Below are positions 1 through 64,000 of a stretch of 64,000 bases of DNA, piece after piece. Within the stretch, counting starts at the first letter, position 1. The number at the start of each line of letters is the position of its first letter. The stretch lies in assembly GCF_000378125.1 (NCBI RefSeq), contig NZ_KB899243.1, positions 248,001 to 312,000 on the forward strand, read 5' to 3'. Under the pieces are notes generated by a model, which was not told the origin of the DNA, searched no databases, and saw only the letters and a list, made by a program, of their open reading frames with translations. The translations under genes were made by a program, and so were the position numbers. This stretch comes from Rudaea cellulosilytica DSM 22992 (GTDB taxonomy: Bacteria; Pseudomonadota; Gammaproteobacteria; Xanthomonadales; Rhodanobacteraceae).

Positions 1-624
1 CATCGGGTCGACCAGGCCGCCGCCGGCCGCATACACCGCCGGCCAGCCCGCACGCAGCAGCATGCCCGCGGCGAGATTTTCCTTGAGCGGAGCCAGGCCC
101 TTGCCGAGGCGGTAGCCGCGCTGATGCAACGGCGTGCCGGCGAAATCAATGCTCAGGATCGCGTGGCCTTTGCGCAGCACCAAGTTCACCCGCACCGATG
201 GTTGTTCGGTATCGACGCTGGGTCGTTCGCCGTCGCGCTCGCGGAACTGGTCGACGATCGCATCCTTCACGCGCAGCGCCGCAAACTGCGTATGGGTAAT
301 GCCCTGCGTGCTGCCGACCGCGTCGACCGCAAACGTGTCGCCCGCGCCGAAATGTTCGCTCCAGTCGACAGCGAGCGCGCCGCGATACAGCGCATCGCCG
401 TCAGCGGCAGCGAACTCGGCGATCGGCATCAGCACGCGGCTCGCCAGGCGCGACCATAGGCAGGCGCGATAGCCCGCGTCGAGTCCGCCACTGAAATGCA
501 CGCCGGCCAGCGCTTCGTGCACTTCGGCAGCGCCGAGCGCCTTCAACTCGTCGACGAGCAGGTATTCCAGCCCCTTCGGGCAGGTCGCGAAAAACTTTCG
601 CGCGACAGTATCCGCCGCGTTCAA
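1..624 (-). CDS. rlmL: 23S rRNA methyltransferase RlmL, N-terminal part (cut by window edge)
   Basis: The minus-strand frame is open to the window edge for 208 codons. The start of the product reads FFATCPKGLEYLLVDELKALG, which matches the beginning of the THUMP domain of RlmL/RlmKL, the enzyme that makes m2G2445 in 23S rRNA in the cytoplasm. The visible part ends in GLVDPM, the start of the methyltransferase SAM motif (DPMCGSGT in the family), so the catalytic domain lies outside the window. I chose a TTG start at 622-624 because it overlaps the TGA of the upstream hydrolase by 4 nt and sits just before the conserved region; no ATG is available there. Family assignment is firm; the exact start is inferred. 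Confidence 0.85.
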   Translation of the reverse strand, partial: MNAADTVARKFFATCPKGLEYLLVDELKALGAAEVHEALAGVHFSGGLDAGYRACLWSRLASRVLMPIAEFAAADGDALYRGALAVDWSEHFGAGDTFAVDAVGSTQGITHTQFAALRVKDAIVDQFRERDGERPSVDTEQPSVRVNLVLRKGHAILSIDFAGTPLHQRGYRLGKGLAPLKENLAAGMLLRAGWPAVYAAGGGLVDPM

Positions 625-1133
625 GCGAACTGCTCCAGAAACAGGCGGAATTGCTCGGCGATGAAATCGACGTGGCTGCCGAGGCGATGGTCGTCGTTCA
701 ATACCGTGATCGCATCGCCACGTGCGCGCGCGAACGCGATCGCGGCGTCGACTGGACAAACCTCGTCGTTCCAGCCGTGCACGAGCGTGGTCGGCACGGC
801 CGCCGCGGCGAACGGCCGCGCGTATCCGGGGATCGCCACCGGCAGCGCGATCAGGAACAAGCCGACGCAGTTCAATCCGGTCGACGCCAGCGCCGAGGTG
901 AACGCGCCCATGCTCGATCCGGCGAGCACAACCGGCGCATCGGCCGGCGCATGCGATTGCAGGCGCGCGATGCGCGCGTCGATATCGCGCACGTCGCGGC
1001 GCGCATCGAGATCGCGATAGTCGGGGCGCACGCTGCGCAAGCCGAGCGCCTCGGCGGCCTTCGCAAGCGCGCTCACCTTGGTCGCCTCGGGCCCGCTTTC
1101 CAGGCCGTGCGACAGTATCAGGAACGGTTTCAT
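621..1133 (-). CDS. Small alpha/beta hydrolase (YqiA-like esterase)
   Basis: A 170-residue single-domain alpha/beta hydrolase. It begins MKPFLILSHGLESGP, carries the nucleophile elbow GSSMG, then an Asp in HGWNDEVCPVD and a His in DDHRLGSH, which gives a full Ser-Asp-His triad. The size fits the small YqiA/UPF0227-type esterases; the substrate is unknown. The ATG at 1131-1133 was preferred over an upstream start that would add 17 residues unlike the family. The stop overlaps the TTG of rlmL by 4 nt, so the two are probably translated in coupling. It is divergent from the amidase gene on the plus strand. Confidence 0.75.
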   Translation of the reverse strand: MKPFLILSHGLESGPEATKVSALAKAAEALGLRSVRPDYRDLDARRDVRDIDARIARLQSHAPADAPVVLAGSSMGAFTSALASTGLNCVGLFLIALPVAIPGYARPFAAAAVPTTLVHGWNDEVCPVDAAIAFARARGDAITVLNDDHRLGSHVDFIAEQFRLFLEQFA

Positions 1134-1186
1134 TCGCGGATTATCGCATGCTGACAGGCCGCCTCCGTGCATGCGAGACTGCATGT

Positions 1187-1768
1187 ATGCCGATATCCGC
1201 CCCGCCCCCCGACCTTGTCATCCACGACTGGCCTCTGCCTTACGAAGCCAAGCTCAACCATCGTGCGCTGGCGGCGATCGATCTCGTCGTTATCCACTGC
1301 ACCGAGCTGCCGGACATGGCGATGACGCGCGAGTTCGGCGAGCGCGTGCATTATCCGGAGAAGGGCACCGGACACAGCGGCCACTACTACATTACCGAAG
1401 CCGGCGCGGTGTACCGCTTCGTCGCACCCGAGCGCGTGGCCAATCACACCAAGGACTGGAACACGCGTTCGATCGGCATCGAGATGTTCAATCTGGGCCG
1501 CTATCCCTATTGGGGCGACAGCCGCCACCAGGCGTTCACGGTGGCGTATACGAAAGAGCAGATCCAGTCGCTGCTGCTGCTGTTGCGCAAGCTCAAGCAA
1601 GACATCCCGAGCCTGCGCTACGTCGCTGGCCACGAGGATCTCGATACGCGTCTCGAGCCCGCGAGCGATGATGCAAAGATCATGCTGCGCCGGCGCCAGG
1701 ACCCAGGCCCGCTGTTCCCGTGGAACGAGATCGTGCCGGCCGCCGGATTGGCGCGCTTGCGGCCTTAG
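1187..1768 (+). CDS. N-acetylmuramoyl-L-alanine amidase, Amidase_2/AmpD-like
   Basis: A 193-residue protein with an Amidase_2 (peptidoglycan recognition-like) fold. The first zinc His is in VVIHCTE, the second in VANHTKDWN, and the Asp ligand region is QDPGPLFPW near the end. This family cleaves the amide between N-acetylmuramic acid and L-alanine. No clear signal peptide is visible, so a cytoplasmic muropeptide-recycling role like that of AmpD is the simplest reading, but another cell-wall role is possible. An in-frame ATG at 1148 would add 13 residues; I prefer 1187 because homology seems to begin only after it. No phage genes lie nearby. Confidence 0.75.
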   Translation: MPISAPPPDLVIHDWPLPYEAKLNHRALAAIDLVVIHCTELPDMAMTREFGERVHYPEKGTGHSGHYYITEAGAVYRFVAPERVANHTKDWNTRSIGIEMFNLGRYPYWGDSRHQAFTVAYTKEQIQSLLLLLRKLKQDIPSLRYVAGHEDLDTRLEPASDDAKIMLRRRQDPGPLFPWNEIVPAAGLARLRP

Positions 1769-1794
1769 CCAGCCGATGCCTCGCGGGCATGGCC

Positions 1795-1940
1795 AAGAAT
1801 CTGCCCTCAAAGCGTAGCGAGCGAAGAGAATTTGTGCGACGCCGGAGCACAGGAACCGGAGCATACAAGTAGTATGTGAGGATTCCGAGCACCGCCGGCG
1901 CACAAATTATCGAGCGCAGTAGCTTTGAGGACAGGTTCTT
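1795..1940. repeat. Palindromic intergenic repeat, copy A
   Basis: Full-length copy of the repeat family. The outer arms 1795-1812 and 1923-1940 are complementary at 16 of 18 positions (CCTCAAAG / CTTTGAGG at their inner ends). Inside them come the conserved cores GTAGCGAGCGAAG and TCGAGCGCAGTAG, then AATTTGTGC / GCACAAATT, and an apical hairpin CATAC (1862-1866) / GTATG (1872-1876). It lies between the amidase gene and the FUSC gene, ending 11 nt before the latter's ATG. I know no name for this family. Confidence 0.8.
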
Positions 1941-1951
1941 AGAATTCCGCC

Positions 1952-4057
1952 ATGTTCCGCACCCTGATCGAAATAAAGCCGCGCGACGTGCCGTTCAGCG
2001 TCGCACTGCGCAACGCTGCCGGCTTCGTCCTGCCGCTCGGCATCGGCATCGCCACCGGGCATACGACGATCGGGCTCGGCATCGCCACCGGCGCGCTCAA
2101 CACGATGTTTCTCGATCAGCCTGGGCCATATCGCCTGCGCATGCAGCGCATGCTGCTCGGCGCGCTCGGTGCGGGCCTGTCCGGCTTCGTCGGCGCTTTG
2201 CTTGGCGCGCATGCGATCGCGATGGCGCTGGCGGCACTGGTCTGCGGCGTAGCCGGCGGCATGCTCGTCGCGCTCGGCCCGAATGCGGGGCGCGCAGGCC
2301 TGGCCTGCGTCATCCTGCTGCTCGTCATGGGTGCGGACCCGCGCGACTTCAAAGATGCCGCCAGCGCCGGCCTGCTCGTCTTCGCCGGCGGTCTGATCGA
2401 GATGGGGCTCGCGCTCGCCGCGTGGCCACTGCAGCGCTATCGACCCGAACGCTCGGCACTCGCGCGCGTCTACCGCGAGCTCGGCGCGATCACGCACCGT
2501 CCGATCGCGGCGAACCGCCTCGAACGCGCGCCCCCGGTGACCCAGGGCTTGCTCGACGTCGAACAATTGCTCAACGGCACGCATCGCGCGCGTGGCGCCG
2601 AGATGGAGCGCTTCCGCGTGCTCGCGCGCATCATCGAACGCGTACGCCTGGAATTGCTCGCGTTGGCCGATGTGATCGGCACGTTGCCGGACGATGAGGC
2701 GAAGCACACGCTGCTGCGCCTGCGCGAATATGCCTCGCGCGCACTCGACGGCATCGGCGCGGCGCTCGAGCACGGCACCACGGCCGAGGCGACGAGCGGG
2801 GCGATCGAAGGCTACGAGGCCGCATTCGCCGCGTTCGAAGCACTCAGCCACACCACCGACGCGAGCGACCAGCGCACGCTGACCGTCGCCCTCGCACGCG
2901 CGCAGGCGCTCGGCGGCCAGTTGCGCGCGGCAATCCGCAACGCCGGCCTCGCCGGTGCACGCGGCGAGCTCGAGGCCGAGGAAAAGGAAGCGCGCCTGCC
3001 GGCCATGCTGCGGCCGATGAGCCCGCTGGCGACGCTGCGCGCGAACCTGCACTTGCAGTCGGTCGCGTTTCGCCACGCGTTGCGCCTTGGCGTCTGCGTC
3101 TGCTTCGCAGTGATCGGCGAACGCGCGCTCGGCTACCCGCATGGATTCTGGGTGCCGATGACCACGGCAATCGTGCTCAAGCCCGATTTCGCCGGCACTT
3201 TCAGCTTCGGCCTGCTGCGTGTCGCCGGCACGCTCGCCGGCCTCGTCCTGACTACGGCGCTGGTGCACTACGCACTCGACAACGTCTGGGCACAGCTCGC
3301 TCTGCTAGCGTTGCTCGCGATCGGCTTCCGCATGCTGACGACGATCAACTACGGCCTCGGCGTGATGATGCTGACCGGCCTGATCGTCATCCTGCTCGCC
3401 TTCCACGGCATCGCGCCCGGCGAATCGATGCTCGTACGTGCGATCGCGACGACGATCGGCAGCATTTTCGCCCTCGCCGCCTACGCGCTGTGGCCTACCT
3501 GGGAGCAGTTGCGCCCTGCGCTGGCGACGATGATCGAATCGTACAGAGTATACTTTTCCACTTTGTTCGACGGCGATAGCGATCTGCGCCGCGATGCGCG
3601 CGTGGCCTCGCGCAGCGCGCGCACGAACGCGCAGGCATCGCTCGACCGCGTGCGCGGCGAGCCCAAGCGCGACCTGCGCCTGATCGCACTTGCCGAAAGC
3701 GTATTGGCGAACGCGAACCGCTTCGTGCGCGCTTGCATGGCGCTGGAGGCGGTGCTGCAGGACAGCCGCGAGCGGCCGGCCCAAGAGACGGTGCAGGCTT
3801 TCGCAGGCCGCATCGATGCCGCACTCGGCGACATCGCTGACGGCCTGCGCCACGATCATCCGGTGCAGGTCGAGGGCCTGCGCGCCTGCGAGCGCGAACT
3901 GGTCAAGACGCTGGCCGCAACGCCGCCCGACGGCGAAGCGCACGCCGTCGCCCTCGCGATCGCCGACGCCTGCGACCGCGCTACCGACTCGGTCGACACA
4001 CTCGCACATCTGCTCGACCGCGATGTCGCGCATGCCGCTGCCGGCGAATCCGGTTGA
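1952..4057 (+). CDS. FUSC-family inner-membrane protein (YccS/aromatic-acid exporter-like)
   Basis: A 701-residue membrane protein with two hydrophobic blocks, around residues 20-150 and 366-515, each followed by a long soluble helical stretch. This is the layout of the FUSC/YccS/AaeB group. The second block includes GYPHGFWVPMTTAIVLKPD, the conserved segment of the FUSC domain. Members are thought to export aromatic acids or similar compounds, but the substrate here cannot be read from sequence. The ATG at 1952 lies 11 nt after repeat copy A, so that element would be in the 5' leader if transcription starts upstream of it. No obvious partner genes (membrane-fusion protein or outer-membrane channel) are adjacent. 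Confidence 0.8.
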   Translation: MFRTLIEIKPRDVPFSVALRNAAGFVLPLGIGIATGHTTIGLGIATGALNTMFLDQPGPYRLRMQRMLLGALGAGLSGFVGALLGAHAIAMALAALVCGVAGGMLVALGPNAGRAGLACVILLLVMGADPRDFKDAASAGLLVFAGGLIEMGLALAAWPLQRYRPERSALARVYRELGAITHRPIAANRLERAPPVTQGLLDVEQLLNGTHRARGAEMERFRVLARIIERVRLELLALADVIGTLPDDEAKHTLLRLREYASRALDGIGAALEHGTTAEATSGAIEGYEAAFAAFEALSHTTDASDQRTLTVALARAQALGGQLRAAIRNAGLAGARGELEAEEKEARLPAMLRPMSPLATLRANLHLQSVAFRHALRLGVCVCFAVIGERALGYPHGFWVPMTTAIVLKPDFAGTFSFGLLRVAGTLAGLVLTTALVHYALDNVWAQLALLALLAIGFRMLTTINYGLGVMMLTGLIVILLAFHGIAPGESMLVRAIATTIGSIFALAAYALWPTWEQLRPALATMIESYRVYFSTLFDGDSDLRRDARVASRSARTNAQASLDRVRGEPKRDLRLIALAESVLANANRFVRACMALEAVLQDSRERPAQETVQAFAGRIDAALGDIADGLRHDHPVQVEGLRACERELVKTLAATPPDGEAHAVALAIADACDRATDSVDTLAHLLDRDVAHAAAGESG

Positions 4058-4192
4058 AACCAATGTGATTTGCATCGCTGTGCCGGCACGATCTGCATAT
4101 TGGCTCTGAAAAAATTAAACAAATTGGATCGTGCATGGGGCCAAATGTCGCGTAGCTTAGCTGCCACCAACCTCTACGAGTAACTACTCGCC
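4058..4192 (+). promoter_or_regulatory. AT-rich leader of the TlpA-like gene
   Basis: A 135-bp gap that is visibly richer in A+T than its surroundings (a run of A and T around 4109-4126). It contains an 8-bp inverted pair GCACGATC / GATCGTGC flanking that AT-rich stretch. A promoter for the redoxin gene is likely here, but I cannot fix -35 and -10 boxes with confidence. Confidence 0.35.
4177..4190. promoter_or_regulatory. Perfect palindrome just before the TlpA-like start codon
   Basis: CGAGTA-AC-TACTCG is a perfect 6-bp inverted repeat with a 2-nt centre, ending 2 nt before the ATG at 4193, exactly where a Shine-Dalgarno sequence should be; no purine-rich site is present instead. It could be an operator or a translation-limiting structure. 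The function is not established. Confidence 0.3.
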
Positions 4193-5242
4193 ATGCCCAC
4201 TTCGCTCCGCCATCGCCGAATCACCGGTTTGCTTCCAGGCCTTGCCGCACTGTTGCTCGTTGCCGCGCTGCTCGGCGCAAATGCTCCCGCGCGCGCGGAA
4301 AGCGGACAGGATTTCGCCGCCCAGGCCGGCGACCATCTGCTCGGCCAAATGGCGCCGGCGATCAAGCTGACCACGATCGACGGCAAGACCATCGACCTCG
4401 CCGCTCTGCGCGGGCACAAGGCCGTGTATCTCAAGTTCTGGGCGACCTGGTGCGTGCCCTGCCGCGAGCAGATGCCACACTTTGAAAATGTCTACCGCCA
4501 TGCCGGCGACGACCTCGAAGTCGTTGCGATCAACATCGGCTTCGACGACACGCTCGAACAGATCCGCGAATACCGCAGCAAGCTCGGCATCACGATGCCG
4601 ATCGTGCGTGACGACGATGGCCACCTCGGCGAGCTGTTCAGCCTGCGCGTCACCCCGCAGCATGTGATCATCGACCGCGACGGACGCATTGCCTACGTCG
4701 GCCATCTCGCGGATGCGCGCCTCGAAGCGGCGCTGGCGCAGGCACGCAAGGGTGTCGTGGCGACTGCGGCGACATCGCCCGCGGCAACGGCTGCCGCAGC
4801 GCAGGCGGCACAGACGGCGAAGACGCTCGACGGCAGCGACATCGCGCTGGCCGATCCCGAGCACAAGCGCCGCACGGTGCTCGCGTTTCTGTCGCCGTGG
4901 TGCGAAAGCTACTTCGAGAAGACCCGTCCCCAGTCCGCCTCCCAGTGCAAGGCGATACGCGAGCAACTGAGCGCGCATGGCGGCGACGCGAGCGTGCGCT
5001 GGGTCGGCATCGCGGCGGGACTGTGGTCTTCCGCACAGGATCTGCGCGAATACCGTGACAAGCACGCCGTCAAGGTGCCGCTCGTGCTCGACGGCGACGG
5101 TGCGCTGTTCCGCCGCTACGGTGTGCGTCAGCCGGCAGCGCTGATCGTACTCGACGCGAACGGGCGCGTTCTGCGCCGGCTCGATCCCAGCGCGTTGCAG
5201 GGGCGCAGCCTGGTCGACGCGGCGCTCGCCGCCACGCCGTAG
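4193..5242 (+). CDS. TlpA-like periplasmic redoxin with two thioredoxin-fold domains
   Basis: A 349-residue protein with an N-terminal signal (hydrophobic 12-28, likely cleavage after ARA at 33-35). The first domain has the active site WCVPC at 86-90 and the GK-IDLAALRGHKAVYLKFWATW pattern of TlpA/ResA thiol-disulfide reductases, followed by a cis-Pro region (RVTPQHVI). An Ala/Thr-rich linker (about 185-205) leads to a second thioredoxin-like domain (about 220-345). There the CXXC is replaced by W236-C237 and a distant C252, with a later YGVRQPAALIV cis-Pro segment. Domain one is probably a working periplasmic thiol reductase; domain two may be peroxiredoxin-like or structural. The gene stands alone between the FUSC gene and a convergent HAD gene. 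Confidence 0.8.
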   Translation: MPTSLRHRRITGLLPGLAALLLVAALLGANAPARAESGQDFAAQAGDHLLGQMAPAIKLTTIDGKTIDLAALRGHKAVYLKFWATWCVPCREQMPHFENVYRHAGDDLEVVAINIGFDDTLEQIREYRSKLGITMPIVRDDDGHLGELFSLRVTPQHVIIDRDGRIAYVGHLADARLEAALAQARKGVVATAATSPAATAAAAQAAQTAKTLDGSDIALADPEHKRRTVLAFLSPWCESYFEKTRPQSASQCKAIREQLSAHGGDASVRWVGIAAGLWSSAQDLREYRDKHAVKVPLVLDGDGALFRRYGVRQPAALIVLDANGRVLRRLDPSALQGRSLVDAALAATP

Positions 5243-5261
5243 GCGAGACTGCGCCGCGGCG

Positions 5262-5915
5262 CTAGGCGGCGAGCAACCCGAGGGCCGACAGCTCCCGGCG
5301 CAAAGTAGCCGCATCGCGAAAGCGGATCGCATGCAGTCCGACCCGGCGCGCGCCGACGACGTTCGCTTCGCTGTCGTCGATGAAGACGGCGCGCTCCGGC
5401 ACGGCCGCATAGCGCCGCAGCAGCAACTCGTAGATCGCGCGGTCCGGCTTGACCAGTTTCTCCTCGCCCGAGACGACGATGCCTTCGAACCAGTCGAGGA
5501 ACGGAAAACGCCGGCGCCCGATCGGAAAGGTTTCGGCCGACCAATTCGTCAGCGCCAGCAGGCGCACCGGTTCACTGCGCAGTTCGGCCAGCAGTGCCAC
5601 CGCGTCATCGATCACCCCGCCCAAGGTCTCTTCCCAGCGCTCGCGATAGGCGCGAATCAGTGCCGCATGTTCGGGGTGACGCGCTTGCGCCTCCGCGATT
5701 GCCTCCGGCCAGGGACGTCCGGCATCCTGTCGCAGGTTCCATTCGGGCGAACACACATGCGCTAGGAACCACTCCATCGCCGCGTGATCGGCGCCGAAGA
5801 TCTTGCGGTAGAGATGGCGCGGGTTCCAGTCGATGAGCACGCCGCCGAGATCGAAGATGATCGTGTCGATGTCGGCGCTACGCTGCCGACCTTGCTGCGC
5901 TTCAGTCATCGCCAT
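5262..5915 (-). CDS. HAD-superfamily phosphatase (YihX-like)
   Basis: A 217-residue HAD hydrolase, class IA. Motif I is FDLGGVLIDWN with nucleophile D22 (the DLG form seen in YihX-type enzymes), motif II is the Thr in LLALTNWSAE, motif III the Lys in EKLVKPDRAIY, and motif IV FIDDSEAN. These enzymes remove phosphate from small sugar phosphates or nucleotides; the substrate is not evident. It is the last gene of a minus-strand run and overlaps the end of folP by 14 nt; a second ATG two codons later (5907-5909) would reduce this to 8 nt. The position downstream of folP is where glmM often sits in related genomes, but the gene is not glmM. Confidence 0.8.
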   Translation of the reverse strand: MAMTEAQQGRQRSADIDTIIFDLGGVLIDWNPRHLYRKIFGADHAAMEWFLAHVCSPEWNLRQDAGRPWPEAIAEAQARHPEHAALIRAYRERWEETLGGVIDDAVALLAELRSEPVRLLALTNWSAETFPIGRRRFPFLDWFEGIVVSGEEKLVKPDRAIYELLLRRYAAVPERAVFIDDSEANVVGARRVGLHAIRFRDAATLRRELSALGLLAA

Positions 5916-6804
5916 CGAATCGTCGCGAACCGAAAGGCTTCTGCGTTTTCTTCATCGGCGCCGCACCACTCGCGACGCCCTGCCACACCGCGAGCGCATC
6001 GAGCGTCGCGGCAACATCGTGTACTCGTACGATCAATGCGCCTTTCTGCACCGCGATCAGCGCGGCGGCTGCGGAGCCGACGGCGCGCTGATCGACCTCG
6101 CGTCCGGTCAGCGCACCGATCATGCCCTTGCGCGACAGTCCGGCGAGCAGCGGTACGCCGAGCGTGGCGAGCTGATCGAGCCCACGCAGCAAGGCGAGAT
6201 TGTGTTCCAGCGTCTTGCCGAAACCGAAGCCCGGATCGACGACGATGCGCTTCTTGTCGATGCCGCTCATCTCGCAGGCGAAGATGCGGCCGGCGAGGAA
6301 ATTTTTCACCTCGCCGACGACGTCGTCGTAATGCGGCGCGTCCTGCATCGTGCGCGGCTCGCCCTGCATGTGCATCAGGCAGACCGGCACCTTCAATTCC
6401 GCCGCCGCGTCGAGCGCACAGTCTTCACGCAGCGCGCGCACGTCGTTGATGAAGCCCGCACCTGCGGCAATGGCAGCGCGCATCACTTCGGGCTTGCTCG
6501 TGTCGATCGAAATCGGCACGTCGACGCGTTTTGCCAGCGCCTCGATCACCGGCACGACGCGTGCGATTTCATCAAGTACGGAAACCTCGCCTGCACCGGG
6601 CCGTGTCGATTCCGCGCCGACGTCGAGCAGATCCGCGCCCTGCTCCACCATCGCGACGCCCTGCGCGACGGCGGCGTCGATGTCGCTACGCAATCCGTCG
6701 CCGGAAAAGGAATCGTTCGTCAAGTTGAGAATGCCGCAGACGCGCGCACGGTCGAGTTTCAGCACGCGGCCGGCGCAATCGAGTGTAGGAGTCGTGTCGA
6801 ACAT
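5902..6804 (-). CDS. folP: Dihydropteroate synthase
   Basis: A 300-residue DHPS, which joins p-aminobenzoate to 6-hydroxymethyl-dihydropterin diphosphate in folate synthesis. Visible family motifs in order: GILNLTNDSFSGDG (pterin-phosphate binding), DVGAESTRPGA, ISIDTSKPEV, GFINDVRAL, VCLMHMQGEPRTMQ, VVDPGFGFGKT, LAGLSRKGMIG and IVRVHDV at the end. The ATG at 6802-6804 starts MFDTTPTLDC; the open frame continues upstream into the neighbouring gene but carries no homology there. It lies 4 nt after the last TPR gene. A C-terminal basic tail of about 20 residues is extra. ftsH-folP adjacency is the usual order; here five genes intervene. Confidence 0.95.
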   Translation of the reverse strand: MFDTTPTLDCAGRVLKLDRARVCGILNLTNDSFSGDGLRSDIDAAVAQGVAMVEQGADLLDVGAESTRPGAGEVSVLDEIARVVPVIEALAKRVDVPISIDTSKPEVMRAAIAAGAGFINDVRALREDCALDAAAELKVPVCLMHMQGEPRTMQDAPHYDDVVGEVKNFLAGRIFACEMSGIDKKRIVVDPGFGFGKTLEHNLALLRGLDQLATLGVPLLAGLSRKGMIGALTGREVDQRAVGSAAAALIAVQKGALIVRVHDVAATLDALAVWQGVASGAAPMKKTQKPFGSRRFDGDD

Positions 6805-6808
6805 GCGC

Positions 6809-8629
6809 CTATTGTCCCGCATTCGCCGGCGCCGCGGGGACGGTCGCAGCAGCGTGGGCACCGACCTCGGCCGGTGCCGGCAGTCCCAGCTTGCGCAGGG
6901 CTTGCATAAGACGCGGATCATCGCGCAGTCTGGGAATCACGTAAGGCTGCTCGTAAACCGCGGCCATGCCGGGATCGCGCTCCGCGACCGCACGGTCGAT
7001 CCATTCGAAGGCCTTGTCAGTATCACCGCGCAAGACATAGACCATTGCTATGTTGGAAGGATAAAGGTCGGCGTCGAGACGGATCATCTCATCGAGGTGT
7101 TGCTGGGCACGCACGTTGTCGCCCTGCACGGTATAGGCGATGGCCAACGCCCAGAGGTGATTGGCGGGATGCGGCTCGGCCTCCGCAGCAGCGATGGCCT
7201 CGGCGAAGCGACCCTGCTCGGTGTAGGCCACCGAAAGAAACGCTTGCACGTTGTGCATCGTCGGCTGAAGCTGCAATGCGCGCTTCAGCTCGGCTTCCGC
7301 TTCAGGCTGGCGCTCCGCCGCCAGGAGGAATTGCCCGAGATAGAAATGGAAGGATGCATTGAGCGGCTCCATCTGCAATGCCTTGCGCAACATTGCAATG
7401 CCTTCACCCAGCGAACCTGTACAAGCCGTCACGTCCGCCAACTGGTAGAGAGTCTCGGCATTCGACGGATCCAGCGCCACGGCCTTTCTCAAACTGGCTT
7501 TTGCGGCCGGATAGTCGAAATCCGTCCATGCCTGGTTGATGCCGAGCGCACCCAGCGCCAGCGCCGAATCGGGCGCGAGCGCCACGGCTTTCTGCGCATT
7601 TGCGCGCGCCTGCGCGCCGACGGTCTTGCGCTCCTCGGCGTCTGCAACCCAGTCGTTGTACCACTGCTGCGCGATCGCCAGTCGCGCATAGGCCAGTGCG
7701 TAATTCGGATCGAGCGCGATCGCCTTCTGGTAGTAATCCACCGCCTTGCGGTAGTCGTCGGGATTGCGGCGCTCGGCGTAATAGCGGCCCTGTAGCATCG
7801 CATCATAGGCGTCGAGATTGCCGCCGGGCGGCTTGTCGCTGTTTTTGATCGCACCGCCGAACACGGTCGCCTTCAGCGCGTTCGCCACTGCCGTCGCGAT
7901 GTCGCTTTGCACGACAAAAACGTCCTTCAACTGATGATCATAAGCCTGCGACCACAGCTGGCTTCCATCGACCGCCTTGACCAGCGATGCCACCACCCGA
8001 ACCTCGTCACCCTGCTTGCGTACGGTACCTTGCAGCAGCGTGGCCACGCCGAGCTTGACGCCGATGCCGGCGGTATCGTCCTGGTCCTTGCCGCGAAAGC
8101 GAAACGAGGAATTGCGCCCGATCACTTTGAGATCGCGCACCTGGCCCAGCGCGGAAATCAGTTCCTCGGAAAGACCGTCGGAAAAATATTCCTGCTGCGG
8201 ATCGCCGCTTTCGTTGAGCAACGGCAACACTGCGATGGACTTGGCCGGAATCGCGGTTGCGCCATCGCTCTTGCGCACGACAAGACGATCCGTCAGCAGC
8301 AACACCACCGCGACAGTCAGGACCGTGATGATCGCGCGATCCAATTTGCGACTGCTCGAACGCACAATCGAGGCATCGGCCGTGATCTCGCTCTCGCGCT
8401 TGAGCCCCTGCGGCGTCCACTCGTAGAACCAGGCGAAGGCGAGCCAGAACGGAAAACCGATCGTCGTTGCGATCAGGAACCAGCATGCCGCCATCTCGGG
8501 CAAGCCAATGGCCGGGCTTAGTTGCGCGATGCCCTGCGCCAGCGCCCACACCGCGCCGATGTAGAGCACGGCCGCGCGAATGACGTTGCGACGCTTCAAT
8601 TCGGACAGGAATGACGGCTGCGTGTTCAT
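6809..8629 (-). CDS. Membrane-anchored TolB-like/TPR protein, paralogue 4 of 4
   Basis: A 606-residue protein. It opens with LKRRNVIRAAVLYIGAVWAL and has three predicted membrane segments (about 17-33, 50-68, 99-114). A TolB-like N-terminal-type domain follows (about 129-265, starting KSIAVLPLLNESGD and including EYFSDGLSEELISAL and GRNSSFRF), then TPRs to the end (for example NYALAYARLAIAQQWY). This is the architecture of CadC-type regulators or TPR adenylate cyclases with the DNA-binding or cyclase head missing, so no catalytic or DNA-binding role can be claimed; a scaffold or sensor role is inference. The ATG (8627-8629) overlaps the TGA of the preceding paralogue as ATGA. It ends DPRLMQALRKLGLP, as two of its sisters do. 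Confidence 0.75.
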   Translation of the reverse strand: MNTQPSFLSELKRRNVIRAAVLYIGAVWALAQGIAQLSPAIGLPEMAACWFLIATTIGFPFWLAFAWFYEWTPQGLKRESEITADASIVRSSSRKLDRAIITVLTVAVVLLLTDRLVVRKSDGATAIPAKSIAVLPLLNESGDPQQEYFSDGLSEELISALGQVRDLKVIGRNSSFRFRGKDQDDTAGIGVKLGVATLLQGTVRKQGDEVRVVASLVKAVDGSQLWSQAYDHQLKDVFVVQSDIATAVANALKATVFGGAIKNSDKPPGGNLDAYDAMLQGRYYAERRNPDDYRKAVDYYQKAIALDPNYALAYARLAIAQQWYNDWVADAEERKTVGAQARANAQKAVALAPDSALALGALGINQAWTDFDYPAAKASLRKAVALDPSNAETLYQLADVTACTGSLGEGIAMLRKALQMEPLNASFHFYLGQFLLAAERQPEAEAELKRALQLQPTMHNVQAFLSVAYTEQGRFAEAIAAAEAEPHPANHLWALAIAYTVQGDNVRAQQHLDEMIRLDADLYPSNIAMVYVLRGDTDKAFEWIDRAVAERDPGMAAVYEQPYVIPRLRDDPRLMQALRKLGLPAPAEVGAHAAATVPAAPANAGQ

Positions 8630-10458
8630 TGGCATGTGAACGCCTGCGGGTCGCTTGCCGCCACCGGGTGGCACAAATCCGGCCAACCGTAGTGCTGCCA
8701 GTAGGCAACCATCCCGATGCGCCGTGCAAAACCCTGGAACGAGGGATCACGCAGCGCCTTGCGCGACCATTCCTCGGGCTGCCATAGCCAGTTGAAATAG
8801 GCGTCCGATAAGCCGCTGTGGCCCTGTTCGTAGAGATCGAAGGAACGCGCAGGTTCTCCGAGTTGCAGCAATAAGGTCGGAGCCCAATTGTCCTCTGCGT
8901 GCGCGTCGATGATTTTCAGTGCCGTCTGCCTTTGCGTCTCGTCGCCGAAGGTGCCGAAATAGATCGTGTGCAGGTCACCTTCGGCGATCCGAGTGCCCAT
9001 CTTGCCGATGGCTTTCACGAAATCGCGCGCGGCGCCCTGCACATCAGCGTGCGCCGCATCGTAGTACTGCAGCATCAAGGCGCCGAACGGCGAATCGGCC
9101 ACGCCGGCACGACGGATGTAGTCCAGCGCACCGGCCTCGTCGCCGATGCGCCAGCGCGTCATGCTCTTGTAGAACAGCAGCAGATTATTGGCAGGATCGT
9201 TGACCAACGCCGCGTCGATTCGCGCTTCGGCGTCGCGCGTGCGGCCCATCGCGGCGAGCTCGTTGGCTGCCCAGTAGTTCACCGCCGAGTTGTCGGGCGC
9301 CTGTTGCAAGGCGCGGTGCATGGGTTCGACCATTGCCTCGAAATGTCGCTGCGAGAACTGGTTGTAGCTCAGCGCGGCGTAAGCCTCCGCATCGTCCGGG
9401 TCGAGCGCCAGCGCGCGCTGCGCGGCGGCATCGGAGTTGCGCCAGCTTTCGCCCCATTCGGCGGCCGTGTACTGTGGCAACACCGCATAGGCGACCGCGA
9501 GCTTGGACCAGGCGCGCGCAAACTTCGGATCGAGCGCCGTTGCCTTCTGCAACAGTGCGATCGCCTGCGGCAGGCTGTTGTCGACCCGCTTGTTGACCAG
9601 CGTCTGTGCGGTGACGAAGTCCGCGTAGGCATCCGCGCTGGTCGTGGCCACCGGCACGAGGCGCGACTGCTCGCTGCCGCTCAAAACGATCTTCAGGCGC
9701 TCGGTGATCGCTCGCGCGATGCGTTCCTGCACGTCGAAGATATCGTGCAGATCGCCATCGTAACTTTGCGACCACACCTCGAAACCATCGCCGGTGCGCA
9801 CCAGGTGCACGCTGATGCGCACGGCATCACCCTGCGTACGCACCGCGCCCTGCAGCACATTGGCGACGCTAAGAGCCTGGCCGATGGTGCGCAGCTCGGC
9901 ATTGTGACTGGCGTAATAGAACGACGACGCTCGCCCGGCGACTTTCAGTTCCTGCACCTTGGCCAGCGCGTTGAGCAATTCTTCGGCGAGGCCCGCCGAG
10001 AAGTAGCCGTGATCGTGCCCCGGACTCAAATCATCGAACGGAAGCACGGCGATGGATTTTCCCGAAGTCGATGACGCGGCATCGCCGCCGAGCCCGCCTT
10101 TGCGCCAGAGGAAGGTATTGGTCAGCAGCAACACCACCGCGATCGCAAGTACGGCGATGATCGCGCGATCCATCTTGCGCCCGGTCGAACGCGTGATCGA
10201 CGTGTCTGCAGCGACCTCGCTCTCGCGCTTGAGTCCCTGCGACGTCCACTCGTATAGCCATGAGAATACGAGCCAGAACGGAAAACCGATCGTCGTCGCG
10301 ATCAGGAACCAGCGCGCCGCCATGTCGGGCAAGCCGATGGCCGGGCTCAGTTGCGCAATGCCCTGCGCCAGCGCCCACACCGCGCCGATGTAGAGCACGG
10401 CCGCCCGAATGACGTTGCGGCGCTTGAGTTCGGCGAAGAACGAAAGTTTCCCGCTCAT
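8626..10458 (-). CDS. Membrane-anchored TolB-like/TPR protein, paralogue 3 of 4
   Basis: A 610-residue protein with the same plan as its neighbours: opening FFAELKRRNVIRAAVLYIG, three hydrophobic segments within the first 115 residues, a TolB-like domain beginning KSIAVLPFDDLSPG, then TPRs. It is the most divergent of the four. The signature EYFSDGL is changed to GYFSAGLAEELLNAL, and the C terminus ends in WQHYGWPDLCHP rather than the RKLGLP ending of the others; that ending is familiar from CadC-like TPR regulators. The function is unknown. It starts at an ATG overlapping the upstream stop (ATGA at 10455-10458) and its own stop overlaps the next start in the same way. Confidence 0.75.
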   Translation of the reverse strand: MSGKLSFFAELKRRNVIRAAVLYIGAVWALAQGIAQLSPAIGLPDMAARWFLIATTIGFPFWLVFSWLYEWTSQGLKRESEVAADTSITRSTGRKMDRAIIAVLAIAVVLLLTNTFLWRKGGLGGDAASSTSGKSIAVLPFDDLSPGHDHGYFSAGLAEELLNALAKVQELKVAGRASSFYYASHNAELRTIGQALSVANVLQGAVRTQGDAVRISVHLVRTGDGFEVWSQSYDGDLHDIFDVQERIARAITERLKIVLSGSEQSRLVPVATTSADAYADFVTAQTLVNKRVDNSLPQAIALLQKATALDPKFARAWSKLAVAYAVLPQYTAAEWGESWRNSDAAAQRALALDPDDAEAYAALSYNQFSQRHFEAMVEPMHRALQQAPDNSAVNYWAANELAAMGRTRDAEARIDAALVNDPANNLLLFYKSMTRWRIGDEAGALDYIRRAGVADSPFGALMLQYYDAAHADVQGAARDFVKAIGKMGTRIAEGDLHTIYFGTFGDETQRQTALKIIDAHAEDNWAPTLLLQLGEPARSFDLYEQGHSGLSDAYFNWLWQPEEWSRKALRDPSFQGFARRIGMVAYWQHYGWPDLCHPVAASDPQAFTCQ

Positions 10459-12233
10459 GGCAATCCCTTGGCATCGGTCGTTGTCGGCAGGCCGACCTTC
10501 AGCGCGAACGCGGCGTAACGGGGATCATGCCGGTAGCGCAGCAGAAGCGCATCGTTGAGCAGGAAGACGATGCCGCCATCGCGTGCGTCCCAGGCGCGAT
10601 CGAGCCACTTGAACGCGTTGTCGGGATCGCGGCGCAATGCGTAGATCTCCGCGATCTGGTACGCCGAGGAGTCGATGTGTTTGTCGATCAGGTTCTGCAG
10701 CGCCGCATCCGCGGCGGCACGGTCGGGCCCGATCTGCAATACCAACGCCAGCGCAACATCGCGCCACATGCCCTGCGACAGAGATTGCGCAATCGCCAGC
10801 GCGGCCGGAAAGTCGCCGCGAAACGTCGCGATGTAAGCTTGTATCACCCGATGCGTGTCCGAACTCGGCTGCAATTCGACCGCCTTGTCGACGGCCGCCT
10901 TCGCCTCATCCAGGCGCCCGTTCACGGCCAGCAAAAGCGCGAGATTCTGACGGGCACCGCTCTGCAACGGGTCGAGCTTCAACGCCTGTTCCGTCAGGTC
11001 GATGGCGGCGCGCACCTGCCCCAGAATTGCCGAACCCCAAGCGTAGGCGACGAGGATGCGCGGATCGTTCGGAGCCAATTCAAGCGCGCGTCGTTGCTCC
11101 ACCTGCGCGCCGCGCCAATCGAAATTGCGGTTCATCATGAGCCTGGCTTGGGTCATGTGCGCCTGCGGCAACATGGGGTTGAGCCGCAAGGCGGTATCGA
11201 TCGCCGACTGTGCCTGCGCATACGTGGATGCCGTGTCGGCGCCGGCGAGGTAATTTCCCGCCAGTGTCGCTTGCGCGTTGCCAAGCCACGCATACGCTGC
11301 CGCATAGCCGGGATCGAGGCGAACGGCATCGTGAAAATGCGCGATCGCCGTGCGCAGATCCGGCTCATTGTTGCGCGCGGTGTAAAACCGCCCTTGCTGG
11401 TAGGCGTTATACGCGGCGAGATTGCCGTTGGGCGGCCGCTCGGATTGCATGGCAACATCACCGTTTTGCAGTAACTTCGCCTTGAGCGCACCCGCCACGG
11501 CCTCGGTGATCTCGTCCTGCAGCTTGAACAGATCGATGTACGGCCGATCGTAACTTTGCGACCAAACGCCGCTGCCGTCCGCCGCTTTCACCAACTGCGC
11601 ATTGATGCGCACCGTGTCGCCGAGCTTGCGCACGCTGCCGGTCAACAGATAGGCGACGCCGAGTTTCAAGCCGATCGCGGCGCTGCCCTCCTTGCTGTCG
11701 CGAAACTGAAATGCGGAATTGCGCCCGATCACCTTGAGGTTACCGAACTGCATCAGCGCGTTGATCAAGTCGTCGGACAGGCCGTCAGAAAAATATTGCT
11801 GGTCTTTGTCGCCGCTGTCGTTGGTCAAAGGCAGCACGGCGATGGACTTGTCGGAAATCGCGGCGCCGTCGCTCCTGTGCGGGATCAGTCGATCGGTCAG
11901 CAGCAGCACCACGGCGAGGCCGAGCACGCCGATGATCCAGAAATCCATTTTGCGTGCAGTCGAATGCGTGATCGACACTTCAGCGGCGACTTCGCTCTCG
12001 CGCTTGAGCCCCTGCGGCGTCCACTCGTAGAACCATGCGAACGCGAGCCAGAACGGAAATCCGATGCCCGCGGCGATCACGAACCAGCGCGTGATCCATT
12101 CAGGTGCGCCAAGCGGCGGCCCCAATTGCGCAACGCCTTGCGCCAACGCCCACACCGCGCCGATGTAGAGCAGGCCCGCGCGGATCACGTTGCGGCGCCT
12201 GAGTTCAGCGAGGAACGAAGGTCGTCCGCTCAT
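10455..12233 (-). CDS. Membrane-anchored TolB-like/TPR protein, paralogue 2 of 4
   Basis: A 592-residue paralogue. The N terminus is FLAELRRRNVIRAGLLYIG with membrane segments near 17-33, 50-68 and about 100-115. The TolB-like domain has KSIAVLPLTNDSGDKDQQYF and GRNSAFQFRDSKEG, followed by about eight TPR-like helical pairs (for example LDPGYAAAYAWLGNAQATL) and the ending DPRYAAFALKVGLP. No enzymatic motif is present. It is most like paralogue 1 at the TolB-like domain, sharing DRPYIDLFKLQDEIT against DRPYIDLFALQDDIT. Start and stop each overlap the neighbouring genes by 4 nt, so it should be translated as part of one message. Confidence 0.75.
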   Translation of the reverse strand: MSGRPSFLAELRRRNVIRAGLLYIGAVWALAQGVAQLGPPLGAPEWITRWFVIAAGIGFPFWLAFAWFYEWTPQGLKRESEVAAEVSITHSTARKMDFWIIGVLGLAVVLLLTDRLIPHRSDGAAISDKSIAVLPLTNDSGDKDQQYFSDGLSDDLINALMQFGNLKVIGRNSAFQFRDSKEGSAAIGLKLGVAYLLTGSVRKLGDTVRINAQLVKAADGSGVWSQSYDRPYIDLFKLQDEITEAVAGALKAKLLQNGDVAMQSERPPNGNLAAYNAYQQGRFYTARNNEPDLRTAIAHFHDAVRLDPGYAAAYAWLGNAQATLAGNYLAGADTASTYAQAQSAIDTALRLNPMLPQAHMTQARLMMNRNFDWRGAQVEQRRALELAPNDPRILVAYAWGSAILGQVRAAIDLTEQALKLDPLQSGARQNLALLLAVNGRLDEAKAAVDKAVELQPSSDTHRVIQAYIATFRGDFPAALAIAQSLSQGMWRDVALALVLQIGPDRAAADAALQNLIDKHIDSSAYQIAEIYALRRDPDNAFKWLDRAWDARDGGIVFLLNDALLLRYRHDPRYAAFALKVGLPTTTDAKGLP

Positions 12234-14017
12234 GGCTGTGTCTTCACGTCATTCGTTGCAGGCAGGCCGAGTTTCCTGCACAACGCCGCGAAACGCGGAT
12301 CGTCGCTGTAGTCCATGACGAACACGGCATAGCGCAGCGTCGGCACGCCGGGATCGTGCTCCGCCAGGCCGCGATCGAGCCATTCGAACATCTGCTCTGG
12401 TTGCTTGCGCTGCGCATAGACCTGCGCGATCTGGAAAGCGCCGTTGACGGCGTATTTTTCGATCAACTCGTTGAGTCCTGCATCGGCCTCAGCATTGTCG
12501 CCATGCGAAAAGTGAGCGATAGTCAGCGCGAAGGTGTGCCAGAACGGAGCGGTTTCGCGCTGCGCGAGGTCGATGGCGGCTCCGGCGTTGCCGCGCAGGA
12601 TTTGCAGAATCGTCAGTTCGCTATAGTTCTGAGCACCCGACGGATTGATCTCGAGCGCCTTGCGTAAGACGGATTCGGCTTCGTCGTAGCGGCCGAGCGC
12701 ACGCAGCGTGCGTGCGAGATAGACATAGTTGACGCTGCTCAGCGGATCGAGCGCGACCGCCTGGCGGCCGAACGTCACGGCTTCGGCGAGCCGACCGAAT
12801 GACGCACTGACGATACCGAGCGAAAACACGTTTCCGGCCTCGTGTGGTGCCAGTTCGGCCGCACGCCGGTATTCGGCTTCAGCCGCGACCAGATCGAGAT
12901 CGACGATCTGCAGCAGGAAGCCGCGCGAATGATGCGCGCGCCCTAGATCCGGCTGCAGCGCCAGCGCGGTCGCTGTTGCCGTGCGTGCGGTCGCGATCAA
13001 CGCTTCCCTTTCTGCGCGGTCCGCCACCGAGAACGCCGCAATGAGCGCGATTTTCGCGCGCGCGAGCGAGGCATAGGCCAGCGCATAGTTCGGATCGATG
13101 CGGATCGCTTCTTTGTAGTATTCGATCGCCTGGCGCATGTCCGCGTCCGTGCTGCGCCTAGCCACGAAGACGCCTTGCAGATACGCGTTGTATGCATCGA
13201 GATTGCCGCTGGGCGGGCGGTCGCTTTGCGTGTTGGCGGCCGCGCCTTCCAGCAGTTTCGTTTTCAACGCCTCAGCGACTTGCCGGGTGATGTCGTCCTG
13301 TAGCGCGAACAGATCGATGTAAGGGCGGTCGTAGCGCTGCGACCAAAGCGTACGGCTGTCGGCGGTGTTTACCAGTTGCGCAGTGATCCGCACCATGTCG
13401 CCAGCGCGCCGCACGCTGCCCTCGAGCAGATGCGTAACGCCGAGTTTCGCGCCGATGGTCTTGCTATCGTCGTGACTGTCGCGAAACTGGAATGAGGAAT
13501 TGCGGCTGATCACCTTCAACCCAGCAAACTGCGACAGCGCGTTGATCAGGTCCTCCGACAGACCATCGGAAAAATACTGCTGATCCTTGTCGGCGCTTTC
13601 GTTGCTCAACGGCAGTACCGCGACGGATTTGTCCGGATTCGCAGAAACAGCGGCGTCGAGTCCCGCACCTTTGCGCCACACGAAGGTGTTGGTCAGCAAC
13701 AGCACCACCGCGACGGCCAATACCGCGGTGATCGCCCGGTCCCATTTTCGCCCGGTCGAGCGAACGATGGACGTATCTACCGCAAGTTCGCTTTCGCGCT
13801 TCAGGCCCTGTGGCGTCCATTCGTAGAACCAGGCGAATGCGAGCCAAAAAGGAAAACCGATCGCCGCGGCGATCAGGAACCAGCGCGTGCCCCAATCCGG
13901 CAAGCCGACGGCGGGACTGAGTTGCGAAATGCCTTGCGCCAGCGCCCACACCGCACCGATATAGAGAACCGCTGCGCGCAGGACATTGCGGCGTCGGAGT
14001 TCGGCGAACAGGCTCAC
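12230..14017 (-). CDS. Membrane-anchored TolB-like/TPR protein, paralogue 1 of 4
   Basis: A 595-residue paralogue, first of the four in transcription order. I place the start at GTG 14015-14017 (VSLFAELRRRNVLRAAVLYIG), because it overlaps the TGA of the upstream DUF6090-like gene by 4 nt and aligns with the other three N termini; the longer open frame upstream only shadows that gene. Three membrane segments, a TolB-like domain (KSVAVLPLSNESADKDQQYF, SRNSSFQFRDSHDDS) and TPRs follow, with the ending DPRFAALCRKLGLP. Like its sisters it has neither a DNA-binding head nor an enzyme motif. A role as a periplasm-facing TPR scaffold is only a guess from topology. Confidence 0.75.
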   Translation of the reverse strand: MSLFAELRRRNVLRAAVLYIGAVWALAQGISQLSPAVGLPDWGTRWFLIAAAIGFPFWLAFAWFYEWTPQGLKRESELAVDTSIVRSTGRKWDRAITAVLAVAVVLLLTNTFVWRKGAGLDAAVSANPDKSVAVLPLSNESADKDQQYFSDGLSEDLINALSQFAGLKVISRNSSFQFRDSHDDSKTIGAKLGVTHLLEGSVRRAGDMVRITAQLVNTADSRTLWSQRYDRPYIDLFALQDDITRQVAEALKTKLLEGAAANTQSDRPPSGNLDAYNAYLQGVFVARRSTDADMRQAIEYYKEAIRIDPNYALAYASLARAKIALIAAFSVADRAEREALIATARTATATALALQPDLGRAHHSRGFLLQIVDLDLVAAEAEYRRAAELAPHEAGNVFSLGIVSASFGRLAEAVTFGRQAVALDPLSSVNYVYLARTLRALGRYDEAESVLRKALEINPSGAQNYSELTILQILRGNAGAAIDLAQRETAPFWHTFALTIAHFSHGDNAEADAGLNELIEKYAVNGAFQIAQVYAQRKQPEQMFEWLDRGLAEHDPGVPTLRYAVFVMDYSDDPRFAALCRKLGLPATNDVKTQP

Positions 14018-14796
14018 GGCTTGTCCTTCGCGAGGCGGCGCAGCGGCTCGCGAATGTACGGGTCGAAATACACCGTCATGTTGCTCAGATCCGTCGCGAT
14101 GTCGGCGATGCGCAGCTGCAGCAGGGCGACGAATCGCGGGTCCTTCCTCAGGATGGCGGCACTGGCCGCGATGGTTTCGGGAGCAAGACCGGTCGCACAG
14201 GGGTAGTCGAGAACCTGCGCAATGCCCGCGTAGTCGCCGATCGGCACGATGCGGTCGCCGCATTTGTCGGCGAGCGAGCGCTGAACCTGGTACGGGATCG
14301 CCGTGCGGAACGCCTTGCGGTATTCCGACTGCATACCGCCCTGTTCGATGCGGTCGCCCAGCGGCAACGTGTAGACATCCATCGCGAGCGCGCGCAGGGC
14401 CGCATCATGAATCAAGCCGATCTCACCGGTCGAAGTCAATTCGTCGTAGGTGGCACGGCGGCGCGAGTTGCTGTTGTATTGCGTGGCGCGGTACGCGGCG
14501 ATCAGCAAAGCGTCGTCGGCTAGCGGCGCCGTGCCGGTCAGCGCGTCGACCGCGCGTGTCGCATTGGCCTGTACCTGGTTGAAATAGCCGATCTGCGTCT
14601 CGTAGTTCCACGCTTCCACGCGCAGGTCGGCCTTGAGGCGTTCGGTGAATTCGGCGGCCTTCTGATTCTTTTGCCGATCTTCGTTCCAGTTCGCCGCTTG
14701 CAAGCCGATGAACACGCCGATGACGACGACGGCCAGTTCAACGACAACGGCCGTCCAGTCCTGGCGACGGAAATTCGCAACGACTCGACGCAACAT
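14014..14796 (-). CDS. DUF6090-like small membrane protein heading the TPR operon
   Basis: A 260-residue protein with one N-terminal membrane segment (about 15-33, VVVELAVVVIGVFIGLQAANW) followed directly by NEDRQK and a long helical soluble domain. This opening (basic residues, Val-rich helix, QAANWNE) is what I associate with the DUF6090 group, whose function is unknown. I chose the ATG at 14794-14796 (MLRRVVANFRRQDW) over one 12 codons upstream. The gene is the first of a minus-strand run whose next four members are the TolB-like/TPR paralogues, and its TGA overlaps the GTG of the first. The gap of about 160 bp upstream, up to the ftsH terminator, should hold the operon promoter. Confidence 0.6.
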   Translation of the reverse strand: MLRRVVANFRRQDWTAVVVELAVVVIGVFIGLQAANWNEDRQKNQKAAEFTERLKADLRVEAWNYETQIGYFNQVQANATRAVDALTGTAPLADDALLIAAYRATQYNSNSRRRATYDELTSTGEIGLIHDAALRALAMDVYTLPLGDRIEQGGMQSEYRKAFRTAIPYQVQRSLADKCGDRIVPIGDYAGIAQVLDYPCATGLAPETIAASAAILRKDPRFVALLQLRIADIATDLSNMTVYFDPYIREPLRRLAKDKP

Positions 14797-14955
14797 TCTG
14801 CTGCCCCCCGGCGAGTTTCGCGGCACCGGCAATGTCCGGCACCGCCGCTAAGACGTAGCGCGAACACAATGTGGCAAGGTGCTGTGTTCGCGGAAATACC
14901 TCGGCGTTGGTTGTGAGTTTCAGCAATTCATCATTGCGGCGCAAGCCGCATCAAC

Positions 14956-14983
14956 GAAAAAGCCGCCCAAAGGCGGCTTTTTC
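14956..14983 (-). terminator. Rho-independent terminator of ftsH
   Basis: A perfect 12-bp stem GAAAAAGCCGCC / GGCGGCTTTTTC with a 4-nt loop, 20 nt after the ftsH stop. In the minus direction the GC-rich part (AAGCCGCC / GGCGGCTT) is followed by a run of five T. It also separates ftsH from the TPR operon downstream on the same strand. Confidence 0.85.
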
Positions 14984-15003
14984 TATCGATACGCGAGAAA
15001 TGC

Positions 15004-16926
<1,923 letters not shown>

Positions 16927-17037
16927 TAGCCTTGACTCAACTTGCGGCCGATTGCCGCGTCGGTAACTCTTTTGCGTCTTGCATCGTTGCCTATGATGCT
17001 CAACCGCGTTTCCCGGTTGCCAGCGCGACGATTTCCA

Positions 17038-17661
17038 CTATCCGCGCTTGCCGCTGGCAAGCGCGTAGACCTCCGGGCTGCGCGCACGCGAGGCCTTCGG
17101 TTTCCGAATGCTGACGCGCTCATAGCCCTGACGCAAGCTCTTCAGGTACGCATCATAGTCGCGCCCCTGGAAAAGTTTTATCAAAAACGCACCGCCGGGC
17201 TTCAGGTGGACAGCGGCAAAATCCCTAGCCAATTCAGATAGATGCATTGCCCGTGCCTGATCGGCCACGGTCACACCACTCATATTGGGGGCCATGTCGC
17301 TCAAGACAAGGTCCACGGGCGCCCCGGCCAGCAGCGTTTCGAGCTCTCTCAACACCGATTCCTCGCGAAAATCGCCCTCGATGAAATCGACGCCGCCGAT
17401 GCCCTGCATCGGCAGGATGTCGAGCGCGACGACGCGGCCCTTGTCGCCCAGCTTCTCGCGCACCATCTGCGACCAGCCGCCGGGCGCCGCGCCGAGATCG
17501 ACCACGACCATGCCCGGCTTGAGGATCGCATCGCGCTGCAGCAGCTCCTCGAGCTTGAACACGGCGCGCGAGCGCCAACCCTCGGCCTGGGCGCGCTTGA
17601 CGTAGGGGTCACTGAAGTGCTCCTTCAACCAACGGGCACTGGATTTGCTGCGGGAGGCCAT
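17038..17661 (-). CDS. rlmE: 23S rRNA 2'-O-ribose U2552 methyltransferase RlmE (FtsJ/RrmJ)
   Basis: 207 residues, the usual length. Motifs: SRAVFKLEEL near the start with the catalytic Lys, SAM motif VVDLGAAPGGWSQ, the catalytic Asp in LVLSDMAPNMSGV, and the catalytic Lys in FLIKLFQG. It methylates U2552 of the 50S A loop. The ATG at 17659-17661 (MASRSKSSARW) matches the family; a longer open frame upstream is only translated repeat copy B. That repeat begins inside the start region: its left arm (17658-17678) contains the start codon and the presumed ribosome site, which the far arm (17788-17808) could pair with. Followed by ftsH; divergent from yhbY. Confidence 0.95.
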   Translation of the reverse strand: MASRSKSSARWLKEHFSDPYVKRAQAEGWRSRAVFKLEELLQRDAILKPGMVVVDLGAAPGGWSQMVREKLGDKGRVVALDILPMQGIGGVDFIEGDFREESVLRELETLLAGAPVDLVLSDMAPNMSGVTVADQARAMHLSELARDFAAVHLKPGGAFLIKLFQGRDYDAYLKSLRQGYERVSIRKPKASRARSPEVYALASGKRG

Positions 17662-17808
17662 GAACCAGTCCAAAAACCTACTGCGCTCGGTATTTTGCGC
17701 AGCGGCGGTGCTCGGAATCCTCATTTACACACAAGTGAACTCCGTTTCCTGCGCTCCGGCGCAGCGCAAACTACCTTCGCTCGCTACGGTTTTTGGACAG
17801 GTTCATGG
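17658..17808. repeat. Palindromic intergenic repeat, copy B
   Basis: This copy is in the opposite orientation to copy A. Its 21-bp outer arms (17658-17678, 17788-17808) are complementary at 20 of 21 positions. The cores are CTACTGCGCTCGG and TTCGCTCGCTAC, with inner arms TTTTGCGC / GCGCAAA. The apical hairpin is weaker (TTTAC / GTGAA). It fills most of the divergent gap between rlmE and yhbY, and the left arm includes the rlmE start codon. Confidence 0.8.
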
Positions 17809-17865
17809 AGTAGGCGTGCATGATACCCTGTACGACCGATCGACGCCTTAATTCTCAGTCCTTCC

Positions 17866-18162
17866 ATGGCCTTGACCAACACCCAGATCCGCTACCTGCG
17901 CGGCCTCGCGCACGATCTCAACCCTGTCATCCTCGTCGGCAACAAGGGCATCACGCCCGCGCTGATCAAGGAGTTCGACGCAGCGCTCGACCAGCATGAA
18001 CTGGTCAAGGTGAAGATCGCCGGCGACGACCGGCAAGCACGCAAGCAGCAGATCGACGAACTCGCCGGACAGGGCGGCGCCGAAGTCGTGCAGCGCATCG
18101 GCCATGTCGCCAGCTATTTTCGCCGCAACGAGGATGCGCCGAAGATCGCCCTGCCGCGCTAG
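17866..18162 (+). CDS. yhbY: Ribosome-associated CRM-domain RNA-binding protein YhbY
   Basis: 98 residues, the normal length for this single-domain protein. It begins MALTNTQIRYLRGLAHDLNP and has the CRM-domain GXXG-type segment VGNKGITPALI and LVKVKIAGDDR. YhbY associates with pre-50S ribosomal particles. Its divergent position next to rlmE and ftsH is the conserved arrangement in gammaproteobacteria. The gap to rlmE is occupied by repeat copy B, and repeat copy C starts at the stop codon. Confidence 0.93.
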   Translation: MALTNTQIRYLRGLAHDLNPVILVGNKGITPALIKEFDAALDQHELVKVKIAGDDRQARKQQIDELAGQGGAEVVQRIGHVASYFRRNEDAPKIALPR

Positions 18163-18221
18163 AAACTTCTGCTTAACCTACTGCGCTCGATAATTTGCGC
18201 GCTACAGTTATGCAGAGGCTT
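18163..18221. repeat. Palindromic intergenic repeat, copy C (short form)
   Basis: A short copy of 59 bp beginning directly after the yhbY stop. The arms 18163-18178 and 18206-18221 pair at 12 of 16 positions. Between them is the half-core CTACTGCGCTCGATAATTTG, with only a few bases left of the other half. It ends 11 nt before the next ATG, and its right arm contains GAGG. Confidence 0.6.
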
Positions 18222-18232
18222 CCTTTCTTCCC

Positions 18233-18607
18233 ATGCAGCTGACCGAACACCGCCACGAGCAGCAGATGTTCGTGCGCAAAGCCGATGCGACGCAGGTCGT
18301 CGTCATCGATCGCGTATTCACGACCAGCGTGCTGCTCGACACCGTCGATGCGCAGGCGAACTTCCCCGCACGTTTGGTCGGTGAGCTCGATACGGTCGCG
18401 ATCGCCTTGATCCTCGCGCGCAAGCCCGAGGTCGTCCTGCTCGGCACCGGCGCGCGCGCGACATTTCCGCCACAGGCCGTGCTCGGCGAATTCCTGCGCC
18501 GCGGCATCGGCCTCGAGACGATGGACAACGCCGCGGCAGCGCGCACGTTCAACGTGCTCGCCGGCGAGGGACGCAAGGTGGTCGCGGTCTTCCTGCTGCC
18601 CGCTTAA
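18233..18607 (+). CDS. Mth938-like domain protein (DUF498)
   Basis: A 124-residue soluble protein that reads as a single Mth938-like (DUF498) domain: an N-terminal beta segment, then ILARKPEVVLLGTGARATFP (the conserved GTG segment), LRRGIGLETMDNAAAARTFNVLAGEGR and a final strand VVAVFLLPA. This fold is found in Xcc1710-type bacterial proteins and in assembly factors of eukaryotic complex I. The bacterial role is not established. It is probably cotranscribed with yhbY (70 nt between stop and start, filled by repeat copy C) and is convergent with the response regulator gene across the copy D hairpin. Confidence 0.75.
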   Translation: MQLTEHRHEQQMFVRKADATQVVVIDRVFTTSVLLDTVDAQANFPARLVGELDTVAIALILARKPEVVLLGTGARATFPPQAVLGEFLRRGIGLETMDNAAAARTFNVLAGEGRKVVAVFLLPA

Positions 18608-18614
18608 CTCCGAA

Positions 18615-18648
18615 CCTGTCCTCAAAGCTACTGCGCTTTGAGGACAGG
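18615..18648. terminator. Perfect hairpin between convergent genes; minimal copy D of the repeat
   Basis: CCTGTCCTCAAAG (18615-18627) and CTTTGAGGACAGG (18636-18648) form a perfect 13-bp stem with the 8-nt loop CTACTGCG. The arms match those of copy A and the loop equals the first 8 bases of the repeat core, so this looks like an internally deleted copy. It sits between the stops of two convergent genes and could act as a bidirectional terminator, though there is no long T run. Confidence 0.7.
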
Positions 18649-18651
18649 CTT

Positions 18652-19299
18652 TCAAGTCTCGATCAGGCCGTTGCGCACCGCGATCAGGGTCAATTCGGCC
18701 TGGTTGCCGGCGCCCAGCTTCTGCTTGATGTTGTACAGATGTGTGCCGACCGTGTTCGGCGACAGCGACAACGTCTGCGCGATGGCATGCACCGATTCGC
18801 CGCGCGCAAGCTTGATGAACACTGCAAATTCGCGCTCCGACAGGCTCTCGATCGATTGTCCCGGCGCGGCTAGATCGTGCAGGGCGAGCTTGCGTGCGAT
18901 TTCGGCCTCGAGATAGATGCGCCCCGCGGCGACCGCGCGTACCGCATCGAGCAGTTCCTCGGGTGCACCACGCTTGGACAGATAGCCGAGCGCACCGGCC
19001 TTGAGCACGCGCCGCGGATGCGCCGAGTCCTCATGCGCCGACAACACGAGGATGCGCGCGCTGCGATCGCGCGCGAGCAGGCGGCGCACGGTCTCGATGC
19101 CGCCCATGCCCGGCATCGACAGATCCATGATCGCGACATCCGGCTGGATGCGCGCGAAATCGCGATAAGCGATCTCGCCACTCTCGGCCTCGCCGACGAC
19201 TTCAACCTCGCCGCTCATTTCGAGCAGCACGCGGAAGCCGACGCGCACGACCGCGTGGTCATCGACCAGCATCACGCGGATTTTCGCGTTTGTGCTCAC
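18652..19299 (-). CDS. NarL/FixJ-type response regulator
   Basis: 215 residues. The receiver domain has acidic residues DD at 13-14, phosphoacceptor Asp in VAIMDLSMPGMGG (about 59) and Lys in GYLSKRGAP; a C-terminal LuxR-type helix-turn-helix follows (SLSEREFAVFIKLARGES, then SLSPNTVGTHLYNIKQKL). It would be a DNA-binding regulator controlled by the adjacent histidine kinase. I chose the GTG at 19297-19299 (VSTNAKIRVMLVDD) because GAGG lies 6 nt before it and the longer frame upstream is only translated repeat. That GAGG is inside the left arm of repeat copy E. Targets are unknown; the pqq operon is the nearest divergent unit beyond the kinase and peptidase genes. Confidence 0.9.
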   Translation of the reverse strand: MSTNAKIRVMLVDDHAVVRVGFRVLLEMSGEVEVVGEAESGEIAYRDFARIQPDVAIMDLSMPGMGGIETVRRLLARDRSARILVLSAHEDSAHPRRVLKAGALGYLSKRGAPEELLDAVRAVAAGRIYLEAEIARKLALHDLAAPGQSIESLSEREFAVFIKLARGESVHAIAQTLSLSPNTVGTHLYNIKQKLGAGNQAELTLIAVRNGLIET

Positions 19300-19300
19300 C

Positions 19301-19516
19301 AGAACCTCATGAAACCGTAGCGAGCGAAGAGAATTTGCGTGTCGCCGGAGCGCAGGAACCGGAGTGTACGTAGAAGTACATGAGGATGACTCGCCGCATC
19401 CGCGGCTCGCCCTCCGGGCCATTCGCTACGCGAATGTTCGCTTCGGCATCCTGCCCACGCAGTCCGAGCACCGCGGGCACGCAAATTATCGAGCGTAGTA
19501 GGTTTCAAGAGGTTCT
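19301..19516. repeat. Palindromic intergenic repeat, copy E (long form)
   Basis: Arms 19301-19316 and 19501-19516 are complementary at 15 of 16 positions. The cores are GTAGCGAGCGAAGAG and TCGAGCGTAGTAG, the inner arms AATTTGCGTG / CACGCAAATT, and the apical hairpin TGTAC (19365-19369) / GTACA (19376-19380). An extra 70-bp segment (CTCGCCGCATCCGCGGCTCG and on) is shared with copy F only. It fills the whole gap between the kinase stop and the regulator start. Confidence 0.8.
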
Positions 19517-19517
19517 C

Positions 19518-20858
19518 TCATGATTGAAGCGGAATCTCCAGCCTGATCTCGGCGCCATGCGGCTCGCGATTGCCGATGCGCGCCTCGCCGCCGAGTGCAC
19601 GCGCGCGCTCGGCGATGCCGCGCAGGCCATAGTGGCCGGGCTGCCGCCAATTTTCCGGCAGGCCACGGCCGTCGTCGGCGATTCGCAGATGCAGAGCCTG
19701 TGCTTCGGCGTGCAGATCGATCTCGACGCGGCCCGCGTCGGCGTGGCGCAGCGCGTTGGTCACCGCTTCCTGCACGACACGATAGATCGTCACCGTCGCC
19801 GTATCACCGAGCGAAGCGGGCATGTCGCCGATCGTCAGCGCCACATCGACATGCGGATGCAGGTGCCGCCACTCCGCCACCTGCTCGCGCAGCGTATCGG
19901 CGAGACCGAGGCTGTCGAGGGTCAACGGCCGCAGGCGCGGGATCATCTCGTGCATCGCCGCGTACAACCTGCCCGCCGTATCGGCGATCAACTGCGCCGT
20001 ACCGCGCGTCGTATCGTCGCTGTGCGGGCGTTGCATCAGCGCCAGTGCGAGCGACTTGATCGCGGTGACGCTCTGCCCGGTTTCGTCGTGCAGCTCGCGC
20101 GCGATCTCGCGGCGCTCGTCCTCGATGCGCGCGCGCACCGTTTCGGTCAGTTCGCGGTTCTGCTCAAGGCGCAGCCGCGCCTCGGCCGCTTCGTGGCGCG
20201 CGTTGAGATTGTCCTCGATCGTCTGCGCCATGCGATTGAACGCCTGCCCGATCGCGCTCGCTTCGGCGCCGCGGAAGGCGGGCAGGCGCGTGTGATAGTT
20301 GCCCTGCTGCAGCTGGTCGAGACCGCGCGCGATGCGCGCGAACGGCTTTGTCGCACGACGCACGAGCGCGAATACGAGAACATTGCCGATCAGGATCGCG
20401 ATCGCGCCGATGCCGACGAGGCGCAGCGCCTCGTCCCAGCCGTCGAGGATCGCGCGGCTCGGATCGGCGGCTACTTCGAGCACACCGTCGAAGGTATCGA
20501 AGCGCTGCTTCATCGGTGCCGGCGCGATGAGGGCCGCATACCAGGCCGGGGCTTCGCGTCCGGCCTTGTACGGCGAAAGCGGCGAGGTGTAGACGAGCGC
20601 GCCTTCCTGGTCGTACAGGCGGATCACGGTGGAGCGTACACGCCCGAGATGACTGAGGTAGCCGACCATCGCCGGTCGGCTCGTATCACCGTAAGTCTGC
20701 ACGAAGCTCGACAATAATCGCGTCGCGACCAGGTTGCCCGCCTCGATTTCCTCGCGCACGCTGTCGCGCGTATCGCGGATCTGCTGCGTAAACAGCACGC
20801 CGACGAAAACCGAAATCAGCACCGCGATCAGCAGATTGAATTGCGCGCGCAGGCTCAC
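19518..20858 (-). CDS. NarX/UhpB-type sensor histidine kinase
   Basis: 446 residues from the GTG at 20856-20858, chosen because it overlaps the peptidase stop as GTGA and starts the first membrane segment at residue 7. Layout: TM1 (7-24), periplasmic sensor region (about 25-145), TM2 (147-166), HAMP (167-220), a helical linker, HisKA_3 box EIARELHDETGQSVTAI with His 257, and HATPase motifs NALRHADAG, DDGRGLP and YGLRGIAERAR. It should autophosphorylate and pass the phosphate to the NarL-type regulator encoded next. The periplasmic region has no motif I recognise, so the signal is unknown. Confidence 0.9.
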   Translation of the reverse strand: MSLRAQFNLLIAVLISVFVGVLFTQQIRDTRDSVREEIEAGNLVATRLLSSFVQTYGDTSRPAMVGYLSHLGRVRSTVIRLYDQEGALVYTSPLSPYKAGREAPAWYAALIAPAPMKQRFDTFDGVLEVAADPSRAILDGWDEALRLVGIGAIAILIGNVLVFALVRRATKPFARIARGLDQLQQGNYHTRLPAFRGAEASAIGQAFNRMAQTIEDNLNARHEAAEARLRLEQNRELTETVRARIEDERREIARELHDETGQSVTAIKSLALALMQRPHSDDTTRGTAQLIADTAGRLYAAMHEMIPRLRPLTLDSLGLADTLREQVAEWRHLHPHVDVALTIGDMPASLGDTATVTIYRVVQEAVTNALRHADAGRVEIDLHAEAQALHLRIADDGRGLPENWRQPGHYGLRGIAERARALGGEARIGNREPHGAEIRLEIPLQS

Positions 20859-21865
20859 GCGTCCGCCTCCGTCGGCCAGCGTGAAAAATCTCCGTCGGCG
20901 TGGAAACGATCCGTCGCCGCGCACAACAATCGCTTGGATTCCGGATGAAGCGGATCGTGCCCGGCACCCTGCGCCCAAGCGAGCCGGCTGCCGACGATCG
21001 CGTGCTGCACGCGCAGTGAATTGACCGGGCGACAGACGAAGTCGAGCGTGCCGTGCACGAGTGCCGTCGGCACGCTGCGCAGGTCACTCGCGCAGCGCAT
21101 CACCATTGACTCGCCGAGAAAGCAGCGGCGCGCGAGGTAGTGCGCCTGCACGGTATACTTTTTCCATGTGGCCGCGGGCGCGGGCGACAACGGTACGGAA
21201 TCCATGGCATCAAGACGGGACGGATCGGCCAGGGCAGTTTCGTAGCGCTGCCATGCCGCAGCGACGGCGGCCTTGCGCTCCTCATCGCCGTCGCGAAACG
21301 TGCGCTCAAGCCAGGTGAGCAGACTGCGTTGCCAGCGTCGCGGTACGAGTTGCATCAACCGCGCATGCGCTTCGGGCGCGAATGCCGCGGCGCCGTGGAA
21401 GAACCAGTCGTTGTCCGCATCGCCGGTCAGATAGATGCCGCGCAACACCAGCCCGCTTGTGCGCTGCGGATATTTCGCCGCGTAGGCCAGCGCGAGCGCC
21501 GCACCCCAGGATCCGCCGAACACGAGCCAGCGTTCGATGCCGAGATGTTCGCGCAAGCACTCGATGTCGTCGACCAGAACACCGGTGTGGTTGTGCGCGG
21601 TCTCGCCGAGCGGCGTGCTGAGTCCGCAGCCACGCTGGTCGAACTGCACGATCCGGTATTTCGCCGCATCGAAGAATTCGCGATGGCGCGGACTGCTGCC
21701 CGAGCCAGGCCCGCCGTGCAACACAACGACGGGCAACCCCGAAAGCGAGCCCGACTGCTCCCAGGCCATCACGTGGCCGTGATCGAGAGCGAGCGCGGCG
21801 CCCTCGGCTGCCTGCGCGACGCGCCGTGCGGCGAAGTCGTCGGGCTGGTCGGCATGCTCGGGCAT
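20855..21865 (-). CDS. pip: Proline iminopeptidase (S33 family)
   Basis: 336 residues. Motifs of the S33 prolyl aminopeptidases: oxyanion HGGPGSGSS (50-58), DQRGCGLSTP (76-85), the nucleophile elbow GGSWGAALALAY with Ser 119, the Asp segment LVHGTLDFVCRP and the His segment AGHDPLHPE. It removes N-terminal proline from peptides in the cytoplasm (no signal peptide seen). It starts a three-gene minus-strand unit with the kinase and regulator; its TGA overlaps the kinase GTG. The start codon lies within a 14-bp palindrome (GCATGCCGGCATGC, 21862-21875). Confidence 0.88.
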   Translation of the reverse strand: MPEHADQPDDFAARRVAQAAEGAALALDHGHVMAWEQSGSLSGLPVVVLHGGPGSGSSPRHREFFDAAKYRIVQFDQRGCGLSTPLGETAHNHTGVLVDDIECLREHLGIERWLVFGGSWGAALALAYAAKYPQRTSGLVLRGIYLTGDADNDWFFHGAAAFAPEAHARLMQLVPRRWQRSLLTWLERTFRDGDEERKAAVAAAWQRYETALADPSRLDAMDSVPLSPAPAATWKKYTVQAHYLARRCFLGESMVMRCASDLRSVPTALVHGTLDFVCRPVNSLRVQHAIVGSRLAWAQGAGHDPLHPESKRLLCAATDRFHADGDFSRWPTEADA

Positions 21866-22026
21866 GCCGGCATGCTAGCGCATTCGCACGTCGCACAATC
21901 TAATGAAAATCGTGAGGCTTGATTCATTGCCGTGGCGATGCCGTGAATCCCCCGAGCCACGACACTCGATGCCGGCGAGCCATTCCGGCTCACCGCACCC
22001 AGCATCCTTTGCACCGGAGAATCGAC
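21866..22026 (+). promoter_or_regulatory. Divergent promoter region of pip-HK-RR and pqqABCDE
   Basis: A 161-bp gap between divergent units. It holds part of a 14-bp perfect palindrome at the pip start, an imperfect inverted repeat beginning GATTCA and ending TGAATC around 21921-21949, and a clear ribosome site GGAG 8 nt before pqqA. No -35/-10 pair is convincing by eye. A site for the neighbouring response regulator would be expected here if it controls pqq, but that is only inference. Confidence 0.35.
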
Positions 22027-22101
22027 ATGAAGTGGCAAACCCCGCAGGCGACCGACATGCGTTTCGGCTTCGAAGTCACGATGTACATCGCCAACCGCTG
22101 A
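22027..22101 (+). CDS. pqqA: PQQ precursor peptide PqqA
   Basis: A 24-residue peptide, [13 protein letters not shown]..., containing the two residues that become PQQ: Glu 16 and Tyr 20 in the conserved E-x-x-x-Y spacing ([10 protein letters not shown]). PqqE joins their side chains while PqqD presents the peptide. The ATG has a good ribosome site (GGAG, 8 nt upstream). It is followed after 52 nt by pqqB. The length and position match other PqqA peptides exactly. Confidence 0.96.
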
Positions 22102-22153
22102 CGCGAGCGGCACGCCGGCTTCGTCGGTGTGCCGTTTCCGACACGCATCACTC

Positions 22154-23071
22154 GTGCATATCCATGTCCTCGGTTCCGCGGCCGGTGGCGGCTTTCCGCA
22201 ATGGAACTGCAACTGCCGCAATTGCGCCGGCCTGCGCCGAGGCACGCTGCGCGCTCGGGCGCGCACGCAGTCCTCGATCGCGCTCAGCGGCAACGGCGAG
22301 GACTGGCTGCTGTGCAACGCCTCGCCCGACATCCTCGTCCAGCTGAAATCGTTCGCCGCCGCACAACCGGCGCGCGCGCTCCGCGACACGGCGCTGCGCG
22401 CGATCCTGCTCGTCGACGCGCAGATCGACCATGTCACCGGACTCTACATGCTGCGCGAACATCGCGCGCGCTGGCCGCTGTGGACGACGCGGCCCGTGCG
22501 CGAGGATCTCGAGCGCGGCAATCCGATTTTTCCCTTGCTCGATCACTACTGCGGCAGCGACTGGCACGAGATCGCGCTCGACGGCGCGGCATTCGCGATT
22601 CCGCAGGTGCCCGGCCTGCGCTTCACCGCGCTGCCGCTGCGCAGCAACGCGCCGCCGTATTCGCCGCATCGTGACCGACCGATCGACGGCGACACGATCG
22701 GACTCGCCGTCGAAGACATGGCCAGCGGCAAGCGCCTGGTCTACGCACCGGGAGTCGTCGAGATCGATGCGCGGCTGTCGGCGGCTATGCGCAGCGCCGA
22801 CGTCGTCATGATCGACGGCACCTGTTTCCGCGACGACGAGATGATCGCACTCGGCATCTCAAAAAAGCGCGCACGCGACATGGGCCATCTCGCCCAGTCC
22901 GGCGCAGGCGGCATGCTCGAGCAACTCGCACAACTGCCGCCAGCGACGCGCAAGATCCTCATCCACATCAACAACACCAACCCAATCCTCGACGAGGACA
23001 GCGCCGAACACGCCGAGGTGCGTGCGGCCGGCGTCGAGATCGCTTACGACGGCATGGAGATTGAACTGTGA
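22154..23071 (+). CDS. pqqB: PQQ biosynthesis protein PqqB
   Basis: 305 residues from GTG 22154. It begins [21 protein letters not shown], the diagnostic PqqB opening, with the metallo-beta-lactamase-like fold and Cys-rich NCNCRNC segment. It continues with the PqqB segments [38 protein letters not shown] and [16 protein letters not shown]. PqqB is held to hydroxylate the cross-linked Glu-Tyr intermediate. A GTG at 22127 would add nine residues that are not part of the family opening. Its TGA overlaps the pqqC GTG. Confidence 0.94.
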
Positions 23072-23772
23072 GCGCTACGCCATGGAGCCACGAGGAATTC
23101 GAGGCGCGCCTGTGCGAGCGCGGCGCGGCCTACCACATCCATCATCCGTTCAACCGCATGCTCAACGAGGGGCGTGCGACACGCGCGCAGATTCAGGGTT
23201 GGGTCGCGAACCGCTTCTGCTATCAGGTCGCGATTCCGGTCAAGGACGCGGTCGTCATCTCCAACTGTCCCGACCGCGCGGTGCGCCGCGAATGGGTGCA
23301 GCGCATCCTCGACCACGACGGCCACGGCGATGACGCCGGCGGTATCGAGGCGTGGATTCGCCTTGGGCTTGCCGTCGGCCTCGCGCGCGAGGAAATCGAG
23401 GACCAGCGCCACGTCGTGCCCGGCGTGCGTTTCGCCGTCGATGCCTACGTGAACTTCGCCCGCCGCGCGCCATGGCAGGAGGCGGTCTGCGCCTCGCTGA
23501 CCGAACTGTTCGCACCGAAGATCCACAAGGAACGCCTGGCCAACTGGCCGGAGCATTATCCGTGGATCGAATCCGCAGGCCTGCAGTATTTCCGCAACCG
23601 CACGACCCAGGCACGGCGCGATGTCGAGCAGGGTCTGGCGATCACACTCGCCTACTTCGACACGCTTGCCTTGCAACAGCGCGCGCTCGACATCCTGCAA
23701 TTCAAGCTCGACGTGCTCTGGACGATGAACGATGCAATGGCACTCAAGTACGGCATGACGGAGGAAAAATGA
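23068..23772 (+). CDS. pqqC: Pyrroloquinoline-quinone synthase PqqC
   Basis: 234 residues. PqqC catalyses the final ring closure and oxidation of AHQQ to PQQ without metal. Family segments seen in order: [100 protein letters not shown] and [15 protein letters not shown]. The start is a GTG (23068-23070) overlapping the pqqB stop; the stop overlaps the pqqD ATG. Confidence 0.96.
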
Positions 23773-24041
23773 GTGTCGGCATCGCGAGTGTTCCGCAAAT
23801 TGCGCCGGGCTTCCGCCTGCAGTGGGAACCAATGCAGGACGCGCACGTGCTGCTTTACCCCGAGGGCATGGTCAAGCTCAACGCGAGCGCCGGCGAGATT
23901 CTGAAGCGCTGCGACGGCGCGGCGAACGTCGCAGCGATCACCGCCGATATCGAAAGGCAATTCGACACCACGGGCCTGGGCGACGACGTGCTCGCCTTCC
24001 TCGACATCGCCACGCGACAAGGCTGGGTACAGATCGCATGA
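23769..24041 (+). CDS. pqqD: PqqA-binding chaperone PqqD
   Basis: 90 residues, the usual length. The small RRE-type fold is visible as [36 protein letters not shown] and [14 protein letters not shown]. PqqD binds PqqA and presents it to the radical-SAM enzyme PqqE. ATG 23769 overlaps the pqqC stop (ATGA) and the TGA overlaps the pqqE start (ATGA), so translation of C, D and E is coupled. Confidence 0.95.
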
Positions 24042-25201
24042 ACGCCGTCCAGAAAACCGCGCCCGCAGCGGCAATCGGCTCGCCGCACTGGCTGCTGTGC
24101 GAACTGACCTACCGCTGCCCGCTGCATTGCGCGTTCTGCTACAACCCGGTCGACTTCGCGCGCCACGAGGCGGAACTGTCCACGGATGACTGGCTGCGCG
24201 TGCTGCGCGAGGCCCGCGCACTCGGCGCGGTGCAATGTGGTTTCTCCGGCGGCGAACCGTTGCAACGCAAGGATCTCGAAACGCTCGTCGCCGAAGCGCG
24301 TGCGCTCGGCTACTACACCAACCTGATCACCTCGGGCATCGGCCTCAATGCCGAACGCGCGCAGCGGCTCAAGCAGGCCGGGCTCGACCATGTCCAGCTC
24401 TCGTTCCAGGACTCCACGCGCGAGGTCAACGATTTTCTCTCCTCGACGCGCACCTTCGACCTCAAGCGCGAGGCGGCGGCACTGATCAAGGCCAACGGCT
24501 GGCCGATGGTGATGAACTGCGTGATCCATCGCCTCAACATCGATCATATCGAACGCATCATCGAACTCGCGATTGAGCTCGACGCGCAATATCTCGAACT
24601 TGCCAATGTGCAGTTCTATTCCTGGGCGCAGCTCAACCGCGAACAGTTGCTGCCGACACGCGAGCAGCTGCAGCGCGCCGAACGCATCACCCGGCAATGG
24701 CGCGAGAGGCTCGGCAGCAAGATGAAATTGATCTTCGTCGTGCCCGACTACTACGAGACGCGACCGAAGAAATGCATGAACGGCTGGGGCAACATCTTCC
24801 TCACGATCGCGCCCGACGGCACGGCCCTGCCCTGCCACACCGCGCGCATGCTGCCGGGCCTTGCCTTCCCGAACGTGCGCGAGCACGGCGTACGCGAGAT
24901 CTGGTACGAATCCGAAGGCTTCAACCGCTACCGCGGCACCGGTTGGATGAAGGAACCTTGCGCGAGCTGCCCGGAAAAGGAAAACGACTACGGCGGCTGC
25001 CGCTGCCAGGCCTATATGCTCGCGCAGGACCCCGCCGCGGCCGATCCGGTCTGCGACAAGTCGCCGAAGCATGCTGTCGTCGCCGCGATAGTCGACCAGG
25101 CGCAGCAGCAGCGATCGATTGTCGAAGCGAAACCACTGCTGTTCCGCGACCCGAAGAATTCCAAAGCTCTGTCCGGCTTGGGAACCTCTGCTTTACCGTA
25201 G
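24038..25201 (+). CDS. pqqE: PqqA peptide cyclase PqqE (radical SAM)
   Basis: 387 residues. The radical-SAM cluster motif is [13 protein letters not shown] (C27, C31, C34), followed by the SAM-binding [12 protein letters not shown]-terminal SPASM domain has [40 protein letters not shown] and GGCRCQAY, the Cys residues for the auxiliary iron-sulfur clusters. It forms the Glu-Tyr C-C bond in PqqA. The last seven codons and the stop fall inside the left arm and core of repeat copy F, so the tail GTSALP is repeat-derived. The operon has no pqqF protease gene. Confidence 0.95.
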
Positions 25202-25414
25202 CGAGCGAAGAGCCGATCCTATCCAGAACCGGGCGCGTCGCCGGAGCGCAGGAACCGGAGCATACATACGAGTATGTGAGGATGACTCGCCGCATCCGCG
25301 GCTCGCCCTCCGGGTCATTCGCTACGCGATTGTTCGCTTTGGCGTCCTGCCTCCGCAGTCCGAGCACTGCCGGCGCGCAGATTATCGAGCAGAGTAGGTA
25401 AATCAGAGGTTCCC
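25180..25414. repeat. Palindromic intergenic repeat, copy F (long form)
   Basis: Arms 25180-25197 and 25397-25414 are complementary at 17 of 18 positions. The cores are GTAGCGAGCGAAGAG and TCGAGCAGAGTAG; the usual AATTTG part next to the left core is replaced by an unrelated stretch of about 20 bp. The apical hairpin is CATAC (25261-25265) / GTATG (25272-25276). It carries the same extra 70-bp segment as copy E. It overlaps the end of pqqE and ends 35 nt before the phosphatase ATG. Confidence 0.8.
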
Positions 25415-25449
25415 TTGGCGTAAACAGGGCGGCGCGCGACAATGGGCGC

Positions 25450-26754
25450 ATGCCCTCTGCCATCGACCTGTTCGACCGCGTCCTCAAGCTCAGCGTGTTC
25501 GACGGCGACTCGCGCAGCGGCTTGCTCGCCGCGCACGCCTATTTCAGCGGCGATTTTCCGGATTGTTCGCTCGCGCTGCTTTTCTCGCGCGGCCAGGGCG
25601 CGGGGCGCTGCCGCCTCGCCGGCCTGATCGGGCCGGACGGCACCGAACACGTCGCCAATCTCGATCCGATCAATGCGCGCAACAGCCTGCCGTTGTTCGA
25701 CGATGCCCTCGCTGGCCGCCTGATCTCATTGCCGCAGCCACACGTTGTCGGCGTATCTCCGCGCGAACGTGGACTGCCGCTCGCTCAAGCGCTGTTCGCG
25801 CCCGCGGCCGTGCTTGCGCTGCCGATCGCGAACTCGGGCGAGGTCTCGCATTGGCTTGTATTCGGTTCGACGCTCGCCGGGCGTTTCGACGGCGTCGATC
25901 TCGAACGCGCGATGCTGCACGTCAATCTCGCCTCGAATCTGATCCGCGGACCGATTGCACTGCGCGAACTGACCCGCGAGACCGAACGCCAGCGCCACGA
26001 AATCGAAAGCCTCGCCGATATCCAGAAGCTGCTGCTGCCCGACAACCCGCGCATCCGTGGCCTCGACTACGCCGTGCACTGGCAACCCGCCGCAACCGCA
26101 GCCGGCGATTATTATGAAATGAGCAACCTCACCGCGGTCGTCGCGACCGATATTCCCGCGAGCGAAGATGCGGATGTCTGGGGCGTGATCGTCGGCGACG
26201 TTTCCGGCCACGGCGTCGCGGCCGCAGCCGAGGCAATGCAGTTCGACGCGATCCTGCGCACCTACCAGGGCGGCGACGGCGAACCGCCGGCCAACGTGAT
26301 CAGCTACGCCAATCGCCACTTCTTCTCGCGTCGCAGCCGCGGCCGTTTCATGACCGTATTCGCCCTGCTCTACCGGCCCGATGCGCGCCTGCTGAGCTTT
26401 CTCTCGGCCGGTCATCCGCCGCTGCTGCTGCGTCGCGACGGCGACGTCTCGCTGCTCGGCGAAGCCGACCAGATCCCGCTCGGCGTGCTACCCGATTTTG
26501 CCTACGCCAACAACGCGCACGACGCGCGCCACGGCGATGTCTTCGTGCTCTACACCGACGGTATCGTCGAAGCGCGCGATGCACGCGGGCGCCAATTCAG
26601 CACGGAACGTCTGCGCCGCCTGGTTGGCGCAGCCGATGCCGGTGTATCCGCGCAGGCACTGCGCGACACCCTCGTTGCCGCCGTGCACGAGCATCAGGGC
26701 GGCGCGGTCGGCAACGACGACCAGACCCTGCTCGTGTTGCGCATCGCGCATTGA
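25450..26754 (+). CDS. SpoIIE/RsbU-type PP2C serine phosphatase
   Basis: 434 residues. The N-terminal half (about 1-170) is a sensor-like domain I cannot name. A helical stretch with RETERQRHEIESLADIQKLLLP (a linker common before this catalytic domain) joins it to a SpoIIE-type PP2C domain. Catalytic metal-binding segments are AGDYYEM, VIVGDVSGHGVAAAAEAM, LSAGHPPLLL, FVLYTDGIVEARDARG and GNDDQTLLVLRI. Such enzymes dephosphorylate anti-sigma-factor antagonists; no partner gene is adjacent, so the target is unknown. No membrane segment is evident. It is followed by the decarboxylase gene after 37 nt, possibly in one transcript. Confidence 0.85.
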   Translation: MPSAIDLFDRVLKLSVFDGDSRSGLLAAHAYFSGDFPDCSLALLFSRGQGAGRCRLAGLIGPDGTEHVANLDPINARNSLPLFDDALAGRLISLPQPHVVGVSPRERGLPLAQALFAPAAVLALPIANSGEVSHWLVFGSTLAGRFDGVDLERAMLHVNLASNLIRGPIALRELTRETERQRHEIESLADIQKLLLPDNPRIRGLDYAVHWQPAATAAGDYYEMSNLTAVVATDIPASEDADVWGVIVGDVSGHGVAAAAEAMQFDAILRTYQGGDGEPPANVISYANRHFFSRRSRGRFMTVFALLYRPDARLLSFLSAGHPPLLLRRDGDVSLLGEADQIPLGVLPDFAYANNAHDARHGDVFVLYTDGIVEARDARGRQFSTERLRRLVGAADAGVSAQALRDTLVAAVHEHQGGAVGNDDQTLLVLRIAH

Positions 26755-26791
26755 CCGAAATGCAGCTCATCGACCAAACGGGAAATCGAAG

Positions 26792-28141
26792 ATGAAGGAA
26801 TTGCTGCAAGACGTCGCCAGCCGCGCCTCGAGCTATCTGCAGTCGCTGCAGGAACGCAAGGTCGCGCCCGATCCGGCCGCGGTCGCGGCGCTTGCGGCAT
26901 TCGACGGCGAACTTCCAAACGCGCCGACCGATCCACACGAAGTGCTCGCGTTGCTCGACACGATCGGTTCGCCGGCGACGATGGCGATGGCCGGGCCGCG
27001 ATTCTTCGGCTTCGTGATCGGCGGCGCCCTGCCCGCCGCGCTTGCCGCCGACTGGCTGACCGCGGCCTGGGACCAGAACTCCGCGCTGTACAACGCAACG
27101 CCGGCGACTGCGCGTCTCGAGCAGACCGCGCTGCGCTGGCTGCTCGAATTGTTCGACCTGCCGCGCACTGCCGGCGGCGCCTTCGTCACCGGCGCCAACG
27201 TGGCGAACTTCGTCGCGCTCGCGGCCGCGCGCCACGCCGTGCTCGAACGCGCGGGCTGGAAGGTCGAAGCCGACGGCCTGTTCGGCGCGCCGCCGATCAC
27301 GGTCGTCGTCGGCGCCGAAGCGCATCCGACGCTGATCAAGTCGCTCGGCATGCTCGGCCTCGGCCGCAATCGCGTCGTGCGCATTCCGGTCGATGCGCAG
27401 GGACGCTTGCGCGTCGATGCGTTGCCGCAGTTGTCCGGGCCCGCGATCGTCTGCGCGCAGGTCGGCAACGTCAACACGGGCGCGTGCGACGCGGTCGGCG
27501 AGATCCGCGCGCGCATCGGGTCGGATGCCTGGCTGCATGTCGATGGCGCATTCGGCTTGTGGGCGCGTGCGACGCAAGCGCACGCGCATCTCGTCGTCGG
27601 CGTCGAAACGGCGGACTCCTGGGCGACCGACGCGCACAAATGGCTCAACGTGCCCTACGACAGCGGCATCGCGTTCGTGCGCGATGCGGTAGCGCTGAGC
27701 GCGTCGATGGCGATCACCGCCGAGTACCTGCCGACGACGAGCGCGTGGCGCAATCCGTCCGACTTCACTCCGGAGCTGTCGCGCCGCGCGCGCGGCGTGC
27801 CGGTGTGGGCCGCGCTGCGCAGCCTCGGCCGCAGCGGCGTCGGGGAAATGATCGAACGCCACTGCCGTCAAGCACTCCGTTTTGCCGAGGCTCTGCGCGC
27901 CGCCGGGTTCGACGTGCTCAACGAGATCGCGCTCAACCAGGTGCTCGTCGCGTTCGGCGACGCACAGCGCACCCAGCGCGTCGTCGCCGCGCTGCAGGAG
28001 GAAGGCACCTGCTGGTGCGGCGGCACGGTCTGGCGGGGCCGCACCGCGATGCGCATCAGCGTTTCGTCCTGGGCGACGACCGACGCAGACGTCGAGCGCA
28101 GCATCGAGGCGATGATCCGCGTGGCCAACGCTACTGCCTAA
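26792..28141 (+). CDS. PLP-dependent group II amino acid decarboxylase
   Basis: 449 residues from the ATG at 26792 (MKELLQDVASRASSYL), preceded by a purine-rich site; the open frame extends upstream only as a shadow of the phosphatase gene. It belongs to the PLP-dependent decarboxylase group (glutamate/aromatic amino acid decarboxylase fold). Seen: GGAFVTGANVANFVAL, VVVGAEAHPTLIKSL, VCAQVGNVNTGA, HVDGAFGLWAR and the PLP Lys in TDAHKWLNVPYDSG. Which amino acid is used cannot be told. The C-terminal segment CWCGGTVWRGRTAMRISVSSW is typical of the pyridoxal-decarboxylase subgroup often annotated as aspartate aminotransferase family. Confidence 0.82.
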   Translation: MKELLQDVASRASSYLQSLQERKVAPDPAAVAALAAFDGELPNAPTDPHEVLALLDTIGSPATMAMAGPRFFGFVIGGALPAALAADWLTAAWDQNSALYNATPATARLEQTALRWLLELFDLPRTAGGAFVTGANVANFVALAAARHAVLERAGWKVEADGLFGAPPITVVVGAEAHPTLIKSLGMLGLGRNRVVRIPVDAQGRLRVDALPQLSGPAIVCAQVGNVNTGACDAVGEIRARIGSDAWLHVDGAFGLWARATQAHAHLVVGVETADSWATDAHKWLNVPYDSGIAFVRDAVALSASMAITAEYLPTTSAWRNPSDFTPELSRRARGVPVWAALRSLGRSGVGEMIERHCRQALRFAEALRAAGFDVLNEIALNQVLVAFGDAQRTQRVVAALQEEGTCWCGGTVWRGRTAMRISVSSWATTDADVERSIEAMIRVANATA

Positions 28142-28202
28142 TCGCCCAACTGCAGTCTTCTGCGCGGCAGCGGTGGTCACGCTGCGGGCGTGATGCCCGC
28201 CG

Positions 28203-31200
28203 TCACTTCGTCGCAGGCTTCGCCGTTTCGCTTTCCGCCTTCGGCACGCGCCGGCTGCCGAGCTTGACGATCTCGGGTTTGTCCCAGCTGCCACTGACCT
28301 TGTACTCGGACTGCGTGGCCTGGTTGATCGCCTTGCCGAGCACGCCGCCGACCAAAGCGCCGGCCGCGGCGCCGACCGGGCCGCCGACCAGCGCACCGGC
28401 ACCGGCGAACACGGTGGCGCCGACATGCGGCGTGACTTCGACGCGCATGTCCCAGACGCTGGTCTTCAGACCGATCGCGCCCTTGATGCGCATGTCCGCG
28501 GTCGGGCTCTTCACTTCGAAGCCGTCGCTGTAGGCATAGCCGTCGGTCATCGTGAACACGCCTTGTGCGGAATCGAAGCTGAAACCCTTGTTGAACAGGT
28601 CGCCGAAGTCGAACGCGAGCCGGCGCGGCAGCGCGGCGAGGTTGACCAATCCGGCCAGCCGCCCCGCGCCAGGGTCGAGGTTCGGGATGCGCCCATCGGC
28701 GATCTTCATGTGCAGCGCACCGCCGTTGATGCGGTTGAGTGCGAACGCCGACGGCGTGCCGGCCCAGCTCGCGTCGATCGACGCAGTGATCTCACCGCCG
28801 GCGAGCTTGCCGCCGTAACCGAGCGCGTCGAGCATCGCGCCGAAATCGCGCGCCTTGAGTTCGATGCCGAAGGTCGAGCGGTGGAAACCGTTCTTGCGCG
28901 TCCACACGCCGTGCGCCTTCATATCGATGTCTTTCGAATGCGTGTTGACCTTGTCCAGACTCATGCCATCGGCCATCGGCTTTGTCTCCACCGAGGCCGC
29001 GCCATAGCTGGCCTTGCCGAGGCGGAAGTCGCCGATGTCGATGCGCAGCGGCGGGATCGCCGCGGGATTGAGCGAGTCGTCGCGCACGTCACCGACCGCG
29101 GCGGCATTCGCCGGCGCTTCGGGCGATTCGGGCCAGTGCAGACGCTTGAAGTCGGCGACGATCGTGCTCGTGCGCAGGTTCTTCTTCGGCACGGTCAGGC
29201 TGCCTTCGATGCGCGCGCCTTCGAAGTCGACGCGCACGGCATCGGCGCCGAAACCGACGCGCACTTTTGCGTCGCCGAAGTCACGCTCCCAGGCGACGAG
29301 CGAGGCGGTACGGACATCGACACTGCGCAGCACATCGCCACCGCTCCCGCCGTCCATACCGTCCGCAGCGAAACTCATCCAGCCGGACAGATCCACCTCG
29401 CGCGCCGCGCCGCCAATCGCGATGCCGGACTTCGGCAGCACGCCGGTCGCTTCGCCGCCGAAGATCACGTTCGCCGCGAACGGTGCGGTCGGCGTCGGCA
29501 GTCTCCCGCGCAGGTTGACGATGTCGCCGAGGCTTGCGTCGATGCTCGCGCCGAGCGGCGGCAGGCCAACCACGAGCTTGAGCGGCAGAGCGCTGTCGGC
29601 GGACTTCTTCAGCGGTACGGGCAGGTCGATGCCGATGCCGCGCAGATCCGAAGTCAGGGCCACGCGCTGGCCGCTGTCCGTCGCCTTGGCTTTGTCGGCA
29701 CCGTCGCGGTCGATGCTGAATTGAGCGCTCCAGTTCGCCTCGCCAGAGAGATATTTCTTGTAGTCCTTGAGCGTCGAGGCGTAGCTATCGATCAGCTCGC
29801 TCGCCGGCAGGCGCGCGTCGACCCTGCCTTCGACGACATGCTTCGTATCGCCGACGTAATCGCCGATCGCGAGCGAGAGCTTCGCCGGCTTGCCCTTGAA
29901 TGTGGTCGCGAGTGCATCCGCGGAAAACCCGCTGCGGTTGAAGCGCAGCGGTCCCGAGGCCTTGTCGAATTTCAGATCGTATTTCGCATCGGCAAGATCG
30001 GCATCGGCGAGTTGTACCTTGCCGTCGATCTGGAAATTCTCGATCGGCTTCATCGGCGCGCGCAGAGCGAAGTCGACCTTGCCCTGGCCGCCGACGTCGA
30101 CGCCGAGCAGCGGCGCCGCGAATTTCGTGCCGAGCGGCGACGCCTTGACGAAACCGAGCAGGTCGCGACCGCCGCCCTGCGCATTCGCCGTGACCTCGAG
30201 CGTGCCCTCGCCGTAGTCGCTGATGTCGACGCTCGCCTTGCCGACTTTGACACCTTGCAGGTTTCCGCCGTCGGTGTCGGCGTGCAGCCCTGCGTTGACG
30301 AAACCGACGAGCGCGTGCGCATGTTCGATCGCCGGCCAGTCGCCGAGATAGCGGAAGCGCAGGTCGGCGACATCCGCGCTGGCTTCGAAGCGGCCCGCGT
30401 TGTTGCGGAACGGCCAGTCGGCGAGATTGCCGCGGAACACCGCGCGTCCGCCGGTGACCTGACCCGCGTCGAGCGCACGATCGAGCCATTCGATCGCGTG
30501 CGGCGACATCACGCCCAGCGGCCAGAAACGCTTCGCCGCGCCCACGTCGGCGTGGTTAACGACGGCGGCGACGTCGAGCGCCGGCTTGCCGCCGGCATCG
30601 AAGAGATCGGCTGCGCCACGCAATTCACCGCCGTAGCTTTTGCCCGGCATCGTGTTCTCGAATTGCAACGCGCCGGTCTCGATGCGCCAGGCATCGTCGG
30701 CGTGATACGCGCTGACGCTGCCGTGGAACTCGGCGAAACTCAGCGGCTCGCGAAACACTTTCGGCAACAGCAACGCGAACGCATTGTGCTGCGGCAGATC
30801 GAACGTAATCGCATCCTGGTCGGCGAACAGCTGGCCGGAAACGCCGCTCGCGCCGGGTATCTTGCCGAACGCGTGCGCGGCGAGGCCGTCGAGCTGCGCG
30901 GCGGCGTCGAAATCGGTCGCATCGGCAAAACGCAGCATCGCGCGCGCGAGCATGCCCGACGGATTGCCCGCGTACAGCCAGCGGCGCAGGTCGACGGGCA
31001 GCGTGTCGATCAGCATCGCCGCGCTGGCGACGGTGCCGAGGTCGAGCGCGCCGATGGCAATCGTGTGCTCGGGCGTAGCGTAGTAGTCGCCAGCGGGATA
31101 GCGGCGGCGCAGGTGCAGTTCCGCCGGTGCCAGCGGTTCGCTCTGGCGGACGATCTTCAACTCGGCCACGTCGGCGCTGAAGCCGTCCTCCTCGCGGCGC

Positions 31201-32147
31201 CAGCGCGCGCCGAAGGCGAGGCGGTCGATACCGACATGCGGCAGGAAGTCGCGCTTGTCGTCAAGCTTGATCGAGGTGTGCGTGGTCAGCACGAGATTGG
31301 CAAGATCAACCTCGGCGCGTACCTCGCTGACCTCGCCGGCCTTGAGCCACGCCCAGACCTGCAGCTTGCCGCCGCCGTGGTCGACGACGAGGCCGGCGAG
31401 CGGATAGTTGCGCAGTACCGCGGCGAGGTCGATGTCGGCGCCGCCGAGGTAGGCACTGCCATCGCGTTTGCCACGATCGTATTCGACCACCGCGTTCACC
31501 GGCGCGGAGTCGTTCTGCAGATTCCTCACGCGCGCGAGCACGCGCAGGAAATCGCCGTGCGCGGTCAGACGCAATTCGTCGGCGCCGAGCTTGAAATGCT
31601 TGTCGTTCGGCAGGTCGTCGACGTTGAGCCTCGCGTCGCGCACGACGACGGTGCCCAGGCTGAACAACGGGCTGTCATTGAGATCCTGGTTGCTGCTGGC
31701 CGCATCGCCGGTGTCGAGACCACGCAGCCGCCATTCACCCTGGACGTCGCGCACGAGGTCGAGCTCGATCCCCGACAGATGGATCTCGGTCCAGCTCGCG
31801 CGCGGCCGCGCCCAGGCGAAGAAGTTGATCTTCAGGCCGGCGCTGGCGAAGTCCAGTGTCTGCCCTTCCGCTGCCTTGGCCGCCGCCGGCATCACGCCGA
31901 GATGCACGCCGGTCAGGTTGAGCAACGGTCCGGTGCGTTCCCAGCGCGCGTCGAGTCGATCGATCGTCACCGGTCGATTCAGTGTCTCGGCGAGCTTGGC
32001 GCTGACCCATTCGGGGTGATTCGTCAACCACGGCAGAACGACAAGCTGGGTCACGCTGCTCACGATCGCCATCAGGATCGCGAACGTCGCCAGCAGCCGG
32101 AACAGCCACCATTGCGCACGGTGCAGATGGCGGCGCCAGGGCGTCAT
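28203..32147 (-). CDS. yhdP: YhdP-family AsmA-like lipid-transport protein
   Basis: 1314 residues, the size of YhdP (TIGR02099). An N-terminal membrane anchor (about 14-38) is followed by a very long beta-rich periplasmic part with the AsmA-like opening LAETLNRPVTIDRLDARWERTGPLLNLTGVHLG. In E. coli, YhdP with TamB and YdbH moves phospholipids to the outer membrane. The C-terminal AsmA-like region includes GALHMKIADGRIPNLDPGAG and GAAAGALVGGVLGKAINQA. It starts 27 nt after rng, the conserved neighbour, and is the last gene of the leuS-to-yhdP run. Confidence 0.92.
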   Translation of the reverse strand: MTPWRRHLHRAQWWLFRLLATFAILMAIVSSVTQLVVLPWLTNHPEWVSAKLAETLNRPVTIDRLDARWERTGPLLNLTGVHLGVMPAAAKAAEGQTLDFASAGLKINFFAWARPRASWTEIHLSGIELDLVRDVQGEWRLRGLDTGDAASSNQDLNDSPLFSLGTVVVRDARLNVDDLPNDKHFKLGADELRLTAHGDFLRVLARVRNLQNDSAPVNAVVEYDRGKRDGSAYLGGADIDLAAVLRNYPLAGLVVDHGGGKLQVWAWLKAGEVSEVRAEVDLANLVLTTHTSIKLDDKRDFLPHVGIDRLAFGARWRREEDGFSADVAELKIVRQSEPLAPAELHLRRRYPAGDYYATPEHTIAIGALDLGTVASAAMLIDTLPVDLRRWLYAGNPSGMLARAMLRFADATDFDAAAQLDGLAAHAFGKIPGASGVSGQLFADQDAITFDLPQHNAFALLLPKVFREPLSFAEFHGSVSAYHADDAWRIETGALQFENTMPGKSYGGELRGAADLFDAGGKPALDVAAVVNHADVGAAKRFWPLGVMSPHAIEWLDRALDAGQVTGGRAVFRGNLADWPFRNNAGRFEASADVADLRFRYLGDWPAIEHAHALVGFVNAGLHADTDGGNLQGVKVGKASVDISDYGEGTLEVTANAQGGGRDLLGFVKASPLGTKFAAPLLGVDVGGQGKVDFALRAPMKPIENFQIDGKVQLADADLADAKYDLKFDKASGPLRFNRSGFSADALATTFKGKPAKLSLAIGDYVGDTKHVVEGRVDARLPASELIDSYASTLKDYKKYLSGEANWSAQFSIDRDGADKAKATDSGQRVALTSDLRGIGIDLPVPLKKSADSALPLKLVVGLPPLGASIDASLGDIVNLRGRLPTPTAPFAANVIFGGEATGVLPKSGIAIGGAAREVDLSGWMSFAADGMDGGSGGDVLRSVDVRTASLVAWERDFGDAKVRVGFGADAVRVDFEGARIEGSLTVPKKNLRTSTIVADFKRLHWPESPEAPANAAAVGDVRDDSLNPAAIPPLRIDIGDFRLGKASYGAASVETKPMADGMSLDKVNTHSKDIDMKAHGVWTRKNGFHRSTFGIELKARDFGAMLDALGYGGKLAGGEITASIDASWAGTPSAFALNRINGGALHMKIADGRIPNLDPGAGRLAGLVNLAALPRRLAFDFGDLFNKGFSFDSAQGVFTMTDGYAYSDGFEVKSPTADMRIKGAIGLKTSVWDMRVEVTPHVGATVFAGAGALVGGPVGAAAGALVGGVLGKAINQATQSEYKVSGSWDKPEIVKLGSRRVPKAESETAKPATK

Positions 32148-32174
32148 GGGCGACGTTCGCCGGACGACCTGCGG

Positions 32175-33719
32175 TTACAGCAGCACCACATCGTACTGCT
32201 CCTGCGCGTAGTGCTCCTCGGCCTGGAAGCGGATCGTCTTGCCGGTGAATTCCTCCAGTTCCGCCACCGAACCCGACTCCTCGTCGAGGATGCGCGTGAC
32301 CACCTTCTGCGCGGCAAGCACGAGCAGGCTGGATGCCTCGAACTGGCGCACCGCGCGCGTGATTTCGCGGAAGATTTCGTAGGTCACCGTCTCGGCGGTC
32401 TTGACGTTGCCACGGCCGTCGCAAGCCGGGCATGGCTCGCACAGCTGGCGTTCGAGACTCTCGGTCGTGCGCTTGCGCGTCATCTCGACCAGGCCCAGGC
32501 TCGACATCTCGTACACGGTCGTCTTGGCGTGATCGTGGGCGAGCGATTTCTCCAGCATGCGCAGCACCTGGCGCTTGTGTTCGGCGTCGGTCATGTCGAT
32601 GAAGTCGATAATGATGATGCCACCGAGGTTGCGCAGGCGCAGTTGGCGTGCAGCCGCCTGCGCCGCCTCGAGGTTGGTCTTGTACACCGTCTCCTCGAGG
32701 TTGCGATGGCCGAGGAACGCGCCGGTGTTGACGTCGATCGTGGTCATTGCCTCGGTCTGGTCGACAATCAGGTAGCCGCCCGACTTCAATGGCACTTCCT
32801 TCTTGAGCGCACGCTGAATCTCGTCCTCGACGCCGTACAGGTCGAAGATCGGCCGCTCGCCTGAATAGAGTTCGATGCGCTCGGCCAGCGCCGGCATGAA
32901 TTTCTGCGTGAACGCGATGGTTTTCTCGTAGGTTTCGCGCGAATCGACGCGCACCTTCTCCACGTCCTCGCGCATCATGTCGCGCAGCGCGCGCAGCGGC
33001 AGGGCGAGTTCCTCGTAAACGCGTGCGCGCGGCTCGACGCGGCGCATGTTCTCCTGGACCACGCGCCAGACGCGGCCGAGATAGGCGACGTCATCGGCGA
33101 GCGCGTCGCGCGAAGCCCCCTCCGCATTCGTGCGGACGATATAGCCGAGCTGCGGGCCGAGGGTTACGGGCTGGGCAGCAGAGATATCACCGGCAACCGC
33201 AACGCCGGGTTGGGTCAACGCGGCGACCAGGTCCTTCAGGCGCACACGTTCGGCCTCGTCCTCGATGCGCACCGATACGCCGATCATCTTCGCGTAGGGC
33301 AACAGCACCAGGTAGCGCGAGGGGATCGACAGGTGTGTGGTCAGGCGCGCACCCTTGCTGCCGATCGGGTCCTTGACCACCTGAACGATGATGTCCTGGC
33401 CTTCGTGCACGAGTTCGCTGATCGGCGGCGTCGGCAGTGCGGCCGTCTCGCCGGACTCGCCTTCGTGACCGTCGCCGGTGCCTGTAGGCCCGGAGCGGAC
33501 GATGTCGTTGGCGTGCAGGAACGCGGCGCGCTCCAGCCCCACCTCGACGAACGCCGCCTGCATTCCCGGCATCACCCGGCTGACGCGGCCGCGATAGATG
33601 TTGCCGACGTAACCGCGCTTGAGCGCGCGTTCGACATGCACTTCCTGCAGCACGCCATTTTCCACCACGCCGACGCGGGTTTCGCGCGGGGTGACGTTGA
33701 TCAGGATTTCCTCAGACAA
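32175..33719 (-). CDS. rng: Ribonuclease G
   Basis: 514 residues from a TTG start at 33717-33719 (LSEEILINVTPRETRVGVVE), which matches the family opening; the longer open frame upstream has no homology and would run through the end of maf. Segments: S1 domain RGYVGNIYRGRVSRVMPGMQAAFVEVGLERAAFLH, the catalytic domain with GGYLIVDQTEAMTTIDVNTG (metal-binding Asp), GGIIIIDFIDM, and the Zn-link pair CPAC in CEPCPACDGRGNVK. It matures 16S rRNA 5' ends and takes part in mRNA decay. It lies between maf and yhdP. Confidence 0.95.
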   Translation of the reverse strand: MSEEILINVTPRETRVGVVENGVLQEVHVERALKRGYVGNIYRGRVSRVMPGMQAAFVEVGLERAAFLHANDIVRSGPTGTGDGHEGESGETAALPTPPISELVHEGQDIIVQVVKDPIGSKGARLTTHLSIPSRYLVLLPYAKMIGVSVRIEDEAERVRLKDLVAALTQPGVAVAGDISAAQPVTLGPQLGYIVRTNAEGASRDALADDVAYLGRVWRVVQENMRRVEPRARVYEELALPLRALRDMMREDVEKVRVDSRETYEKTIAFTQKFMPALAERIELYSGERPIFDLYGVEDEIQRALKKEVPLKSGGYLIVDQTEAMTTIDVNTGAFLGHRNLEETVYKTNLEAAQAAARQLRLRNLGGIIIIDFIDMTDAEHKRQVLRMLEKSLAHDHAKTTVYEMSSLGLVEMTRKRTTESLERQLCEPCPACDGRGNVKTAETVTYEIFREITRAVRQFEASSLLVLAAQKVVTRILDEESGSVAELEEFTGKTIRFQAEEHYAQEQYDVVLL

Positions 33720-33805
33720 GGCCGCTGCTTCCGCAATTTTTCTCAACGCGTTTATAGCTTGGCCGGACGGGGCTTGTCGATCTTGCGCGCCGATCCGGAA
33801 TAGGG

Positions 33806-34378
33806 TCAGCCGACGGAGATCCCGAAGCGGCGCAGCAGGACGCAAGTTTCGAACAACGGCAAACCCATCACCCCCGAATAGCTTCCATCAATGCGGCTGA
33901 CGAAGGCAGCGGCGCGCCCCTGGATCGCATAGGCGCCCGCGCGCCCCGCCGGCTCGCCGCTGTCGACGTAGGCGGCGATGGTCGCTTCGTCGAGTTCGGC
34001 GAACGTGACCCGGGTGTGCGAAATCGCATGTTCCTCGCGCCCGGCATCGACCAGCCAGACCGCCGAGATCACCTCGTGGGTGCGGCCCGACAGCTTGCGC
34101 AGCATGGCGATCGCATGCGCGCGATCGGCGGGTTTGCCGAACACTTCGTCGTCGAGCACGACCTCGGTGTCGCCGCCGAGTACGACGACGCCCTGCTTTC
34201 CGCCCAGTTTCAGCAGCCCCGCGCCAGCCTTCTCGCGCGCGACGCGGCTGACGTAGTCCACCGGCGGCTCGCCCGGCGCGCGCACTTCGGCTAGGTCGAG
34301 CTGCACCATGCCGAAACGCACGCCGATCTGTTCCAGCAGTTCGCGGCGGCGCGGGGATTGCGAAGCGAGATAGAGCAT
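33806..34378 (-). CDS. maf: Maf-type nucleoside triphosphate pyrophosphatase
   Basis: 190 residues. It opens MLYLASQSPRRRELLEQIG, the Maf signature with SxxRxxLL, and continues VVVLGGDTEVVLDDEVFGKP and AGAYAIQGRAAAFVSRIDGSYSGVMGLPL. These enzymes hydrolyse non-canonical or dTTP/UTP-type nucleotides; the sequence most resembles the YhdE (dTTP/UTP) branch by the RAAAFV-IDGSYS-VMGLPL segment. It stands 36 nt after rlmH and 86 nt before rng in the conserved order. Confidence 0.93.
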   Translation of the reverse strand: MLYLASQSPRRRELLEQIGVRFGMVQLDLAEVRAPGEPPVDYVSRVAREKAGAGLLKLGGKQGVVVLGGDTEVVLDDEVFGKPADRAHAIAMLRKLSGRTHEVISAVWLVDAGREEHAISHTRVTFAELDEATIAAYVDSGEPAGRAGAYAIQGRAAAFVSRIDGSYSGVMGLPLFETCVLLRRFGISVG

Positions 34379-34414
34379 GCCGCCAATTCTAGCCGACGCG
34401 GCGGAAATGAGCCC

Positions 34415-34885
34415 TCAAGCGCGATGGTACGGATGATTGCCGAGCAGACTCACCGCACGATAGAGCTGTTCGGCGATCAGGATGCGTACCAGCGGATGCG
34501 GCAACGTCGCCGGGCCGAGCGACCAAGTTTGGCTGGCACGCTCCAGCACCGCCGGGGCGAGGCCTTCGGGACCGCCAACGAGGAAGGCGAGATCGCGCCC
34601 GTCCATGCGCCAGCGCGCGAGCTGCTGCGCGAGCTGTTCGCTGCTGAACGCCTTGCCGCGACCGTCGAGCGCAATTATGTTCGCGCTCCTCGCAACTGCC
34701 GCGAGCATCAACGCGCCTTCATCGGCAACCACGCGCGCGGTGTCGTTGCTGCGCCCGCGCAGCTTGCTCGTGACTTCGACGAGCTGCAGCGGCAGCTCGT
34801 GCGACAGGCGCTTGGCGTATTCGTTATAGCCTTCGGTGACCCACGAAGGCATCTTCTCGCCGATGGCGATCAGCGTGGCACGCAT
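34415..34885 (-). CDS. rlmH: 23S rRNA pseudouridine-1915 N3-methyltransferase RlmH
   Basis: 156 residues, the exact family size, SPOUT fold. Seen: MRATLIAIGEKMPSWVTEGY, the SAM-binding knot LAFLVGGPEGLAP, and the C-terminal LPHPLVRILIAEQLYRAVSLLGNHPYHRA. It methylates pseudouridine 1915 in helix 69 of 23S rRNA on the assembled 70S ribosome. It is coupled in the usual order with rsfS upstream and maf downstream. Confidence 0.97.
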   Translation of the reverse strand: MRATLIAIGEKMPSWVTEGYNEYAKRLSHELPLQLVEVTSKLRGRSNDTARVVADEGALMLAAVARSANIIALDGRGKAFSSEQLAQQLARWRMDGRDLAFLVGGPEGLAPAVLERASQTWSLGPATLPHPLVRILIAEQLYRAVSLLGNHPYHRA

Positions 34886-34943
34886 GGTCCGTCGGCGATA
34901 TGCGACAAGTTACGCGACATGGACCGCACCGAGGCGGATCGGA

Positions 34944-35510
34944 TCAACCGACCGCCGCTGTCCGCGCCATGTCGTCGCCCACGGTCCACAGCCGCTCCAA
35001 TCCGTAAAATTCGCGCACGCGCGGCAGCATGACGTGGATGATGATGTCGCCGAGGTCGACGAGCACCCATTCGGCCTCGCGCTGGCCCTCGATGCCGAGC
35101 GGCTGCATGCCGGCCTGCTTGGCGAATTTGACGACTTCATCGGCCAGCGACTTGACGTGACGGGTCGATGTGCCGCTCGCGACGATCATGAGGTCGGCGA
35201 TCGAGGTCTTGCCGCGCACGTCGATCTCCTGCACGTTCTGCGCCTTGAGATCGTCGAGCGCGTCGAGCACGCGTACGCGCAGCAGCTCTACCGGATCGCT
35301 GGGCAGCTGGGGTTTTTTCGGTTTCGGTGCCGAGACTTTTTTCGGCTTCGCCGCGGCGATTTTCTTCGCGGGCTTCTTCGCCGGTTTGCTCGCCGCCTTG
35401 GCGACGGGCCTCTTCACGGCGGACTTGGATGCCGTCTTCTTGGCTGCGGATTTCGCGCCAGCCGCCTTGCGCGGCGCGCGGGTGGATTGGGTTTTGGTCG
35501 GAGTAGGCAA
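34944..35510 (-). CDS. rsfS: Ribosomal silencing factor RsfS with Lys/Ala/Pro-rich N-terminal tail
   Basis: 188 residues. The C-terminal 110 residues are the RsfS domain (LRVRVLDALDDLKAQNVQEI, DLMIVASGTSTRHVKSLADEV, EAEWVLVDLGDIIIHVMLP, YGLERLW), which binds uL14 on the 50S subunit and blocks joining in starvation. The first 75 residues or so are made of KKTASKSAVKRP-like and KPAKKPAKKI-like repeats, like histone H1 or AlgP tails; typical RsfS lacks this. I chose TTG 35508-35510, which has AGGTGA 7 nt upstream and no in-frame ATG before the domain. No other in-frame start would make a tail-free protein with a ribosome site that I can see. Confidence 0.85.
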   Translation of the reverse strand: MPTPTKTQSTRAPRKAAGAKSAAKKTASKSAVKRPVAKAASKPAKKPAKKIAAAKPKKVSAPKPKKPQLPSDPVELLRVRVLDALDDLKAQNVQEIDVRGKTSIADLMIVASGTSTRHVKSLADEVVKFAKQAGMQPLGIEGQREAEWVLVDLGDIIIHVMLPRVREFYGLERLWTVGDDMARTAAVG

Positions 35511-35620
35511 AAACGTATCACCTGGATTGAGTGCACAGGCGGGCTCGCACCCGCGCGGCCAGAATATACGCCGATTTGGCGTCGAGGGAAGTGTCGATTG
35601 GATGACGATCCGGCGGTGGT

Positions 35621-36268
35621 TCAGCCGTTGCGCCGATACGGTGCAAGGATTGCCGGATCGGCCAGCAGCGCCTCGGGAATCAGCCAGCGCGGCTCGCGCC
35701 CGGCCGCAAGCAGCGTGCGCACCTGGCTCGCTGAAATATCCAATGGCGTGACCGGGATGCTGAGTACCTTGCCGGCTGGAGTTTCCTGCAATTCGCGCGG
35801 CGAACGCGCGCGACGCGGCACCGCTTCGCCGACGAGCTCGCCCGACCACGGCTCGGTGCGCCCGGGGCGGGTCAGCATGACGATGTGGGCGAGGCGGAAC
35901 AGTTGCCGCCACTCGCGCCAGGTCGGCAGCGAGCCGAATGCATCTGCGCCGACGAGCAGGATCAGCGGCTGCGCATCGCCGAATTCCACGCGCAGGCCGC
36001 GCAGCGTATCCACCGTGTAGGACGCGCCCTCGCGGCGCAACTCGCGCGTATCGACGACCAGGCGTGGCTGGCCGACGAGCGCGCGCTCGAGCATGTCCAC
36101 GCGCTGCGCTGCCGAGGCGAGCGGCGCGGGCTTGTGCGGCGGCACGTGCGCGGGCATCAGGCGCACCTGTGCATCGAGCGCCTCGGCCGCCTCCCAGGCG
36201 ACGCGCAGGTGGCCGTTGTGCACGGGATCGAAGGTACCGCCGAGGATGGCGATCGGTTTGCCGTTCAT
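35621..36268 (-). CDS. nadD: Nicotinate-nucleotide adenylyltransferase
   Basis: 215 residues from ATG 36266-36268. It opens MNGKPIAILGGTFDPVHNGHLRVA with the nucleotidyl-transferase motif GGTFDPVHNGH, followed by MPAHVPPHKP, GASYTVDTLRGLR, LLVGADAFGSLPTW and the ISASQVRTLLAAGRE (ISSTxxR-type) motif. It makes deamido-NAD from NaMN and ATP. A longer open frame upstream lacks homology. It lies between holA and rsfS as in related genomes; 110 bp separate it from rsfS. Confidence 0.95.
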   Translation of the reverse strand: MNGKPIAILGGTFDPVHNGHLRVAWEAAEALDAQVRLMPAHVPPHKPAPLASAAQRVDMLERALVGQPRLVVDTRELRREGASYTVDTLRGLRVEFGDAQPLILLVGADAFGSLPTWREWRQLFRLAHIVMLTRPGRTEPWSGELVGEAVPRRARSPRELQETPAGKVLSIPVTPLDISASQVRTLLAAGREPRWLIPEALLADPAILAPYRRNG

Positions 36269-36326
36269 GCTGCCAGAGCGATTGCGCCGTCGTTGCTGGC
36301 GCATTGTATATTTTGCCGCATCCGCG

Positions 36327-37352
36327 TCATCCGACCTTCGCCAGCAACCCGGCTCGCGGCTGCGCGACTGCGACGAGCAGGCGTTCGAGTTCGAGCCAGG
36401 CGTCGCCAATACCGCGCCCCTTGCCGATGCGATCGACGCGGCCGGCCTGAATCAGGCATGCATCCCAGTGCGTGCGTGGCGCCCGCTCCAACGCGCGCCG
36501 GATGAGCCCTTCGCGTTGCTGCGGCCTGATGTATTCGGACTTGAGCCCCACTGCAATGCCACCGCGCGCGCTCGCGATGCGCGCGAGCATCTGCAATTGG
36601 TTCAAAGGCCAGCCGAGCAGGCCGATCGGATTTTCGCCCTCGGCGCGCAACCCGGCGAGGATGCGCAGCGCGCGCGCGGCGTCTCCCGCCAGTGCGGCGT
36701 CGAGCAACTTGAATACGTCGAAGCGCGTATCGTCCGCGACGCTGGCCTCGAGCATCTCAGCATCGAGCGTCGCGCCGGCATGCAGCAAAGCGAGCTTGTC
36801 GATCTCCTGCGCGGCGGCGAGCAGATTGCCTTCGATGCGCTCGGTCAGAAGATCGACCGCATCGGCGGTCATCTTCAGGCCGCGCGCGGCCGCCCTGGCA
36901 CCGATCCATCCCGGCAATTCATCGGTTCTCAGCGGCCACACCTGAGTGAACACGCCGATGCGATCGACCGCCTGGCTCCAGGCGGTTTCGTGCTTCTTGC
37001 TCCATTCCTGCGCAGTGATCAGCAGCACCGTGTCGGGCGGCGGATTGGCGCAATACTCGATGATCGCTGCGCCGCCATCCTTGCCGGGCTTGCCGGTCGG
37101 TATGCGCAGATCGATCAGCTTGCGCGTGGCGAACAGGCTCATCGCACTCGCACTCTGCGCGAGCTGGTTCCAATCGAAGCTGTTGTCCGCGTCGAACACC
37201 TCGCGCTCGACGTAGCCGAGTTCGCGCGCGCGTGCGCGCAGCGCATCGGCCGCTTCAAGCAGGAGCAGGTGCTCTTCGCCGGCGAGCAAATAGACGGACT
37301 TGAGCTCGCCCGTCGCGATTTGCTTGCGCAGCGCCGGTAACGGTGTCGGCAT
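36327..37352 (-). CDS. holA: DNA polymerase III subunit delta
   Basis: 341 residues, family length. Segments include VYLLAGEEHLLLLEAADALRA near the N terminus, FDWNQLAQSASAMSLFATRKLIDLR, DRIGVFTQVWPLRTDELPGWI and AEGENPIGLLGWPLNQLQMLARI. The delta subunit opens the beta clamp within the clamp-loader complex. It starts 19 nt after lptE, in the conserved leuS-lptE-holA-nadD order. Confidence 0.95.
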   Translation of the reverse strand: MPTPLPALRKQIATGELKSVYLLAGEEHLLLLEAADALRARARELGYVEREVFDADNSFDWNQLAQSASAMSLFATRKLIDLRIPTGKPGKDGGAAIIEYCANPPPDTVLLITAQEWSKKHETAWSQAVDRIGVFTQVWPLRTDELPGWIGARAAARGLKMTADAVDLLTERIEGNLLAAAQEIDKLALLHAGATLDAEMLEASVADDTRFDVFKLLDAALAGDAARALRILAGLRAEGENPIGLLGWPLNQLQMLARIASARGGIAVGLKSEYIRPQQREGLIRRALERAPRTHWDACLIQAGRVDRIGKGRGIGDAWLELERLLVAVAQPRAGLLAKVG

Positions 37353-37371
37353 TTTGCGTGTACGCGCGGAT

Positions 37372-40697
<3,326 letters not shown>

Positions 40698-40756
40698 TCA
40701 GGCTGGCGCGGCACGCCTGACGCCATTTTTTCACGTTCGCGCGCTATTCTGCCCGT

Positions 40757-41860
40757 ATGCTTAGACTCCGATTCGCCGCCCTGATCGCCCTCGCCTGCAT
40801 GGCCGTTCCCACCGCCGACGCCGCGCCGCCCGCGAAACCGCTCGCGGACAAGGTGCTCGTCCTCGGCCACCGAGGCGCGAGCGCATTGCGCCCGGAGCAT
40901 ACGCTCGCCTCGTACGGCCAGGCGATCGACGATGGCGCCGATTTCGTCGAACCCGACCTCGTCATGACCCGTGACGGCGCCCTCGTCGCCCGCCACGAGA
41001 ATGAGATCTCGGGCACGACCGACGTGGCGAAACACGCCGAATTCGCCGCGCGCAAGACGACCAAGACGATCGACGGCCAGTCGGTGACCGGCTGGTTCAC
41101 CGAGGACTTCACGCTCGCCGAATTCAAGACGCTGCGCGCGAGCGAGCGCCTGCCCGAGCTGCGCCCGGGCAACGCGAAGTTCGACGGCCAGTTCGCCGTG
41201 CCGACGTTCGCGGAGATCATCGATTTCGTCGCCGCCGAATCGAAGAAGCGCGGCCGTGTGATCGGCATCTATCCCGAAATCAAGCATTCGACCTACTTCA
41301 AAGGCATCGGCCTGGCGATGGAAGACGCCGTGCTAGCCACGATCCGCAAGCACGCCTACACCGCAAGGACCGCGCCGCTGTTCATTCAGTCGTTCGAAAT
41401 CGGCAATCTCAAATATCTGCGCGGCAAGCTCGGCGATCTGCCGAACGTCAAGTTGATCCAACTGCTCGGCGAAGCGAAGGAACAGCCCTACGATATCCTC
41501 GCGAGCAAACAGCCGCTGGACTACGCGCGGATGATGCAGCCGCAAGGACTAGCCAGCATCGCGAAATATGCGGACGCGATCGGCCCGAACAAGCTTTCGG
41601 TCATCCCGCGCACCGCCGACGGCACGCTCGGCTCGCCCACGGCGCTGGTCGCCGACGCGCACGCAGCAAAACTGCTCGTCCACCCTTGGACGTTCCGTCC
41701 TGAAAACAATTTCCTGCCGGCCGACATGCGCGCGCCGGGCACGCCGGCCACTCGCAACGAAGCCGGTCTCGTCACCGAAATTCGTGCCTATCTCGACGCC
41801 GGCATCGACGGTTTCTTCAGCGACGATCCGGTGCTGGGGCGCAAAGCGGTCGAGCGCTGA
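40757..41860 (+). CDS. glpQ: Periplasmic glycerophosphodiester phosphodiesterase (GlpQ-like)
   Basis: 367 residues with a signal peptide (hydrophobic 5-17, cleavage near ADA-APP). The GDPD catalytic segments are LVLGHRGASALRPEHTLASY, the metal ligands in FVEPDLVMTRDGALVARHE, and a late EAGLVTEIRAYLDAGIDGFFSDDP. It would release glycerol 3-phosphate from glycerophosphodiesters in the periplasm. It is a single gene, divergent from leuS across 149 bp and convergent with the oxygenase-like gene. No glycerol 3-phosphate transporter is adjacent. Confidence 0.9.
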   Translation: MLRLRFAALIALACMAVPTADAAPPAKPLADKVLVLGHRGASALRPEHTLASYGQAIDDGADFVEPDLVMTRDGALVARHENEISGTTDVAKHAEFAARKTTKTIDGQSVTGWFTEDFTLAEFKTLRASERLPELRPGNAKFDGQFAVPTFAEIIDFVAAESKKRGRVIGIYPEIKHSTYFKGIGLAMEDAVLATIRKHAYTARTAPLFIQSFEIGNLKYLRGKLGDLPNVKLIQLLGEAKEQPYDILASKQPLDYARMMQPQGLASIAKYADAIGPNKLSVIPRTADGTLGSPTALVADAHAAKLLVHPWTFRPENNFLPADMRAPGTPATRNEAGLVTEIRAYLDAGIDGFFSDDPVLGRKAVER

Positions 41861-41974
41861 GACCCCACCCAAAGCGGCTCAGGATGGAAGATTCGCCTCA
41901 TCTGTAATCGCGGCCGCGAAATCTCGAAGGGAAGAGAAACCCCGCGCGGAAAAAGGCATCGCCAAGCAAATAGT

Positions 41975-42577
41975 TCAATTCCGGCCAGGCTTCTGGATGG
42001 GCCCGATCTGATCGCGACCGTCGAAGCGCAAGCTGGCGAACTCTCCGTTCGCACGCACGTAGCTGAAAATGACCTGGATGCAGAACTCACCTTGAAAAAC
42101 CTCGCGCCAATGCGGCAACTGAATGCCTTCGTAAACGACGATGTCGCCTGGTGCGAGATCGAGGGCATGGGTCTTGTCGCGCGCCTGCAAGCACAGCAAC
42201 CACGGTGCGTCGGCCACGCAAGCCAGCGTCATCGACGCCGCGATTTCCGATTCACGTCGATCCACATGCCCGTCCAGGATCGATCCTTTTCCGTAGATGC
42301 GCAGATACGAATATGTCGGATGCAGCGGTTCGCCGACCACCGCTTCTATTTGCGGCTGCAGGCGCAGCAGCAGGCATTCGCCGAGCGCATCGGCATAGCG
42401 CGAGCGCGAAGCCGAAGACAGGATGCGCGTGTGCGTGTCCAAGGTGTAATAATCCGGATCGGCCGCCTGAAGGATCGCATAGTTGGCGAAGATGTTGGCC
42501 AATTCCGGGGAAATACCCTTGCGCATGAGGGCGAAGCCCTTATTCATGAAATTCGACCTGAGCCTGTCCTGCTTCAT
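41975..42577 (-). CDS. Putative 2-oxoglutarate/Fe(II)-dependent oxygenase
   Basis: 200 residues from ATG 42575-42577, chosen for the GGATAGG site about 6 nt upstream; other in-frame ATGs lie at 42617-42619 and at codon 11. The sequence HPTYSYLRIYGKGSILDGHV has the double-stranded beta-helix look, with an HxD pair (H104, D106 in GHVDRRESEIAASM) and a distal His (H156 in YEGIQLPHWREVFQG), consistent with an Fe(II)/2OG facial triad. The 2OG-binding residue is not obvious, so activity is unproven. The substrate is unknown. It is divergent from the 116-residue gene, the two starts being only 59 nt apart, which suggests shared control. Confidence 0.6.
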   Translation of the reverse strand: MKQDRLRSNFMNKGFALMRKGISPELANIFANYAILQAADPDYYTLDTHTRILSSASRSRYADALGECLLLRLQPQIEAVVGEPLHPTYSYLRIYGKGSILDGHVDRRESEIAASMTLACVADAPWLLCLQARDKTHALDLAPGDIVVYEGIQLPHWREVFQGEFCIQVIFSYVRANGEFASLRFDGRDQIGPIQKPGRN

Positions 42578-42636
42578 CGATAGCCTATCCACTGTTTCAT
42601 TGTGCGTAATTCCTACCATCCGACGGAGATGCTGCC

Positions 42637-42987
42637 ATGAGAACGAACAAAACCAAGCAGATGAAATCCCGGCAAACCGATCAATTGCTGCCTTTGCCGC
42701 CGGCGCCACGGCGCGCGGTGGCGGCAAAGGCCGCGACGGCGCAAGTCGCCGGAGCGTATGGCGGACCGACCGGTCCGAACTTCGAAGTCGACTGCGGCGT
42801 GGCTTCCCTGCTGCAATCGACATATGTTTCGCCGGCCGGAATTAGCCTGGGCTTGCTTGCCGTAGGCAAGGCTTTTCACGACGTTGCCTGCAGCCTCGAT
42901 TCTGCAGATCCCAACAAAACCTTGCTTGCGGATGCGGCGACGCACATGTTCGCATTGAGTGCGCGCAAAGCCACACGCGTGAAGTAA
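42637..42987 (+). CDS. Unknown 116-residue protein divergent from the oxygenase-like gene
   Basis: I do not recognise this family. It opens with a basic region (MRTNKTKQMKSRQTDQ), then LLPLPPAPRRAVAAKAATAQ, a Gly/Pro segment VAGAYGGPTGPNFEVDCGV, a hydrophobic stretch (AGISLGLLAVGKAFHDVACSL) and a polar basic tail. There are two Cys. No signal-peptide cleavage site or membrane anchor is certain. A good ribosome site (GGAG, 8 nt before ATG) supports translation. It shares a 59-nt intergenic region with the oxygenase-like gene and is convergent with the large kinase gene, 8 nt away. A substrate of the oxygenase is possible but is only inference from position. Confidence 0.6.
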   Translation: MRTNKTKQMKSRQTDQLLPLPPAPRRAVAAKAATAQVAGAYGGPTGPNFEVDCGVASLLQSTYVSPAGISLGLLAVGKAFHDVACSLDSADPNKTLLADAATHMFALSARKATRVK

Positions 42988-42995
42988 CCCCGCCT

Positions 42996-45900
42996 TCATG
43001 GCACCGCTGCACCCGACTTGGCCAAGCGTGTCGATACCCAATTGAATCCGTATCGACGCGCCGCAGTTTCGATCCGGTCGCGCAATTCCTCAGCCAAGTG
43101 TGCATCGCTCTGCTGAAGCAAAGGCAACAACGGCAGGCGTGCTTCCAAGGCAAGAGCCGGCCACGACCTGCGCTCGGCATCGTCGGCCAAAGATTCCAAG
43201 GCCGCGATCCCGGCAGCTCGGCCATCGGCGATACCGCGAAGTTGGGCCAACGCTACGTCTGCGGCAAAAACGGTATACGACGACGTTATTCGACTGCGCA
43301 ACGCGCGCGCGCGCGCCAGCGCTGCGTCACGCTCGGTAACGTGCCCCTGATGCCCCTCGCACAGACCCAGCCAAGCCAGCACATTGGCTTCGCCGATCGG
43401 GAAGTCATCCGGCGGCAAACGAGCTGCCGTAGCCGCCAGGCGTTGTCGCGCCGCCTCCCAATCGCCGTTGGAAATATCGATGCCAGCCAAGACGATGGCG
43501 CCGTTCGTCAACGACCAGTTGTCATTGATCTGCGCACCGATCGTCATGGCCTGCTCAAGCTCGGCCGCGCCCTCGACGGATTCGCCGCGATCCAAGGCAA
43601 GCACTGCGCAGTTGTAGTGCACTGATGCGGCGGCAAACGGCGAGCCGGTCGGCGACAGTTCGGCGCGCGCAAGCGCACAGTATCTTTGTGCTTCGTCGAG
43701 TTGCCCGCGCAGACGATACGCATCACTCAAATTCGCGAGCATGAACAGACGATCCTCGCGCGCACCCAAACGTGCGTCGAATTCGCCCGCTGCGCGCAAT
43801 TCTGCAATCGTCTCGTCGTCGGCAGCTTCATCCAGACGCATAACCGCCAGCGAACCCGAATGCCAGGCTTCGCTACCGGCGTCCCGAATTTCTCGCGCGA
43901 TCGCCAGTCCCCGCCGCGACGCCGTCACGGCAGCATCGCGATCGCCTTGATTCCACAAAGCGCCGTTCAACAGTTTGTAGGTGTTGGTCAATTGCTTCTG
44001 ATCACCGATTCGGTGGAACACGTCCAACGCGGTTTGATATTGCTCACGCGCCTGCCTGGATCGGTTCTGCTTCGTCAGCACACCTGCCAAGCGCAATCGG
44101 GCTTCCGCCTCTTGGCGCGGATTGCCGCGCTGCTGGTAGTAGTCGATTGCATCGCGCAGTGTCTTTTCAGCTGCCTCCTGTTGCCCGGAATGACTCTGTG
44201 TCCAGGCCAATTCGACTTTCGCAGCCGCGGCGAGAAGTGAGGCGTCGTGCGCCTGGGCCAATTGCAGCGCCCGGTTTGCATGCTCGGCCTGCTCGGCGAT
44301 ATTGCCGCGCAGCCGTGCGATAGCGACGCTTTTCAATTCGATGCGCGCATCACCGTCGCTTCCCGGCAACTTGCGCGCCTCATCGAGCGCGCGATCGGCT
44401 TCGTCGGGTTTACCTGCACTGAGCAGATCGTCGGCCAGCGCCAGTTCGATGTCGAGATCCTGCGGCGCGAGTGCCAATAGCCTACGATCCAGTTCGACCG
44501 CCTTGTCCCAATCGGACTGTTGCGCTGCCACTTCCCGGGCGATGCGCAATTGCGCCTCCGGCGGCAGGCCCTCGCTGTGCGCTGCGGCCTGTTGCGCCAT
44601 CGCCAATGCCTTGGCGTCGTAGCCGAGCGCTTTCCATGTCTGCGCCAGAAGAACGTAAGCAGGCGCATAACCGGGCGTCTGTGCGACCACGGATAGCAGG
44701 TCGTCGCGGGCACGCGTTGGATCGCTCGCGCGCAAGGCCTGCTGAGCCTCGCCCATGAGCTTTGCGACATCGGTGTTTTGCGGCTGCACCTGAGCGGCTT
44801 GCGCGCGTGTCGCCGCATCCGGCTGTGCGATCCCGAGTTGCCCGCGCAAGTCTTCACCAAGTCTGCCGATCAAGTTCGGCAGGTCGGCGAGCACACCGCT
44901 CTGCGCCGCGCGCGCAACCGCTTGGCCGTTGCGTGCATCCTGCACGGCGATATCGAGACGCAGGTTCGCATCGTTCGACGTGCCCGCTGCAAAGTAGCTG
45001 CCACTGAGGACGTAGTCCGCGGCGACGCGCTTGTGCAGCGTTGCCAGGGTTTCCGCCGCGTAACCTCCAGCCCCTGGGGCGGGTAGATCAGCGGCCGCTC
45101 CGCGCACCAACACATCAGACAAGGTACGCAGCTTGCCGCCGAGCGCCAATTCGGTCGCAAGCATCTGCCCTAGCGTGGGCGAGATCCACGCGGCGTCCTT
45201 GTTCTGCGCCAGGTTGTTGAAATCGACGATCGCCAACGCCGCGTGCTCGGCAGCGGAAGCTCGCGACTGTCGTTCGAACAAGACGAACGCCAGCGCGCCC
45301 AATGCCACGATCGCCGCCGCAGCGATGGCCGCCACGTCGAACCGGTGCCTGCGCAAAAACTTCCATCCACGATAGAACACATGATCGCGGCGCGCCGCGA
45401 TCGGCTTGCCGGCGAGATAGCTGCGCACGTCGCCGGCAAGCGCAGCGACGTCGGCATAGCGCCGCTCGGGTTGCGCGCGCAGCGCGGTCAGCATGATCGT
45501 GTCGAGGTCGCCGCGCAGGCGGCCGCGCGGCACCGGCAGCGTCGCAGAGGCGAGGCGGCTCGGCATCGCCGGGTCGGTCGCACGAATGATGCCAAGCACC
45601 GCGCCGGCGTCGGGTGCGGCGGAAAAATCGTGGGCAAGTCGTCCGGTCAACAGCTCGTAGAGCAAGCCGCCAAGCGCATAGACGTCAGCCGCCGCGGTGA
45701 CCTCTTCGCCCGCGATCTGCTCGGGCGCGGCATAGGCCGGCGTCATCGGCCGGCCGCTGCCGGCGCGGGTCAGCGTGACCACAGGTTCGTCATCGTCGTG
45801 GAGCAACTTGGCGATACCGAAGTCGAGCAGCTTGACTGCACCGGTCGAGGTGATCAGCACGTTAGACGGCTTGAGGTCGCGATGCACGACGTGGCGTTCG

Positions 45901-46514
45901 TGGGCAAACTGCACCGCGGCGCAGATTTCCAGGAACAGGCGCAAGCGGGTCTCGAGGTCTGCGTTCAACTTGCTGCAGTAGTCGAGCAGCGGCAGGCCCT
46001 TGACGTACTCCATCGCGAAATAGGGCCGGCCATCCGCGGCGATGCCGCCGTCGAGCAGATGCGCGATGTTCGGATGATCCAACCGCGCCAGAATCTGCCG
46101 TTCGCGCAGGAAACGCGCAAGGACGGCGTCGGAATCCATGCCGCGCTTGATCAGCTTCAGCGCCGCGCGCTGGTGGAACTGGCCGTCGGCGCGTTCGGCC
46201 AGCCAGACCACACCCATGCCGCCCGCGCCGAGCTTGCCGACGAGCCGCCACGGACCGACGCGACTGTCGGCGGAATCGACATCCTGAGTGAGCGGCGGAT
46301 GCGCAGCATCGGACGGCGCTGCGACCGTCCTGGCGCTGGACGCGGCGTCGGTGCGATTGTCGTGTTCCTGCGAATGGAGCATCGAAACGACGAACTTGCG
46401 CAACTCAACGTCGTCGCCACACAACGTGCCAAGCAGGGGCTCGCGCTCGGACGCCGGCACCTCGAGCAGCTTCTCGAAGATATCGCCTGCGAGTTGCCAA
46501 CGCTGGGTGTCCAT
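42996..46514 (-). CDS. Membrane Ser/Thr protein kinase with TolB-like and TPR regions
   Basis: 1172 residues from ATG 46512-46514 (MDTQRWQLAGDIFEKLLEV). After an N-terminal helical region come the Hanks kinase domain (about 87-370: GKLGAGGMGVVWLAE, Lys 120, HRDLKPSN 211-218, DFGIAKL 231-237, YAAPEQI), a membrane segment (394-414), a TolB-like domain opening ALAIVDFNNLAQNKD (about 424-560) and a long TPR array to the end. The kinase would face the cytoplasm and the rest the periplasm. The TolB-like part resembles that of the four paralogues at 6.8-14 kb. Unlike the kinase at 53.5 kb it has no ECF sigma gene beside it. Confidence 0.85.
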   Translation of the reverse strand: MDTQRWQLAGDIFEKLLEVPASEREPLLGTLCGDDVELRKFVVSMLHSQEHDNRTDAASSARTVAAPSDAAHPPLTQDVDSADSRVGPWRLVGKLGAGGMGVVWLAERADGQFHQRAALKLIKRGMDSDAVLARFLRERQILARLDHPNIAHLLDGGIAADGRPYFAMEYVKGLPLLDYCSKLNADLETRLRLFLEICAAVQFAHERHVVHRDLKPSNVLITSTGAVKLLDFGIAKLLHDDDEPVVTLTRAGSGRPMTPAYAAPEQIAGEEVTAAADVYALGGLLYELLTGRLAHDFSAAPDAGAVLGIIRATDPAMPSRLASATLPVPRGRLRGDLDTIMLTALRAQPERRYADVAALAGDVRSYLAGKPIAARRDHVFYRGWKFLRRHRFDVAAIAAAAIVALGALAFVLFERQSRASAAEHAALAIVDFNNLAQNKDAAWISPTLGQMLATELALGGKLRTLSDVLVRGAAADLPAPGAGGYAAETLATLHKRVAADYVLSGSYFAAGTSNDANLRLDIAVQDARNGQAVARAAQSGVLADLPNLIGRLGEDLRGQLGIAQPDAATRAQAAQVQPQNTDVAKLMGEAQQALRASDPTRARDDLLSVVAQTPGYAPAYVLLAQTWKALGYDAKALAMAQQAAAHSEGLPPEAQLRIAREVAAQQSDWDKAVELDRRLLALAPQDLDIELALADDLLSAGKPDEADRALDEARKLPGSDGDARIELKSVAIARLRGNIAEQAEHANRALQLAQAHDASLLAAAAKVELAWTQSHSGQQEAAEKTLRDAIDYYQQRGNPRQEAEARLRLAGVLTKQNRSRQAREQYQTALDVFHRIGDQKQLTNTYKLLNGALWNQGDRDAAVTASRRGLAIAREIRDAGSEAWHSGSLAVMRLDEAADDETIAELRAAGEFDARLGAREDRLFMLANLSDAYRLRGQLDEAQRYCALARAELSPTGSPFAAASVHYNCAVLALDRGESVEGAAELEQAMTIGAQINDNWSLTNGAIVLAGIDISNGDWEAARQRLAATAARLPPDDFPIGEANVLAWLGLCEGHQGHVTERDAALARARALRSRITSSYTVFAADVALAQLRGIADGRAAGIAALESLADDAERRSWPALALEARLPLLPLLQQSDAHLAEELRDRIETAARRYGFNWVSTRLAKSGAAVP

Positions 46515-46837
46515 CCACGATGCCCCTAACGGCGAAGACGGTCCTTCGGATATTCCCGCTCGCGCCCGCCAGGCAGCCGTTTGCACGGCTGTTTGCGGAT
46601 GGTGGCCCCGTCGACACGGCGTCCGGTGCGGTCCGTTACGGCGACTATAGAACCCGCACACACGACTCTCAAGGGACCAAGTTGCCCCTGCCGCTTCAGC
46701 GGCCGAGTGTTTCAACGTCGCCGCATCGACTTGCCCACTGGTATTTTCCGCCCATCGCGCTGCGCGCAATTGCGGCGACGCACATGGATCGCCGCGGCGA
46801 CAACCGCTAGCATGCCGCGACATTCAAGGAGACCTCC
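46515..46837. other. Divergent intergenic region (323 bp)
   Basis: This gap separates the large kinase gene (minus) from the amidohydrolase gene (plus). Both promoters should lie here. Open frames crossing it have no recognisable protein features. A purine-rich site (AAGGAG, 46827-46832) precedes the amidohydrolase ATG. I see no strong palindrome, repeat copy or RNA gene in it. Confidence 0.5.
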
Positions 46838-48145
<1,308 letters not shown>

Positions 48146-48394
48146 CCTTGGCTGCGCTCCGATCGTAAGAAAATCCGCCACTTCGGCAGAGGCGTGCGCT
48201 GGACGCCCGGCGGCATTTTCGCCGACAAGCAGCGACAGCGGGTAATTCGGCGGCAGGCCGCACAGGGATCGCGAAGCCTGCCGACGCGATCCATCCGGCG
48301 AACTCGATGTGATCGCGCATCGTTAATGCGTGTCAGTGATCAGCATGCAACGACGTAACTTGCTGTGCAGGGTCTTTGTGCACAGGAGTTCGCC

Positions 48395-48886
48395 ATGAAA
48401 TCGTCGTTTTCTTCCGGTTTCCGCTTCGCCCGCAGCGCAGCGCTGCGGGGTCTGGCCTGCTCAGCGCTCGTCGCTTCATGGGCCCACGCGTGCCCGATCG
48501 GCACGATGCCCGATCCGAACTACAACCCTTCGGCCCCGGCGGCGAGAGCGCATCCGCGGCGTTGCGTCCCTGCACCGAAACCACCCACGGCCAAGTATAT
48601 CGGCACGACCAATCCGGATATCGAACACGCCTCCCGGCTGCACTCGCAAACGCCGATGCAGCAAGATCACAGCAAACTCAAGCCCCAGCCCGGCGCGCCG
48701 ATCGAGCGTGCGAATAGCGTATCGAACACGCATGGAATTCTCTCCACCACCGGCAACGCAGCCTTGAACACACAGCCGATTCCACCCGGCAAAGCTGCGT
48801 TGAATCCGCAACCGATCCCGCCGGGACACGCACTACACCAGATGCCGCAACCCGGCGCGCCGATCAAGAAGATCGAAAGCCATTGA
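48395..48886 (+). CDS. Unknown secreted protein with NPQPIPPG repeats
   Basis: 163 residues from ATG 48395, with AGGAG 6 nt upstream. Signal peptide: basic start, hydrophobic ALRGLACSALVASW, cleavage near AHA-CPIG. The mature part is Pro-rich and low in structure signals. It ends with two near copies of a 12-13-residue unit (ALNTQPIPPGKA, ALNPQPIPPGHA) flanked by two QPGAPI motifs. I do not know its function; the NPQPxPPG motif is one I associate with uncharacterised proteins only. It is the first member of the plus-strand cluster of exported proteins. Confidence 0.65.
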   Translation: MKSSFSSGFRFARSAALRGLACSALVASWAHACPIGTMPDPNYNPSAPAARAHPRRCVPAPKPPTAKYIGTTNPDIEHASRLHSQTPMQQDHSKLKPQPGAPIERANSVSNTHGILSTTGNAALNTQPIPPGKAALNPQPIPPGHALHQMPQPGAPIKKIESH

Positions 48887-49027
48887 GCCGCCTAGTTCGC
48901 GCAACGGGCAAGCCCAGCGCAGGGACCCAGTGACTGCGCGGCATCGTCCGGCGTCGGCGCAGGCAAATGCAGCGAGCGCGCCACCGTCGCCGGAAGACGC
49001 ATTCCGACAAGACTGCCAGGAAAATCG

Positions 49028-51082
49028 ATGACACAAGCACGCAACCTCGTCCACCCCACCGCAACGATGCCCATCCCGGCGGCGGCATCCGCCTTCGCGG
49101 CCACCGACGGTGATCCGCGCAGCTGCCCTGATTTCACTCGACGCCTCGTGCGTCAATTGTCTTGCCTACTGACCTGCGCGATGCTGACGAGCACGCCTGC
49201 CTTCGCGCAGCGGCTCTACGTAGCCGACAGCGGCGAGGACAAGATAGCCATCGTCGACGTCTCGGCGGCACCCACCGTCATCGGCAACATTCCGCTGGCC
49301 GCGGGCGCGGCGCCGCGATCACTGGCACTGTCGGCGGACGCAACGACGCTCGCAGTCGGCAATTTCTCGGGCTCGGTCAGCCTGGTCGACCTGACCCGCA
49401 GCCCCGCGGCGCCGTTCGCGACGCTCGCGCCGGGAAGCGGCAATCTGTTCGGCGTCGCCTTCTCGCCCGACGGCAAGAAGGTCTATGCGACCTGGTCGAA
49501 CAAGCTCAGCGTGATCGCAATCGATGCCGGCACGGCGAACGTGATCTCGACGATCACGATCAGCGCGAACTGGAACGCCGTCGCCGTCGCGGTATCGCCC
49601 GACGGCACACACGCCTATGTCGTCACCGGCGACACCGGCCCCAGCGACTCTGTCGAAATCGTCGATCTCACCGGCGCAACGCCGGCGGCAATCGGCACCT
49701 ATGCGCTGGCCGGCGGCGATTCGGAAAAGATCGTGGTCTCGCCGGACGGAACGCGCCTGTACGTTTCCAGCCAGGACACCAACGCCGTTTCGATCATCGA
49801 CATCGGCAGCGCGACGCCGCTCTCGCATGCGACCGTTACCGGACCGCCCAAGGGCATCGCAATCAGCGCCGACGGCCACAAGGTCTACGCCGCCGACAAC
49901 GGCGCCTCGGTAGTCGACGTCAGCGGCGCGACACCCGCGGTAACCGACATCGCGATCGCCGGCGCCGGTGAGCCCTTCGGCGTCGCGCTGTCGCACGACG
50001 GCGCGACGCTGTATGTCACCGACCTCGTCAAGAACACGCTGACCACGATCGCCACGGCCACGAATTCCGTCACCGGTTCGACCACATTCGGCAATACGCT
50101 CGCCGATGCGGTGTTCTCGGCCTCGACGCCCACCGGCGTCACCTTGTCGATGGCCCCCGCGACCGTACCCGCGGGCGCGTACAGCGTGCTCACGGTGACG
50201 CTGACCAACCCGACCGCCACGGCCGCGACGATCACGAGCCTGCACATTACCCTCGATCCGGCGACCGACGCTTACGGCCTCGTCGACAACAGTTGCGGCG
50301 GCACGTTCGCCAACTTCGGCGGCGAAGTCGTCGGCATCACCGCGGGCACGCTGCCCGCATCGGGCTCCTGTACGCTGCACATCCAGACCACGGCGAACGC
50401 GCCCGGCACGTATACGCACAAGGTGCTTGCCGGCGACCTGCAAACCTCGGTCGGCAACAACGCCGCCGACGCCAGCGTGAGCTTCACCGCGGTGGCGCCG
50501 ATTGCGCCGACCGTCGCCGCCGCATTCTCGCCCGCGACGATCGCTGCGCACGCGACGAGCACGCTGACGGTAACCATAGCCAACGCCAACAGCACCGACC
50601 TCGAACTGATCTCATTGACGGACACGCTGCCGTCCGGCCTCGTGATCGCGGCGACATCGAACGCGATCACGACCTGCCCCGGCGCCGCGGTCAATGCGAC
50701 GGCCGGCGGTGGCAGCTTCACTGTCGTAAAGGCAGCCCCGCTACTGCCGGTCGCGACGATCCCGGCCGGCGGCGGTTGCACGGCATCGGTCGCGGTAACG
50801 GCAGCGGCAGCAGCAGCCCGCAGCTACGTCGATGCATTGCCGGCGGGCGCCGTGCAGGCATACCTGATCTCGCTGTCGTTGCCCGACGTCGTCGCCGGCA
50901 ACGTCGCCGACAACAGCACGGCGGTGGCTTCCGCGACGCTCGTCGTCGATGCCGCGCCGCAGGCGCCGGCCGTGCCTGCGCCTGCGCTCGGCCGTCTCAT
51001 CCTGCTACTCCTCGCTACGCTGATCGCGGTCGTGGCTGCCTGTGCATTCAATACGAGGCCGCCCCATCGACGCGCACGCTGA
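49028..51082 (+). CDS. Exported YVTN-type beta-propeller protein with C-terminal anchor
   Basis: 684 residues. Propeller blades of the YVTN/PQQ-like repeat kind fill about 60-370 (QRLYVADSGEDKIAIVDVS, KKVYATWSNKLSVIAID, TRLYVSSQDTNAVSIIDI, ATLYVTDLVKNTLTTI). Two Ig-like or DUF11-like domains follow (about 375-620). The end VPAPALGRLILLLLATLI, a hydrophobic helix and a basic tail, looks like an IPTL/PEP-CTERM-type sorting or anchor signal. ATG 49028 has AGGA 6 nt upstream but puts the signal sequence at residues 41-60; a GTG at 49148 would give a normal signal peptide. Function unknown. Confidence 0.7.
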   Translation: MTQARNLVHPTATMPIPAAASAFAATDGDPRSCPDFTRRLVRQLSCLLTCAMLTSTPAFAQRLYVADSGEDKIAIVDVSAAPTVIGNIPLAAGAAPRSLALSADATTLAVGNFSGSVSLVDLTRSPAAPFATLAPGSGNLFGVAFSPDGKKVYATWSNKLSVIAIDAGTANVISTITISANWNAVAVAVSPDGTHAYVVTGDTGPSDSVEIVDLTGATPAAIGTYALAGGDSEKIVVSPDGTRLYVSSQDTNAVSIIDIGSATPLSHATVTGPPKGIAISADGHKVYAADNGASVVDVSGATPAVTDIAIAGAGEPFGVALSHDGATLYVTDLVKNTLTTIATATNSVTGSTTFGNTLADAVFSASTPTGVTLSMAPATVPAGAYSVLTVTLTNPTATAATITSLHITLDPATDAYGLVDNSCGGTFANFGGEVVGITAGTLPASGSCTLHIQTTANAPGTYTHKVLAGDLQTSVGNNAADASVSFTAVAPIAPTVAAAFSPATIAAHATSTLTVTIANANSTDLELISLTDTLPSGLVIAATSNAITTCPGAAVNATAGGGSFTVVKAAPLLPVATIPAGGGCTASVAVTAAAAAARSYVDALPAGAVQAYLISLSLPDVVAGNVADNSTAVASATLVVDAAPQAPAVPAPALGRLILLLLATLIAVVAACAFNTRPPHRRAR

Positions 51083-51134
51083 CATCGCACGCAATCTGCC
51101 CAAGTTGTCGCGACGAGTGCGGCCCGAAGATGCC

Positions 51135-51396
51135 ATGACCAGAACGCCCGATCTCGCCCGTCATGTCGCGGCATCCGTTGCCCCGCTGATCGCCGGCACT
51201 TCGATCCACGCCGCCGATGTCACCGTGCAGCGCGTCGCCGGAAGCGGCTTCCTCATGACGAATGCCGGTGGCACGCAAGGTGCGCCTGCGCGTGGACGAG
51301 AATGGTCAGGTCGCGCGATGTCAGCCGACTGCACCGAACGACGTAACCCAGCACATACCGGATGAATTCCATGAATCGCATGACTTGCGCAGTTAA
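51135..51396 (+). pseudogene. Possible frameshifted small secreted-protein gene
   Basis: From ATG 51135 the frame reads a leader-like MTRTPDLARHVAASVAPLIAG, then IHAADVTVQRVAGSGFLMTNAGG. After about position 51273 this frame becomes unlike protein, while the frame one base on reads RKVRLRVDENGQVARCQPTA and continues to a stop at 51394-51396. Omitting A51273 would join the two into a protein of about 87 residues. It could be a real frameshift mutation, a sequencing error, or chance. The end overlaps the start of the next gene by 35 nt, which weakens the case. Confidence 0.4.
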
Positions 51397-51895
51397 CTTG
51401 TTGGCTCTCGTCGCTGCCATCGCCTGCGCGCCCGCGCAGGCACAGACCGGCGCCTGCATGCCGCTGGTCAGTGCAATGACCCTGCTCGCCACCACGCCCA
51501 ACCACCAGCACATCACCGAAACCGCCGCCTACAAACCCGGCCCGAGCCAGAGCGAGGTGGTTGAAACGGGTACGACGCGATATCTCCGGGTCATCGGCAG
51601 GTGGCATTCGCATTCGTACGACGCCAAGGCCGAGGCCGCCGAGATCGGCAATGCCATGCAGGCGAGCAAGGCGATCTGCACGAATGCGGGAAGCGCCGAC
51701 GTCGACGGGCAGGCGGTGACCCTGTTCGCTGTGCACAAGCAAAGCGACGACGCGGTGATCGTTCAGCGCATCTGGATCGGTGCGAACGGCCTGCCGTTGC
51801 GGCAAGTCATCGACATCGACGTCGGCGGCGCGCTCGGCAAGAGCCGTCGCGAATTTCGCTACGACTACGCCGACGTGCAGCCACCGAAAATTTGA
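51362..51895 (+). CDS. Unknown secreted protein, paralogue of the 52952 gene
   Basis: 177 residues with a clear signal peptide (MTCAVNLLALVAAIACAPAQAQ, the cut probably after AQA). The mature protein starts with a Cys-Pro-Leu segment (CMPLVSAM), has RYLRVIGRWHSHS in the middle, a second Cys, and ends with IWIGANGLPLRQVID and YDYADVQPP. The last two segments have counterparts in the 158-residue protein encoded at 52952 (YWIGQNGLPLKGEG, YDHVEAPAG), so the two are distant paralogues. The function is unknown. ATGs at 51362 and 51371 are both possible starts. It is followed after 17 nt by the next exported-protein gene. Confidence 0.6.
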   Translation: MNSMNRMTCAVNLLALVAAIACAPAQAQTGACMPLVSAMTLLATTPNHQHITETAAYKPGPSQSEVVETGTTRYLRVIGRWHSHSYDAKAEAAEIGNAMQASKAICTNAGSADVDGQAVTLFAVHKQSDDAVIVQRIWIGANGLPLRQVIDIDVGGALGKSRREFRYDYADVQPPKI

Positions 51896-51912
51896 CCATA
51901 GGAGACACCGAC

Positions 51913-52254
51913 GTGATCCCAACCGTCCTGCGTATTCCGATCGCGACTGCATTGATATGCGTCGTCACCGCGCTGCCTGCCAGTGCCGCCGGCAACGGCA
52001 TACCGAGCTACCCGAACGCGGTCAACAAGAATCCAGACCTGCCCCCGAGCTCGCCGCTGTTCCAAGTGGAAACCACCGATGCGGCTGCCACGGTCGATGC
52101 ATGGTATGGCGCACGCCTGCCGAAAATTTGCACGCACCAGACCGCGCAGGGCGGCGCGAAATACGCCTGTCCGAACGTGAACATCATGATCACGCCGCAC
52201 GACGGCAAGACGCTGATCACGCAGATGGCCACAGGCGGCCTGTTCGGCCAGTGA
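51913..52254 (+). CDS. Unknown small secreted protein (113 residues)
   Basis: GTG start with a good GGAG site 8 nt upstream. Signal peptide: IPTVLRIPIATALICVVTALPASA, cleaved after ASA. The mature part of about 87 residues has two Cys (ICTHQ and YACPN), possibly a disulfide, and the segments SPLFQVETTDAAATVDAWYG and MITPHDGKTLITQMATG. I do not recognise the family; the pattern around VDAWYGARLPKIC may suggest a small alpha-beta fold. It lies between two other exported-protein genes with gaps of 17 and 29 nt, suggesting one transcript. Confidence 0.55.
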   Translation: MIPTVLRIPIATALICVVTALPASAAGNGIPSYPNAVNKNPDLPPSSPLFQVETTDAAATVDAWYGARLPKICTHQTAQGGAKYACPNVNIMITPHDGKTLITQMATGGLFGQ

Positions 52255-52283
52255 ACCGTCACATCGATCCCGACGGAGGCACC

Positions 52284-52913
52284 ATGAAAGCGAAATTCCG
52301 CTATGCCACGCTCTTGCTCGCTGCAGTTCTTGTTACAGGCTGCTCGAAGAACCCTGCGAATGCAGTTGCGGCGGCTACGAACGAAGATGCCGCGAAAGCG
52401 GCGCTCTCGAATGCCGTGGCGAACGCGAACAAAGGTACGACTCCGACGCCGTGCGAGACCGATTTCTCCGCGCGCGATGCGGCTGAAATCCTGACCGGCT
52501 CGACCGCACTGAATCGCTACGCGATGAACGCCGCGCTCGGCGAAGCGGAGAACGGCTGCGAAATGGGCGACGGCAACGGCGCGCTCATCGACTTTTCGAT
52601 CCGCGCGAAACCACCGATGCAGGGAGACAACAAGCAGACGTATCAGACCCTAGTGAGTTTTCTCCAACCCAAGGGCGTGGCGTTCGCTGGCGTCGGCGAC
52701 AAGGCCGTATGGGTCGACGTGCACGATTCCAACATACCCGGCATGAGCGAGTTCGACACGCTGGCGATCAAGGGCGAAGTCATTTGCCAGGCCGACCTGC
52801 ACTTCAAGAAGGGCGTGCAAGGCGACAAGGCGATCACACCTGTGCGCGGCGAGGAACTGGCGAAGAAACTCGGTGCACTCTGCAACAAGTCTTTCGCCGC
52901 GCGCCGGAGCTGA
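52284..52913 (+). CDS. Unknown lipoprotein (209 residues)
   Basis: ATG 52284 has a strong GGAGG site. The signal ends in the lipobox VTGC-SKNPAN (Cys 20), so the protein should be lipid-anchored. The linker is Ala/Asn-rich, followed by a soluble domain with Cys residues in TPCETDFSARDAAEILTGST, NGCEMGDG, EVICQADLHF and KLGALCNKS (two possible disulfides). The segment VGDKAVWVD resembles small periplasmic sensor-like or stress-protein folds, but I cannot assign a family. It is part of the plus-strand exported-protein run. Confidence 0.65.
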   Translation: MKAKFRYATLLLAAVLVTGCSKNPANAVAAATNEDAAKAALSNAVANANKGTTPTPCETDFSARDAAEILTGSTALNRYAMNAALGEAENGCEMGDGNGALIDFSIRAKPPMQGDNKQTYQTLVSFLQPKGVAFAGVGDKAVWVDVHDSNIPGMSEFDTLAIKGEVICQADLHFKKGVQGDKAITPVRGEELAKKLGALCNKSFAARRS

Positions 52914-52951
52914 TCCAGCGGTCACCGCACTACGTGCATTCGGAGCGCATC

Positions 52952-53428
52952 ATGTTTTACCGCCCATTTACCGTCGCCATCGTATCGTTCTCGATGTTCC
53001 ATTGCGTCGTTGCCCGTGCCGACGATGCCAGCTGCAAACCGCTGCTCGACGCCTTCGCCAGGCAGCTCGATGCTCCCTTCCGTGAATCGATCACGGGCCG
53101 TGGACACACGACGGAAAAGATCGTGCTGCCCGACGCCACCTTCGTCAAAATGCAGAATGCAGGTTGGGTCAAAAATCCGACCACGGCGCAGGAGCGCAGC
53201 GAACAACTCACTGCCGTGCGTGCGACGACGTCGAACTGCAAACTCATCGGACAAGAAACGGCCGATGGCCAGACCGCGACGATCTACAGCGGCCATCTCA
53301 CGGGCGGCGAAATGCGCTACTGGATCGGCCAGAACGGCTTGCCGCTGAAAGGCGAAGGCGGCACGGCGACGACACGGGTCGACTGGGTGTTCGCCTACGA
53401 TCATGTCGAAGCGCCCGCGGGAAGATGA
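52952..53428 (+). CDS. Unknown secreted protein, paralogue of the 51362 gene
   Basis: 158 residues; ATG 52952 has GGAG 7 nt upstream. Signal peptide: MFYRPFTVAIVSFSMFHCVVARA with cleavage near ARA. The mature protein starts DDASCKPLLDAF (compare ACMPLVSAM in the paralogue), has a second Cys in TTSNCKLIG, and ends MRYWIGQNGLPLKGEGG and VFAYDHVEAPAG, the shared C-terminal segment. Both proteins may adopt one fold with a disulfide. The function is unknown. It is the last of the exported-protein run and is convergent with the kinase gene. Confidence 0.65.
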   Translation: MFYRPFTVAIVSFSMFHCVVARADDASCKPLLDAFARQLDAPFRESITGRGHTTEKIVLPDATFVKMQNAGWVKNPTTAQERSEQLTAVRATTSNCKLIGQETADGQTATIYSGHLTGGEMRYWIGQNGLPLKGEGGTATTRVDWVFAYDHVEAPAGR

Positions 53429-53467
53429 GATGCGTCGTCGATGCGCGTCCGATCGGCATCGAGTCGG

Positions 53468-56422
53468 CTACAGAGAGTTTTTTCTCACGTAAGCGGACGT
53501 GGTCGGATCGGCATCGATATCGGTGCGCGGGATCGCGCGAAGCCTCGCCAACGCCGCAGTCGCGGATTTCCTCGCTGCCGGATTCGCGGCATTCGCCTCC
53601 GACTCGCAAAGGGACTTCAGAAAGATCGCTTCCGCCTTGTTCAAGTTCTTCGATTCGTCCGATTTCGCCAGCTCGGCGAGAGAAAGTTCGATCGACGGCG
53701 CAGCTTCGGTACAGCGGTGTTGACCAACGAGGAAATCAGCCCAGGTCAGGTGCCAATTGAAACGGTCGACGCCATGCGTCGCCGAAATGTAGTCGCCGAG
53801 GGCGAGGCTCGCGCGGAAATCGGATTCCGCGGCACCGGCGTCGCCCGCGACCTCCTCGGCCCCGGCCAGCGAGCGTAGAGCAATCGCGAGATTGGCCGAG
53901 GCGCCGGCCCGCGCAGCCTGCAGTGCCACTGCCTTGCGTGCCCATTCCACCGCTTCTGCGCCACGCCCTTGCATGCCGAGAACAGTCGCGAGATTCTCCG
54001 CGGCCGTGGTGTCGATGCCCTGGCCATTGTCCGCGCCGGTACGCGCCAGCACGTCGCGCAGCAGGCGCTCGGCCTCGGCGTATTGATGGTCGTGCGACAA
54101 AACGCTCGCGAAATTGTTCGTGATCGTCAGCGTGTCCGGATGGTTTTCGCCGAGCGTCTTGCGCGAACGCACGATCAGTTCGCGATACGCGGCAATGGCG
54201 CCGGCAAGATCGCCTCGTTCGTAGCGGAAGGCCGCCAGCATGTTGATCGCCTCGCTGATCTTCTGGTGCTCCTGCGGCAAGCTGCGGCGAAAAATTTCGA
54301 GCGCGCGTTCGGCGAGGTCCATGGCGCGTTGTGTTTGTTTGTTCCCATCGCAGGCATCCGCCAGCGCGAGCATGCTGATCGCTGTCAGCGGGTGCTCCGC
54401 GCCGTAGATACGTGCGCGGTTCGCTTGCGCGCGTTCGAGCAGCGCGACCGACTGGGCGTAGTCACCGTCCTGATCGAGATGCACGCCGAGGTTCTGCAGC
54501 GACACGGCGGCTTCCGCCGAATCGGGCCCGAACCGTTTCTCGCGAATCGCCAACGCGCGACGGTACGCGGCTTCCGCATCCGGCCGTCTGCCGAGGTTGT
54601 CGAGATTGGTCGCATGGTCGTCGAGGCGACGCGCCTGCTCTGCGGAATCCTCGCCGAAGCGTCGTCTGCTCGCGTCGAGCGCCTGTCGGTAGAGCGAATC
54701 GGCGCTGGCGAAATCACCGCGATCTTGCAACAGCAAGGCGACATTGCCGAGGCTGTCGACGACGGCGGGATCGTCCGCTGCCAGTTTTTCGCGCCGTGTC
54801 TGCAGCGCTTCGCGCAACAACGGCTCGGCCTTGTCGTATTCGCCTTTGCTCAGATGGATCATCCCGAGTTCGTCCGCGCTTTCCGCGGTATCCAGATCGG
54901 CGCCACCGGACTGCCCACGACGCGAGGCAAGCGCCTGTTCCGCCAACGGCACCGCGCGGTCGTAGAGTCCGAGCGACGAATACGTACGCGCAATCGTGTG
55001 CAACAGCCGCGCACGCACAGCCGGCCCGATGTCGGTCGGGGCATTCAGACGCGCGCTGCCTTGGTCGAGCAGATCCTGTGCACTGGGTTTGGAACCCCGA
55101 GTCAGCTCTGGATCGGCGCCGGCAAACAGGCCGACAAGAAAATTGGTCACCTGCTGCGCCGCTTGCGCTTCAAGCGATTTCTGCCGAGCCTGCCACAACG
55201 CGAATGCCGTGCTCGCAAGCAGTAATGCGACCGCCACGGCGGATGCGAAAACAACCGCACGGTGCCGATCGACGAATTTGCCCACGCGATAGGCGGTGTT
55301 GTCGCGCCGCGCCGAGATTGGCAGGTCCTGCCCATAGCGACGCAGATCGGACGCGAGCGCTTCGACTGTCGCGTAGCGACGTGCCGGGTCGCGATGCAGC
55401 GTCTTGAGCACGATCGTGTCGAGGTCGCCGCGCAATGCTTTCGCCGACACCGGCGCATCGATCGCCGCAACCAGGCTCGGCGCGCGCGGCGCGGTCGCGG
55501 CCAGCAGCCTCTGCAATTCGTCGAGCGTGGGCGTATCGCCGATCTCGAATGCGCGCCGCCCCGTGAGCAGTTCGTACAGCACGCAACCGAGTCCGTGCAC
55601 GTCGGTCGCGACGGTGACCGGGTCGCCGCGAATCTGCTCCGGCGCGGCGTAGGCCGGCGTCAGCGGACGATCGCGCCACAACGCGGTGGCGGTGCCGCTC
55701 CCGCCCCGCCCGATCGCCTTGGCGATGCCGAAGTCGAGCAGCTTGGCCTCGCCAGCAGGCGTGACGAGGATGTTCGACGGCTTGATGTCGCGATGCACAA
55801 CGAGTTGGCTGTGCGCGAATTGCACCGCCGCGCAGACTTCGAGGAACAGCGCGATGCGCTGGTCGAGCTTCGCTTTGCGTTCCCGGCACCAGTCCAGCAA
55901 CGGTTCGCCCGCGACGTATTCCATGGCGAAGTATGGCCTGCCGTCGTCAGCGATACCGCCGTCGAGCAGGCGCGCAATGTGCGGATGCTCGAGCCGCGCG
56001 AGGATCTGCCGCTCGCGCAGGAAGCGCGCGAGGATGGCCTCGCTGTCCATGCCGCGTTTGACCAACTTGAGCGCCGCCTGCTGTTCGTACTGTCCGTCCG
56101 CACGCTCGGCGAGGAGGACGACGCCCATGCCGCCGCGACCGATCTCGCGCACGATTCGCCACGGTCCGACGCGCCGCCCCGTGGTTTCGCTTTCCGCATC
56201 GTCATGCCAAGCGCGCGCCGCCGCGCCGCGCGCGGATTCGATGCCGTCGTCGAACTGCGACGCGGCGGCGTCCGCGCGCAGCAAAGCCTCGACCTCGGCG
56301 CGCAACGAAGCATCGTCGCCGCACAGCTCGTCGAGCAACGACGTGCGCCGTTCCGGCGCTGCGTCAGCGATGCGATCGAACATCTCGCCGATCTGCCGCC
56401 AGCGCTGGCTACCTGTATTCAT
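53468..56422 (-). CDS. Membrane Ser/Thr protein kinase with TPR array
   Basis: 984 residues. After an N-terminal helical region typical of this group (SQRWRQIGEMFDRIADAAPE), the Hanks kinase domain covers about 88-370: GRGGMGVVLLAE, Lys 119, HRDIKPSN 210-217, DFGIAKA 230-236, AYAAPEQI. A membrane segment (389-409) and a long array of TPRs of the Kinesin-light-chain type (YDRAVPLAEQALASRR, GDFASADSLYRQALDASRR and similar) follow. It starts at ATG 56422, overlapping the stop of the ECF sigma gene by 4 nt, so kinase and sigma factor are coupled; phosphorylation of or signalling to that sigma factor is the likely role. Confidence 0.88.
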   Translation of the reverse strand: MNTGSQRWRQIGEMFDRIADAAPERRTSLLDELCGDDASLRAEVEALLRADAAASQFDDGIESARGAAARAWHDDAESETTGRRVGPWRIVREIGRGGMGVVLLAERADGQYEQQAALKLVKRGMDSEAILARFLRERQILARLEHPHIARLLDGGIADDGRPYFAMEYVAGEPLLDWCRERKAKLDQRIALFLEVCAAVQFAHSQLVVHRDIKPSNILVTPAGEAKLLDFGIAKAIGRGGSGTATALWRDRPLTPAYAAPEQIRGDPVTVATDVHGLGCVLYELLTGRRAFEIGDTPTLDELQRLLAATAPRAPSLVAAIDAPVSAKALRGDLDTIVLKTLHRDPARRYATVEALASDLRRYGQDLPISARRDNTAYRVGKFVDRHRAVVFASAVAVALLLASTAFALWQARQKSLEAQAAQQVTNFLVGLFAGADPELTRGSKPSAQDLLDQGSARLNAPTDIGPAVRARLLHTIARTYSSLGLYDRAVPLAEQALASRRGQSGGADLDTAESADELGMIHLSKGEYDKAEPLLREALQTRREKLAADDPAVVDSLGNVALLLQDRGDFASADSLYRQALDASRRRFGEDSAEQARRLDDHATNLDNLGRRPDAEAAYRRALAIREKRFGPDSAEAAVSLQNLGVHLDQDGDYAQSVALLERAQANRARIYGAEHPLTAISMLALADACDGNKQTQRAMDLAERALEIFRRSLPQEHQKISEAINMLAAFRYERGDLAGAIAAYRELIVRSRKTLGENHPDTLTITNNFASVLSHDHQYAEAERLLRDVLARTGADNGQGIDTTAAENLATVLGMQGRGAEAVEWARKAVALQAARAGASANLAIALRSLAGAEEVAGDAGAAESDFRASLALGDYISATHGVDRFNWHLTWADFLVGQHRCTEAAPSIELSLAELAKSDESKNLNKAEAIFLKSLCESEANAANPAARKSATAALARLRAIPRTDIDADPTTSAYVRKNSL

Positions 56423-56964
56423 GTCGCCGCGTCGGCGAGACCGAGGCGCTGGATCAGGAAGGCGCGCGCTCGACGCCAGTCGCGGAACACCGTGCGTTCA
56501 GCCAGATTCTGCAGGCGCGCGATCTCGGCGATTTCGAGGCCCGAGAAGATGCGCCATTCGACGATGCGGCCGGCGCGCGGATCGAACTCGGCAAGATCGC
56601 TCAGCGCCGCGTCGAGCGCGACCAGGTCGACGATCTCGTCCGCACCGCCGATCTCGCCGTTCAATCCGGTGATGATGCAGTCGCCGCCACGCTTGAGCCG
56701 CGAGCGGCTGCGCGCGTGGTCGACCAGGATTTGTCGCATGGCGCGTGCCGCGAGCGAAAGGAAATGCACGCGGTCCATGCCGCGCGCTGCATCGCTCCCG
56801 CTGAGCTTCAAGTAGACCTCGTGCACGAGCGCCGTGGTTTCGAGCGTCGCCGTGCCACCGGCGCCGCGGCGCTGACTGCGCGCAATGCGCCGCAGCTCCT
56901 CGTAGACGATCGCGAACAAGTCGTCGGCAACGTCCGGATTCGACACGCTGGTCTCGCTGCCCAT
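56419..56964 (-). CDS. ECF-family sigma factor linked to the kinase
   Basis: 181 residues. Region 2 is DDLFAIVYEELRRIARSQRR with ATLETTALVHEVYLKLSGS and VHFLSLAARAMRQILVDHARSR; region 4 is GRIVEWRIFSGLEIAEIARLQNLAERTVFRDWRRARAFL. This is the ECF group that occurs beside Ser/Thr kinases with TPRs (TIGR02999 type), usually without an anti-sigma gene. It directs RNA polymerase to a small regulon; its own promoter should lie in the gap toward the CnoX gene. The TGA overlaps the kinase ATG. Confidence 0.88.
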   Translation of the reverse strand: MGSETSVSNPDVADDLFAIVYEELRRIARSQRRGAGGTATLETTALVHEVYLKLSGSDAARGMDRVHFLSLAARAMRQILVDHARSRSRLKRGGDCIITGLNGEIGGADEIVDLVALDAALSDLAEFDPRAGRIVEWRIFSGLEIAEIARLQNLAERTVFRDWRRARAFLIQRLGLADAAT

Positions 56965-57139
56965 GACGGAACCCTTTCGCTCCCGGCTTCGACGCTCGCG
57001 CGAGCGACAGCGGCACTATAGAAGCCGTTGCGCGCGGCAACAAGCGTACCCTCGCTGCTCGCGCAGCGCGGCTTGCAATCGCGCGCGGCGTCGCCATCTT
57101 CCGCTATCCTTGCGCCCCTTGCCGCATCGTGAACGAACC

Positions 57140-58006
57140 ATGACCGCATCCGTCCATACATTCGACGCCACCGAAACCAATTTCGAAACCGACGTCATCC
57201 AGGCCTCGCTGACCACACCCGTGCTCGTCGACTTCTGGGCTGACTGGTGCGGGCCGTGCAAATCGCTCGGGCCGATCCTAGAGAAGGTCGTCGACAGCTA
57301 CGGCGGCAAGCTCAAACTCGGCAAGGTCGATACGGACAAGGAGCAACAGCTCGCGGCCGTGTTCGGCATCCGCAGCCTGCCGACCGTCGTGCTCGTCAAG
57401 GACGGGCAGATGGTCGACGGCTTCATGGGCGCGCTGCCCGAGTCCGGCGTGCGCGCGTTCGTCGAAAAACACCTCGGCAAGCCGGAAGCTGCCGCAGAAC
57501 CGGAACCCGTTGCAGACGAATTGCTTGCGAACGAAACGCCGCAGCAAGCCATCGCGCGCCTGCAGCAGGAAATTGCCGCGAACGCGGACAAGCCCGAACT
57601 CAAGCTCGATCTTGCCGCAGCGTTCGCCCGCGCGGGCGAGGCCGATGCGGCACAAGCGCAGCTCGATGCGCTGCCACCCAACCTTGCCAGCGATGCGAAA
57701 GCCAAGCGCGTCGCCGCGCAACTCGATCTGTCGCGTGCGCTGAAGAATGCGCCCGATGCCGCCGCGCTGCGCACCCGACTCACGCAGAATCCCGCCGACC
57801 ACGAAGCACGCGACCTGCTCGGCGTGCACCTGCTGCTCGGCGATGAGCCGGCGCAGGGCCTCGACGAATTCCTCACCCTGCTGCGCACAGCGCGCGACTG
57901 GAACGAGGGCCAGGCGAAAAAGCGCCTGATCGCTGCGTTCAATGTGCTCGACGACGGCGAACTCGTCGGCACGTATCGACGCAAGATGTCGTCGTTGCTG
58001 TTCTGA
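57140..58006 (+). CDS. cnoX: CnoX/YbbN-type thioredoxin-TPR chaperedoxin
   Basis: 288 residues from ATG 57140 (MTASVHTFDATETNFETDVI). N-terminal thioredoxin domain with LVDFWADWCGPCKSLGP and the cis-Pro SLPTVVLVKDGQ, then a helical TPR domain to the end (TPQQAIARLQQEIAAN, KLDLAAAFARAGEADAAQAQ, HEARDLLGVHLLLGD). CnoX holds unfolded proteins and passes them to GroEL. Unlike E. coli CnoX (SxxC), this one keeps the full CGPC pair, so thiol reductase activity is possible. It is a single gene, divergent from the ECF sigma gene, and followed by a structured inverted-repeat element. Confidence 0.9.
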   Translation: MTASVHTFDATETNFETDVIQASLTTPVLVDFWADWCGPCKSLGPILEKVVDSYGGKLKLGKVDTDKEQQLAAVFGIRSLPTVVLVKDGQMVDGFMGALPESGVRAFVEKHLGKPEAAAEPEPVADELLANETPQQAIARLQQEIAANADKPELKLDLAAAFARAGEADAAQAQLDALPPNLASDAKAKRVAAQLDLSRALKNAPDAAALRTRLTQNPADHEARDLLGVHLLLGDEPAQGLDEFLTLLRTARDWNEGQAKKRLIAAFNVLDDGELVGTYRRKMSSLLF

Positions 58007-58041
58007 CCATGCCATTGCTTCCGTTCTCGCGCTTTCTTTAA

Positions 58042-58576
58042 GCAAGAGCTTCCACTCGTCCTGCGGACGAGCGGGTGACTTCTCTTTGCTCGTGCAAAGA
58101 GAAGTCACCAAGAGAAACACGCCCCGCCACCGCACTTTCGCTGCGCGAAAGTGCCCTGCGCTTCTCGGCGCCAGCGGGCCGGCGCGAACTCGCGCATCCC
58201 TGCGCTCGGACATGCGCGCCTTTCCCCCGCCGCCGCCTGCGATGCTCGGTGCGGTGAAAGGGGAGGAAGATCAAGAGCAACTGCATGCGAGGCTTTTTGC
58301 TCTGGCGCGCAGGAGCGCGCTGCCCCGGCTTTCGGGTCCCCATTACATTGCGGCGACAGTGGCCGGAAATGCCCGCAGGGGCGGCGCGAAGGATCGCGCC
58401 GACTTCGCTGCCTGCACACGGACGTGCAGTCAGCGAAGCCCGGCCCCTGACGCGGACCCGGAGCGCAGGATGCGCGCCGGGCGCAATGTTCTGGGGCGTG
58501 TTCTCTTTGGTGACTTTCTCTTGCACGAGCAAGAGAAAGTTACCCGCTCGTCCGCAGGACGAGTGGAAGCACTTGC
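58042..58576. repeat. 535-bp element with 84-bp inverted ends, multi-hairpin, non-coding
   Basis: Occupies most of the 633-bp gap between convergent cnoX and the MFS gene. The ends 58042-58125 and 58493-58576 are inverted copies, identical over long blocks (CTTCCACTCGTCCTGCGGAC at both outer sides, CACGCCCC at both inner sides). Each end contains its own hairpin around the loop CTCGTG; stem bases differ between the ends (CTTCTCTTTG against CTTTCTCTTG) but pair within each. The interior has more hairpins: GCACTTTCG / CGAAAGTGC, GGCGCGA / TCGCGCC and CTTCGCTG-C-CTGCAC / GTGCAG-T-CAGCGAAG. Open frames here show no protein features. It may be a non-autonomous mobile element and may also terminate both genes. 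Confidence 0.75.
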
Positions 58577-58639
58577 CGCAAAAACTGAAGAGCAGAAAAC
58601 TGGATTCCAGCTTGCGCTGGAATGACGATAGCGAGCCGG

Positions 58640-59899
58640 TTACGGCGCCGACCGAGCCGGGCGCAGGCCAAACTGCATCAGCAGTCCAATCACCACAAAC
58701 AACACCCCCGCGCTGAACGCGAGCGACCAGTGAATGCCAATGCGCGCACCGGCAAGTCCGACGGTGACGCCGCTGAACATGCGCATGCCCATCGCGAACA
58801 TGCTGAACACGCCGATCGCGCGGCCGCGCATCTCGGCCGGCGCATCGAGCTGCACCAGCGTCTGCGCCATCGAGTTGAACGAGAGTTCGACGAAGCCGGC
58901 GACGAGGAGCACGGCCAGCGCGAGCGGATAGCTCGACGTAAGCGCGAAGCTGGCCAGCGCCAGACACCAGATCATCGCGAGTATGCAGGCGGTGCGCGCG
59001 CGCGGTTGCAGCAGGCCGCGGCTTTCGAGGACGAAACCGGCGGTCAGTGCACCGGCTGCGTCGGCGCCGAGCAGCATGCTGTAGAAGAAGTCTGCATTCT
59101 GTTGGCCGAGATCGTGGGCGAACCCGGGCATCTGCGCCTGGTAGGCGTTGCCGACGAATAGCGAGGCGCAGCCCGCCAGCACGGTCATCGCGAGGATCAC
59201 GCGATGGTGCGAGATTTCCTGCAGCGCCCGCCAGATATCGCCGAGGTTGCGCACCGCGCGCGTCGCGACCGCGACGCCGGCGGCGCGGAATTTCGGCCCG
59301 TACGGAGCGACCGCGAGCCAGAGGATGAACGGCAAGTACAGCGTTGCATTGACGAAGATGCCGAGGTTCGGACCGAGCCAGAGCAGCAGCGCGCCGCCGA
59401 CGCCGGGCCCCATCAGCATGCCGAGCTGGCGCGCGGTCGCGTTGAGGCGCACCGCGCTCTGCAGGTGCTCGCGGCCGACGATGTCGTGCAGCAACAACTG
59501 CGAGGGCGGTCCCCAAAGCACGCCAGCCATGCCGTGCACGATCAGCAGCGCGGCGGCGTGCCAGATCTGCAACGCCCCGGTGATGAACAGCACGCCCCAG
59601 GTGATCGACACGCCCATGAACAGCGCCATGCCGAGCTGGATCATGCGGCGTGGATCGAAGCGGTCGGCGAGAGCGCCCGAGTACACCGAAAACAGCAGAA
59701 ACGGCAGCCAGTGCGCGACGACGGCGAAGCCGCCGAGCGCGGGCGAATTGAACTTGCCGAAGATCACCCAGTAGCTGATCACGTGCTCGATGTTGTCGGC
59801 CATCATCGCCAGCGCCGAGAGCAGGAAGTAGGCACGGAACCCTGGGTGGCGCAGAGCCGCGAACGCGACATGCGGTGCGGCGACGGAACCTGACGACAA
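58640..59899 (-). CDS. MFS transporter (MFS_3/EntS-like)
   Basis: 419 residues with about 12 membrane helices, of the major facilitator superfamily. The loop 2-3 signature is present as GALADRFDPRRMIQLGMALF, along with LNATARQLGMLMGPGVGGALLL and, in the second half, LDAPAEMRGRAIGVFSM, the matching repeat of the second lobe. It resembles the MFS_3 group, which exports siderophores such as enterobactin or drugs; the substrate is unknown and no siderophore genes are nearby. It stands alone on the minus strand, divergent from the DUF4442 gene, with the 535-bp structured element just after its stop. Confidence 0.85.
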   Translation of the reverse strand: MSSGSVAAPHVAFAALRHPGFRAYFLLSALAMMADNIEHVISYWVIFGKFNSPALGGFAVVAHWLPFLLFSVYSGALADRFDPRRMIQLGMALFMGVSITWGVLFITGALQIWHAAALLIVHGMAGVLWGPPSQLLLHDIVGREHLQSAVRLNATARQLGMLMGPGVGGALLLWLGPNLGIFVNATLYLPFILWLAVAPYGPKFRAAGVAVATRAVRNLGDIWRALQEISHHRVILAMTVLAGCASLFVGNAYQAQMPGFAHDLGQQNADFFYSMLLGADAAGALTAGFVLESRGLLQPRARTACILAMIWCLALASFALTSSYPLALAVLLVAGFVELSFNSMAQTLVQLDAPAEMRGRAIGVFSMFAMGMRMFSGVTVGLAGARIGIHWSLAFSAGVLFVVIGLLMQFGLRPARSAP

Positions 59900-60046
59900 G
59901 GGCGTATCCTGCGAAAGATCGAGCGAGGATTATATCCGCCGCACTCGCGCGATGACCGAGGTGGAATTTATTTCATTCGCGCGCACGGTTGATTTCAAAC
60001 GCATTCGCGGGCATGGTCGGCGCGCGCTCCCCATCCTCTGCCGGCA

Positions 60047-60517
60047 ATGAACCTCACGACGACATCCTTCTCCGCGCGCACGCTACGGCGCGCACTGAAC
60101 TTCTGGCCGCCGTTCCTGTTCGGCGGCATGCGCGTGCTCGAATGGAGTGAGGACTGGCGCCACGCACGCGTGCGCATGAAACTCGCATGGTACAACCGCA
60201 ACTTCGTCGGCACCCAGTTCGGCGGCAATCTGTTCGCGATGACCGATCCGTTCTGGATGATCATGACGATGCAGGCACTCGGCCGCGACTACATCGTCTG
60301 GGACAAGGCCGGCGCGATCGACTTCGTCGCGCCGGGGCGCGAAGCGGTCTACGCCGAATTCCGGCTCGACGAGACCGTGCTCGACGAGATCCGCGCCGCG
60401 ACCGCGAATGGCGAAAAATATTTGCGCTGGTTCGACACCGAGGTGAAGACCGCCGCCGGCGATGTGATCGCACGCGTGCGCAAGCAGATCTATGTACGGC
60501 GCAAGCACGAAAAATAG
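60047..60517 (+). CDS. DUF4442 hot-dog-fold protein
   Basis: 156 residues that match the DUF4442 (thioesterase-like hot-dog fold) pattern: LNFWPPFLFGGMRVLEWSED at the start, RVRMKLAWYNRNFVGTQFGGNLFAMTDPFW in the middle (the GG-N-A-TD segment characteristic of the group), and a C-terminal strand ARVRKQIYVRRK. An acyl-CoA thioesterase role is suspected for relatives but not shown. Its stop lies 1 nt before the ATG of the methyltransferase gene, so the two are likely cotranscribed, although there is no obvious link in function. Confidence 0.8.
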   Translation: MNLTTTSFSARTLRRALNFWPPFLFGGMRVLEWSEDWRHARVRMKLAWYNRNFVGTQFGGNLFAMTDPFWMIMTMQALGRDYIVWDKAGAIDFVAPGREAVYAEFRLDETVLDEIRAATANGEKYLRWFDTEVKTAAGDVIARVRKQIYVRRKHEK

Positions 60518-60518
60518 A

Positions 60519-61451
60519 ATGCCCGCGCCACTTGACATGCTTAGGAGACTCGCGCGGCTGTTACCGCAGAACGGACGTAACCGCCTGCGCGCATGGCAAC
60601 TCAAGAGTCTGGACGCATGGCGTGGCAGGCGCGATCCGAACATTTCGTCCACGGGCGAATCAGCGGATGTCGAACGCGATTGCCGATTCTGCGCTACGGC
60701 TCGCGTTGGTCATCTCGTCATAGGAAACGTCGCGCCGACTCATCCCGGACCCTTCGAACACGAGGACTATCGGCTGCTTCTCTGCACCCTCTGTGAGGTC
60801 GTCTATCTCGACCCACAGCCGAGCGATCGCGACCTGCAGACCCTCTACCAGGATTCCGTCCAGTTCAGCGACAAGACATACTCAGACGATGCCGCGGCCC
60901 TGCGCGTGCTCGATTCTTACACTCGCCGCATTGACCGGCTAGGGCTTGTCCCCACCGCGGCGCAATCCGTTCTCGAAGTAGGCGCCGGGCTGGCTTGGGT
61001 TTCGCGCGCCTGCAAGCAGCGAAGCCCTGGCGTGCACACAGTGGCGCAGGACGTCAGTACGGAATGCGCAACAGCGTGCCCGTGGGTCGATGAATATATC
61101 GTCGGCACGATCCAGGCCGTATCCCGCGAACCGCGCTTTGCGTTCGCATCGATGACTCATGTGATCGAACACCTAATCGATCCCGCCGTCATGCTCATCG
61201 AGATGGAGGCACGCATGCTGCGCGGGGGCCACATCTACATAACTGCTCCATATCGCCCGCCGCTATGGAAACCGCGCGAGGGTATCCGCCCGTGGCTTCA
61301 TTACAGCTACCTGCACGTACCGGCACACATCGCCTATCTGTCGCAGACATGGCTGCGCCAGGCGGCAGCGAAAGCCCGACTGGAATTCGTGCACTGGGAC
61401 GATACGCACGACGGCCATCAGGTATTCGAGGCCGTGTTGCGCAAGCCCTGA
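60519..61451 (+). CDS. SAM-dependent methyltransferase with N-terminal zinc-ribbon-like module
   Basis: 310 residues from ATG 60519, nearly abutting the DUF4442 stop. Residues about 55-90 hold two Cys pairs (CRFCATA and CTLCEVVYLDPQP), a zinc-finger pattern seen before class I methyltransferase domains of the Methyltransf_23 type that act on sugars or cell-surface glycans. The SAM site is SVLEVGAGLAWVSRAC, and FASMTHVIEHLIDPAVML is the later family segment (HVIEHL). The acceptor is unknown; no other glycan genes are adjacent. The codon use looks a little less GC-rich than in the neighbours, which might indicate transfer, but this is only an impression. Confidence 0.75.
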   Translation: MPAPLDMLRRLARLLPQNGRNRLRAWQLKSLDAWRGRRDPNISSTGESADVERDCRFCATARVGHLVIGNVAPTHPGPFEHEDYRLLLCTLCEVVYLDPQPSDRDLQTLYQDSVQFSDKTYSDDAAALRVLDSYTRRIDRLGLVPTAAQSVLEVGAGLAWVSRACKQRSPGVHTVAQDVSTECATACPWVDEYIVGTIQAVSREPRFAFASMTHVIEHLIDPAVMLIEMEARMLRGGHIYITAPYRPPLWKPREGIRPWLHYSYLHVPAHIAYLSQTWLRQAAAKARLEFVHWDDTHDGHQVFEAVLRKP

Positions 61452-61534
61452 GCCATAGACGACTCCGCGATGTGCGCCATGCGCCGCGACGCGTCGGCCG
61501 CTATGATGCAGCTCCCCGACCTGTCGCCACATCC

Positions 61535-62188
61535 ATGCCCCGCCTGCACCTGCAACGCTACCTGATCACCGGTCTGCTCACCTTCATTCCGTTGTGGCTG
61601 ACTTGGCTCGTGTTCGCCTTCATCGTCAGCGTGCTTTCGCACGTCGGCGCACCTGCGGTCGCGGCGACATTCGCGCTGATCAGCGCACTGTTCCCGGCCG
61701 CGGCCGAATGGCTCGGCCAGGAATGGTTCCGTTCGATCGTTGCCTTCGTCGGCACGATCCTCGCGCTGTACCTGCTCGGCTTCGCCGTCAGCCGCATGCT
61801 CGGCCAGCGCCTGCTCGCCGGATTCGAACGCCTGATCGAGCGCATCCCGCTCGTGCATACGATCTACGGCGGCTCGAAGAAGTTGATGACAATGTTGCAA
61901 AGCAAGCCGGGCAATACACAACGTGTCGTGCTGATCGGCTTTCCCTCGCCGACGCTGAAGACGATCGGCTTCGTCACGCGCACTTTCGTCGGCAGCACGG
62001 GCCGCGAAATGGCCGCGGTCTACGTGCCGACCACGCCCAATCCGACCGGCGGCTATCTCGAAATCGTGCCGGTCGACGAGCTGATCGCGACCGACTGGAG
62101 CGTCGACCAGGCGATGGCCTTCATCCTCTCCGGGGGCGCGGCGGGCCCGGACAAGCTGCCCGACATGCCGCGCGAACGCGCGCCATGA
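61535..62188 (+). CDS. DUF502 inner-membrane protein
   Basis: 217 residues. Two membrane helices (about 10-38 and 68-88) are followed by the DUF502 hallmark segments ERIPLVHTIYGGSKKLMTML, RVVLIGFPSPTLKTIGFVT and AAVYVPTTPNPTGGYLEIVP, with a late MAFILSGGA. The family is widespread and of unknown function, thought to be an inner-membrane protein. ATG 61535 was chosen because it starts directly before the first helix. The TGA overlaps the ATG of the carboxypeptidase gene (ATGA), so the two are coupled. Confidence 0.88.
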   Translation: MPRLHLQRYLITGLLTFIPLWLTWLVFAFIVSVLSHVGAPAVAATFALISALFPAAAEWLGQEWFRSIVAFVGTILALYLLGFAVSRMLGQRLLAGFERLIERIPLVHTIYGGSKKLMTMLQSKPGNTQRVVLIGFPSPTLKTIGFVTRTFVGSTGREMAAVYVPTTPNPTGGYLEIVPVDELIATDWSVDQAMAFILSGGAAGPDKLPDMPRERAP

Positions 62189-64000
62189 TGAAACGGGTGT
62201 GGAATTTCGCGATCGGCGTGTGCCTGCTCGCCGTCGCAACGGCGGCCGCGCAGGCCGCCGACTGGACCACGCCCGCCGAAGCGGCGCATTTCAAGACGAC
62301 GCCGAGCTATGCCGACACGCGCGCTTATCTCGAAAAGCTCGCCGCGGCAGCACCCGACAGACTCAAATTGACGCGCTTTGGCGTCTCGCCGGAAGGTCGC
62401 GACCTGATGCTGGTCGTCGCCGCGAGCGGCGGCGAGTTCACACCCGAAGCCGCGCGCGCTTCCGGCAAGGAGATCGTGTTCGTCCAGGCCGGCATCCATG
62501 CGGGCGAGATCGAGGGCAAGGACGCGGGGCTGATGTTGCTGCGCGACCTCGTCGATGCGAAAGCGGCTGGGGCGCGAACATCGCCCGCCGCGGAGAGGCT
62601 CAAGCATGCGCTCGACCACGCGATCCTCCTCTACCTGCCGATCTTCAACGTCGACGGCCACGAGAATTCCAATCCCTACCTGCGCATCAACCAGAACGGC
62701 CCCGCCGAGATGGGGTTTCGCGCCACCGCGCAGAACCTCAATCTCAACCGCGACTACATCAAGGCCTATGCGCCCGAGATGCAGGCCTGGCTCGCGCTGT
62801 GGAACGCATGGCTGCCGGATTTCCTCGCCGACATCCACACCACAGACGGCGCCGACTACCGCTACGACCTGACCTGGTACTCCGAGGATTGGGGGCCGCT
62901 CGACAACGGCGTCAAGGCATGGCAGGACACCGCGCTGAAGAAGAGAATCTTTGCGGCGACGAACAAGCGCGGTCATCTGCTCTCGCCGTATCTCGAATTG
63001 AAGGACCACCGCGACATCACCAAGGGCATCGAGAACTTCGGCTCGGGCCAGCGCTTTTCGACGGGGTACGTCGCGCTGCAGAACCGTGCCGCGCTGCTGG
63101 TCGAAACGCACATGCTCAAACCATATGAGGTGCGCGTACGCGTCATCTACGATCTCGTCACCGCGATCCTCGATGACATCCGCGCGCACCCGGGCGAACT
63201 GCGCCGCGTTGTCGAAGCCGCCGACCGCAATACGATTGCGCGCGCAAACCAGCCAGACGCGACGCTGCCGATCCTGTTCGCCGCAGGCGACAAGCCCGTG
63301 GCGATGATACTGAAGGGATTCGACTTCACCCAGACGAAAAGCGAAATCTCCGGCGACATCTGGACGCAATACGATCCGGCGCGACCGAAGGACTACTCGA
63401 TTCCCAACTGGCGCGATCTCGTCGTCGCCAAGAGCGCGATGTTGCCGGTGGCGTATCTCGTGCCGGCCGGCTGGCCACAGGTCATCGCGAAATTGAAGCT
63501 GCATGGCCTGCGCGTGGAGACGACGACGCAGCCGCTAACGCTCGCCGTACAGCGATATCAAATCGACGATCCGCAGTGGGCAAGCACGCCGTTCGAGGGA
63601 CACCTCATGCTGCGCAAGTTCGTGGCAAAAACGGAAAATGCGACGCTGACCTTTCCGCCCGGTTCCGCAGTGGTACGTATGGATCAGCGTGCCGCGAACG
63701 TCGCCGTCAACCTGCTCGAGCCCGACGCGCCCGACTCGCTGCTGCGTTGGGGCACGTTCAACGCGATCTTCGAGCAGAAAGAAAGCGCCGATGCGCGCGT
63801 GCTCGAGAAGCTCGCACGCGACATGCTCGCGCAAGACACCTCGTTCAAGGCCGAGTTCGAAGAACGACTGAAGAACGACGCCGGTTTCGCTGCCGATCCA
63901 CGTGCGCGGCTGGAGTTCTTCTATCGCCGCTCGCCGTGGTATGCCAAGCAGAACATCGGCGCGTATCCGGTCGTCAAGCTCGATGCCGCCGCGCTGGCCA
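62185..64000 (+). CDS. M14 zinc carboxypeptidase, exported (3' end outside window)
   Basis: The frame is open from ATG 62185 to the window edge (over 600 codons). The signal peptide is VWNFAIGVCLLAVATAAAQA, cleaved near AQA. Peptidase M14 ligands: FVQAGIHAGEIEGKDAG (His and Glu of HxxE), a second His in FLADIHTTDGADYR, and a Glu in ALLVETHMLKPY. Between them lies LYLPIFNVDGHENSN with NLNLNRDYIKA, typical of M14 carboxypeptidases. It should cut C-terminal residues from peptides in the periplasm or outside. It is coupled to the DUF502 gene by a 4-nt overlap. Confidence 0.88.
   Translation, partial: MMKRVWNFAIGVCLLAVATAAAQAADWTTPAEAAHFKTTPSYADTRAYLEKLAAAAPDRLKLTRFGVSPEGRDLMLVVAASGGEFTPEAARASGKEIVFVQAGIHAGEIEGKDAGLMLLRDLVDAKAAGARTSPAAERLKHALDHAILLYLPIFNVDGHENSNPYLRINQNGPAEMGFRATAQNLNLNRDYIKAYAPEMQAWLALWNAWLPDFLADIHTTDGADYRYDLTWYSEDWGPLDNGVKAWQDTALKKRIFAATNKRGHLLSPYLELKDHRDITKGIENFGSGQRFSTGYVALQNRAALLVETHMLKPYEVRVRVIYDLVTAILDDIRAHPGELRRVVEAADRNTIARANQPDATLPILFAAGDKPVAMILKGFDFTQTKSEISGDIWTQYDPARPKDYSIPNWRDLVVAKSAMLPVAYLVPAGWPQVIAKLKLHGLRVETTTQPLTLAVQRYQIDDPQWASTPFEGHLMLRKFVAKTENATLTFPPGSAVVRMDQRAANVAVNLLEPDAPDSLLRWGTFNAIFEQKESADARVLEKLARDMLAQDTSFKAEFEERLKNDAGFAADPRARLEFFYRRSPWYAKQNIGAYPVVKLDAAALA

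Follow-up and report, generated by a model that had tools for sequence, protein, structure and literature searches.

A family of intergenic hairpin repeats with covarying arms in Rudaea cellulosilytica and the properties of a MITE-like mobile element

Rudaea cellulosilytica DSM 22992 carries a family of intergenic hairpin repeats, which we propose to be a miniature, non-autonomous, MITE-like mobile element whose active form is probably a folded single strand. Although ERIC and other MITE-like palindromes were described more than 30 years ago, it is to our knowledge largely open what moves most of them and whether their fold matters. In the present family the fold covaries, sister species have sites lacking the element, and near-identical cores carry many different arms; the family is amenable to tests in E. 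coli K-12.

Six repeat copies (A to F) had been predicted in the window, the 64,000-nt stretch of contig NZ_KB899243.1 analysed here, and all six were found where they had been placed:

Copy A, 1795..1940, plus strand: short form; outer arms 1795-1813 and 1923-1940, core 1814-1922
Copy B, 17661..17804, minus strand: short form, within the gap preceding the open reading frame at 17866-18162
Copy C, 18163..18222, minus strand: internal deletion derivative in which the arms and the right part of the core remain
Copy D, 18613..18650, minus strand: mini-hairpin with a GCAGTA remnant between two arms
Copy E, 19301..19517, plus strand: long form with an insert of about 75 nt at 19388-19462
Copy F, 25180..25413, plus strand: long form with an insert of about 75 nt at 25284-25358

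Copies A, B, E and F are complete, and C and D are relatives with internal deletions. A scan of the window with covariance model R1, which was trained on 49 sequences including A and B, recovered A, B, E and F at E < 1e-5 and, beyond these, nothing better than E 0.08. Scores were 119.1 bits for A and 109.3 bits for B (both training sequences of the model), 65.6 bits for E and 32.8 bits, as a partial match, for F. The core that the original prediction ascribed to all six copies is shared by the four that score with the model, whereas C and D have mostly lost it and keep the right end and the arms. Copy F has a further small hairpin module near 25209-25235 and the direct repeat CTTG on both flanks. 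Mini-hairpins resembling copy D are also present at L188 and, in the congener G005, at L293. The claim that all copies lie in the first 25 kb holds for the window but not for the genome, where copies are scattered throughout and slightly clustered: 70 positions have 6 gaps shorter than 2.5 kb, where random placement gives 2.7 on average (P 0.046).

Genome-wide, at least 61 copies were identified, with 81-200 nt separating the arms. The arms are about 14-18 nt long, have a loose consensus in common and pair in all copies except one (L065), whose arms do not pair. The element has the shape of a potential hairpin of about 140 nt, with the outer arms at its base, asymmetric internal loops around GTAGCGAGCG / GCGCAGTAG, and an upper part made of middle stems followed by a tip stem between GGAG and TGAG. 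GTAG tetranucleotides stand on both sides of the core, inside the covarying arms. Like a MITE, the element is short, carries no transposase gene and ends in terminal inverted repeats, and it has empty sites and a target site duplication, the length of which is not uniform.

As predicted, the outer arms vary between copies and are complementary inside each copy: complementarity is far above the chance level, averaging 13.3 for a copy's own arms versus 6.75 for arms swapped between copies (66 candidates, including five false pairs). In 34 aligned short copies, 96.2% of pair cells pair, compared with 83.2% after shuffling and 27-43% with the partners slid. The apical swap between CATAC/GTATG and TGTAC/GTACA is likewise real, and further states exist (e.g. 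TTTAC/GTAAA). The genome-wide covariation test called for in the original prediction was carried out as a self-made approximation of R-scape, with a tree built from the same alignment, and covariation survived this tree-aware null. In alignment A1, 7 of 50 pairs covary at E<0.05, comprising 5 of the 17 arm pairs (the other 12 individually fall short of significance) and two pairs at the tip (columns 67x82 and 68x81). Alignment A2 gave 10 of 42 pairs at E<0.05, spread over the arms, the middle stems (48x124, 56x116 and 60x111) and the tip (70x103, 79x94 and 80x93), and of the 11 column pairs that are significant across 91 copies drawn from several phyla, 10 belong to the structure. The middle of the element is near-constant between copies and its base and tip turn over fast, the mean pairwise difference being 0.11 in the core, 0.51 in the arms and 0.34 in the tip region; arms differ by at least 30% in 20 of the 24 copy pairs with cores less than 2% different. 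Gene conversion of the core is an unlikely cause of this decoupling, since the hypervariable tip falls midway along the linear sequence of the homogeneous core.

A search for empty sites in congeneric genomes, also called for in the original prediction, established that the element brings its arms along when it inserts, the corresponding sites of sister species being free of both element and hairpin. The site of copy B lacks the element in G001, G003 and G005, and that of copy E in G001 and G003; copy D is missing from the latter two genomes, and the site of copy C is element-free in G003, G005 and G010, with other sequence there in G001. Seven more sites (L018, L039, L009, L014, L046, L020 and L036) each lack the element in up to three congeners. 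The arms lie inside the duplicated letters where the sites are cleanest, which is so in two cases: GGGCGAA-TCAA-[element]-TCAA-CC in this genome stands against GGGCGAATCAACC in G003, and CAC-AGAT-[element]-AGAT-GC in G005 against CACAGATGC in this genome. Exact 4-bp flanking repeats, the length that stands out, occur at 12 of 51 copies (shuffled mean 2.63, maximum 7 in 1000 shuffles) and are missing from the other 39, while repeats of 3 bp (6 versus 3.86) and 5 bp (1 versus 0.35) are at chance level. One arm class is flanked mostly by TA, the dinucleotide expected at the termini and in the duplication of ERIC. The target duplication is short, with 4 bp as the best estimate, and its length varies, L039 fitting 2 bp and L009 no simple duplication. 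Together, the congener sites without element or hairpin and the 4-bp repeats indicate that a MITE-like mobile element carries the arms in. At the G005 sites of L067 and L036 there are short palindromes of arm tips (AGAACC-T-GGTTCT and GGAACC-TG-TTC) that may either be remnants or predate the element, and these two sites were left out of the clean empty sites. Of 19 stretches evaluated for arm evolution at orthologous filled sites, two were informative (L285 and L293, both at the L010 site), one had a different insertion (L286), eight had other sequence between the flanks, and the last eight were single-flank matches or spanned. L285 is an older copy in G003 with decayed arms.

Covariation and element-free congener sites thus support the original interpretation that the fold is kept by selection or by the way in which the element is copied, and the conserved asymmetric internal loops argue for the former. 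For the folded mobile element that we favour, a putative enzyme supplied in trans would grip the folded strand via the conserved middle and internal loops, whereas arms and tip would need nothing but the ability to pair. Source copies would retain the fold because copies unable to fold stop moving, so that surviving copies covary, and slippage at the hairpin could strip core or arms from dead copies such as C and D. The search for a mobilising enzyme covered two families and found none. PF01609 has no match in the genome and was set aside as partner. So was a RAYT: the genome encodes one Y1 transposase-like protein, its only PF01797 match, and no element copy lies within 1.5 kb of that gene, a range in which R1 finds nothing below E 0.8.

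An account that needs no folding would treat the arms as ordinary double-strand terminal inverted repeats, each class suiting a different transposase that requires its two ends to be alike. The arms do group in classes with many members and insertion does produce short duplications; moreover, all 28 places matching one class (1 mismatch allowed) fall in elements of the family, as do 15 of 16 for another, the sixteenth being the mini-hairpin L188. We nevertheless find this account doubtful, as it leaves covariation at the tip and middle stems, far from the ends, unexplained, the arms of L063 and L048 are like no other arm in the list compared yet almost perfectly paired, and PF01609 is without a match. 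It is unlikely that the hairpin RNA instead serves the host as an mRNA-end or processing element, a terminator or a small RNA, given that insertions are not the same between sister species. Most copies are not intrinsic terminators, since a T tract follows the hairpin in just 6 of the 61 on one strand and in 3 on the other. Such a host role would accord with the overlap between the element and sX9, a small RNA catalogued in Xanthomonas (Rfam; available text of PMC9029176), with copies at gene boundaries such as dnaN-recF in several enterobacteria (genes recognised by eye), and with the effect of Yersinia ERIC hairpins on mRNA stability described in the accessible part of PMC2229807.

Arm complementarity could also stem from mutation alone, through templated correction of imperfect palindromes without selection, which would alter both arms together and so produce rapid arm turnover; that the hairpin tends to slip is clear from its deletion derivatives. 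Under this process, however, the whole palindrome should become perfect, whereas the internal loops remain asymmetric and conserved (the letters of the search pattern excepted) and the older copy L285 has decayed arms, which makes it very unlikely. Finally, the core might land in pre-existing palindromes, terminators or others, the arms being target sequence. Yersinia YPAL/RU-2 elements choose dyad-symmetric sites, according to the portion of PMC2229807 available, and the short palindromes that G005 has at L067 and L036 equal the arm tips and lack a core. The other element-free sites examined have no hairpin, though, and the arms have their loose consensus in common and, where sites are cleanest (two cases), fall within the duplication. 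Since the solo hairpins D and L188 retain a vestige of the core, the palindromes in G005 could likewise be remnants. We regard insertion into pre-existing palindromes as highly improbable.

Relatives of the element occur in Xanthomonas, Enterobacterales, Betaproteobacteria and Chlorobi. In E. coli, 5375 of 5426 genomes carry it, at a median of five places, and R1 scores the E. coli copies of the family at 72-86 bits; 'RSA' repeats of E. coli K-12 may be a name for these copies. The K-12 copy between qseG and glrK is unannotated. Far more tentatively than the proposal of a folded mobile element, and with clear doubt on our part, these occurrences might form a phylum-crossing class of structure-addressed elements, including sX9 of Xanthomonas and the qseG-glrK copy, in which a putative enzyme would move the folded strand, read its middle and check only the pairing of base and tip, so that both arms would be renewed together in each round.

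No description of the family was recognised in the literature, and six core strings were not found in the papers searched. The statement in the original prediction that no name is known was nearly right, except that Rfam sX9 (RF02228) overlaps one side of the element. The window has no Rfam match at gathering score; its sX9 matches, at copies E and B, reach 35.3 and 23.5 bits versus a gathering score of 44, the former at 19310-19381 on the minus strand. Among 14 loci, the Xanthomonas copy L083 alone lies under a match above gathering (93.9 bits), and 7 of 10 enterobacterial loci have sub-threshold matches. The sX9 model, at 76 nt, covers about half of the hairpin and in L083 lies on the strand opposite to the element orientation used. 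It treats sX9 as a small RNA gene, and the accessible sX9 literature contained no treatment of it as a mobile element. Our results suggest that this catalogued small RNA belongs to a mobile repeat of wide distribution, with consequences for small RNA counts in genomes. A 2022 survey, in its available text, counts several sX9 instances per strain and ranks it with the most numerous sRNAs (PMC9029176).

Among known palindromic repeats, ERIC (IRU, RU-1) is likewise an intergenic, MITE-like long stem-loop with target site duplications, of about 127 bp (PMC2229807, available part), and has a similar tip hairpin (GGAG-stem-TGA). This similarity suggested membership, which the searches did not support: R1 gave 12.2 bits on one E. 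coli ERIC copy, in the tip only (E 0.1), compared with 72-86 bits for E. coli copies of the family, and nhmmer with the A3 profile found no match in the ERIC consensus or that same ERIC copy. E. coli has both ERIC and the element. REPs with RAYT transposases are GTAG-tagged (PMC3733652, accessible text), as the element core is GTAG-flanked, but in the element GTAG lies within covarying arms and target letters are duplicated on insertion. YPAL/RU-2 of Yersinia is also a small palindromic mobile repeat with target site duplications and empty sites, as far as the available text of PMC2229807 goes; its 168-nt sequence (PMC2759123, Table 1b) is unlike the element when compared by eye, and it inserts at dyads with duplications of 3-26 bp, in contrast to our best estimate of 4 bp.

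The six copies A–F were all confirmed at their predicted positions, and a covariance model of the element (R1), trained on 49 sequences including A and B, recovers the full copies A, B, E and F. The two others are shrunken, C retaining both arms together with the right-hand part of the core and D consisting of GCAGTA between two arms. Mini-hairpins resembling D are recurrent, since they are also found at locus L188 and, in the congener G005, at the position corresponding to the L010 copy; they are probably deletion products. Some copies have part of a stem replaced by small hairpin modules, and in the long forms a single point of the tip region holds an insert, ~75 nt long in E and F:

Window 19388-19462: long-form insert of copy E
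Window 25284-25358: long-form insert of copy F

By eye, a sequence similar to this insert seemingly lies on the opposite side of the tip in a Rhodanobacter stretch (L126). Elsewhere in the window we observed an 84-nt inverted repeat (58042-58576, 83% complementary, arms 367 nt apart) and four similar tandem ORFs of ~590-680 aa (6809-14263, minus strand).

Across the source genome (4.34 Mb, six contigs), the exact left core occurs 49 times (reversed control, 0), at least two of these occurrences (L053, L062) being non-elements, and the right core with up to two mismatches is found at 52 places (control, 1). Copy A as query gave at least 43 matches when 40 of its 94 candidates were scored. Matching left cores with right cores across the stretches examined yielded 66 candidates, from which five false pairs (L015 minus, L021 383, L037, L038 237 and window minus 277) were removed. 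The resulting 61 copies, among which L065 was kept despite its unpaired arms, are a lower bound, with partial copies (e.g. L043) and the full copy L187 outside the count.

The original prediction that arms and tip covary was borne out by significant structural pairs under a tree-aware null in two alignments. Of the 61 copies, 34 with an inner length of 106-111 make up the short-copy alignment (A1), from which L033 and L050, also of that length, were excluded because their arms misaligned; the multi-phylum alignment (A2) comprises A, B and 89 of the 102 named copies that were usable, the 13 exclusions being mostly near-duplicates. RNAalifold predicted 50 pairs in A1, 24 with changes on both sides; 96.2% of 1697 cells were paired versus 83.2% when shuffled and 27-43% when slid, and 237 cells were changed on both sides versus 74. 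In the custom-written null, Fitch changes were re-dealt over a FastTree tree and column pairs evaluated by G-test with average-product correction. For A1 (60 simulations), seven of ten significant pairs fell within the structure, two in the tip and five among the 17 arm pairs; of the other three, 67x81 and 68x82 adjoin the tip pairs and 35x113 lies in an internal loop. For A2 (30 simulations, restricted to columns containing 60 letters or more), ten of 11 were structural and distributed across arms, middle stems and tip. GGAG, TAC, GTA, TGAG, AT and CGAGCAC were fixed by the search pattern, and their invariance in A2, being by construction, carries no evidential weight. Covariation of the stems is shown, and the family is fold-constrained.

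Arms of the same copy are complementary at a mean of 13.3, versus 6.75 for arms swapped between copies (66 candidates). They group into classes sharing a loose common theme, and atypical arms, such as those of L063, nonetheless pair almost perfectly. The mean pairwise difference in A1 is 0.11 for the core, 0.51 for the arms and 0.34 for the tip region. Of 24 copy pairs whose cores differ by less than 2%, 20 differ by at least 30% in their arms, about as much as any pair does; pairing can persist only if both arms change together. Exchange between copies would be expected to leave mismatched arm classes, and none was seen among the 61 copies except the unpaired L065, while conversion of the core, as a cause of this decoupling, would not spare the tip, which is located mid-core. 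Nor are two of the arm classes seen as a separate free-living repeat, because all 28 places of one lie within elements (one being the partial copy L043) and 15 of 16 places of the other do, the remaining one being in mini-hairpin L188. The best fit is a fold whose middle is read and whose base and tip are only checked for pairing.

The search for empty sites suggested with the original prediction was successful in congeners. At site B, flank adjoins flank without element or hairpin in G001, G003 and G005, and an element with different arms lies near this site in G010; copy C is missing from G003, G005 and G010, and copies D and E from G001 and G003. When 16 element-free junctions derived from source-genome copies were queried against four congeners, 12 had spanning matches in at least one, not all clean (L009, L010, L014, L016, L018, L020, L036, L039, L046, L048, L063, L067), and L019, L025, L027 and L049 had none in the loci examined. 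The cleanest is L018, where TCAA is single in G003 and flanks the element on both sides in the source genome; in the reverse case, G005 has an insertion close to the L020 site, where AGAT occurs twice but only once in the source genome. The L067 and L036 sites in G005 are not clean empty sites, because short core-less palindromes equal to the arm tips remain (L233, L237), either deletion remnants or pre-existing targets. At the L010 site, G003 has a decayed copy (L285) whose tip hairpin (CCCGGT...ACCGGG) differs completely, the rest of the core being similar.

Exact 4-bp repeats flank 12 of the 51 copies (of 61) with a usable anchor, against a shuffled mean of 2.63 and maximum of 7 (1000 shuffles), and nine of 39 when the TAG-flanked class is excluded (mean 1.18, maximum 6); among the 51, repeats of 3 bp (6 versus 3.86) and 5 bp (1 versus 0.35) are at chance. 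L039 is consistent with a 2-bp duplication, and no simple duplication fits L009. Based on the empty sites, the L018 and L020 cases and these counts, the element moves together with its arms, with 4 bp as the best estimate of the target duplication. We infer that the mover reads a folded strand.

Scanning named genomes identified at least 110 stretches with the element, those listed including Xanthomonas, Dyella, Rhodanobacter, Microbulbifer, Aeromonas, many Enterobacterales, Betaproteobacteria and Chlorobiaceae. None of the 49 R1 training sequences is titled Enterobacterales; with 150 candidates scored per genome and E up to 0.01, R1 matched at least 11 places in Yersinia proxima, five in Pectobacterium carotovorum, five in Serratia inhibens and 11 in Klebsiella oxytoca, the weakest matches being short or doubtful. 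An enterobacterial copy as query matched at a median of five places in E. coli, with 5375 of 5426 genomes giving a match. One K-12 copy (74.9 bits) fills most of the qseG-glrK gap, for which the genome record annotates no feature. In the host's order, a match at 1e-6 was obtained in at least 35 of 200 genomes; with strict filters and 17 candidates scored per genome, this is an undercount. This patchy distribution suits a mobile element. Several enterobacteria carry it between dnaN and recF (genes assigned by eye), which have a one-base overlap in E. coli 7/2, and tandem arrays also occur:

L137:4947-5090: element between dnaN and recF
L077:4860-5010: element between dnaN and recF
L150:2552-2705: element between dnaN and recF
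L108:271-424: element between dnaN and recF
G070:C43:31730-32276: tandem array, period ~210 bp
G084:C3:975674-976159: tandem array, period ~180 bp
L142:5566-5842: tandem array, period ~124 bp

No description of the family was found in the literature searched, and a search of two families (PF01609, PF01797) found no partner enzyme. The only PF01797 match in the source genome is a 257-aa Y1 transposase-like protein (L304:1423-2196, on C4), which we take to be RAYT-like. By its anatomy and empty sites, the element is a MITE. It has size, hairpin and tip motif in common with ERIC; however, the sequence profile of the element does not match ERIC, and in the one ERIC copy tested R1 detects the tip only (12.2 bits, E 0.1). 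YPAL/RU-2 differs in sequence, as compared by eye. The Xanthomonas small RNA sX9 (Rfam RF02228) overlaps the element, reaching 93.9 bits in a Xanthomonas copy, whereas its match is below threshold in the window and in seven of the ten enterobacterial loci tested. The family is a real, mobile and fold-constrained one that partly coincides with the catalogued sX9.
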